Assembly: GCA_903904855.1 (NCBI GenBank)
Contig: CAIVEH010000128.1
Span: 1-34,443, forward strand
DNA from: an uncultured Bacteroidota bacterium
GTDB taxonomy: Bacteria > Bacteroidota > Bacteroidia > Chitinophagales > Chitinophagaceae
Direction: 5' to 3'
Length of the DNA stretch: 34,443 bases
In this document: positions 1 through 34,443 of the stretch, piece by piece
How positions within the stretch are numbered: the stretch's first letter is position 1
How the letters are laid out: every line of letters starts with the position of its first letter
Notes under the pieces: generated by a model
The model's database searches: none
What the model saw: only the letters and a program-made list of their open reading frames with translations
What the model was told of the DNA's origin: nothing
Made by a program: the position numbers and the translations under genes

Positions 1-1
1 C

Positions 2-253
2 CTGTATATAGATCATTTCAAAAAGAAAATTAATGAAACCAACCTGGGCCTTAATCCCAAGCAGGTAAAACAATTGCAGACTTATAAGAAAAACCTGCTG
101 GATGGCATTGATTATTACAATGAACTGGTTTCATCATTCAAAAAAGAAAGCAGTCAGTATATTGCCACAATGAAGGAAGAACTGGAAAATGCAGCAGCAG
201 CAGTATCTATGCAGAATCTTTCATTAACATTTGCTCCAGTAACTGCAGCCTGA
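2..253 (+). CDS. C-terminal end of an unidentified protein (partial)
   Basis: An open frame enters from the left edge in frame 2 and stops with TGA at 251-253, giving the last 83 residues of a protein whose start lies outside the window. The visible part is hydrophilic, rich in Lys, Glu, Asn and Gln, and looks largely helical. It has a short run of four alanines near the end and finishes in VTAA. I see no transmembrane segment, heme motif or known domain signature, so I do not assign a function. It ends about 150 bases before norC on the same strand, but a weak terminator-like hairpin and a separate promoter lie between them, so it is probably not co-transcribed with norCB. Confidence 0.6.
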   Translation: MYIDHFKKKINETNLGLNPKQVKQLQTYKKNLLDGIDYYNELVSSFKKESSQYIATMKEELENAAAAVSMQNLSLTFAPVTAA

Positions 254-284
254 TTGATAGGGAAATTCAAAATTGCAAATTGGG

Positions 285-307
285 AAAAGCATGCATCAGC
301 TTTTTTT
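285..307 (+). terminator. Weak hairpin with T-run before norC
   Basis: AAAAGC at 285-290 pairs with GCTTTT at 299-304 across an 8-base loop and is followed by further T residues to 307. The stem is short and has only two G-C pairs, so termination of the upstream partial gene is plausible but not strong. The T-run directly abuts the FNR-like palindrome at 308. Confidence 0.35.
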
Positions 308-351
308 ATGACCTAAATCATAAAATAGGAGCAGGCTGCCCGGTACCTTTG
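308..351 (+). promoter_or_regulatory. FNR/CRP-like site plus -7 element for norCB
   Basis: The palindrome ATGACCTAAATCAT occupies 308-321, and a perfect Bacteroidota -7 element, TACCTTTG (consensus TAnnTTTG), occupies 344-351. If transcription starts about 5 bases after the element (near 356), the palindrome is centred near -41.5, the class II activator position of CRP/FNR proteins. That would give norC a leader of about 50 bases. The same palindrome-to-element distance (36 bases start to start) recurs at four other promoters in this window. The regulator itself is not encoded here. Confidence 0.75.
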
Positions 352-406
352 AACACACCAATTTTGGCTGGCAATTGCTTCCTGTTTAAAGTTGAATTCT
401 GAGTCT

Positions 407-814
407 ATGAAGTTTCGGTTGTGGCTGATTTTATTTATAGGTTTCCTGGTTTACACATGCTTGGTTTACAGCTATTGTGACAAAAATAGTTTACCTGGCA
501 ATACCCCCGATAATCATGTTGTGGCTGGCTGGAACACATGGCAGGAGAAAAACTGCCAGAGTTGCCATCAGATATACGGATTGGGTGGGTATCTGGGCCC
601 TGATTTAACCAATGCTGCATCCGCGCCGGGTAAGGGTGAAAATTATATGAAAGTTTTTATACAGTTTGGTACCGGCAAAATGCCCAATTTTCACCTGAGC
701 GATTCAGAGACAAATAACGTTGTTGCATTTCTCAAATGGGTGGACAAAAGCGGTAAAAATACAGTACCAAAAGAAAACGTAACATGGACAGGCAATTACA
801 ACCTGGATAACTGA
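407..814 (+). CDS. norC: Nitric oxide reductase cytochrome c subunit NorC
   Basis: This is the membrane-anchored monoheme cytochrome c that passes electrons to NorB for reduction of NO to N2O at the periplasmic face. The 135-residue protein has one N-terminal membrane anchor (about residues 4-22). Its heme motif CQSCH (C50, C53, H54) is followed by the NorC-like stretch YGLGGYLGPDLTN. A GTGKMPNF segment supplies the probable axial ligand M92. A TTG codon at 392 would add five residues in frame, but ATG 407 fits the short anchor and the predicted transcript start better. The stop overlaps the norB start by one base (TGATG), indicating translational coupling. Length and architecture match c-type NOR small subunits. 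Confidence 0.92.
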   Translation: MKFRLWLILFIGFLVYTCLVYSYCDKNSLPGNTPDNHVVAGWNTWQEKNCQSCHQIYGLGGYLGPDLTNAASAPGKGENYMKVFIQFGTGKMPNFHLSDSETNNVVAFLKWVDKSGKNTVPKENVTWTGNYNLDN

Positions 815-2130
815 TGCAAAAACACCTCCGTCTATATTTTATAACTGCACTTTTACTCTTATCTGCTACAGTTCTGTTCGGAATGCTGGCATCATGGGCT
901 TTTTTATACCCTGAGACCTACAACCAATACATGCCATTTTATCAATTAAGACCTTTCCATGTATCTGCTGCATTGTTCTGGATCATTTCAGGCGCCACAA
1001 GCTGCATACTCCTGTTTAAAAAAGAATCACTTGCCGGCAGCAGTTCTGTTGTGCTTGAACAACTGTTTATCTATACCTGGATCGGAACCATAATTGCAAT
1101 ATTCGTTTGTTATGGACTCAAAAAATTCGGTGGCAGGGAATACTGGGAGTTCCCCCCTGTTCTTGGCTTACCGCTGCTGGTAAGCTGGCTCCTGCTTATG
1201 GGCGCTTATTTTATACCACTACTGAAAACCAAAGGCAATAAACCAATGTATGTGTGGATGTGGACCACCGGTATGTTCTTCTTCCTCGTTACTTTTATTG
1301 AGCAGAACCTGTGGCTTGTTCCGTGGTTCCGGCAGTCATATCTCAGGGAACTGACTATACAATGGAAGGCTAACGGAGCCACGGTTGGGGCCTGGAACCA
1401 GATGATCTATGGAACATCACTTTACCTGATGGTAAAAATCAGCGGCGATGTAACTAAAGCACAAGGCAAAACTGTTTTCTTTTTCTACATGCTGGGACTG
1501 AGCAACCTGATGTTCAACTGGGGGCACCATATTTACAACGCACCTTCGGCATCATGGATACGGGATACATCCTATATCATCAGCATGACGGAATGGCTCT
1601 TTCTTATACGAATGCTCCAGGGTTTCCGCAGCACACTGGAGGAGGGCCGGAAATTAAAACACCTGATAACTTACCGGTTTCTGATTGCTTCTGAATTTTG
1701 GGTTTTTGTTAATCTGTTGCTTACCCTTGCCATGTCGGTACCGGCTATTAACAGGTATACCCATGGCACACATATTACAGTAGCGCACTCAATGGGCGCA
1801 ACTATTGGCATTAATACAATGATTTTACTGGCAGGTTTCAGCTATATTCTGGAGATAGACCAGAAGAGTGAACGCATCCGCAAAACGATCATTGCCAATT
1901 TCTGGCTTTGCCAGGTAAGTCTTGTGGCATTCTGGATTACACTTATAGCTGCAGGTATAATAAAGGGCTACAGAACCACAGCGCTAAATCTTACCAGCTT
2001 TCAGGAAATAATGATGCCGGTAATGCCTGCTTTAAAAGCATTTTCCATTGCAGGAATAGGAGTTGTAATCAGCCTTGTGATTATCTCGGTGGTTTATATC
2101 AGACAGGCTATCCGGTTCAAAGAGGCTTAA
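814..2130 (+). CDS. norB: Nitric oxide reductase large subunit NorB, Bacteroidota-type variant
   Basis: A polytopic heme-copper-superfamily subunit of 438 residues with about 12 membrane helices, expected to receive electrons from NorC and reduce NO. Seen in the sequence: H49 in LRPFHVSAALFW (low-spin heme b region), the His pair H237-H238 in NWGHHIYN (Fe_B ligands), E259 in the helix that carries E280 in Pseudomonas NorB, and H324 in THGTHITVAHSMG (heme b3 position). Aligned by eye, several canonical residues are missing. The HxWVEGVWE helix reads NGATVGAWNQ, so the third Fe_B histidine and the catalytic-site glutamate are replaced, and the second histidine of the AHGH motif is M326. A related form seems widespread in Bacteroidota, where it is often annotated as a cbb3-type subunit I. 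The NorC partner supports an NO-related role; the catalytic mechanism is uncertain. Confidence 0.82.
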   Translation: MQKHLRLYFITALLLLSATVLFGMLASWAFLYPETYNQYMPFYQLRPFHVSAALFWIISGATSCILLFKKESLAGSSSVVLEQLFIYTWIGTIIAIFVCYGLKKFGGREYWEFPPVLGLPLLVSWLLLMGAYFIPLLKTKGNKPMYVWMWTTGMFFFLVTFIEQNLWLVPWFRQSYLRELTIQWKANGATVGAWNQMIYGTSLYLMVKISGDVTKAQGKTVFFFYMLGLSNLMFNWGHHIYNAPSASWIRDTSYIISMTEWLFLIRMLQGFRSTLEEGRKLKHLITYRFLIASEFWVFVNLLLTLAMSVPAINRYTHGTHITVAHSMGATIGINTMILLAGFSYILEIDQKSERIRKTIIANFWLCQVSLVAFWITLIAAGIIKGYRTTALNLTSFQEIMMPVMPALKAFSIAGIGVVISLVIISVVYIRQAIRFKEA

Positions 2131-2138
2131 AAACAAAA

Positions 2139-2160
2139 TTGCTTCCCCTTAGAGAAGCAA
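2139..2160 (-). terminator. Terminator between convergent norB and osmC
   Basis: TTGCTTC at 2139-2145 and GAAGCAA at 2154-2160 form a perfect 7-bp stem with an 8-base loop. Read leftward, the hairpin is followed by a T-rich tract (complement of AAAACAAAA at 2130-2138), a good intrinsic terminator for the osmC transcript. Read rightward the following sequence is less T-rich, so it may serve norB only partly. Confidence 0.6.
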
Positions 2161-2196
2161 CTACTATTTGGAAGTTACTATTATTCAGCTTTATTA

Positions 2197-2637
2197 CTAT
2201 TGTGCAATCTTAATATCAGGCTGGAAGATAATTTTCGACTTTACGGAATTAGAGATCAGACAGGCCGCTTCCGATTTATTGAGCACCTTCAGAGCCTTTT
2301 CCATATCTTCTTCCCTCAGTATAGTCAATGAAGGTACAAGCGTAATCTCGCTCATAATATACCGGCCATCTACTATCTCCAGCTTGCCATACGATTTGGA
2401 ACTGAATTTTTTAAATTCCAGTTTTGAATTCTCAGCTATTGAAAGAAAGGTAGTCATCAGGCAACTGTTGACAGCAGCGGTAAACAAATGTTCGGGCGAC
2501 CATACTTTCTCAATGCCCTTAGGAAATTGTGGTGGTGTGGCAACCTGCATTTCATCATTCAATTCGGGTGAATACAGAATCCCTATTCTGTCATGGATCC
2601 AGTTCAGATCTACCTCATAACTATGTTCTACACTCAT
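2197..2637 (-). CDS. OsmC/Ohr-family thiol peroxidase
   Basis: A 146-residue protein with the two cysteines of the OsmC/Ohr peroxiredoxin-like fold: C59 in SPEHLFTAAVNSCLMTTF and C126 in AACLISN. The family reduces organic hydroperoxides through a disulfide between these cysteines, usually with a lipoyl or thiol reductant in the cytoplasm. No signal peptide is present. The gene converges on norB and is divergent from the Rrf2 regulator. It has its own FNR-like site with a TTTG element at the fixed 36-base offset, so it probably belongs to the same NO/low-oxygen regulon. I cannot tell OsmC, Ohr and YhfA subgroups apart by eye, so no symbol is given. Confidence 0.82.
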   Translation of the reverse strand: MSVEHSYEVDLNWIHDRIGILYSPELNDEMQVATPPQFPKGIEKVWSPEHLFTAAVNSCLMTTFLSIAENSKLEFKKFSSKSYGKLEIVDGRYIMSEITLVPSLTILREEDMEKALKVLNKSEAACLISNSVKSKIIFQPDIKIAQ

Positions 2638-2733
2638 TTTGAATAATATTTAAGCATGCGAAAATGTTTGATGGTATTACTGCCCATGTGTCTATAATTT
2701 ACTATAAAGGAGCAGCCATTTCCAATCAGAGTA

Positions 2734-2777
2734 CAAAGTACTCCAACATTCAACTTATAAATAATGATCAATATCAT
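2734..2777 (-). promoter_or_regulatory. FNR/CRP-like site and -7-like element for osmC
   Basis: The palindrome ATGATCAATATCAT lies at 2764-2777. Read leftward, GTACTTTG begins exactly 36 bases downstream of the palindrome's first base (2741 to 2734). Its TTTG matches the -7 consensus and the TA half is shifted by one. Rightward use of this copy gives no -7 match, so it is assigned to osmC. Its centre is 22 bases from the neighbouring copy at 2786-2799, two helical turns away. Confidence 0.6.
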
Positions 2778-2785
2778 ACCTAAAG

Positions 2786-2829
2786 ATGACTAAGTTCATA
2801 ATCGAAGGGTAACAAATAGGGTAGTATTG
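2786..2829 (+). promoter_or_regulatory. FNR/CRP-like site and -7 element for the Rrf2 gene
   Basis: The palindrome ATGACTAAGTTCAT lies at 2786-2799 and TAGTATTG (seven of eight to TAnnTTTG, counting the free positions) at 2822-2829, the same 36-base offset as at norC. Leftward use of this copy gives no acceptable -7 element. The predicted start near 2834 leaves a long leader of about 170 bases before the Rrf2 ATG. Confidence 0.65.
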
Positions 2830-2854
2830 CAATGTGAAACTATATATAAGAGCC

Positions 2855-2878
2855 TAAAAAGACAAGGCAGTCTTTTTA
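2855..2878 (+). promoter_or_regulatory. Perfect hairpin or operator in the Rrf2 leader
   Basis: TAAAAAGAC at 2855-2863 is the exact reverse complement of GTCTTTTTA at 2870-2878, separated by AAGGCA. It lies just downstream of the predicted transcription start, within the 368-base gap between osmC and the Rrf2 ATG. It could be an operator for Rrf2 autoregulation or a weak attenuator. A second, shorter inverted repeat follows (GCCGG 2906-2910 with CCGGC 2924-2928), and the leader also holds two tiny open frames at 2901-2975 and 2972-3001, overlapping as ATGA. Confidence 0.5.
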
Positions 2879-3005
2879 ACTCTCATAGAATAGTAAAAAA
2901 ATGAAGCCGGATTTTACAAATACCCGGCCCAGTATTGGAAAGTATCAAGGCTCAAACAAAAAATTGCCGGCATGAAGAATTTTGGTTACCATAAAATTTA
3001 ATTAT

Positions 3006-3458
3006 ATGTTTTCAAAAACTTGCGAGTATGGCATCAGGGCAGTGATTTATATTTCTGCTACAGGAACTGCTGAAAATAAAATAGGAATTGCAGACATCAG
3101 CGCCAATATTGAGGCGCCGGTACATTTTACTGCCAAGATATTGCAACCACTGGTTCATGCTGATATTATCAGTTCGAAAAAGGGAGTGAACGGCGGATTC
3201 TATATGTATCCGAAACAGAAATTGAGAACGCTGATAGAGGTAGTGCGCGCTATTGACGGAGATGTGTTATTTTCGGGCTGTGGAATGGGCCTGAAAACAT
3301 GCTCTGATGAAGAGCCCTGCCCAATGCACGATAAGTTTAAAGCCATCAGAAACAGTCTTAAAACCATGATGGAACAGACTTCCGTTGAAGACATGGCAGT
3401 TATGTTGAAAAACGGAAGAACATTTATAAGAAAAGAAGAATTACAGGCACATGAATAA
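3006..3458 (+). CDS. Rrf2-family (IscR/NsrR-like) Fe-S transcriptional regulator
   Basis: A 150-residue Rrf2 protein beginning MFSKTCEYGIRA, the usual family start. A TTG at 2982 would extend it by eight atypical residues, so ATG 3006 is preferred. The N-terminal winged helix is followed by the wing segment KKGVNGGFYMYP. Three cysteines, C92, C99 and C105, plus H108 in CPMH are spaced almost like the cluster ligands of IscR (three Cys and one His) and the three Cys of NsrR, so an NO- or iron-sensitive cluster is likely. The gene overlaps the next one by 8 bases and sits in an NO-detoxification context. An NsrR-like NO sensor is therefore the favoured role, but IscR-like sensing cannot be excluded. 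Confidence 0.85.
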   Translation: MFSKTCEYGIRAVIYISATGTAENKIGIADISANIEAPVHFTAKILQPLVHADIISSKKGVNGGFYMYPKQKLRTLIEVVRAIDGDVLFSGCGMGLKTCSDEEPCPMHDKFKAIRNSLKTMMEQTSVEDMAVMLKNGRTFIRKEELQAHE

Positions 3459-4680
3459 AAGCAAACAATTATGGACCACAATTGCTTTAATTAATCTTTG
3501 CATAGTTGCCTTGCTTGGTGTTACACTGAGAAGTAAGATACTTTTCCCGTTACATGGAATTGAGTTTAACAATATTCTTCATGCCCATTCCCATTTTGCA
3601 TTTGCCGGATGGATTACCCTGTCGTTGATTACCCTTATGGTGTTTGAAATACTGCCGGAGGATTTCAACCGAAAAAAAAGTTACAAAAATTATCTTGCAG
3701 GAATCCTGCTTACATCCGCAGGTATGCTGGTAACCTTTCTTTACCAGGGTTATGGGCTGTATTCCAATATCTGCAATATCCTCTTTATTATGGCTACTTA
3801 CGGTTTCAGCTTTGTATTTATAAAAGACATACTGAAGACGAATACCGACAAAGCGGTAAAGACTTTAAGTATATCGGCCCTTGCCTGTCTTGTATTGTCT
3901 TCAGGAGGACCCTTTACACTGGCCGGAATGATGGCTACCCATTCGCACGACAACCTCCTGTATAAAGACACGGTATATACCTACCTGCACTTCCAGTATA
4001 ATGGTTTTTTTACACTTACTGTTTTTGCATTATTACTGAACGCCCTGTATAAAAATTTCACAGAACATCAATTGATCAAGGTGCGGATTTTTGCCAACCT
4101 GGTAAGCATTTCTATCATCCCTACTTTGTTTATTTCTTATCTGTGGCATTATACCAATCCACTAGTTTATACTGTTGCAGGTATCGGCATATTTTTGATC
4201 ATTACTTCTATTGTTTACTTCTTTATTGCACTCCGGTCCATCAAGGACCATCGTTTTACGATATTGCCATTCATCAGGCATATTGGGGTACTGTCCATTA
4301 TCGCCTTCCTGCTTAAATCACTGCTACAGACAGGCACCATTATCCCCTCTCTTGGCAAACTGGTGTATGGCGACCGGGCCATTATCATTGGCTACCTGCA
4401 CCTGGTATTGCTGGGATTTGTTACCTTGTACATCCTTGCCAATTTCATGTATTCAGGTATCCTCGATGCTACATCAAGGTTTACCCGTTATTCTGTAAGG
4501 GTATTTGCAGGAGCCATTATTACCAATGAAGTAGTACTGATGACTCAGGGCTTTGGTAATATGCTCATGGTCAGTTACAGCATTTATACCTGGCTGCTTT
4601 GGGGTGTTGCCATTTGGCTGTTTACAGGAGCAGTAATGGTATTTATTTCGAGGATGAAAAGCCGATCTGCTGCGGCATGA
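3451..4680 (+). CDS. Histidine-rich polytopic membrane protein, NorB/NnrS-like (heme-copper-related)
   Basis: A 409-residue protein with about 12 hydrophobic segments. Clustered histidines lie at or near membrane helices: H44, H46 and H48 in LHAHSHFAFAGW, H164 and H166 in THSHD, H180 in YLHFQYNGFF, H233 and H317 in YLHLVLLGF. The first motif resembles the AHGHLAFYG heme-ligand helix of NorB, and the overall layout recalls NnrS, a membrane heme protein of NO metabolism, but the NnrS motif WHAHEMLFGF is not matched. It overlaps the Rrf2 gene by 8 bases, so the two are almost certainly co-expressed. A role in NO stress is inferred from context; the enzyme activity, if any, is unknown. Confidence 0.65.
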   Translation: MNKSKQLWTTIALINLCIVALLGVTLRSKILFPLHGIEFNNILHAHSHFAFAGWITLSLITLMVFEILPEDFNRKKSYKNYLAGILLTSAGMLVTFLYQGYGLYSNICNILFIMATYGFSFVFIKDILKTNTDKAVKTLSISALACLVLSSGGPFTLAGMMATHSHDNLLYKDTVYTYLHFQYNGFFTLTVFALLLNALYKNFTEHQLIKVRIFANLVSISIIPTLFISYLWHYTNPLVYTVAGIGIFLIITSIVYFFIALRSIKDHRFTILPFIRHIGVLSIIAFLLKSLLQTGTIIPSLGKLVYGDRAIIIGYLHLVLLGFVTLYILANFMYSGILDATSRFTRYSVRVFAGAIITNEVVLMTQGFGNMLMVSYSIYTWLLWGVAIWLFTGAVMVFISRMKSRSAAA

Positions 4681-4715
4681 TATGCAAAATTAATACCGGG
4701 TTGTTCAGAAAATCA

Positions 4716-5024
4716 CTACTTATTGCCTTCAAATAATAAAACACCCACCCGGTTGATGTGCTCCTTTAGCTCTTGATTTGAAATCTGGTGGTATATGGCT
4801 ATGTCAAAAAGGTAAGGAAGGTTTAGATCATAAAGTTTTTGTGATATTTCATTCAGTAAAGTCAGGTTAAGCCTTTCCCCAGCCAGGCAGATATCAATAT
4901 CAGATCCTTCCCTGAAATTACCTTTTGCCCTTGAGCCATATAATATCACTTTCTTTACTTCAGGAAATGATGCAAATACCGAGGTAATTCTATTTACATC
5001 CACTGCATCAAGGCCATACATCAT
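4716..5024 (-). CDS. MNT-type nucleotidyltransferase (antitoxin of a MNT/HEPN pair)
   Basis: A 102-residue minimal nucleotidyltransferase of the polymerase-beta superfamily. It shows the nucleotide-binding motif GSRAKG (30-35), the metal-binding pair D42/D44 in SDID, and a probable third acidic residue, D74, in LFDIAIY. In characterised MntA/HepT pairs the nucleotidyltransferase adds AMP groups to a tyrosine of the HEPN toxin and so inactivates it. The gene follows the HEPN gene with a 4-base ATGA overlap. All key residues are intact. It converges with the upstream membrane-protein gene, with about 35 bases between the stops. Confidence 0.85.
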   Translation of the reverse strand: MMYGLDAVDVNRITSVFASFPEVKKVILYGSRAKGNFREGSDIDICLAGERLNLTLLNEISQKLYDLNLPYLFDIAIYHQISNQELKEHINRVGVLLFEGNK

Positions 5025-5422
5025 AAAAGCCCTTCCATTTTTTGTTGTAAAGCTATAAATTGAGCATAATAATACCAGGTTATTTTATCGGCAATCTCTC
5101 TGGCAGTACTTTCATTATAGGTATGGCTTGATTTTATCCGGCTATCCAGCATATCCATCCATATTTTACCTTCACTGATCAGTCCCCGGTTGAATGCAAT
5201 CTGAATTGCATCTCTGCTGCCAAGGATATTTTGTTCTACCTGCACATAGGTGAAATAATCCTTCATTACATTCCAAGCCAGTTCGAAGGTATATTCAAAC
5301 GCTTTGATTATGCCTTGTTCTTCAAGTTCATTCAAATTGCCCTTATCAATAAATTTCTGCAACTGGCTTAATGCTTTATTAAAATTGGCAAAACGTTGCT
5401 TCCAGCGGATATCCTGATCCAT
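5021..5422 (-). CDS. HEPN-domain (HI0074/HepT-like) toxin of a MNT/HEPN pair
   Basis: A 133-residue, all-helical protein of the family often named nucleotidyltransferase substrate-binding protein. It carries RIKSSHTY at 95-102, an exact RX4HXY motif: R95 and H100 form the HEPN ribonuclease active site, and Y102 is the position AMPylated by MntA in studied systems. This supports an active RNase toxin rather than a degenerate copy. It is the first gene of a two-gene leftward operon with the MNT gene (4-base overlap). Upstream, TATTTTAG, read leftward near 5455, is a possible imperfect -7 element. Confidence 0.85.
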   Translation of the reverse strand: MDQDIRWKQRFANFNKALSQLQKFIDKGNLNELEEQGIIKAFEYTFELAWNVMKDYFTYVQVEQNILGSRDAIQIAFNRGLISEGKIWMDMLDSRIKSSHTYNESTAREIADKITWYYYAQFIALQQKMEGLL

Positions 5423-5503
5423 ATGATTACCAGACTCCTGAGAGTTTAGGCTAAAATACGATAATTTTTAACAAGGCTGCTTTATATTGATTTTGCATCT
5501 CAA

Positions 5504-5968
5504 TCACTTCTTCCCGTCATTGCTCCTCATAAATTCCAGTACACTGCGGGCTGCTTCATCATTGAGGTGCTGATTGGGCATACGCACCATACATTTATCC
5601 AGAAGTTCCTGGGCCGCTGGATCTTTATCAATCATCTCATCGGTATTGGTCACAAAATTCATAATCCATTCAGGGGTGCGGCGGTCCGTAACTCCCTTCC
5701 AGCCGGGGCCTACCAGTTTTTCTTCCGAGAGTTTATGGCAGGGAGCGCATTTTACATTAAATGTATTGCTGCCATCATGCACCATGGAATCATTAAGCGG
5801 ATGGGTAAGTATCACCTCAGTATATTTCCCCTTACCTTTCGGATCTCCTGCTGCCGGTTCCTTCATTGTAGCGTTACCCGACGAATTAGCAGAAGGTTGA
5901 GAACCACCACATCCAGCAAATAATACAGCACCTGTAAGCGTAAGAATAATAATGCTTATAAATTTCAT
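5504..5968 (-). CDS. Monoheme cytochrome c lipoprotein (paralogue 1)
   Basis: A 154-residue lipoprotein with lipobox LFAGC (C20), a low-complexity linker to about residue 45, then a class I cytochrome c domain with CAPCH at 74-78. The likely Met ligand is M130 in VRMPNQH. The domain core KLVGPGWKGVTDRRTPEWIMNF is closely matched by the cytochrome lipoprotein at 12208-12699, including an aligned C-terminal end (about 60 percent identity by eye). It is probably an electron shuttle anchored in the envelope for periplasmic reductases; similar cytochromes accompany nitrous oxide reductase clusters in Bacteroidota. A perfect leftward -7 element, TATATTTG, lies at 6093-6100. Confidence 0.85.
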   Translation of the reverse strand: MKFISIIILTLTGAVLFAGCGGSQPSANSSGNATMKEPAAGDPKGKGKYTEVILTHPLNDSMVHDGSNTFNVKCAPCHKLSEEKLVGPGWKGVTDRRTPEWIMNFVTNTDEMIDKDPAAQELLDKCMVRMPNQHLNDEAARSVLEFMRSNDGKK

Positions 5969-6139
5969 AATCCTTTTATCTTTTTTGCTTTACTTAGTAA
6001 AATCAATTGGCAGTTCAATATATAAAATTCCCGTCGGAAATAAAAACCTTATTATCCTAACCAAAATTTTCAACAAGTCTAACTGCACAAAACAAATATA
6101 ATTATACTCTTTTGGCTATGCCGTTAATCAGTTTTAAAC

Positions 6140-6183
6140 ATGATTAAGGTCATTTATGATATTTTGATTTGTGATGATATTTG
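6140..6183 (+). promoter_or_regulatory. FNR/CRP-like site and -7 element for proline dehydrogenase
   Basis: The palindrome ATGATTAAGGTCAT is at 6140-6153. Its reverse complement, ATGACCTTAATCAT, differs from the norC site by one base. GATATTTG at 6176-6183 is a one-mismatch TAnnTTTG at the same 36-base offset as at norC, and it predicts a leader of about 50 bases. In the leftward direction no -7 element occurs at that spacing, so the site is assigned to the proline dehydrogenase gene rather than to the divergent cytochrome. Confidence 0.7.
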
Positions 6184-6237
6184 CACTGCTTATTTTGGAT
6201 AAGCATCATTGTTCCATTCTGAAAAAAATACAATTTT

Positions 6238-7401
6238 ATGCCCCAGTTCAATAATACAGATATTGCCTTCCGCTACCGTTCAGATAAAGATTTAAAACTG
6301 GCCCATTTTTTGTTCAAATCTATGAATTCGCCTGCCATCACAAAAATGGGTATTGCAGCAACACGGTTTGCTATAAGTACTCACCTGCCCATTCACGGAC
6401 TGGTGAAACGGACCATCTTTAAGCAGTTTTGCGGAGGTGAAAATATGGCAGAGGCAGGCCAGACTGCCGATAACATTGGCAAATACAATGTAGGGGTGAT
6501 ACTGGATTATGGTGTAGAAGGCAAAGAGAATGAAGAAGAATTCGACAAAGCAACACAAGAATTTGTAAAGGCTATAAAGTTTGCGGCATCAAAGAAAAAC
6601 ATTCCGTTTGTGAGCCTTAAAGTAACCGGGTTTGCAAGGTTTGCCCTGATGGAAAAAATCAATAACGGCGAACAACTCACTGACACAGAAAAACAGGAGT
6701 GGCAAAGAGTACATAAACGGATAGATACCGTATGCACAGCTGCTTTCGAAAATAAAATAATGATGCTCATTGATGCTGAAGAAACATGGATCGTAGAACC
6801 GGTAAATGAACTCTGCGAGCGGATGATGGAGAAATTCAATAAGCAGAAAGCATACATTTTCAATACCTACCAGCTATATTGTCATGGCACCCTGCCCTAC
6901 CTTAAAGAAGCTACTGAGAAAGCTGCGGGATTAGGGTATATACTTGGCGCCAAACTTGTCCGTGGCGCCTATATGGAAAAAGAAAGAGCCCGGGCCGCAG
7001 AAAAGGGTTATCCCGACCCTATACAGCCCAACAAGCAAAGTACAGACAATGATTATGATACCGCTGTAACTTACTGCCTTCAGAACCTGGATAAACTGGC
7101 CCTTTTCATTGGTACCCACAACGAAAAAAGCTGCCAGGATGCGGTTAATTATATGCAGGCAAATGCAATTAAACCGAACCACCCCAACGTTTTCTTTTCA
7201 CAGCTATATGGCATGGGCGATAACCTTTCATTTAATCTTGCTGATGACAGGTATAATGTATCCAAATACCTGCCTTATGGCCCCGTAATGGATGTGGTAC
7301 CCTACCTGATGCGCCGTGCAGAAGAGAATACTTCGGTAGCCGGTCAAACGAGCAGGGAATTATCGCTGATTACTGCAGAAATGAGGAGAAGGCGTATTTA
7401 A
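6238..7401 (+). CDS. Proline dehydrogenase (FAD-dependent)
   Basis: A monofunctional proline dehydrogenase of 387 residues. It oxidises L-proline to pyrroline-5-carboxylate and passes electrons through FAD to the quinone pool. Family motifs visible in order: VSLKVTG (125-131), DAE (179-181), KLVRGAYMEKER (239-250), the THN segment (293-295), YGMGD (324-328) and LPYGPVMDVVPYLMRRAEEN (345-364), where the paired arginines bind the proline carboxylate. No P5C dehydrogenase domain or gene is present nearby, unlike the fused PutA. It stands alone behind an FNR-like promoter. This suggests that proline serves as an electron source under the same conditions in which NO reduction is induced; that link is an inference. 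Confidence 0.92.
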   Translation: MPQFNNTDIAFRYRSDKDLKLAHFLFKSMNSPAITKMGIAATRFAISTHLPIHGLVKRTIFKQFCGGENMAEAGQTADNIGKYNVGVILDYGVEGKENEEEFDKATQEFVKAIKFAASKKNIPFVSLKVTGFARFALMEKINNGEQLTDTEKQEWQRVHKRIDTVCTAAFENKIMMLIDAEETWIVEPVNELCERMMEKFNKQKAYIFNTYQLYCHGTLPYLKEATEKAAGLGYILGAKLVRGAYMEKERARAAEKGYPDPIQPNKQSTDNDYDTAVTYCLQNLDKLALFIGTHNEKSCQDAVNYMQANAIKPNHPNVFFSQLYGMGDNLSFNLADDRYNVSKYLPYGPVMDVVPYLMRRAEENTSVAGQTSRELSLITAEMRRRRI

Positions 7402-7473
7402 TTAACTGTTTGGAATAATGCCAGAATCTCAAAAGATAATATAAACTTGATCAAGGCAAACAATATGCAGGCA

Positions 7474-7481
7474 TAAATTTG
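7474..7481 (+). promoter_or_regulatory. -7 promoter element for the P-type ATPase gene
   Basis: TAAATTTG is a perfect TAnnTTTG element about 92 bases before the ATPase ATG, with a TTGA about 23 bases further upstream as a possible -33 region. The palindrome CTTGATCAAG at 7446-7455 lies just upstream but does not match the ATGA-N6-TCAT family. No Mg-sensing leader is evident. Confidence 0.45.
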
Positions 7482-7572
7482 CCGGCAGGGTTATTTACTC
7501 TGATTGCCCTCATTCAAAGAACAAAGATTAACTTCATAAAAGATTAAGTCATTCATTTCAAAAAATCTTCCA

Positions 7573-10299
7573 ATGAGCCAGCCTGCCAACCTCAAAGAAG
7601 AAGTGAAAAATAAATTCCCTTTTTACAAAGGCAATAAAGGAGGTTTCGACAGTGAGGCTCTGATGAAAATACGGAAAGCTGCAGGCAGTGATCCGGACAC
7701 ATGTTATTCCCTTCTTGATAGCAGCAGCAATGGCCTCACTGCTGACCAGGTAGCTCAGAAACAAACTCAGTTCGGGCTTAATGAAATAGGCCACGAAAAG
7801 GCGCCTGCATGGTATATACAACTGATGATGTCATTCATCTTTCCCTTTAATGCGGTGTTGGTAACAATTGCCATTGTCTCTTACTTAACCGATGTGGTGT
7901 TTGCCAGCCCGGCCGACAGAGACTATAAAACCATTATCCTGCTTACTTTAATGATATTGCTCAGTTCACTGATCAGGTTCTGGCAGGAATTCAGAAGCAA
8001 TAAAGCAGCCGAGACCCTGAAAGGGATGATTAAAACCACGGCTACAGTCATCAGGCAGGCAGGGCTCAGAGTAACAGAAAAAAAGGAAACAGACATTAAA
8101 CAATTAGTGCCCGGCGACATTGTTTCACTTTCAGCCGGCGACATGATACCTGCCGATTGCAGGGTTATGCAGTCGAAAGATTTATTCATCAGTCAGTCTA
8201 TGCTCACCGGAGAATCACTGCCGGTAGAAAAGAGGGGAATAGCCATTCCAGACAACGAGAAAATATCAGCTCTTGAGCTGGAGAACATTTGCTACATGGG
8301 TACCAATGTAGCCAGCGGAACTGCCCATGCCCTCGTTGTCTCCACCGGCAACCAGACCTATTTTGGATCACTGAGTAAGGCTATTGCCAACAAGACAGTG
8401 GAAACCAGCTTCGATAAAGGAGTGAAAAGTGTAAGCTACCTGCTCATACGCTTTATGCTGGTGATGGTGCCACTTGTATTTATTATTAATGGCCTAACCA
8501 AGGGCAACTGGCTCGAAGCTTTATTGTTTGCCATTTCAGTAGCTGTAGGGCTTACCCCCGAAATGCTGCCTATGATTGTTACCACCAACCTGGCCAAGGG
8601 TGCGGTAAATATGAGCAAGCAGAAGGTAATAGTGAAGCGCCTTAATGCCATCCAGAACATTGGCGCAATGGATGTCCTCTGCACCGATAAAACAGGTACG
8701 CTTACCATGGATAAAATTGTGCTCACCGAGCACCTGAATGTGGAAGGCGACCATGATGATGAAGTTTTAAAGTGGGCCTACCTGAACAGCTATCACCAGT
8801 CGGGACTGAAAAACCTCCTGGATGTGGCTGTATTGGAGCATAGCGAACTGCATGATTTAATTAAGGTAGAAGATGATTATAAAAAACTCGATGAAATACC
8901 TTTCGATTTCCAGCGAAGGAGGATGAGTGTGATACTCCACATGAAAAACGGCAAGCACCTGTTAATATGTAAAGGCGCGGTAGAAGAAATGCTGGGGGTA
9001 TGCAGCTTTGCTTTTGATCCTGGAGAGGATAAGCAACTGCACATAGAGAGCGATAAAATAATGCCTATGGATGATACTGTTGTAAAGACTGTATTGAACA
9101 CATCCAAACGCCTTAATGAAAGCGGGCTGAGAGTATTGCTGGTAGGCATTAAGGAGTTTGACGAGCGACCGCTCAATTACTCTGTTGCCGATGAAAAAGA
9201 CCTGGTACTTACCGGCTTTATTGGCTTCCTTGACCCTGCTAAACCTTCAGCCAAGCCATCTATTGAATCGCTGCAGCGACTGGGCATTTCTTTAAAAATA
9301 CTTACCGGGGATAATGAAATCGTTACCCGTAAAATCTGCAAGGATGTAGGCATTACAGTAAATAACATAGTGCTTGGCAACGACCTCGATAATATCAGCG
9401 ATGAAGAACTCACAAAGAGAATTGATGACATCAATGTGTTTGCAAAATTAAGCCCATTCCAGAAGAGCCGTATCATAAAGGTGCTGCAGGCCAAGGGCCA
9501 TACCGTTGGGTTTATGGGCGATGGTATCAATGATGCTGCCGCACTGCGCGAATCGGATGTAGGTATCTCGGTAGATACTGCTGTGGATATTGCCAAAGAA
9601 AGCGCCGACATTATCCTGCTCGAAAAAGATTTAATGGTGCTCTACAAAGGAGTTATTTACGGCAGGCGCACCTTCGGCAATATCATCAAGTACATAAAAA
9701 TGGCCGCCAGCAGCAACTTCGGCAATATGTTCAGTATGCTGGGCGCAAGTGCATTGCTGCCCTTCCTGCCCATGCTGCCTATCCAGATACTGCTGCAAAA
9801 CCTGCTTTATGACTTTTCACAAATCTCCATACCATGGGACACCATGGACCGCGATTACCTTGCCCTCCCCCGCAAGTGGGACTCAGGAGGCATCGGCAAG
9901 TTCATGCTGTTTATAGGCCCCATCAGTTCCATATTCGATTATGTCACCTTCGCAGTTATGTTCTTTGTGTTTAAGGCAAATTCCCCGGCGCATCAGGCAT
10001 TGTTTCAGTCAGGCTGGTTTATAGAGGGGTTGCTGTCTCAAACCTTAATAGTGCACATGATCCGAACCCGCAAGATACCCTTCATCCAGAGTTGGGCGGC
10101 AACGCCCGTAGTGGCGCTTACATCAGCCATAATGGCCATAGCCATATTTATACCGTTTTCCTCCTTTGCATCCGTATTTAAAATGCAGCCATTACCACTT
10201 GCTTTCTTCCCTATATTACTGGCCATACTGGTAGGCTATTGCCTTTTGACCCAAATGGTAAAAACCTGGTTCATTAAAAAATACCAGCTATGGCTATAG
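7573..10299 (+). CDS. mgtA: Magnesium-transporting P-type ATPase, MgtA type
   Basis: A 908-residue P3B-type ATPase for Mg2+ uptake across the inner membrane. In order: cation-ATPase N-terminal domain (about 50-75), actuator motif TGES (212-215), AVGLTPEMLPMI membrane helix 4 (about 324-335), phosphorylation site DKTGTLT with D372, nucleotide-binding region with MSVILHM, hinge GDGIND (649-654), and the six-helix C-terminal membrane region. PEMLP in place of the PEGLP/PEGL of Ca or Na/K pumps, and the TAVDIAKESADIILLEKDLMVL segment, are typical of MgtA. Length matches the family. It is the first gene of a probable two-gene unit with the tiny membrane protein that overlaps its stop codon. Confidence 0.93.
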   Translation: MSQPANLKEEVKNKFPFYKGNKGGFDSEALMKIRKAAGSDPDTCYSLLDSSSNGLTADQVAQKQTQFGLNEIGHEKAPAWYIQLMMSFIFPFNAVLVTIAIVSYLTDVVFASPADRDYKTIILLTLMILLSSLIRFWQEFRSNKAAETLKGMIKTTATVIRQAGLRVTEKKETDIKQLVPGDIVSLSAGDMIPADCRVMQSKDLFISQSMLTGESLPVEKRGIAIPDNEKISALELENICYMGTNVASGTAHALVVSTGNQTYFGSLSKAIANKTVETSFDKGVKSVSYLLIRFMLVMVPLVFIINGLTKGNWLEALLFAISVAVGLTPEMLPMIVTTNLAKGAVNMSKQKVIVKRLNAIQNIGAMDVLCTDKTGTLTMDKIVLTEHLNVEGDHDDEVLKWAYLNSYHQSGLKNLLDVAVLEHSELHDLIKVEDDYKKLDEIPFDFQRRRMSVILHMKNGKHLLICKGAVEEMLGVCSFAFDPGEDKQLHIESDKIMPMDDTVVKTVLNTSKRLNESGLRVLLVGIKEFDERPLNYSVADEKDLVLTGFIGFLDPAKPSAKPSIESLQRLGISLKILTGDNEIVTRKICKDVGITVNNIVLGNDLDNISDEELTKRIDDINVFAKLSPFQKSRIIKVLQAKGHTVGFMGDGINDAAALRESDVGISVDTAVDIAKESADIILLEKDLMVLYKGVIYGRRTFGNIIKYIKMAASSNFGNMFSMLGASALLPFLPMLPIQILLQNLLYDFSQISIPWDTMDRDYLALPRKWDSGGIGKFMLFIGPISSIFDYVTFAVMFFVFKANSPAHQALFQSGWFIEGLLSQTLIVHMIRTRKIPFIQSWAATPVVALTSAIMAIAIFIPFSSFASVFKMQPLPLAFFPILLAILVGYCLLTQMVKTWFIKKYQLWL

Positions 10300-10391
10300 A
10301 AACCAAAAAGGCAAGATGGCTGCTGATAATACTGTTAACGGCCATTCTACTATTGGTGATTGATTGGATTATCAAATGCTTATTTCATTAA
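10290..10391 (+). CDS. 33-residue single-pass membrane peptide overlapping mgtA
   Basis: ATG at 10290 lies inside the last codons of mgtA in the +1 frame. The frame runs 33 codons to TAA at 10389-10391, so the genes overlap by 10 bases. The peptide starts MAIETKKAR, a positively charged head, followed by a hydrophobic helix of about 19 residues (W10 to I28) and a short tail ending in KCLFH. One aspartate, D25, lies near the far end of the helix beside W26. Size, charge layout and position recall small P-type-ATPase partners such as KdpF, MgtR and MgtS, but the sequence is not recognisably homologous to any of them. The coding status rests on position and composition only. Confidence 0.5.
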   Translation: MAIETKKARWLLIILLTAILLLVIDWIIKCLFH

Positions 10392-10566
10392 AGCAGGGTT
10401 ACCATACTAATCTTCAGGTTGCATGAAGTTGTGCATTATCATCGTTGATGGCTTTGTAGTCTTAATTTTCGATATGCTTATTTTCGGTATTTCATACTTT
10501 TATCGGATAAGGGATGCTTATATTTGAACAATAAACTTTGTGCCCTTTCCTTTCTATTCTTATGAA

Positions 10567-10610
10567 TTAGTGCACTTTGTGGTTAACCTTAGTGCACCTT
10601 GTGGTTAAAA
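10567..10610. repeat. Two tandem 22-base GTGCACYTTGTGGTTAA units
   Basis: Two adjacent copies (10567-10588 and 10589-10610) differ at only three positions. Similar TTTGTGGTTAA-type tandem units recur in intergenic regions of many Bacteroidota genomes. Here they lie downstream of the mgtA unit and just beyond the 3' end of the leftward kinase gene. The rest of 10392-10649 shows no gene. Confidence 0.7.
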
Positions 10611-10649
10611 TAATCTACACTATTTTATTGCACAATTTCAGAAGACGAA

Positions 10650-12023
10650 TCAGGCCGCTTTATGCTCTTTTACCGGCTGTGGGAATAACAATGTAAACTC
10701 AGTACCTGCACCTTCTGTACTGGTACATTTAATTTTACCATTCATCACCTTTGTGTACTTCTCAGCAATATACAATCCCAGGCCGGTGCCTTCAATATTC
10801 TGTGCATTGGTGGCTCTGTGAAACCGGTCGAAAAGATTGGCCTGTTCCTGTTTAGGGATACCGATACCCTGGTCTTTTACAGCTATCATCAAACCATCAA
10901 AATGGTTGTAAGACCGTATATGTATCGGATCATTTTCTTTCGAAAACTTTATTGCATTCGACACCAGGTTATTCAAGATATGCCTCAGTAAGGCGTGGTC
11001 AAGCATAACTTTCGGATTACCTTTGTGTTCATATACAAGCTGTTGGCCGTTTTTCAGCAGGGGTTCAATCTGCTTTATCAGAGCGTTCACATAATCTTCG
11101 ATATTAAATTCCTCCTGGTTGGCTTTAAGTTTGCCTATTTCCAGTTTCTCTATAGAGAGCAGGTCTTCCAGAATTTCATTTAGATGATGCACCGCAGTAG
11201 CTATGCGGTTAAAATGTTTTTCGCGTTTTGGCTGGTCATCTTCTGTTACATATTTGGAGGCCAGCTGGCTCGATGCAAGTATGGTTGATAACGGGGTCCG
11301 GAACTCATGTGAAGCCATAGATACAAATCTGGCCTTCATTTCATTTATAAGCTTCTCCCTGATTATTATTTTCTGCAGGTCGGCTTCTGCTTTTTTTCGT
11401 TTTTTTAATTCAAGGATTACAAGCCCTATAAGCGCAACAATAAAAATCTGTATAATGATGCTGCCCAGAGGCGAAGCCCATGAAAGCTTCATTAAAGTCT
11501 GTTCATTTTCTATTCTGCCCTTTTCCAGGTTTACCTTTGCAATTGCAGCAATGCTTTCGGTGAGCTGGTTTATTTCCTGTATTTTCTTTTGTTCATCCAG
11601 CGATATGGCTGCAATTTCTTTACTGTCATACTTTGTTCCGTCGGATCTTAATTGGCTCCAGAAAAAGATCAGGTCATTTATCTGCCCGTTTAATGCGCCA
11701 ACTTTTGCATTAAGCAAAGGATCAGGAGATACCAGGCGGTAAGTTTCCTGCATTGTAACACTGATTCTATCCTTTACTTTGTAATATTGGTCCCTGTAAA
11801 GTGGCTCATTTGTAGATCGGAGTACCCGCTGATTGCTGGCCATATCAGAGAGTAGGTAATGAATCTGATTGATATCGTTCATTACATCAAAAATATGGCT
11901 CAGACTACGGCTGTTCTTTTCATGCATATTAACCGCATAATAAGTGCTACAGCCTATAAATGCCGACAAAACAAATAATGCGCCAAAGCCTGCATACAAC
12001 CGAATCTTAACAGGGATCTTCAC
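10650..12023 (-). CDS. Orphan sensor histidine kinase with CHASE3-like input
   Basis: A 457-residue membrane kinase. TM1 (about 8-30) and TM2 (about 185-205) bracket a helical periplasmic region of the CHASE3 or four-helix-bundle type. A short coiled segment leads to HisKA with the phospho-acceptor H239 in SHEFRTPLS. The ATPase domain has the N box (NNLVSNAIKFS, 351-361), G1 DQGIGIP (384-390), F box FDRFHR and G2 GTGLGLYIAEKY (412 onward). All catalytic motifs are intact. No response regulator is encoded next to it, so its partner must lie elsewhere. It lies downstream of the cytochrome/porin genes on the same strand, separated from the last cytochrome by about 184 bases. Confidence 0.9.
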   Translation of the reverse strand: MKIPVKIRLYAGFGALFVLSAFIGCSTYYAVNMHEKNSRSLSHIFDVMNDINQIHYLLSDMASNQRVLRSTNEPLYRDQYYKVKDRISVTMQETYRLVSPDPLLNAKVGALNGQINDLIFFWSQLRSDGTKYDSKEIAAISLDEQKKIQEINQLTESIAAIAKVNLEKGRIENEQTLMKLSWASPLGSIIIQIFIVALIGLVILELKKRKKAEADLQKIIIREKLINEMKARFVSMASHEFRTPLSTILASSQLASKYVTEDDQPKREKHFNRIATAVHHLNEILEDLLSIEKLEIGKLKANQEEFNIEDYVNALIKQIEPLLKNGQQLVYEHKGNPKVMLDHALLRHILNNLVSNAIKFSKENDPIHIRSYNHFDGLMIAVKDQGIGIPKQEQANLFDRFHRATNAQNIEGTGLGLYIAEKYTKVMNGKIKCTSTEGAGTEFTLLFPQPVKEHKAA

Positions 12024-12207
12024 AATCAGTATTTAATAATCAAATATCATTATCTGAAAATTTGCTTGCAAAACTACAGGTTTTGTTTCAGGCTGTGGTT
12101 ACCTGAGGGAAATAATATCCCATAATAAAATCGTGGTCAACAAATATAATTCACCATATAAATCAGGCAATGGTATTAATGCTTTACTTCGTCAAAACAG
12201 ATCAGCG

Positions 12208-12699
12208 TTATTTTACGCCATCATTATTGCGCATAAATTCAAGCAGGCTTCTTGCATCATCATCACTCACATGTTGATTGGGCATCCTCACAATACACTT
12301 TTCAAGCAATGCCTGCACCGAAGGGTCCTTATCAATCATCTCATCAGTATTAGTGATGAAGTTCATGATCCATTCAGGCTTTCTCCTTTCTGTAACTCCT
12401 TTCCATCCGGGGCCTACCAGTTTTTCTTCGGTTAGTTTATGACAGGCGCCACATTTTACCGCATATTGTGCCTTGCCACCTGCAACCATTTTCTGATCAA
12501 GCGGATTTGTCAAAGCTACATTGGTAAATTTTCCCTTACCCTTCGAATCATCTGTTTTTACAGCAACCCCGGAGTTGTCTCCCGGCTCTTTCAGGGTAGC
12601 TTTTGTAGGCACATAAGCATCCTTGGGAGCTTCAGGGCCGCAACTGCCTAAAATAACCAGGCCCAGCAGAGATAATGAAATCAGTTGTTTTACTTTCAT
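12208..12699 (-). CDS. Monoheme cytochrome c lipoprotein (paralogue 2)
   Basis: A 163-residue lipoprotein: lipobox VILGSC (C20), linker rich in Lys, Thr, Gly and Asp to about residue 60, then a cytochrome c domain with CGACH at 83-87 and probable Met ligand M139 in VRMPNQH. The conserved block KLVGPGWKGVTERRKPEWIM is nearly the same as in the lipoprotein at 5504-5968, so the two are paralogues about 6.7 kb apart. It is probably an electron carrier to a periplasmic reductase. It follows another cytochrome gene by about 100 bases that contain a strong inverted repeat, so it may be partly uncoupled from the upstream genes. Confidence 0.85.
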   Translation of the reverse strand: MKVKQLISLSLLGLVILGSCGPEAPKDAYVPTKATLKEPGDNSGVAVKTDDSKGKGKFTNVALTNPLDQKMVAGGKAQYAVKCGACHKLTEEKLVGPGWKGVTERRKPEWIMNFITNTDEMIDKDPSVQALLEKCIVRMPNQHVSDDDARSLLEFMRNNDGVK

Positions 12700-12735
12700 T
12701 GCTTTACTTTTTAGGAATTGACTTTTTCAGCTTAA

Positions 12736-12770
12736 AGATACAGGCATGGTTGATATCCATACCTGTATCT
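12736..12770. repeat. 14-bp inverted repeat between two cytochrome genes
   Basis: The arm at 12736-12749 pairs with 12757-12770 with one mismatch across the loop TTGATAT. It lies between the cytochrome gene ending at 12799 and the one starting at 12699, both leftward. No T-run follows in either direction, so it is not a standard terminator. An RNA processing or stability element, or an operator for the downstream gene, are alternatives. Confidence 0.6.
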
Positions 12771-12798
12771 GAATATAAATGTTTAACAGGCCAGAAAA

Positions 12799-13086
12799 TC
12801 AGAGGTGGTTGAATGACTGAAGGAAATCAACTATTTTGTCTCTTTCATTGTCTGTAAGCAATGCTCTTGTTTGCATGTGCATACCTACCGTTTTCCAATG
12901 TTCATCATTGAATGTTTTAGGAGCCGGAGTATTGTGGCAGCGCTGGCAGTTTTCGGACCAGAGCTGAGCGCCGCTTTTATCGGCAATTTTTTTACTCTCC
13001 TTGCAACCGGTAACTGATCCTGCGCCGGCAATAACTGTGCAGATAAGTGTCAGTGCAATAATATCTTTTACGCTTGGCATCTTCAT
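12799..13086 (-). CDS. Small monoheme cytochrome c lipoprotein
   Basis: A 95-residue protein with a lipoprotein signal (SVTGC, C28) and a compact cytochrome c domain. The heme motif is CQRCH (47-51), and M69 or M71 in HWKTVGMHMQTR could be the axial ligand. The C-terminal helix DKIVDFLQSF is the usual last helix of class I cytochromes. It follows the barrel gene by 11 bases and is clearly in the same operon. It probably handles electrons in the periplasm; its specific partner cannot be told from sequence. Confidence 0.82.
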   Translation of the reverse strand: MKMPSVKDIIALTLICTVIAGAGSVTGCKESKKIADKSGAQLWSENCQRCHNTPAPKTFNDEHWKTVGMHMQTRALLTDNERDKIVDFLQSFNHL

Positions 13087-13097
13087 AAAATCAGTTT

Positions 13098-14324
13098 TTA
13101 GAATTCGGTTGAAAATTGAATAATAAGATTATTAGTGGTTGCTGAACCTGTTGATGCACCAAAGGAATAGCCATCAGACTTAATATTTTCATAACCCAGT
13201 TTCAGAACTGTCCTCCAGCTAAGCCAGTAATCAAGGCATACATCCATTTCATTATAACTCTGACCGAAACCTGAATTTTTTGGCGCTGTATAATCTACAT
13301 AACGCATGGCAAGTTCCAGATTCTTGAGGATCTTATTATTCGATTTGGATGGCCTTAAGGACAACTGACCGAATAAAGTACTGGTAGTATTGGTAAAAGT
13401 ATATTGAGCTAAAGCTGTTGAATCAAAATATTTCTCGTCGCTGACCATCGTTGCGCTGTATTGAGCCTTAATATTAATCTGTACCGGGTTAACGTTATGT
13501 ACAAAATTCAGATCAGCAGCCATCATAGATACACTTGGCCCTTTGGTATCTGTTGCGTTTATATTGGTAAAGCTTGCCCCTGCAGGTTTGGCCATACTGC
13601 CATACAAATAAGAAAACCCTAACTCCAGGCTCGAATTTGATAATGGTAGTAATGCCAGTCGGCCGCAAAATGTTTTGCCATCATTATTGGTAATACCAGG
13701 GTTGAGTCCGATACCCAGGTTACCGATGGTTCCGTCATTGTTTAATTGGTAACCGTTTGTCAGACTCACATCATAACTCCATTTCATATTTCCTAAAGGA
13801 AGGCCACCCTCCACTTCAATTCCGAAGTCTGAACCAGCCATATCTACGCCCATAGGGTCAGAAGTCAGTTTATTGATCCAACCCGCAGCAAGCCGCTTGG
13901 TATAAGTACCAAATGGCAATACCAGGTATCCTCCTTTAATAATCAATCCGGGTTTTACAAAATAAGCTACATCAGCCCAGTTTACGCCCAGTTGATAACC
14001 ATTCCACGATGGTTCAAATTCTGCGAGCAATTTATCACCATGCCTCCACAGAAACATAGGGCTGAATTCGTATCTGTCAGCATCACCAATACTGTTTTGT
14101 TTAGTGGACACACCACCAAATGTCTGTTTTTGGTTTATCCAGCCGAATGTTACAAGCCCTACCATCATAAAATCGCTTTCGGCAGGCAGCATTGTAGTTA
14201 CCGCCTGGTTTACATTCTGATCATTTATCGGATTGCCCGGCTTAGACAAATCCTGGGCATAGCTATTATTCGTGAGCAACAGAATAGCTATAAAAACTAA
14301 CCGCGTTATTTTTTGAAGATTCAT
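13098..14324 (-). CDS. Outer-membrane beta-barrel (porin-like) protein
   Basis: A 408-residue protein with an N-terminal signal peptide cleaved after about NNSYA. The rest consists of alternating amphipathic strands and Gly/Asn/Ser-rich turns, and it ends ...NLIIQFSTEF with a terminal aromatic residue, the usual beta-barrel C-terminal signature. Segments such as FLWRHGDKLLAEFEPSW and KPGLIIKGGYLVLPFG resemble porin-type barrels of the OprO/P class. It lies between two cytochrome c genes (11 bases before the next gene, about 50 after the previous), so it is co-expressed with them. It could be a general porin used under anaerobic growth or a partner of the envelope cytochromes; sequence alone does not decide. 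Confidence 0.75.
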   Translation of the reverse strand: MNLQKITRLVFIAILLLTNNSYAQDLSKPGNPINDQNVNQAVTTMLPAESDFMMVGLVTFGWINQKQTFGGVSTKQNSIGDADRYEFSPMFLWRHGDKLLAEFEPSWNGYQLGVNWADVAYFVKPGLIIKGGYLVLPFGTYTKRLAAGWINKLTSDPMGVDMAGSDFGIEVEGGLPLGNMKWSYDVSLTNGYQLNNDGTIGNLGIGLNPGITNNDGKTFCGRLALLPLSNSSLELGFSYLYGSMAKPAGASFTNINATDTKGPSVSMMAADLNFVHNVNPVQINIKAQYSATMVSDEKYFDSTALAQYTFTNTTSTLFGQLSLRPSKSNNKILKNLELAMRYVDYTAPKNSGFGQSYNEMDVCLDYWLSWRTVLKLGYENIKSDGYSFGASTGSATTNNLIIQFSTEF

Positions 14325-14373
14325 AAAATGGTTATTTAGTTTGATTAATAAAAAAAGTGGAACAACTTTAAGA

Positions 14374-14808
14374 TTACTTCTTTAAAGTGCGAATGTAGTT
14401 AACGAGGCTCCAGCGCTGGGCATCTGTTAGTTTGGTTTTAAAAGACTGCATCGGGCCCCTACCTGTGGTCATTTTATAAAATAATGAACCATCTGTTTCG
14501 GCCTGAATGGCTTTAGACGAGTGGTCGGCTGGTTTTGGATTCAAAGCGGCTGCTGCAGGTCCATCACCTTTACCTTTTTCACCATGGCATGGAGCACACA
14601 TAGATACATACAGTTTTTTGGCATCGGCTAATACCTCTTTGTTGCCATCCAAAGGATTTTTCTGCGCGATGGCTTCAGCGGGAGCTACCCATTTTACATA
14701 TTTCTGAGCGCTGGTTACCGGACTGATAAATACTGCTCCACCAAGCAATGTACAGCTTAATACGAGCTTCAAAAACTTTCCTTTAAAACTAACTGCTGGT
14801 TGATTCAT
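14374..14808 (-). CDS. Periplasmic monoheme cytochrome c (first gene of the cytochrome/porin operon)
   Basis: A 144-residue secreted cytochrome with a signal peptide to about S33-A34-Q35, a heme motif CAPCH (71-75) within MCAPCHGEKGKGDGPAA, and a Met ligand M120 in GRGPMQSF. The domain ends with WSLVNYIRTL, the typical final helix of class I cytochrome c. An upstream ATG at 14847 would add 13 residues but lies upstream of the predicted transcription start near 14828, so ATG 14808 is chosen. It heads a leftward run of cytochrome, barrel and two lipoprotein cytochromes and has an FNR-like site in front. Its fold resembles the soluble cytochromes that feed periplasmic reductases. Confidence 0.87.
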   Translation of the reverse strand: MNQPAVSFKGKFLKLVLSCTLLGGAVFISPVTSAQKYVKWVAPAEAIAQKNPLDGNKEVLADAKKLYVSMCAPCHGEKGKGDGPAAAALNPKPADHSSKAIQAETDGSLFYKMTTGRGPMQSFKTKLTDAQRWSLVNYIRTLKK

Positions 14809-14832
14809 ATAAAAAATTGTTTTGGTTGTTAT

Positions 14833-14876
14833 CAAAAGTGAGTACAATTTACGGACAAAATCATGACTTTTATCAT
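14833..14876 (-). promoter_or_regulatory. FNR/CRP-like site and -7 element for the cytochrome/porin operon
   Basis: The palindrome ATGACTTTTATCAT lies at 14863-14876. Leftward, CACTTTTG (one mismatch to TAnnTTTG) occupies 14840-14833, again 36 bases from the start of the palindrome. The predicted transcript begins near 14828, about 20 bases before ATG 14808. Confidence 0.7.
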
Positions 14877-14882
14877 GGAGAT

Positions 14883-14898
14883 AGAGGTGTATACCTCT
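14883..14898. promoter_or_regulatory. AGAGGT-GTAT-ACCTCT palindrome next to the FNR-like site
   Basis: A perfect 6-bp inverted repeat with a 4-base spacer, centred 21 bases (two helical turns) upstream of the FNR-like palindrome. It could bind a second regulator of the cytochrome operon. The remaining gap to 15245 is AT-rich, with no gene or tRNA that I can see. Confidence 0.4.
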
Positions 14899-15245
14899 TT
14901 ATTACATGATTTTGGTCAGGTTAATGTACCTACATGTATTTTAACTCAGGTTTCACACTAATTTATAGATACATAAAACACATGTGTATGATAATTGTAA
15001 GTCAATTAAATTGCATTAAAATACCACGAATTAAATATACTATTAAATCTGTATATCTACTATAAAAGGCAGGATGCACCGGATTTACCGTATTTTATAA
15101 TTTTATTTAAAGGGTGAAAGTATTTACGACAAATGGATTTGAGGGCAATCATTTGCCAAGTTATAATCTACAATTTAAACTTTACTGAAAGGATGGGGTC
15201 AATGATTTAATCAATATATTGCCAACCCAATAATTCACGAACGAT

Positions 15246-16112
15246 ATGAGTGTCCGTATTTTTTATGCTATTTTCTTAGTTCTGTTTTGTAAATGTTCCT
15301 ATGCACAAACTACAAAAGGAACAAAGACCAATACTGATGTAGATGACCCATACGAAAAGAAATCGTACTTCATAGTTGGCTTAAATTACGTCAGCGATAA
15401 TGTATACCTAGGGCGTAAAGACTCTGCTGCACTTCCTTATATCAGCCCCTTTATTGGTTATCATTTCAGAAATGGTATTTATGGCAAAGCAATAGTCTCT
15501 GACGCACCTGCAAAAGGCTACATCGACCTGCTGACTTTTGAAGCAGGCTGGGACCATAGTTTCGGTGAACATTTTAATATGGGTGTGTGCGGCGATAAAT
15601 TTTTTTACAATAAAAAGAGCAACAGTATCAGGTCGCAAACCAAGGGGGGGATAGGTGCCACAGCACAATTTACCAACGACTGGATCGAACCACAGATTGG
15701 ATGGGATTTTAATTTCAACAAGTCTACCACCGATTATGTTCTGAACATTGAACTGGACCATGATTTCGACCTCAAGAAACATATATTACATATTGTTCCC
15801 TCAGTAAGTATGAATTATGGCACGAGGCATTTTTTCGACGATTACTTTATCAGCCGCCTTCAGAAAAAAGATAAAACGCAGGCAGCCTACAATGCAGTCG
15901 CCAATGCCAATGAGTTTGTTCCGCTAGATTATGAAATAAAAACCAAATTTACTTACAGGGTCACCAAATGGTTGTTTACACTAACACCGGTATATTCTAT
16001 CCCTGAAAGCCCTGCATCTATAACGCTACCTGGTAAAAACAAAAAAAAGACTACTCAAACAGAAAAATTATCCAACAGCTTTTTTGTTGAGCTGGATATC
16101 TGCCACAGGTAA
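15246..16112 (+). CDS. Outer-membrane beta-barrel protein, MipA/OmpV-like
   Basis: A 288-residue secreted protein with a signal peptide ending near SYAQ (residues 18-21), followed by a short disordered stretch. About ten or more amphipathic beta strands then alternate with turn-rich loops. The opening part YVSDNVYLGRKDSAALPYISPFIGYHF resembles the start of MipA/OmpV-type barrels. A Lys/Thr-rich loop (about 258-272) precedes the last strand SFFVELDICH. It lies alone between the divergent cytochrome operon and the convergent DUF4292 gene. Substrate and partners are unknown; the family call is moderate. Confidence 0.6.
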   Translation: MSVRIFYAIFLVLFCKCSYAQTTKGTKTNTDVDDPYEKKSYFIVGLNYVSDNVYLGRKDSAALPYISPFIGYHFRNGIYGKAIVSDAPAKGYIDLLTFEAGWDHSFGEHFNMGVCGDKFFYNKKSNSIRSQTKGGIGATAQFTNDWIEPQIGWDFNFNKSTTDYVLNIELDHDFDLKKHILHIVPSVSMNYGTRHFFDDYFISRLQKKDKTQAAYNAVANANEFVPLDYEIKTKFTYRVTKWLFTLTPVYSIPESPASITLPGKNKKKTTQTEKLSNSFFVELDICHR

Positions 16113-16136
16113 AGAATGGCATAACCTGGCATTGAG

Positions 16137-17012
16137 CTAATGCTTTATGGTATAATTTTCAGGTATACTGAATCTCATTTCTACCGGGACATCAAATTCG
16201 ATTTTGGAGAAATTCATTTCCAATGTATAAATATCATTATGATTCCGGAGATTGATAACTCTATAGGTAGATATTTTACCGTTTGGCATGGTAATAAAGG
16301 AATTGTATTCAGTCTCTGCTTCCGGGCCATTGGGTTTTCGGGTTCGCAAATGCCCTTTGCGCAAAGTACTGTCGGAATTATTAAAAACGACGTTTTGCAC
16401 ATAGCTGGAATCCTCTACCCTGAACACAATGGAATCTCCCATTCTTTCAGCATAAGTTATTGAACCTTCACGCAATGGCTCACCGATGACCAGATTCTGA
16501 AGCGAGGAAAAGTCTACTTTTGCAGGCAGGAATTTATCAGCCTGGCTCAAAGGCAATATTGTTGCTTCATCTTGCTGGTAATTGATCAGATAAAAACTAT
16601 CCGGAGTGATAAAAATTCTTGCCGCATTTATTGTGCCGCCCAATGCGGTAATATTGATCCAGATAGCGCTATCTTTTTTCACCCTGAAATGACCGGTAAA
16701 CTCCACCTTATTATCCGGGCTTTCGAAATGCATTTTTGCCTTGCCCGAAAAGGTTTTATAAACAAGCCTTTTCTTCCATACAGGCTTCAGTTGTTCTATC
16801 AGCGGATTGATGTTGTTTACCGGGACAGCAGGCGAGGCCACAGTATCTTTTGGCGTAACATTTGTTGCCATGTGGCTGGTATCTTCACCCGTCCATACCA
16901 CCTTCTTATCAGGGTCTTTTTGCTTTTTCCCTGTTACCACCTTGTAGAAAGAGCAGGATGAAAAAATACTTGCCAGTAAAATAAATAACGTTGCCCCTGC
17001 AATTCTATTCAT
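16137..17012 (-). CDS. DUF4292 outer-membrane lipoprotein
   Basis: A 291-residue lipoprotein with lipobox IFSSC (C20). Starting at 17012 gives a compact signal (MNRIAGATLF...) and an 8-base overlap with the TPR gene; an ATG at 17027 adds five residues. After a Pro/Thr/Val-rich linker the protein has the beta-rich region typical of DUF4292: FSGKAKMHFESPDNKVEFTG, then WINITALGGT and later strands up to VPVEMRFSIPENY. The family is almost confined to Bacteroidota and is thought to be LolB-like, so a role in lipoprotein or lipid handling is possible but unproven. It is coupled with the upstream TPR gene. Confidence 0.8.
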   Translation of the reverse strand: MNRIAGATLFILLASIFSSCSFYKVVTGKKQKDPDKKVVWTGEDTSHMATNVTPKDTVASPAVPVNNINPLIEQLKPVWKKRLVYKTFSGKAKMHFESPDNKVEFTGHFRVKKDSAIWINITALGGTINAARIFITPDSFYLINYQQDEATILPLSQADKFLPAKVDFSSLQNLVIGEPLREGSITYAERMGDSIVFRVEDSSYVQNVVFNNSDSTLRKGHLRTRKPNGPEAETEYNSFITMPNGKISTYRVINLRNHNDIYTLEMNFSKIEFDVPVEMRFSIPENYTIKH

Positions 17013-18741
17013 ACAATTTTCCTTCACTGATTTTTTTGTCTAGTACCGGATCATCAGAGCCCTTTTCTTTGGCTATTTTCCAGTTAATTATTGCTTTATC
17101 TTTATTATTGAGTTTGAAGTAAATATTGCCCAGATGATCAAACAGCGGCGCATCGGCCTTGTTGCCAAATAAATCAATAGCACGTTTCACAAATAATTTC
17201 GCCTTTTCGTAATCGCCTTTTTTGTACATGATCCAGCCATAGGTATCCAGGTAGTTGGCTTCGCCCGGTTTCATATCCAGCGATTTTTTCGACATTTTTT
17301 CGGCTTCATCCAGCCTCACACCCCGCTCAGAAAGAAAATAAGCGTAGTTATTAAGGGATACTGCATTGTCAGGGTCCAGCGAAATAGACTTATCAAATGC
17401 TTTATCCGAAAAATCATCCTGCTTGTTGCTGTGGTATATTTCTGCCATAAAGGAATACATGGACGCCAGGGCTGGTTTGTCATTTTCAGGCTGGTTGTCT
17501 ATTGCACGGTTAATTGATTTTATGGCCTTGTCATACTCCTTTTTCAGGTAATGCCCTTCTGCATTAAAAAACTGGGGATCTACAGAATTTGGATACAAGC
17601 GGATATACCGTTCACTGTTTTTTATCAATGAATCAGCCAATTGCCGCTCCCAGAAATTTTCAAGCAGCTTCCGCCACACCTCTACCGATGATTTAGCCTG
17701 CAGCGACCGGTTATAGGCCCATACTGCGCTGTCGCGCTTACCACAATTATCCAGAAAATCGCCAAATAACCCCATCACCTGAGCATCAGCCGGATGCTGG
17801 AGAGCCAGTTGCCTGCATACAGGTAATCCCGTAGCCCTTACTACCGAATCATTTGGCAGGCTCTGTATAAAACTCAGAAAAGCATCCAGCTGCTCTTCTG
17901 CATCCTGCTCCGTGTTCAGAATAGCCTTGATATCATACAATATGTAATTTGCAGTATCCCCTATCCTCAGAAAATGTTCTGCCCGCCCTCCCTGAACATA
18001 TGGGTCGCCAGGAATGATTTTTTCGGCACGCTCGTACACCTGGGCAGCTTTGCCAGGCTCCTTGTTATTGTCGTAAAGGTCGCCGAGATCTTTGTAATAC
18101 TTACCGTTTTTAGGTTCCCTTGCTATCAGTTCCCTTACCATATCGGCAGCACGCTCCAGGCTATCCATACTCAGGTACACATGCTCTTTCAGCTCTATCA
18201 ATTCTTCGCTCGGTCCTACTGCAATAATGGCTTTATTAAGAAACTGCAATGACTCCTTGTATTTTTTTGCTTTTTCATAATATTCAGCTGCCTGTGTCAG
18301 GTAGCCGGGGTCATGCGGTTCTGCCTTCGAAAGTTCATCGGCAATAGTTGCTGCCTGAAGATAGTCGCCGGTTTCGGCAAGTATCAGGGCAAACTTCTCC
18401 TTATACCATTTATTATCCTTATTAAGAGCAATCGCTTTTTTTATGTACTCTATGGCAAGGTCAGTTTTCCGGTTATTATAGTTGAGCACTGCCATTTCAT
18501 ACCATGGGTCCGATACTTCAGGGCGCAGGGTGGCAAATTGTTCAAACAGGCGCAGGGCCAATGATTCATCCTGTTTTATCTCCGCTTTCAACGCTTCAAA
18601 ATAAAGGGAATCTGTTTTGGCTTTGATGCCATCTTTGGTCGTCTCATATTCCGTACCAACTTCCTTCTGGGCATAGGCCTGCCCTGCTGTGCTGAACAGG
18701 ATTAAAAACAATAGCGGGTATATCAGGAAGGTCAACTTCAT
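17005..18741 (-). CDS. TPR-repeat protein with signal peptide
   Basis: A 578-residue protein with an N-terminal signal peptide (cleavage near AYAQ, about residue 25), then a nearly continuous array of tetratricopeptide repeats. Good examples are PWYEMAVLNYNNRKTDLAIE and, near the end, NNYAYFLSERGVRLDEAEKM and DTYGWIMYKKGDYEKAKLFV. Such proteins act as periplasmic or envelope scaffolds. The gene starts inside the stop of the nucleotidyltransferase gene (ATGA overlap) and its end overlaps the DUF4292 lipoprotein, so the three are co-translated. This order is conserved in Bacteroidota and suggests an envelope assembly role. Confidence 0.85.
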   Translation of the reverse strand: MKLTFLIYPLLFLILFSTAGQAYAQKEVGTEYETTKDGIKAKTDSLYFEALKAEIKQDESLALRLFEQFATLRPEVSDPWYEMAVLNYNNRKTDLAIEYIKKAIALNKDNKWYKEKFALILAETGDYLQAATIADELSKAEPHDPGYLTQAAEYYEKAKKYKESLQFLNKAIIAVGPSEELIELKEHVYLSMDSLERAADMVRELIAREPKNGKYYKDLGDLYDNNKEPGKAAQVYERAEKIIPGDPYVQGGRAEHFLRIGDTANYILYDIKAILNTEQDAEEQLDAFLSFIQSLPNDSVVRATGLPVCRQLALQHPADAQVMGLFGDFLDNCGKRDSAVWAYNRSLQAKSSVEVWRKLLENFWERQLADSLIKNSERYIRLYPNSVDPQFFNAEGHYLKKEYDKAIKSINRAIDNQPENDKPALASMYSFMAEIYHSNKQDDFSDKAFDKSISLDPDNAVSLNNYAYFLSERGVRLDEAEKMSKKSLDMKPGEANYLDTYGWIMYKKGDYEKAKLFVKRAIDLFGNKADAPLFDHLGNIYFKLNNKDKAIINWKIAKEKGSDDPVLDKKISEGKLYE

Positions 18742-19745
18742 ATCTGAACTGAATAATCACCAAGGCTTACTTCCTTCGGTTTATCCATGTAAGTTACATT
18801 TTTACCGATGATGGAGTTGGTAATCTGTCCATTTTTAACAACACTTTCAGCCATAATTATGCTGTTGGTGATTCTTGAATCAATAATCTTAACCCCGTTC
18901 TCCAGCGAAACATGTGGCCCTACCACTGAATTCTCCACTGTTACGCCGGCTCCTAAGTAGCAGGGCTCAATGATTACAGAGTTGGAAACAACTGCCGATG
19001 CATGTTTCAGTTGCTCCTTATCTTTTTTAATTTCCAGTATCCGCTGGTTGGTATAAATGCTGTTGTCTTTATTGCCACAGTCCAGCCACTCCTCTACCTG
19101 GCCGGTATAGAATTTCACGCCGTTTTTGAGCATATGCCCCATGGCATCTGTGATCTGGTATTCGCCCTTCTGCATGATCTTCAGATCGAGCAATCGCTGC
19201 AATTCATTTTTCAAAGCATCGCCATCCCTGAAATAATAGACACCTATAATTGCGAGGTCGGATACAAACTCCTGCGGCTTCTCTACAAAAGCCTCTATCT
19301 GCTGCTCAGCATTCAGTTTTACCACCCCAAATGCCTTTGGGTCGGCTACCTTATGTGTCCAGATAATAGCATCTCTGCTGGTGTCAATATTGAATTCTGC
19401 CTTGAAAAGCGTATCAGCAAAAGCGATGAATACATTACCGGTAAGTGTGCTGCCTGCGCAAAGTATAGCATGGGCTGTGCCCAGCGCCTCTTCCTGGTAG
19501 CATATCTTCCCCTTAGCGCCCAGGCTCTCAGCTACAGAGCACAGATTATCTTCCACATCCTTGCCAAAAGCCGGACTGATGATAAAGGCTATTTCCTCTA
19601 CCTTCTCATTAGAGGTTGCTAGAATATCCTCCACAAGTCGTTGAATAATTGGCTTACCGGCTATGGGTAACAGAGGCTTTGCTGTAGTCAATGTATGAGG
19701 CCGCATCCGCTTCCCCATTCCTGCCATTGGGATAATAATATTCAT
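18738..19745 (-). CDS. Sugar-phosphate nucleotidyltransferase
   Basis: A 335-residue NTP-transferase fold protein. The signature is MAGMGKRMRPHTLTTAKPLLPIAGKP (residues 7-32) with the GxGxR phosphate loop and the conserved lysine in the KPLLPI segment; FIAFADTLF supplies the metal/sugar-site aspartate. The C-terminal part (from about 245) has hexapeptide left-handed beta-helix repeats such as VVGPHVSLENGVKIIDS and TNSIIMAESVV. It activates a sugar 1-phosphate with an NTP, giving a nucleotide sugar for envelope polysaccharide or glycan synthesis; the actual sugar cannot be read from sequence. It is co-directional with dut upstream and overlaps the TPR gene downstream. Confidence 0.88.
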   Translation of the reverse strand: MNIIIPMAGMGKRMRPHTLTTAKPLLPIAGKPIIQRLVEDILATSNEKVEEIAFIISPAFGKDVEDNLCSVAESLGAKGKICYQEEALGTAHAILCAGSTLTGNVFIAFADTLFKAEFNIDTSRDAIIWTHKVADPKAFGVVKLNAEQQIEAFVEKPQEFVSDLAIIGVYYFRDGDALKNELQRLLDLKIMQKGEYQITDAMGHMLKNGVKFYTGQVEEWLDCGNKDNSIYTNQRILEIKKDKEQLKHASAVVSNSVIIEPCYLGAGVTVENSVVGPHVSLENGVKIIDSRITNSIIMAESVVKNGQITNSIIGKNVTYMDKPKEVSLGDYSVQI

Positions 19746-19883
19746 CTGAAAATCTGTTTTCCGGATACCTGAACTTTTCCGGTATCTCTTTTGTTTTTAC
19801 GACTGTATTGATCAAAGGCTATTCAATATATTTTCCACCCCTATCAACCAGCTCAATATTTAGAACTCTATCCTAAAATTTAC

Positions 19884-19908
19884 GACTAAATACTTTAGAC
19901 TAAATACT
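19884..19908. repeat. Short direct repeat GACTAAATACT, two copies
   Basis: Identical 11-mers at 19884-19894 and 19898-19908, spaced 14 bases start to start, at the 3' end of dut. No function is evident. Confidence 0.6.
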
Positions 19909-20348
19909 CACTTAGTCCCCGTATGCCCGAATCCACCGGTTCCCCTGTCTGTCTGTTCCAGTACATCTGCCTGATCCCATTTCACCCGCTCATACCTTGC
20001 CACTATCATCTGGGCTATCCTTTCTCCATCATGTATCACCTGCTCCTCGGCGCTAAGGTTTATCAGAGCCACCTTTACTTCTCCCCGGTAATCGCTGTCT
20101 ATCGTTCCGGGTGCATTCACTACTGTCAGTCCCCTCTTTATAGCCAGTCCGCTGCGGGGCCGTATCTGCGCCTCATGGCCCTCCGGTATGGCCATATAAA
20201 GCCCCGTCGGTACCAGTTTGCGCTCCATAGGTTGCAAGGTCATCGGCTCATCCAGCCATGCCTTAATATCCATACCTGCAGATCCCGCAGTCTGGTATTC
20301 AGGCAGCGCATGAGGCGAATTATTGACAACCAATACCTTTAAATCCAT
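19908..20348 (-). CDS. dut: Deoxyuridine 5'-triphosphate nucleotidohydrolase (dUTPase)
   Basis: A 146-residue trimeric-type dUTPase that hydrolyses dUTP to dUMP and pyrophosphate, keeping uracil out of DNA. All five motifs are present: AGSAGMDI (22-29), [29 protein letters not shown] and the C-terminal Gly-rich arm [10 protein letters not shown]. Length is normal. A perfect leftward -7 element, TACCTTTG, lies at 20359-20366, only about 10 bases before the ATG, so the transcript may have almost no leader. It heads the leftward cluster dut, nucleotidyltransferase, TPR, DUF4292. Confidence 0.97.
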
Positions 20349-20358
20349 AACAAGGGCG

Positions 20359-20366
20359 CAAAGGTA
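20359..20366 (-). promoter_or_regulatory. -7 element of dut
   Basis: Read leftward, TACCTTTG followed by CG matches the TAnnTTTG consensus. Its closeness to the start codon implies a very short leader. Confidence 0.6.
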
Positions 20367-20638
20367 AGGAAGGGGAATTGAATTTGGGGAAAATGAGGAG
20401 GAATTAAAATTATGATAATGAAAAATATCTATGAGTAAATGGAGTGATAAAAATATATCTTAAGTCCCATAAACAAAAAACAGTCCGAAATGAATTGTAG
20501 GAACTCAAGAGCCCGGCAGTAAAAATTAGTATTTGGAAGATAAGAACTGAATGGTAGATTATGGTTGCAAGCCATTAAAAAACAATAACAAACAGAGTAT
20601 CAATTAATAAGAAAATTTCTTCAACTCTCATTCCTGTT

Positions 20639-21022
20639 TTACACATGGTCCAGCAAAAAAGCAGGATCTATATTCAACTTTTTATAGAGTGCCTTTAAAA
20701 ATGGCACATCAGCTTTCCTTTTGCCATTAAGTATTTCAGAAAGTTTTGATTTGCCCAGCCCCAGCATTGCAGCAAGTGCCGCCTGGCTCATTTTATTTTC
20801 ATACATTTTCTGTTCCAGCAATTCAGTTATTGATTGAGGCGGCAACAATGGTTTCAGACCCAGCACATTATCTTCATAATATTCTGCTGCATTGGCCATT
20901 GCTTTCAGTTCTGAGATTTCCAATTCTGTAAGATTTGCCTCGCCTTTTTTCATCAGGTCATATACAGATACCATTGTTTCATGGTAGCCCTTTCTTGAGG
21001 TGATTTCATATTTCATGTTCAT
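20639..21022 (-). CDS. higA: HigA-type antitoxin with XRE-family HTH
   Basis: A 127-residue protein with an N-terminal helical region and a C-terminal helix-turn-helix, MSQAALAAMLGLGKSKLSEI (78-97), followed by LNGKRK. HigA antitoxins bind their toxin and repress the promoter of the operon. The gene follows the toxin with a one-base TAATG overlap, the toxin-first order typical of higBA. A good candidate operator lies just before higB. Confidence 0.85.
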   Translation of the reverse strand: MNMKYEITSRKGYHETMVSVYDLMKKGEANLTELEISELKAMANAAEYYEDNVLGLKPLLPPQSITELLEQKMYENKMSQAALAAMLGLGKSKLSEILNGKRKADVPFLKALYKKLNIDPAFLLDHV

Positions 21023-21330
21023 TATTTTGTATAATTTACATTTGCCACATCCAGCTTTTCATATTCCTTATGAGTCCCAATAAATAATATAAAAACAGTC
21101 CTTATCTTGAAAATTATTAGGGCAATTAACCGGTATTTATTGCCTTTGATATCAAAAATGTATCTGTCATTTGCAACAACATCAGCAGAGTTAAAAGTAT
21201 TTTTCACATCTTTAAAATCACTCCAATCAGCAGCCTTGGTTTCAGTATACCATTTTATTAAGGCATTTTCTGCATCAGGATGTTCTTTTGCAAATTCCTT
21301 AATTATAGCTTTGGAAATAATAACCATCAC
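21022..21330 (-). CDS. higB: HigB-type mRNA interferase toxin
   Basis: A 102-residue RelE-superfamily toxin of the HigB class that cleaves translated mRNA on the ribosome. Recognisable features are the tryptophan motif ADWSDFKDVKNTF (34-46), NDRYIFDIKGNKYRLIA (54-70) and the C-terminal GTHKEYEKLD (85-94) with the conserved His-Glu-Tyr. All conserved segments are intact, so it is probably active. It is the first gene of the operon; a TAATTTTG -7 element (read leftward, 21352-21345) implies a leader of about 10 bases. Confidence 0.87.
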   Translation of the reverse strand: MMVIISKAIIKEFAKEHPDAENALIKWYTETKAADWSDFKDVKNTFNSADVVANDRYIFDIKGNKYRLIALIIFKIRTVFILFIGTHKEYEKLDVANVNYTK

Positions 21331-21344
21331 TAATTCTTTGATCT

Positions 21345-21376
21345 CAAAATTAGAATTATATTCTGAAAATCAGAAT
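21345..21376 (-). promoter_or_regulatory. higBA promoter and candidate HigA operator
   Basis: ATTCTGA-AAA-TCAGAAT is a perfect inverted repeat at 21360-21376, immediately upstream of the perfect -7 element CAAAATTA (TAATTTTG leftward, 21345-21352). It therefore sits between the expected -33 and -7 regions. A related ATTCT/AGAAT pair flanks the -7 element (about 21333-21356). This is the expected layout for antitoxin autorepression. Confidence 0.6.
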
Positions 21377-21458
21377 TTTTTTCCAAAAATTTAAACACTT
21401 TGCATTTTTTATTTTTTTTAGGTTCTTTCTGTTCTAACTGATCAATATAAATTAGAAT

Positions 21459-21593
21459 CTGTATTTAAATACAGAATCTGTTTGTGTGTATTCAGCATTC
21501 CTATTTTATTCATAACTTGTAAATTGCGATGATACATAAGCTTATTTCGCAACAATTATATTGCGAAAATAACTTCGCAACAATTTTATTGCC
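21459..21593. repeat. Palindrome and tandem palindromic repeats upstream of the 21666 gene
   Basis: CTGTATTTAAATACAG at 21459-21474 is a perfect 16-base palindrome. Two 20-base units, TTCGCAACAATTWTATTGCS, lie at 21546-21565 and 21574-21593, 28 bases apart, each with CGCAA/TTGCG-type inverted ends. They occupy the 335-base gap between higB and the secreted-protein gene. They may be operators of the latter (73-120 bases before its ATG) or of higBA; no gene is seen in the gap. Confidence 0.5.
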
Positions 21594-21665
21594 AAACAAA
21601 AGACTAAAATATCCACAATAAAATTGAGAGTTTTTCGTTATATTTGATACCTAATCTGCTTTAGA

Positions 21666-23162
21666 ATGAAACAGGCTTACTCTAATATCCTGATATGTAT
21701 TTTATCTGTAGCAGCTAATGCACAACCGGTTACTCCGGTTAACAGATCACTGGCGGATAGCCTGCCAAGGTTAATAGCACATGCCGGTATTTATACTGTG
21801 CGCACCGGCGGTTGCCCTGATTACTATTATATCATGCAGGGCGATTCAACCACTTATACCTACTCTGCAAACCGGGGAGGAGACCTGAACCATGCAATGT
21901 ATTTTGATATCAGCAGAACGTATAAATACGATACAACCATACATGGATTTAAGAATGTAGTTTTTGACAGTACTGTGCAGACTTTTGATGGTAATAACCG
22001 CCTGCTGACGAATATTATAAATAACTACAGAAAAACTGTTTACACTTACGACAACAATGACCGGGTTTTGGCTGAAGCCATTTATGAGCAACCTTATTTG
22101 TTTAACAAATGGATGTATTCCCAGAATTTCATCTACACTTACGATGCTTCCGGAAATCTGCTGCAATCAATTCAGCAAATGGGAGACACCAGTAATGTTT
22201 GGCACAACCAATTGCAAACAAAAAATACCTATAATACTGATGATAAACTGGTGCACAGCCTGTATCAGACAGCCAATATGGCTACGAACGTCTGGGTAAA
22301 TAGTTCACAGAGCCTGTATAATTATGGTAACAATTATCATTACCAGGAAAATGCGATTCAAAACTGGGATACTACCAATAATGCATGGGTTGATTTCGGC
22401 AGGTTTACAAGATATACTGACCATTTTGGCAGCGATAGTTTTAAAAATTTCCGTTACTGGTATGCTTCACTGAACGATTATGGATGTTCGGGCACCGACA
22501 GCATGTTTACCTACGATCTGAAGCATCGTCTGAGTACAGTTGAGGGCACATGGTATTACGGCGGTGCAGTTGGATGCGGATCAGAAACATCTTTGATGCA
22601 GCATTATGTTTATGACGACCAGGGTAGAATGATAGCAGATACCACTAATGACGGTTTTGGATTATTCAGTGACTTTTACGGCAATCTGCCACAGATTGTC
22701 ACCTTCAACGATGATGGTAACCATAGCACTACTTATTATACCTATAACAGGTTCGGACAAATAACCTCAGCTATTTCCGGATTAGATACAGACAGGTATT
22801 ATTATGATGATGCCATTCTGGTTCGTGACAGTACACAACATGCACAGGATAGTATTAATAATCTCAGCCATGGAACTAATACACTACCCGATACAACTGT
22901 TCACGGCTACTATAATATGCATGTTTTCCCGGTACCAGCCAGCGATCTGCTTACCATCGATTTAAGGTGGGATACTGCCCGATCATTTTCAGCTTCACTA
23001 ATCTGTATTGATGGCAAGACATTAAGTAAGTGGGACGAACAGGCTACAAAGCACTATATCAAAAGTATACCTGTTAATAACATTCCGGCCGGCAGCTATA
23101 TTTTAAAAATCAGTTTCGACAAAGGGGATATAATAAAACGGATAGTAGTAGCACACAGGTAA
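21666..23162 (+). CDS. Secreted T9SS cargo protein with tyrosine-rich YD-like repeats
   Basis: A 498-residue protein with a signal peptide ending near ANAQ (residue 20). The central region is rich in Tyr, Asn and Asp and holds YD-like units such as VYTYDNNDRVLAEA, IYTYDASGNLLQS, TYDLKHRLSTVEGTWYY and VYDDQGRMIADT, short versions of the beta-hairpin repeats of RHS/YD proteins. The C-terminal 75 residues form a type A T9SS sorting domain (VFPVPASDLLTID ... AGSYILKISFDKGDIIKRIVV). It is exported across the outer membrane and attached or released. No catalytic motif is seen; the function is unknown. Confidence 0.8.
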   Translation: MKQAYSNILICILSVAANAQPVTPVNRSLADSLPRLIAHAGIYTVRTGGCPDYYYIMQGDSTTYTYSANRGGDLNHAMYFDISRTYKYDTTIHGFKNVVFDSTVQTFDGNNRLLTNIINNYRKTVYTYDNNDRVLAEAIYEQPYLFNKWMYSQNFIYTYDASGNLLQSIQQMGDTSNVWHNQLQTKNTYNTDDKLVHSLYQTANMATNVWVNSSQSLYNYGNNYHYQENAIQNWDTTNNAWVDFGRFTRYTDHFGSDSFKNFRYWYASLNDYGCSGTDSMFTYDLKHRLSTVEGTWYYGGAVGCGSETSLMQHYVYDDQGRMIADTTNDGFGLFSDFYGNLPQIVTFNDDGNHSTTYYTYNRFGQITSAISGLDTDRYYYDDAILVRDSTQHAQDSINNLSHGTNTLPDTTVHGYYNMHVFPVPASDLLTIDLRWDTARSFSASLICIDGKTLSKWDEQATKHYIKSIPVNNIPAGSYILKISFDKGDIIKRIVVAHR

Positions 23163-23270
23163 TGAATAAGAAAACCTGATTCATTCCATCGATCGTCTTT
23201 ATAAATTGAATGCCCTGACAGCGCCTTTGTTATAATAGAATCAGAATGAGAGAGACTATATAAAAACAAA

Positions 23271-23302
23271 AGAGGTGCGCAATTACAAAATCGCGCACCT
23301 CT
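23271..23302. terminator. Strong bidirectional terminator
   Basis: AGAGGTGCGC at 23271-23280 pairs perfectly with GCGCACCTCT at 23293-23302 over a 12-base loop. It is flanked by AAAAACAAA on the left and GAAAAAACATTTATTTTTT on the right. It serves the convergent genes ending at 23162 and 23320. Confidence 0.85.
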
Positions 23303-23319
23303 GAAAAAACATTTATTTT

Positions 23320-26160
23320 TTATCGGGAGATTACAAAATGGAAAATCTGGTTTCCGGTTTCTGTATTTACGCGCAGCATATAAGAACCAGAAATCAGGCT
23401 GCCTGCGCTTATCTGCTCACTGATAGCGCCATTCACCGGAATAGCCACACCGCTGAGCACCACCTGGCCCAATACATTGATCACCTCATAATTCACCGCT
23501 TTGCAGCTGTTGCAATCTACCGTTCCGCTCAGGGTAAAATTACCGGTATTCGGATTAGGGAACAGGTTAAGGCTGCCGGTTGCATGCAACTGATTCACAT
23601 CAAGGTATCCCGCACGGATCGCAATATGATTACTTACGCCGGACGCTATAGGCGCCTGGCATGGCGGATTGCCCGATACCACGCAATACACGGTATCATT
23701 ATGGTAAACAGCCCATGCAAAAGATGAGCCGGTAGCGCCGGGTTGCAGCACACCGTTTACATACCAGTGGTATACAGGCAGTGTTCCACCCCAGGTTACG
23801 TTTGCATTGAAAGTGATTATCTCACCTATATAGTACGCAGAATCACTATGCTCTGTGGTGATGGTAACAACAGGCGATACAGAATCAGGGTATACATTAA
23901 TTGCGAAAGTATCTACAACGGTATCCTTAACCGAGCAGATATGGCTTGTAACCATGTAGCACATTACCACATCGCCATGAACAGGATGATACTTTAAAGT
24001 ATCCCCCGAGCCTGGTGCCGGTAAAGGTATTGATGCGAATTTCTTCCAGTAATATGTTGGTGTGCCACCATTAACAGGATGGGCAATAAATGAATCGAGG
24101 AAGCCCGAACATACCGGATTGGCAGGGCCTGTAACAGTCACCGATGCAGGCAGTGGTGGCAGTACGGTAAATGGAATAGTAGAAAAACAGCCATTGGGCA
24201 TGGTATAAGAAATATGCACAAGGCCGGCGCTGATACCTGTTACAAATCCGGAAGAATCTATTACCTGGGCTGTGGCCAGACTCGTACTACTCCATACACC
24301 ACCAGGTGTTGAATCAGAAAGAGTGGTTGTTGCACCCTGGCATATTGCCGAATCGCCATGAATTGCAAAAGGCGACGTGCCTGTATTCACAACTGCGCTG
24401 GTGCGGCATCCTGTTAGAATCAGTGTATAATAAATAGTATCTGTTATACCAACAACCGAGCAGGTAACAACCCCAGAGGGAGACACAGTTGCCAATGAAT
24501 TACTGCTGGTCCATGAACCACCTGGAGTAGCATCACTAAGCACTGTACCAAGACCCACACAAATAGCAGTAGGACCGGTTATAGGTGCAGGAAGAGGATT
24601 AATCGTGAGGGCATGTGTACGGGACGGGCAACCAAGCATTGTATAGAAAATCGTTACAGGACCGCTGCCAACAGGAGTAACAATGCCAAAAACTCCTGAA
24701 GCAGAAACTGTAGCTATACTGGTGTTGCTGGAACTCCAAACACCACCACTGGTAGCGTCCACAAGATCTGTGGGGATATCCTGGCAGGTAGAATTGGCGC
24801 CGGTTATCTGTAGTGCGGTATCATTAATGGTAATTGGCAGGGGTGTGGCATTACAGCCACCTACTGTATAACTGACAATATTCGGCCCTGCTGCAATAGG
24901 GGTTACCACGCCGGTACCACTTATTGTGGCAATTGCCGGATTATTGAGGCTCCAGGTACCTCCGCCTGACGCATCGGTATAAGTGGCTGTTGAGGTTACA
25001 CAAAGTGAAAGTGGCCCTGTAACTGCCGCTGGTAATGAATTTACAGTAACCGATAGACTTGTAGTTGAAAAAGAGCAACCTCCGTTAACCGTACAAATAA
25101 TATTGGCTACACCAGTTGCAACCGGTGTGGCAACACCTGTAGTACTTCCGATAGTAATCACCGAAGTATTGCTTGAACTCCATGTAATAACACCTGCTCC
25201 TGCAGTTGGGTTGGTATAAGTACCGGAAAGCGTAACACCAAAACAATAAAAAGTCGGGCCGCTTATTGTGCCTGCGGCAGGAAGAGCCGGGGCAGTGATT
25301 GTTACAACTCCGTTTCCGATATGGAATCCCGGAGTATGAATAACGCCAGATGTTGTAACCGGATTAGCATAAGAAGAGCCACCGCCGCCACCTGTCCAGC
25401 AACCGCCGCCGCCGCCAAAGTAACCGCCGCCACCACCGCCGCCAATACCACCATCTGGATTATTATTGCCGCCAACACCTGAAGTGCCTGCGCCTCCGGT
25501 TGTGTAAGGGGGTATTCCGCAACATACAACGCCACCAACGCCACCTCCCACCGGAGTACCGCCACCGGCTGGAATTACAGTAGTATAACCCAGACCCAGA
25601 ATTGTTGCAACGCAAGTAACTGCATCCGCGCCCGATATGCCACCGCCATCACCGCCAGGCTGATCACCTGTGCATGGGGTGCCATTAAATCCTGCGCCGC
25701 CACCGCCTGCAGCTACTATCTGGCGGTTGACCAGGCCATAGGGCGCTACTCGTATATCCGATGCTCCGCCTCCTGCACCACCTGTCCAGGTAGGTGAAAC
25801 TGTAGACCATGGACTAGCATTACCACCACCGTTATATCCACCGAGAGCTACAGCGCCCGTTCCATCAGCCCCTACGCCGCCTACTTTTATATCTAATACT
25901 GCTCCGGGTACTACAGTTAAGGTAGCTTCTACCCGCCCACCATTGCCTGGGGTTGTAGCGGTTATTCCGCCGGTAACCGGACCAACTGCACCACCGGAAG
26001 CGCCTTGCGCATCAACAGTAACACAGGTAACACCTGCTGGCACTGTATAGGTCTGCACTGTCCCGGTATAATTAAATATAGCTGTCTGACCATTGACAAT
26101 ATTGCTAGATGTAATAAACAGTACTAAAAGCAGATTGAAGAAGGAAAAAGTCCTTGTCAT
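23320..26160 (-). CDS. Large secreted T9SS adhesin-like protein: Gly-rich domain plus Ig-like repeats
   Basis: A 946-residue protein with start ATG 26160 (MTRTFSFFNLLLVLF), chosen because it gives a clean signal peptide ending near NGQ; an ATG at 26202 adds 14 residues. Residues about 28-275 form a glycine-rich beta domain beginning FNYTGTVQTYTVPAGVTCVTVDAQGASGG. Five repeats of about 72 residues follow, of BIG2/Ig-like type with the pattern ICxGxxTxLSDxTPGGxWSS...ATVS..GVVTG and one Cys near each end. Two further Ig-like domains and a T9SS type A sorting domain (LNLFPNPNTGNFTLSG ... GSYMLRVNTETG) complete it. It is probably a surface or matrix protein. The paralogue at 31459-34098 has the same layout. 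Confidence 0.85.
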   Translation of the reverse strand: MTRTFSFFNLLLVLFITSSNIVNGQTAIFNYTGTVQTYTVPAGVTCVTVDAQGASGGAVGPVTGGITATTPGNGGRVEATLTVVPGAVLDIKVGGVGADGTGAVALGGYNGGGNASPWSTVSPTWTGGAGGGASDIRVAPYGLVNRQIVAAGGGGAGFNGTPCTGDQPGGDGGGISGADAVTCVATILGLGYTTVIPAGGGTPVGGGVGGVVCCGIPPYTTGGAGTSGVGGNNNPDGGIGGGGGGGYFGGGGGCWTGGGGGSSYANPVTTSGVIHTPGFHIGNGVVTITAPALPAAGTISGPTFYCFGVTLSGTYTNPTAGAGVITWSSSNTSVITIGSTTGVATPVATGVANIICTVNGGCSFSTTSLSVTVNSLPAAVTGPLSLCVTSTATYTDASGGGTWSLNNPAIATISGTGVVTPIAAGPNIVSYTVGGCNATPLPITINDTALQITGANSTCQDIPTDLVDATSGGVWSSSNTSIATVSASGVFGIVTPVGSGPVTIFYTMLGCPSRTHALTINPLPAPITGPTAICVGLGTVLSDATPGGSWTSSNSLATVSPSGVVTCSVVGITDTIYYTLILTGCRTSAVVNTGTSPFAIHGDSAICQGATTTLSDSTPGGVWSSTSLATAQVIDSSGFVTGISAGLVHISYTMPNGCFSTIPFTVLPPLPASVTVTGPANPVCSGFLDSFIAHPVNGGTPTYYWKKFASIPLPAPGSGDTLKYHPVHGDVVMCYMVTSHICSVKDTVVDTFAINVYPDSVSPVVTITTEHSDSAYYIGEIITFNANVTWGGTLPVYHWYVNGVLQPGATGSSFAWAVYHNDTVYCVVSGNPPCQAPIASGVSNHIAIRAGYLDVNQLHATGSLNLFPNPNTGNFTLSGTVDCNSCKAVNYEVINVLGQVVLSGVAIPVNGAISEQISAGSLISGSYMLRVNTETGNQIFHFVISR

Positions 26161-26612
26161 AATCAGGGTTTTAATTGGTTTAGAATAAAAATTATTGTAC
26201 ATGCTTAAACAATATTTACCGGTAAATACATAATGCCTGTAGCTAATGTATGTATTTTTTTTGAGAATTGCAGATATATTTTCTAAAAAAAGTGAATAAG
26301 CTATACATTTATAAAACGTAATTTCATATTTAATTACTAAAGATGAAGTTGCAAAACATAAATAAAATAATCAACCATAATAACCACTTTATCAAAAATA
26401 ACTGGTAGTTAAAATTATTTTATGCGCGAAATTTGCACTAAATGATTCCTGGGTTCTTCATTCTCCTTAACAAGAAAAGCAGACTAGCTCCTATTGTATC
26501 ACCTACTCATTTCAGTAAATATCTCATAATTCACTTCTTTACAGAAATTACAATACAAAATACCGCCTTAAAAGAACATATTACATCTATTCATACCGTG
26601 ATTCCAGTCTGA
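26161..26612. other. Gene-free gap with two inverted repeats
   Basis: The palindrome TATTTACCGGTAAATA at 26213-26228 is perfect over 16 bases. An overlapping 9-bp hairpin (26224-26232 with 26249-26257) is followed rightward by a run of eight T. The palindrome lies 53-68 bases upstream of the T9SS gene start at 26160 and could be its operator. The rest is AT-rich; I see no open frame or RNA gene in it. Confidence 0.5.
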
Positions 26613-27653
26613 TTATGTCTTTCCTGGTTTCAGCCTTCGCTTCAATTCTATACCAATATCCTTAAATGACTGAAAATTCAACGGAAATTCAAATACAACA
26701 TGAATAAAACTCAGCAGAAATAACGCCATTATGCCGGTTTTGTAATCAGAAATATAAAGAGCTACAGAAAGCAGCCACAAAACCAGTACAGTAATCAGCG
26801 ATTTCCGGGGCACCTGGTGCCACTTAATTATTGATGTTTTACTGAACCAGTTGAGATAATGATAAGTATAGGCAAATGCTACAAACCGCGCAAGGATAAT
26901 ACCCGTTGAGGAAAAATAAATCATATTCCTTGTAGCCTCGATATGCAGAAATGCATCGAACAACTGCTGACTATACATGAAAAACGTAGCATCGTAAGTC
27001 TTTTCAGCGTAGGGAGATGGAGAGGTTATTACATGAGGAAATAATAAAAACAAACTTGCAGTACAGACAATAAAAACAACCAGTGAAAGAATACCTGATG
27101 TGCTTTTGCTCTTAAGTGCGCCAGTTAGTATAAACGCTCCTGTAAACAAATATACATGCACCAGCGTAGGTAGCAATACAGCAAACAGGATGAACATGAA
27201 TTTTTCGCTGTGAAATGCATAACCAATTATAGCCAGAATCAAAAAACCAACTACCCTTTTAACTGTTTCCTTCGTGATTATAAGAATGGCAGAGCCTGCG
27301 AAAGCCACAAAAATTATGGCAGAAACGCTGTGACTTATGAATGTAAAGAAACTGTCAATTTCTGCGGTCATTATAATATGCCCATCAGTATCCTTTGGAC
27401 CCCACATGAAATAAAAATAGGGCAACACATTGGGTATAGTTATAAGCAAAGCTAATATGCCCAGCAGGATAAAATCTTTTTTACCGGGACTGAAACACTG
27501 GCGTTTATGGAGCCAGGTAATTTCGGTCAGATAATGTAATGGCCCCAGTATGGCATAGGAAAATAGAAACAACTCAAACGGCATTATGAACGCGACAATA
27601 CAAGATAGTATCATCAACCCGATATTGAGATAATTTATCTGGTTTGTGTTCAT
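26613..27653 (-). CDS. Polytopic membrane protein of unknown function
   Basis: A 346-residue protein with about nine or ten hydrophobic helices. Histidines recur at helix ends in similar settings: GPLHYLTEITWLH (about 37-49), LPTLVHVYLFTG, AYTYHYLNWF and LSFIHVVFEFPLNF. Such spacing could mark a membrane di-iron or heme enzyme, distantly like Brp/Blh or fatty-acid hydroxylase families, but I do not recognise a family and assign no activity. The C terminus is basic (ELKRRLKPGK) and probably cytoplasmic. It is leftward, about 70 bases downstream of lgt, and could share its transcript. Confidence 0.7.
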   Translation of the reverse strand: MNTNQINYLNIGLMILSCIVAFIMPFELFLFSYAILGPLHYLTEITWLHKRQCFSPGKKDFILLGILALLITIPNVLPYFYFMWGPKDTDGHIIMTAEIDSFFTFISHSVSAIIFVAFAGSAILIITKETVKRVVGFLILAIIGYAFHSEKFMFILFAVLLPTLVHVYLFTGAFILTGALKSKSTSGILSLVVFIVCTASLFLLFPHVITSPSPYAEKTYDATFFMYSQQLFDAFLHIEATRNMIYFSSTGIILARFVAFAYTYHYLNWFSKTSIIKWHQVPRKSLITVLVLWLLSVALYISDYKTGIMALFLLSFIHVVFEFPLNFQSFKDIGIELKRRLKPGKT

Positions 27654-27720
27654 AAAAAGATTTATTCCTCTTGTAATGGTAATCGAGATAAATATAGCTA
27701 TTTTACGCAGTCAGGCATAG

Positions 27721-28992
27721 CTAACCACCGGAATTTATTGGGTTATCAGGCAAGGTCGCTTTTTCCTTATAAAACAGAAGCAGGGAAGCACCTGTAATTA
27801 CCAGCACAACAGATAATAATTCGGCTTGTGTAGGGTGAATAAATCCAAAGTTGTATTTGTAATTCACCCTTATCAGTTCTACAAAAAAACGCTCAACACC
27901 AACCAGTATCAGGTAAGTTCCGAACATCTGAAGTGTGCGGGTGAATTTCTCCCGAAGGGCCCATAAAACAAAAAACAAAATAATGCACACTATTGCCTCA
28001 TAGATAGGAGTTGGAAAAACACTGACCGGCAATACGTTGCAGTAGTCGCCTGTGCAGCCCGCTATTGGTATGCCTTCATGCCCTACATTGTTCGGATAAT
28101 TCATACCACAAAGCCATCTGGGTAACCACGAAGGAGCTGCAAAAAAAGCATGGTCAGTACCACCAGTCATCTGAGTTATATAATGATTATCGGTGGCAGT
28201 TGATGCTCTGAGTGTTCCATCAGGCCCGGTAACATATGCAGTGTTGTAAATACCCCAATCGCCGTCACCACTCAACTGGCATCCCAGTCGCCCTATTCCA
28301 TATGCAAGCATGATACCTGGTGCAGCTGCATCGCACATATGCCTGAAGGGGATATTATGTCTTTTGGTGTAAAAATAAAAACAGATTGTAGCCAGTATAA
28401 GACCTCCTAAAAAAGTAAGTCCGCTCGATGAAGTCAGGCTCTGAATCGGGTTTTTAATAAAATCATCCCATGTTTCCAGTGCATTAAAAATTTTTGCCCC
28501 GGCAAGCCCGCCTATTGCAGCTACAACAACAATCTCAGTTATCAGCTCGTGTGGGTAAACAGCTATCTTTTTTATCTTTATTTCAGGCAACTCCTGTTTT
28601 TTGCCTTCATAATACTTCCAGAATCCAAGTGCAGCAGCGCCGGCAATACCTAATAACCAGCTTCCTTTTAAAGACATTACATATCCCATAGGGTCAGGAG
28701 AAACCTCTGATGTATGCCCGAAAACGCCCCCGATTTTAAACCCTAAAAGAAAACCAGTAAATGCCGAAAGAGCCAACTCCAGCAACGATAATTTCTTCCC
28801 GATTTCAAGTGTTTGATACTGCGGCTGTAGTAAGCCTTGTTTTTCCTTTCTTCTCAGTTCCTGTGAGGTGGCCCAGGCAGCGCCCATAAATGATAAAGCC
28901 ACAAGAAACCCGAATGTTTTAAACAAGCTTAGCCATCCGGGCATGGGTGAGCCGGTAAGTGATTGCAACAAGTACTGGAAATCAGGATACAT
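27721..28992 (-). CDS. lgt: Prolipoprotein diacylglyceryl transferase
   Basis: Lgt transfers diacylglycerol from phosphatidylglycerol to the lipobox cysteine of prelipoproteins, the first step of lipoprotein maturation. The signature AYGIGRLGCQLSGDGDWG (230-247) carries the essential Arg (R235) and Gly, followed later by PTPIYEA and the C-terminal helix VGVERFFVELIRVN. At 423 residues it is longer than the E. coli enzyme (about 290). The extra length lies mainly in an N-terminal part and a soluble/membrane insertion around residues 42-140, as often seen in Bacteroidota. The window encodes at least four lipoprotein substrates. Confidence 0.93.
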   Translation of the reverse strand: MYPDFQYLLQSLTGSPMPGWLSLFKTFGFLVALSFMGAAWATSQELRRKEKQGLLQPQYQTLEIGKKLSLLELALSAFTGFLLGFKIGGVFGHTSEVSPDPMGYVMSLKGSWLLGIAGAAALGFWKYYEGKKQELPEIKIKKIAVYPHELITEIVVVAAIGGLAGAKIFNALETWDDFIKNPIQSLTSSSGLTFLGGLILATICFYFYTKRHNIPFRHMCDAAAPGIMLAYGIGRLGCQLSGDGDWGIYNTAYVTGPDGTLRASTATDNHYITQMTGGTDHAFFAAPSWLPRWLCGMNYPNNVGHEGIPIAGCTGDYCNVLPVSVFPTPIYEAIVCIILFFVLWALREKFTRTLQMFGTYLILVGVERFFVELIRVNYKYNFGFIHPTQAELLSVVLVITGASLLLFYKEKATLPDNPINSGG

Positions 28993-29222
28993 GCCCGCGA
29001 AATTAGTTGAATAGTTTTATGTTTCTGTTATTTCACAGAAGCATACAATTGAAAATTAACTAAAAGAACTTTTCCGGCTATATTTAATGCCAGATCCTAT
29101 TCCAAAATATCACAATCAGATAAAAAAATATGCCAGAAATTGAAAATGGTGGAAGTTGCATAAAAATGCAATTTCCCATCTCCTTCTGCTATTTTATTTT
29201 GACTACTGGTTGCAAACAAAAA

Positions 29223-31376
29223 TCACTTCGAATTCAGTGCCTGCTCATAGGCCGGCGGTATCTGGTTATACCCAAGGGCGCGGGCCTTCTTCACATCTGC
29301 CATCGCCTGTGCCTTGTTTCCTTTCTGCATAAATAACAAGGAACGGGCAAAATATACTTCACCATTATCTGGAGCCAGGGCCAGGCATGTCTGAAAATCT
29401 TTCATGGCCTCATCCAGTCGTCCCATGCGGGTCAGCAATCTGCCCCGGTTCAGATGTGGCGCCATAATATCCGGATTCTGGGAAATGGATATAGCATAAT
29501 GCACCAGGGCCGAATCGTAACGCTGCGTCATATCAAAGAAATTACCATAATTACTATGCGCTTCAGGGAAGTAAGGCCTGTTTTTTATAGCTTCATGGAA
29601 ACAATAGTTCGAAGAATCAAAATTATGACTGATGGCATAGATTATAGCCAGGCCCAGGTAAGCGTTTGGTCCCTCATCTGTCAATGGCAACGACAATGCT
29701 TTCCAGTAAAATTGCTTTGCCCTGGCAAAATGGTACTGCATAGTAGCAGGATTACTGTTCCCTTCAGTCCGTTCCAGTTCGCCAAGCGAAATATGTGGAT
29801 TGACAAAGTTAGGTTGCAGTCTTATGGCCTCATTCAGAAAATAAACAGAAGAGTCGTAATACAACTTGCGCTCTGCAGGGTTTACCGCATCATTATATTT
29901 GTTGAAATAATTAAAGCCCAGGTTATTCCAGGCATTGGGTGCATCGTGTGGTTCTTTTTCAATTTCATCGCGCCACAGCGAATTGGTATCATACCATACT
30001 TTGCACCTCTCATTGCTCAGGTAACCAATTATCAGTACATAGACGATTGTAACGGCAAGTGCGGCATAACCCTGTTTTTTATTTTTACCCTGCTCAAAAA
30101 AGCCGGATACAAACCAGCCGGCAATAAAAAACAATCCCAGGTACGGAATGTAAGTATACCTGTCGGCTATAATAGCGCCTCCCACCGGTAAAAACTGCAG
30201 TAATAATATAATATTAACCAGGAAGAATAGCACTCCGAAAACAACCACCTTGATCTTACGGCCAAAGTACCAAACCAGGAATATTATTACAGCCACTATA
30301 GCCAGATAAATATAATAGAGTGGCGGGAGTGCTCCATTTACCTTTAACGGATACGGATAAAAATTGCACAGTTTTACCGGTACTATTGCCTTCCATAAAT
30401 AGGTAAAGAGGGCATAGGTTCCTAATGCCATTCTTTCCACAAAATTATATGCTGTATTATCTGAATCAAGTGACCCAAATTTTTTCTGATCATGAATCGA
30501 TTGTATACCAAAGAACAGAGAAATGGCAAATAAGGGGAGTTTGTCAAGCAAAACCCGGTAATCCCAATTTTGTTTTTTAAAGAACCCGGCATTAAAAACT
30601 TTATGGTCTGAAAAACCATCAAGACCAAATAGTTTCCGATTCTCAAAGTAATCAATAAGAAATAAAGTAACCGGCAAAATAACTGCTACCGGTTTGCCCA
30701 GCAATGAGCAAAGAAATAGGAAGACCACTCCAAAATACCACATCAGTTTCCTCTTGCCCTCAGCCCTGATATAATATATCCACCCAACACATGCTGCCAT
30801 ATAAAAAATCCCGTAAACAACATCTTTACGACCTGCAAGCCAGGCTACAGATTCCATATGCATAGGGTGCAATCCGAATAATACAGCAGTAATTGCAGCA
30901 GCAAGCGGGCGTTTTGTAAGCAGGTTTACAAACCAGTAAACCAGCAATGTAACTCCTATATGAAACAACAAACTATCGAGATGATATAACCATGGCTCCA
31001 GGTGAACATTGCTGTATTCAATAGCATAGCTGAGGATAGTTAACGGATGGTAGTTACCCATTATCGAATTATCAAGCGAGAAAATATTGCGTATTCCTTC
31101 AACCGATAAATCTTTTATAATCTTGTTGTCTTTTATATATCCCGGGTCATCCCAGTTGGTCAGTTGATTATTGGTACAGGTATATAAAAACAGCCAGGTA
31201 AGGAATGTAATCCCTGCCATATAATATACATTTACAGATAACCTGAAACCCTTGCTCCCCTTTCCCGGAACAATAGCATTGCCTGCAGGCATCTTCAGAG
31301 GCCTGCTTTGCTGTGCTTGCTTATTATTTCCAGCTGGTTTTTCTGTTGCTGTTGGTGTATTCTTGCTTTTAGCCAT
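29223..31376 (-). CDS. GT-C-type membrane glycosyltransferase with C-terminal TPR repeats
   Basis: A 717-residue protein resembling TMTC/PMT-like GT-C enzymes. After a basic N-terminal tail (1-45) come about a dozen membrane helices. The first periplasmic loop has the acidic motif NWDDPGYI (74-81), the usual catalytic position, and a later helix region has GLHPMHMESVAWLAGRKDVVYG. From about residue 485 the protein is soluble with tetratricopeptide repeats (NAWNNLGFNYFNKYNDA, PEAHSNYGNFFDMTQRYDSALVHYA, APHLNRGRLLTRMGRLDEAMKDF). Such enzymes use lipid-linked sugars to glycosylate exported proteins. Its neighbours are T9SS cargo proteins, possible acceptors, but that is inference. Confidence 0.8.
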   Translation of the reverse strand: MAKSKNTPTATEKPAGNNKQAQQSRPLKMPAGNAIVPGKGSKGFRLSVNVYYMAGITFLTWLFLYTCTNNQLTNWDDPGYIKDNKIIKDLSVEGIRNIFSLDNSIMGNYHPLTILSYAIEYSNVHLEPWLYHLDSLLFHIGVTLLVYWFVNLLTKRPLAAAITAVLFGLHPMHMESVAWLAGRKDVVYGIFYMAACVGWIYYIRAEGKRKLMWYFGVVFLFLCSLLGKPVAVILPVTLFLIDYFENRKLFGLDGFSDHKVFNAGFFKKQNWDYRVLLDKLPLFAISLFFGIQSIHDQKKFGSLDSDNTAYNFVERMALGTYALFTYLWKAIVPVKLCNFYPYPLKVNGALPPLYYIYLAIVAVIIFLVWYFGRKIKVVVFGVLFFLVNIILLLQFLPVGGAIIADRYTYIPYLGLFFIAGWFVSGFFEQGKNKKQGYAALAVTIVYVLIIGYLSNERCKVWYDTNSLWRDEIEKEPHDAPNAWNNLGFNYFNKYNDAVNPAERKLYYDSSVYFLNEAIRLQPNFVNPHISLGELERTEGNSNPATMQYHFARAKQFYWKALSLPLTDEGPNAYLGLAIIYAISHNFDSSNYCFHEAIKNRPYFPEAHSNYGNFFDMTQRYDSALVHYAISISQNPDIMAPHLNRGRLLTRMGRLDEAMKDFQTCLALAPDNGEVYFARSLLFMQKGNKAQAMADVKKARALGYNQIPPAYEQALNSK

Positions 31377-31418
31377 TGCAGCATAAATATACTTTTCTCC
31401 GACTAGCTTACAAAAAAA

Positions 31419-31436
31419 AGCCCCTGAGAAGGGGCT
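31419..31436 (-). terminator. Intrinsic terminator of the 31459 T9SS gene
   Basis: AGCCCCT at 31419-31425 and AGGGGCT at 31430-31436 form a GC-rich 7-bp stem with loop GAGA. Leftward it is followed by eight T residues (complement of 31412-31419), a classic rho-independent terminator just after the stop at 31459. Confidence 0.85.
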
Positions 31437-31458
31437 ATTTTAAGAACTTAATTTCTTA

Positions 31459-34098
31459 TTAATTTTTCAGCAATTTCTGAACTGTAAGTTTATTACCATT
31501 TTCATCAAAAACAGAAATAAAATAAAGTCCGTTGCTCAGTGAGCTGATATCAATTTCAGATTTGTTGGTCTGAACCATCTGTACCCTGCCCTCCACATCG
31601 CTGATTTCAGCCCGTACTTTTACTGACGTCTCAATATTAATAATACCGGTAGTCGGGTTTGGATAAATTAATACACCATTGCTATTAATTACATTTTTCA
31701 CATTCACCTGATTCACATCATACAGGTATATAAGTGAAGATCCTTTGCAACCATTGCCATCTGTTACTACTACCCAGTAATAATCCGATACACTGGCAGC
31801 AATACTTGAGCTGGTAGCTCCGGTAATTTTACCGCTGCTGCTGTCATACCACTGGTAAGTAGCATAGCCCGGAGTAGCATAAAGTGTGCCATATAACCAG
31901 TTGTAAGTAATCACTGGTACCGGTGCAGGATCTACCGTTACTATAGCAGACTGATAACAGCCGGTCACTGGCAGCGTGTACCTGATGGTAGCGCTTCCTC
32001 CCGAAACAGCCGTAACAATACCAAATGAATCCACATAGGCCACTGAGGTCGTAATACTGCTCCATAAGCCATATGGTGAAACATCAGATAAAGTATCTTT
32101 TGATAACGGACAGATAATTCTTGCGCCTGTGATTGGAGCTGGTAAAGGATTGATAGTGATTGTAGCGCTTACACTGCATCCGGGAGAAATGGTATAAATT
32201 ATATCTACTGTATCTGCTGCATTGCCCGTTACTATACCTGTCACAGGATCAACTGTTGCAACTGATGGGTTGCCGCTGGTCCACCGACCGGGAGTAACTG
32301 CATCTGTAAGTGAGGTGGTAGTCCCGGGGCATGCTTTAAGTGTACCAAGTATTGCAGGTGGATAGTCGACCACATAAAAGTCTGCAGTTGTCATACAACC
32401 CGTTCCAGGCAATACATACGTTAGTGTTGTCATACCAACAGTAAGGCCAAAGACGCGTCCTGAATCAGATGTTATAGTAGCTACTGTCACGTCACTGCTG
32501 GTCCAGGTCCCTCCTCCTACAATATCCGTAACATACCGGTTTGAGCCTAAGCATACGCTGTCAATACCGGCAATAGGTGCCAGCGGATTAACAGTGACAG
32601 GCCAGGTAATCGTACAGCCACTGGCCAGAGTGTAGCCTATTGTACCTGCACCCATTCCAATTCCTAAAACCTCCCCAGCAGCATCCACCGTTGCCTTGGT
32701 AATATCTGAACTGCTCCAGGTACCTCCGGGTGCAGTGGGTGTAAGTAGTATTGAATCGCCATCACATACAAAATGGGTTAGACCAGTCATTGCAGCTACT
32801 GTTGCTGTTATCGTTGAAGCGCAACCAGTGGAAGTGAGTGTATAAGAAATTGTGGAAAGACCTGCTGATACACCTGTAAGTAAACCAGTAGATGAACCTA
32901 TTGTTGCTACCGCAGTTGCAATGCTGCTCCATGTACCCCCTGCAGTAGTATCACTAAGTGTAGTAGAACTGCCCGGGCAAACAGATTTATAACCCAAAAT
33001 CGGAGATGGTAATGGATTAACTGTAATAGCTCTCGATACGGAAACTGTGCCGCAGGAAAGCGCAATAGTATATGTTATAGTATCCACACCTACAGAAACG
33101 CCCGTAACCACGCCTGTACTAGGCCCTACAATTGCAATCAACGGATTACCTGTGCTCCAGGTACTGGTGCCAAATGGGCCGGGAACAGTTCCTGCCGTGT
33201 CTGACAGTGTAGTAACAGCGCCTATGCAAACTGAATTAGATCCGGTTATAAGTCCCCCCAAAGGCGGAACACATATTGGGGTAATAATAACAACTCCGTT
33301 AAGAGTATTTCCCACGCTATTTACCTGGGGCGCTCCGCTGTTAAATGAGCCACCGCCACCGCCGCCATAATTCGAAGCACCAGCACCAGCGCCGCCGCCG
33401 CTGTATCCGCCGCCACCGCCGCCAAATCCACCCGTACAATTTGCCTGGCCGCCACCGCCGCCACCAAATCCTCCTGGCCCAACATATGAAGCATTTCCAC
33501 CGGCAGTTCCACCAGTACCGCCGCTCAAAGGTTTCACGCCTCCGGTTGCATTGGTGCAAGCCCATAAACCGGCTGCACCGTTGGTAAGCCATCCGGCTCC
33601 GCCACCAGCATACCTTGTATAAGTAGGAATAGTTGCTCCGTTTCCTGCAGTTCCACCACCGCCGTAGGTTGCTCCGCCGCCGCCATTGGTGCCATTTGCA
33701 CTGGTTACTGCAGCAAATCCATTTCCATTATAGCCACCACCGCCACCGCCGCCTGCAGCAATCAAAAGCACGTTACCAGCAGTAACATCCCATACAAATG
33801 AGCCGCCACCACCGCCACCGGTATAATTGTAAGTTGATGAAGGTTGTCCGCCTGCTATTATTTTCAGTACATGCCCTGGCGTACAGGTAAATGTACCGGT
33901 CATAATAGCGCCCTGGCCACCAGTATAAGATAAACTAGCCCCTCCCTGGGCGCCCTTTGCGGTAATACCTATCGATGTAACACCGGCAGGTACTGTATAG
34001 GTTGCTATGGCACCTGTATAGAGAAATGTGGTTGCGCAGACAGTTTGCACTGAAAGGATAGCTAAAATAGGTAGAATGTATTTGTAAACCTTTTTCAT
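31459..34098 (-). CDS. Large secreted T9SS adhesin-like protein, paralogue with six Ig-like repeats
   Basis: An 879-residue protein from ATG 34098 (MKKVYKYILPILAILS); an ATG at 34119 adds seven residues. A signal peptide (to about VCAT) is followed by a Gly-rich beta domain (about 25-275) starting FLYTGAIATYTVPAGVTSIG. Six BIG2/Ig-like repeats of about 70-80 residues follow, each with a conserved TLSDTTxGGTWSS-like core, an ATV...TGVVTGVS segment and a Cys near each end. The C terminus is a short Ig/PKD-like domain and a T9SS type A sorting domain (VLIYPNPTTGIINIET ... GLYFISVFDENGNKLTVQKLL). It is a clear paralogue of the protein at 23320-26160 but lacks its two extra Ig-like domains. Probably a surface protein of unknown ligand. 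Confidence 0.85.
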   Translation of the reverse strand: MKKVYKYILPILAILSVQTVCATTFLYTGAIATYTVPAGVTSIGITAKGAQGGASLSYTGGQGAIMTGTFTCTPGHVLKIIAGGQPSSTYNYTGGGGGGSFVWDVTAGNVLLIAAGGGGGGGYNGNGFAAVTSANGTNGGGGATYGGGGTAGNGATIPTYTRYAGGGAGWLTNGAAGLWACTNATGGVKPLSGGTGGTAGGNASYVGPGGFGGGGGGQANCTGGFGGGGGGYSGGGAGAGASNYGGGGGGSFNSGAPQVNSVGNTLNGVVIITPICVPPLGGLITGSNSVCIGAVTTLSDTAGTVPGPFGTSTWSTGNPLIAIVGPSTGVVTGVSVGVDTITYTIALSCGTVSVSRAITVNPLPSPILGYKSVCPGSSTTLSDTTAGGTWSSIATAVATIGSSTGLLTGVSAGLSTISYTLTSTGCASTITATVAAMTGLTHFVCDGDSILLTPTAPGGTWSSSDITKATVDAAGEVLGIGMGAGTIGYTLASGCTITWPVTVNPLAPIAGIDSVCLGSNRYVTDIVGGGTWTSSDVTVATITSDSGRVFGLTVGMTTLTYVLPGTGCMTTADFYVVDYPPAILGTLKACPGTTTSLTDAVTPGRWTSGNPSVATVDPVTGIVTGNAADTVDIIYTISPGCSVSATITINPLPAPITGARIICPLSKDTLSDVSPYGLWSSITTSVAYVDSFGIVTAVSGGSATIRYTLPVTGCYQSAIVTVDPAPVPVITYNWLYGTLYATPGYATYQWYDSSSGKITGATSSSIAASVSDYYWVVVTDGNGCKGSSLIYLYDVNQVNVKNVINSNGVLIYPNPTTGIINIETSVKVRAEISDVEGRVQMVQTNKSEIDISSLSNGLYFISVFDENGNKLTVQKLLKN

Positions 34099-34443
34099 AA
34101 TAAAACAATTATATACCAACTGGAAAATTTAGAACTTATTGAACACAACTCAATTTTGTACCCAAATTACAGCATAATTATCCAATTATCAAAATATAAG
34201 CAAAAATATATTTTTACTTATCCTGTGTATTAACTCCCGGTTGCATTTTAAACAGAAAAGACTGGCGAAATTTATAAAAAGTCACCTTTTTCAAATGAAT
34301 CCGTTTTTACAAAAAATATGGTTAATAAAAGTAATTCCATAATCACTAATTAATGTCAAAACAATTATACTTAATCCCAGACCCTCAAAAATTATAACAT
34401 GGTATATATTCTCTGTCATAGTGCTCATTGTAGTAATTTATGC
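34099..34443. other. Right-edge gap without a recognisable gene
   Basis: AT-rich sequence upstream of the leftward T9SS gene. It must hold that gene's promoter, but no perfect TAnnTTTG element is evident; the closest is near 34160. I see no open frame, RNA gene or clear repeat. Confidence 0.5.

Follow-up and report, generated by a model that had tools for sequence, protein, structure and literature searches.

FNR of Escherichia coli and Aliivibrio acts from the class II activator position. The E. coli protein has the cysteine spacing C-x2-C-x5-C and its site has the consensus TTGAT-N4-ATCAA. DNR/NnrR proteins are not known to have N-terminal Fe-S cysteines. In the FixL-FixJ-FixK system the receiver and CRP parts are found in separate proteins, and the Arg that follows GIG in FixL has an assigned functional role. 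Promoters used by the Bacteroidota sigma factor consist of a -33 TTTG box and a -7 TAnnTTTG element.

In alphaproteobacteria the core targets of FnrL/FixK are the cbb3 oxidase, the oxygen-independent coproporphyrinogen oxidase and the gene for the regulator itself; in the excerpts available, the sites of FNR, FixK and DNR are described as indistinguishable and the regulator gene as often lying beside the cbb3 genes (PMC2908626). The CRP/FNR proteins described for Bacteroidota in excerpts of four papers are HcpR, MalR-like proteins and PgRsp (among PMC8510549, PMC2908626, PMC1274295, PMC6955866). HcpR2 has the site GTAACnnnnGTTAC, and its predicted regulon is hcp only in most Bacteroides, according to the excerpt (PMC1274295). 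Carbon sensing is predicted for the MalR-like CRP/FNR proteins of Flavobacteriales and Saprospiraceae, and the authors report that they found no evidence of CRP/FNR control of denitrification in those organisms (PMC8510549). A literature search, which covered mainly the starts of abstracts, returned no Bacteroidota FNR regulon with a promoter geometry.

Here we describe five promoters in a window of 34,443 nucleotides, the whole stretch of DNA that was analysed. We consider it likely that they form a single CRP/FNR-type regulon in which each promoter is activated from the class II position. The most likely regulator in this genome is FnrA (contig C75), an FNR relative with four conserved cysteines, and a receiver-CRP fusion protein (REC-CRP) is probably a second reader of such sites, at ccoNO and hemN. 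The five promoters are part of a larger group of genes for respiration at low oxygen, which an FNR-like protein that senses oxygen probably switches on. This type of switch is well known; its form here departs from the textbook one.

Palindromes and -7 elements in the window

The original prediction described five ATGA-N6-TCAT palindromes, each followed in the direction of the nearest gene by an element resembling TAnnTTTG. The features of the window are:

308..321, + strand: predicted class II activator site of norCB, ATGACCTAAATCAT, conserved in genomes G046 and G049
344..351, + strand: norCB -7 element TACCTTTG, offset 36
392..814, + strand: NorC-like cytochrome c (Pfam Cytochrome_CBB3, Cytochrom_C); ATG at 407 likely
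814..2130, + strand: NorB-like nitric oxide reductase subunit (Pfam COX1; PDB NorB 4xyd, E 1.8e-8)
2197..2637, - strand: OsmC-family protein (Pfam OsmC)
2734..2741, - strand: osmC -7 element GTACTTTG, offset 36
2764..2777, - strand: predicted class II activator site of osmC (palindrome and offset 36)
2786..2799, + strand: predicted class II activator site of the Rrf2 operon (palindrome and offset 36)
2822..2829, + strand: Rrf2 -7 element TAGTATTG, offset 36
2982..3458, + strand: Rrf2-family regulator (Pfam Rrf2); ATG at 3006 likely
3451..4680, + strand: membrane protein of no assigned family; searches of Pfam, NCBIfam, PDB and PHROGs gave no match
6140..6153, + strand: predicted class II activator site of proline dehydrogenase (palindrome and offset 36)
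6176..6183, + strand: proDH -7 element GATATTTG, offset 36
6238..7401, + strand: proline dehydrogenase (Pfam Pro_dh, 1.2e-74)
7825..7838, no strand assigned: sixth palindrome, within the Mg P-type ATPase gene (7573-10299), outside the set
12208..12699, - strand: cytochrome c gene of the cytochrome/porin run (Pfam Cytochrom_C)
12799..13086, - strand: small cytochrome c-like gene of the same run (weak NCBIfam cytochrome matches)
13098..14324, - strand: "porin" of the same run, so named in the original prediction; no Pfam match, signal-like N-terminus by eye
14374..14847, - strand: cytochrome c of the same run (Pfam Cytochrom_C); ATG at 14808 likely, because transcription is predicted to start downstream of the listed ORF start
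14833..14840, - strand: cytochrome/porin -7 element CACTTTTG, offset 36
14863..14876, - strand: predicted class II activator site of the cytochrome/porin operon (palindrome and offset 36)

All five palindromes were found where they had been placed. The window holds six in total (0.83 expected), a number reached in none of 100 shuffles. The claim that they always lie between genes holds for five of the six and fails for the palindrome in the ATPase gene, which had been omitted. In all five promoters, as predicted, the distance from the palindrome start to the start of the -7 element, measured in the direction of the gene, is exactly 36 bases. TTG occurs at offset 36 in 5/5, which is unique among the 80 offsets tested (10-89), and when the five flanks were shuffled 20,000 times at the mononucleotide level, TTG never stood at one offset in all five. 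The opposite direction does fail: offset 36 has TTG in 0/5 and the best offset there (58) in three.

An exact match to TAnnTTTG is seen in just one element of the five. In two syntenic genomes most of the letters that deviate are retained: GTACTTTG at osmC is kept in 3/3, the Rrf2 element is TAGTATTG or TAATATTG, the proDH element is GATATTTG or AATATTTG, and at the cytochrome/porin promoter CACTTTTG is kept in one syntenic genome and TATTTTTG is found in the other. Twelve comparisons (six promoters against G046 and G049) reveal a footprint, in which 92/96 core bases, 70/72 bases of the -7 element and 137/264 spacer bases are identical. The sequence ATGACYTWWATCAT is literally common to three members, as had been noted, with middle bases that are unconserved in the wider set. 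The base before TGA need not be A. The osmC and Rrf2 sites form a tandem pair, 22 bp apart.

The spacing rule in the genome and the genus

In the whole genome TTTG is present at the matching offset in 16 of 60 palindrome matches, and the next highest offset has seven. The original prediction was to be refuted if motif and spacing were equally common within genes. It passed this test: one of the 16 matches at this offset lies inside an ORF, versus 25 of 44 at other offsets (ORFs of at least 150 aa; Fisher p = 0.0004), and the single case is due to an over-long start. With ORFs of at least 90 aa the counts are 3/16 and 29/44. A same-strand gene start is found within 400 bases of 10/16 offset-36 matches and 18/44 others, by a crude ORF picker that misses osmC, among known cases.

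Palindrome and spacing occur together 96 times in 35 genomes of the genus, versus once for the reversed pattern. Offset 36 is seen in 38 of the 140 palindrome matches listed for relatives, a list in which some of the relatives are represented; among these listed matches the other offsets include 35 (14 matches), 37 (9), 48 (9) and 26 (8). A repeat within a single genome accounts for some of these matches away from offset 36. A search for TGA-N6-TCA alone in 1.03 Mb of loci gave 88 occurrences at offset 36 and at most three at any other; this locus set is biased to respiratory and regulator genes, with many orthologous promoters, and 88 is not a genome-wide rate.

The sites are often paired, 22 bp apart, a rule absent from the original prediction. 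The tandem-pair histogram has 131 rows among the matches listed, with opposite-strand duplicates removed; in both it and the spacing histogram a few places are still represented by more than one overlapping row (e.g. G046:C78, G047:C135, G048:C258). In a search of the spacer for a -33 box, no TTG position exceeded 6/96 sites, which is expected if an activator replaces this box. The dyad lies at a fixed distance from the -7 element, as at class II promoters; its predicted centre near -41.5 assumes a transcription start 4-6 bases after the element.

Targets and candidate regulators

Outside the window the targets include hemN, pyruvate:ferredoxin oxidoreductase, 2-oxoacid:ferredoxin oxidoreductase, multihaem cytochromes and an FNR gene. 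A site at hemN, norB, proDH or fnrA was counted if it deviated from ATGAYNNNNRTCAT in no more than one position and had four or more of the six -7 letters at offset 36. The geometry is present upstream of hemN in 21/23 loci, a count that leaves out the truncated hemN of G003 (L160). The cbb3 gene ccoNO has an offset-36 site with two mismatches in 28/30 loci (30 of 33 matching loci, scanned with up to two mismatches); the genome's own copy, examined separately, also has a two-mismatch site. Exact-spacing sites are found at norB in 4/7 genomes with FnrA versus 0/9 without, and at proDH in 4/7 versus 0/23 (30 of 40 matching proDH loci scanned). Among genomes with FnrA, no offset-36 site was found at norB in G003, G048 and G008 (best in G008: 35) or at proDH in G003 (best 37), G047 and G048. 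Eight of the nine norB genes from genomes without FnrA are just 37-39% identical and so may not be orthologues. The ninth genome, G023, is 78% complete, so FnrA may merely be unassembled there; the palindrome at proDH in this genome is perfect, and its offset is 37. These points on the FnrA-less norB genes slightly lower our confidence in the FnrA reading. In total, 57 offset-36 sites are found in 7 genomes with FnrA versus 39 in 28 without (p = 2e-5, a statistic that ignores phylogeny). Motif profiles of the two groups of genomes gave no clean separation of two regulators.

FnrA contains PF13545 and PF00027 (Crp-type HTH, cNMP-binding fold). In PDB the FnrA/FnrB profile matches best to chains that bear the name FNR type regulator (9qlt, 1.4e-27; 5cvr/5e44, 2.5e-27). 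The best NCBIfam model for FnrA is Fnr, at 68 bits, below the cut-off of 228. Cysteines C6, C9, C14 and C107, three N-terminal and one central, are invariant in 11/11 FnrA/FnrB proteins, and C107 is in register with SMVC of PDB FNR chains. The recognition helix is EQVSR, of the ExxSR pattern, in 7/7 FnrA and QQV(A/T)x, without E..SR, in all four FnrB. An FNR-type TGA/TCA dyad with cores six bases apart, which FnrA would bind, is present in the 88 offset-36 sites. The fnrA promoter itself has an offset-36 site in 6/7 genomes (one mismatch) and in the seventh at two mismatches. Among 28 wider FnrA/FnrB-like loci, a set that excludes the partial loci L253 and L255, just 13 have an upstream site, by a loose rule. 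A 33% FnrB-like match in G044 was not scored as FnrA. The nearest named relatives of FnrA/FnrB come from metagenome-assembled genomes in 30/30 loci. The low-oxygen targets and the four-cysteine FNR-type regulator support the control by an FNR/CRP-family protein that had been proposed; its binding and activation are predicted from sequence.

FnrA as the sole regulator is ruled out, since hemN and ccoNO sites are present in genomes without it. The motif alone therefore does not identify FnrA; a second regulator must read these sites, and at least two regulators use them. The candidate is REC-CRP, encoded beside cbb3 genes. In genomes without FnrA, 9/9 cbb3 clusters have a PAS kinase and a REC-CRP-type ORF of 351-380 aa after the cco genes; these nine are the clusters covered far enough (L208-L213, L216, L218, L219). 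The CRP helix pattern is seen in five, and the other four ORFs were recognised by the receiver start, three of them also with a CRP match at that place. Response_reg, cNMP_binding and HTH_Crp_2 occur in one protein in 2/2 scanned. The genome studied has three REC-CRP-type genes, none adjoining ccoNO. The first PAS domain of the kinase matches FixL (E 1e-12); the His, which we take to be the haem-ligand position of FixL, is kept, and where FixL has the Arg that follows GIG the kinase has Met.

REC-CRP might also be the main reader of the window sites in place of FnrA, with a kinase signal and no direct Fe-S oxygen signal. The offset-36 sites kept without FnrA at hemN (15/17 loci) and ccoNO, the kinase/REC-CRP pairs behind the cco genes and the three such genes in this genome all fit. 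We nevertheless think it unlikely, at perhaps a modest chance: 18/22 FnrA-less relatives of the genus have CRP matches in frames of REC-CRP size (352-403 aa), yet exact-spacing norB and proDH sites were not found in genomes without FnrA (0/9 and 0/23), and the site is found at the fnrA promoter. Control by another CRP/FNR protein, FnrB (C74) or a shorter CRP (C98, C106, C204, C26), is less probable still. The genome has ten Crp-type HTH matches, several other CRP-family proteins share the ExxSR helix, and FnrB has the four cysteines and a one-mismatch offset-36 site upstream; against this, the FnrB helix is QQVAI, without E..SR, and the short CRP loci (L068-L071) have no exact palindrome with an offset-36 element in a scan of exact palindromes.

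The palindrome could instead belong to the neighbouring Rrf2 protein (NsrR/IscR-like) or another repressor, as an Rrf2 gene follows one site. Rrf2 as reader was rejected and this explanation is very improbable: the NsrR motif described in the excerpt, gATGyAT-(N5)-ATrCATc (PMC1274295), does not fit, and the position does not either; the constant distance to the -7 element and the lack of a -33 box are in keeping with an activator. Chance in AT-rich intergenic DNA is hardly credible. The palindrome is simple and the -7 elements are mostly imperfect, but the excess over the reversed pattern, the depletion in genes, the recurrence at hemN and ccoNO, the offset-36 peak and the footprint all oppose it, the last two contradicting it directly.

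Proposed mechanism and known systems

In the preferred reading, a regulon with FnrA as main regulator, a CRP/FNR dimer would bind TGA-N6-TCA(T) about 41.5 bases before the transcription start. The bound dimer would substitute for the missing -33 box and help the Bacteroidota sigma factor to use the -7 element (TAnnTTTG or a variant) at a fixed distance. FnrA would be active at low oxygen and control its own gene. At ccoNO and hemN such sites are probably read by REC-CRP, whose partner is the FixL-like PAS kinase and whose gene often follows those of the cbb3 oxidase. At tandem sites 22 bp apart a second dimer would lie at about -63.5.

A broader reading, whose chance we place a little below even, is that a low-oxygen network of the Fix/FNR kind arose within this Bacteroidota lineage. 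Its two regulators, an Fe-S FNR and a receiver-CRP fusion that unites FixJ and FixK and is driven by a PAS kinase, would share a site and use one strict class II geometry on the -7 element of the phylum. The genus-wide core would be ccoNO, hemN and in part the kinase-REC-CRP operon, which FnrA would have extended to denitrification and anaerobic genes, and each 22-bp tandem pair would act on two divergent promoters in mirror fashion, with sites at -41.5 and -63.5. If true, TGA-N6-TCA(T) followed by 22 bases and TAnnTTTG is a precise rule for low-oxygen control in a Bacteroidota genus. It would also be a case of activator geometry adapted to promoters of another type than those of E. coli, and the presence of FnrA in some genomes and its absence from others offers a natural comparison of regulon growth around a fixed core.

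The N-terminal cysteines of FnrA and FnrB do not fit DNR/NnrR. HcpR2 of Bacteroides and Porphyromonas is a CRP/FNR-type regulator of the same phylum, and its described site differs from the one here (excerpt of PMC1274295). The MalR-like proteins share phylum and superfamily, as far as the excerpt goes (PMC8510549). The FnrL/FixK core regulon is alike in its core targets, in shared sites and in a regulator that often adjoins cbb3 genes, as the excerpt describes it (PMC2908626); the system here differs in phylum, promoter element and extended targets, and in its 22-bp tandem pairs and receiver-CRP fusion. FixL-FixJ-FixK is similar in its FixL-like PAS kinase and likely output at cbb3 genes, and differs in that receiver and CRP are here in one protein. 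FNR of E. coli and Aliivibrio shares the CRP/FNR fold, the four cysteines (three N-terminal, one central), the ExxSR helix, the TGA-N6-TCA dyad and the predicted class II position. In contrast to E. coli FNR, the cysteine spacing here is C-x2-C-x4-C, the outer site bases are not fixed as in the consensus, and a Bacteroidota -7 element takes the place of the -10 box.

Spacing between the palindrome and the promoter element

The original prediction placed ATGA-N6-TCAT palindromes, each followed in the gene direction by an element resembling TAnnTTTG (start to start, 36 bases), at five promoters of the window, and the coordinates of the five palindromes and of the five downstream elements are exact. 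The window contains six such palindromes, against a mean of 0.83 in dinucleotide shuffles; six were reached in 0 of 100 shuffles. The palindromes were said to lie always between genes, this holds for the five named, but not for the sixth, which went unmentioned:

7825-7838: sixth palindrome, within a magnesium P-type ATPase gene

Among 80 offsets in the gene direction, 36 is the sole one with TTG at all five sites. In the opposite direction the spacing fails as claimed, with TTG at offset 36 in none of the five sites and in three at the best offset. Shuffling the flanks by mononucleotide 20,000 times never gave TTG at all five sites at any offset.

In the bacterium's own genome (5.6 Mb in 271 contigs, of which the window is C128) the palindrome by itself is only mildly enriched, since it occurs 211 times against 132 for a reversed control pattern. 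Palindrome plus TTTG over an offset range gives 60 matches: 16 at the exact spacing (counting both strands of one palindrome on contig C8) and at most seven at each other offset. The Rrf2 promoter (TAGTATTG) is outside the 16 because the set was defined by TTTG. Motif and spacing are not equally common inside genes, so the prediction survives the refutation check set out with it: one of the 16 exact-spacing matches lies within an ORF of at least 150 aa, compared with 25 of the 44 at other spacings (Fisher p = 0.0004). The exception is in a tryptophanase-like ORF whose listed start falls inside the palindrome. With the ORF limit lowered to 90 aa the counts are 3/16 and 29/44. A same-strand gene start follows within 400 bases in 10/16 exact-spacing and 18/44 other matches, by a crude ORF picker that overlooks known cases such as osmC. 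Four palindromes at other spacings (G000:C249:41277, C41:12756, C26:29513 and C231:8589; own genome, contig and position) stand upstream of genes which by eye resemble nuoA and those for a fumarase, a membrane subunit of succinate dehydrogenase and a protein of iron-centre repair; some of these may be repressor sites or shifted sites.

Related genomes show the same spacing. Among 140 matches listed, TAnnTTTG lies at offset 36 in 38, at 35 in 14, at 37 and 48 in nine each and at 26 in eight, with fewer elsewhere. Of 35 genus genomes, 28 contain the pattern ATGAY-N4-RTCAT-N22-TAnnTTTG, with 96 occurrences in all, against a single one of the reversed pattern. When the outer bases are freed (TGA-N6-TCA), offset 36 accounts for 88 sites in 1.03 Mb of loci, and no other offset between 22 and 49 for more than three; these loci were chosen mostly for respiratory or regulator genes, so the 88 measures sharpness of spacing, not frequency. 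The TCAT side of the predicted motif stands, with T directly 3' of TCA in 76 of the 88 sites. The ATGA side was too strict, the base 5' of TGA being T in 32, A in 31, C in 20 and G in five.

The window neighbourhood is kept in two relatives, G046 (contig C85) and G049 (contig C40). Comparison of the five window promoters and that of hemN with these genomes, a check proposed with the prediction, found 92/96 positions of the palindrome core and 70/72 of the -7 element identical, against 137/264 of the spacer. Unusual -7 elements are also retained, such as that of osmC (GTACTTTG) in 3/3 genomes.

From the start of the osmC palindrome to that of the Rrf2 palindrome is 22 bases, a distance also seen between paired sites there in G046 and G049, so that each would lie near -41.5 for its own promoter and near -63.5 for the divergent one. 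Exactly 22 bases separate 57 of 131 palindrome pairs listed for the genus; the next commonest distance accounts for seven. Promoters of fnrA repeatedly have a second site 22 bases further upstream, and so, if two mismatches are allowed, do the 28 ccoNO (cbb3 oxidase) promoters with a site. This distance would correspond to two helical turns.

Other features of the neighbourhood were observed.

G046 locus L220, 10613-11101: hemerythrin-like gene that separates the Rrf2 gene from its promoter, absent in the window (2800-2980)
3451-4680: membrane protein of 409 aa, its gene overlapping that of Rrf2, with no matches in four libraries; by eye, G046 and G049 have similar proteins at the corresponding position
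10650-12023: sensor histidine kinase gene between the P-type ATPase and the cytochrome operon
23320-26202 and 31459-34119, minus strand: two large glycine-rich repeat proteins, secreted-looking by eye

Predicted target genes

In the window, offset-36 sites precede the norCB, osmC, Rrf2, proline dehydrogenase and cytochrome operons. Elsewhere in the genome they are found upstream of the following genes.

C58: hemN
C124: small gene, then pyruvate:ferredoxin oxidoreductase
C8: 2-oxoacid:ferredoxin oxidoreductase, a less certain target as the site is about 580 bases upstream
C4: glycine dehydrogenase
C74 and C50: multihaem cytochrome-like and NHL-repeat proteins
C74: tryptophanase-like enzyme
C75: FNR-type gene

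The hemN promoter site is present in 21/23 genus loci (one truncated locus left out). By a looser rule the ccoNO promoter site is present in 28/30 loci, its proximal half-site being TTGA; the own-genome ccoNO has a two-mismatch site. A 127-aa protein (MKKVNISHVNNEHNRWLR...) is encoded near ccoNO in seven clusters (L210, at 3658-4041, L211, L212, L214, L215, L216 and L218), in six with an offset-36 site upstream; the one sequence scanned had no Pfam match.

Candidate proteins reading the site

The own genome has ten Crp-type HTH matches, among them an FNR-type protein:

C75: FnrA, 238 aa, cysteines at 6, 9, 14 and 107

These cysteines are invariant in 11/11 FnrA and FnrB sequences. Among proteins of known structure, the closest in sequence are chains that bear the name FNR type regulator, including 5cvr and 5e44. 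The recognition helix EQVSR, in 7/7 FnrA orthologues, matches the FNR E..SR pattern. FnrA is present in 7 of the 35 genus genomes. Its own promoter has an offset-36 site in all seven, with one mismatch allowed in six of them and two in the other; a loose rule finds an upstream site in 13/28 wider FnrA/FnrB-like loci, so self-control would be patchy beyond the genus. The seven FnrA genomes hold 57 of the 96 sites, against 39 in the 28 without (Mann-Whitney p = 2e-5, a statistic that ignores phylogeny). An exact-spacing site precedes norB in 4/7 genomes with FnrA and 0/9 without, although eight of those nine norB are only 37-39% identical. For proline dehydrogenase the counts are 4/7 and 0/23. 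A further limit on these counts is G023, a 78% complete genome in which no FnrA was found and whose proline dehydrogenase palindrome lies at offset 37.

In genomes without FnrA the hemN site is kept in 15/17 loci and ccoNO sites are kept too, so some other protein would have to bind them. In nine sufficiently covered cbb3 clusters of such genomes the cco genes are followed by a gene for a PAS histidine kinase and by an ORF of receiver-CRP (REC-CRP) type, 351-380 aa long:

L208, 11782-14561 (equivalents in L209-L213, L216, L218 and L219): FixL-like PAS kinase and REC-CRP-type gene

A CRP helix was found by pattern match in five of the nine ORFs, and both fusions scanned (own C107 and L208) contain Response_reg, cNMP_binding and HTH_Crp_2 domains. 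Just upstream of the nine operons there is a palindrome with offset-36 element in five, a palindrome alone in one and none listed in three. The first PAS domain of the kinase matches FixL (E 1e-12); the alignment has a histidine at the position of the FixL haem ligand and lacks the FixL arginine. The fusion looks like FixJ and FixK within one protein. In the own genome, G046 and G008 the pair does not adjoin ccoNO. The set of proteins reading the site may be larger still, since two relatives (G018 and G021) have a further CRP protein with an N-terminal CxxCxxC.

Comparison with known systems

Class II activation by FNR is well known. In Alphaproteobacteria the regulon core is reported to comprise cbb3, coproporphyrinogen oxidase and self-regulation, and the sites of FNR, FixK and DNR are indistinguishable (PMC2908626). 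Among Bacteroidota regulators, HcpR2 is described as having the site GTAACnnnnGTTAC and controlling hcp (PMC1274295), MalR-like proteins are reported to be without evidence of denitrification control (PMC8510549) and PgRsp is a further regulator (PMC6955866). The system follows FNR in its regulatory logic but departs from what is known in its promoter element, its loose outer base, the pairing of sites at 22 bp and the fusion of receiver and CRP. We therefore class the system as a variant, in which, within the open-access literature searched, these differences are the new part and the FNR logic is already known.
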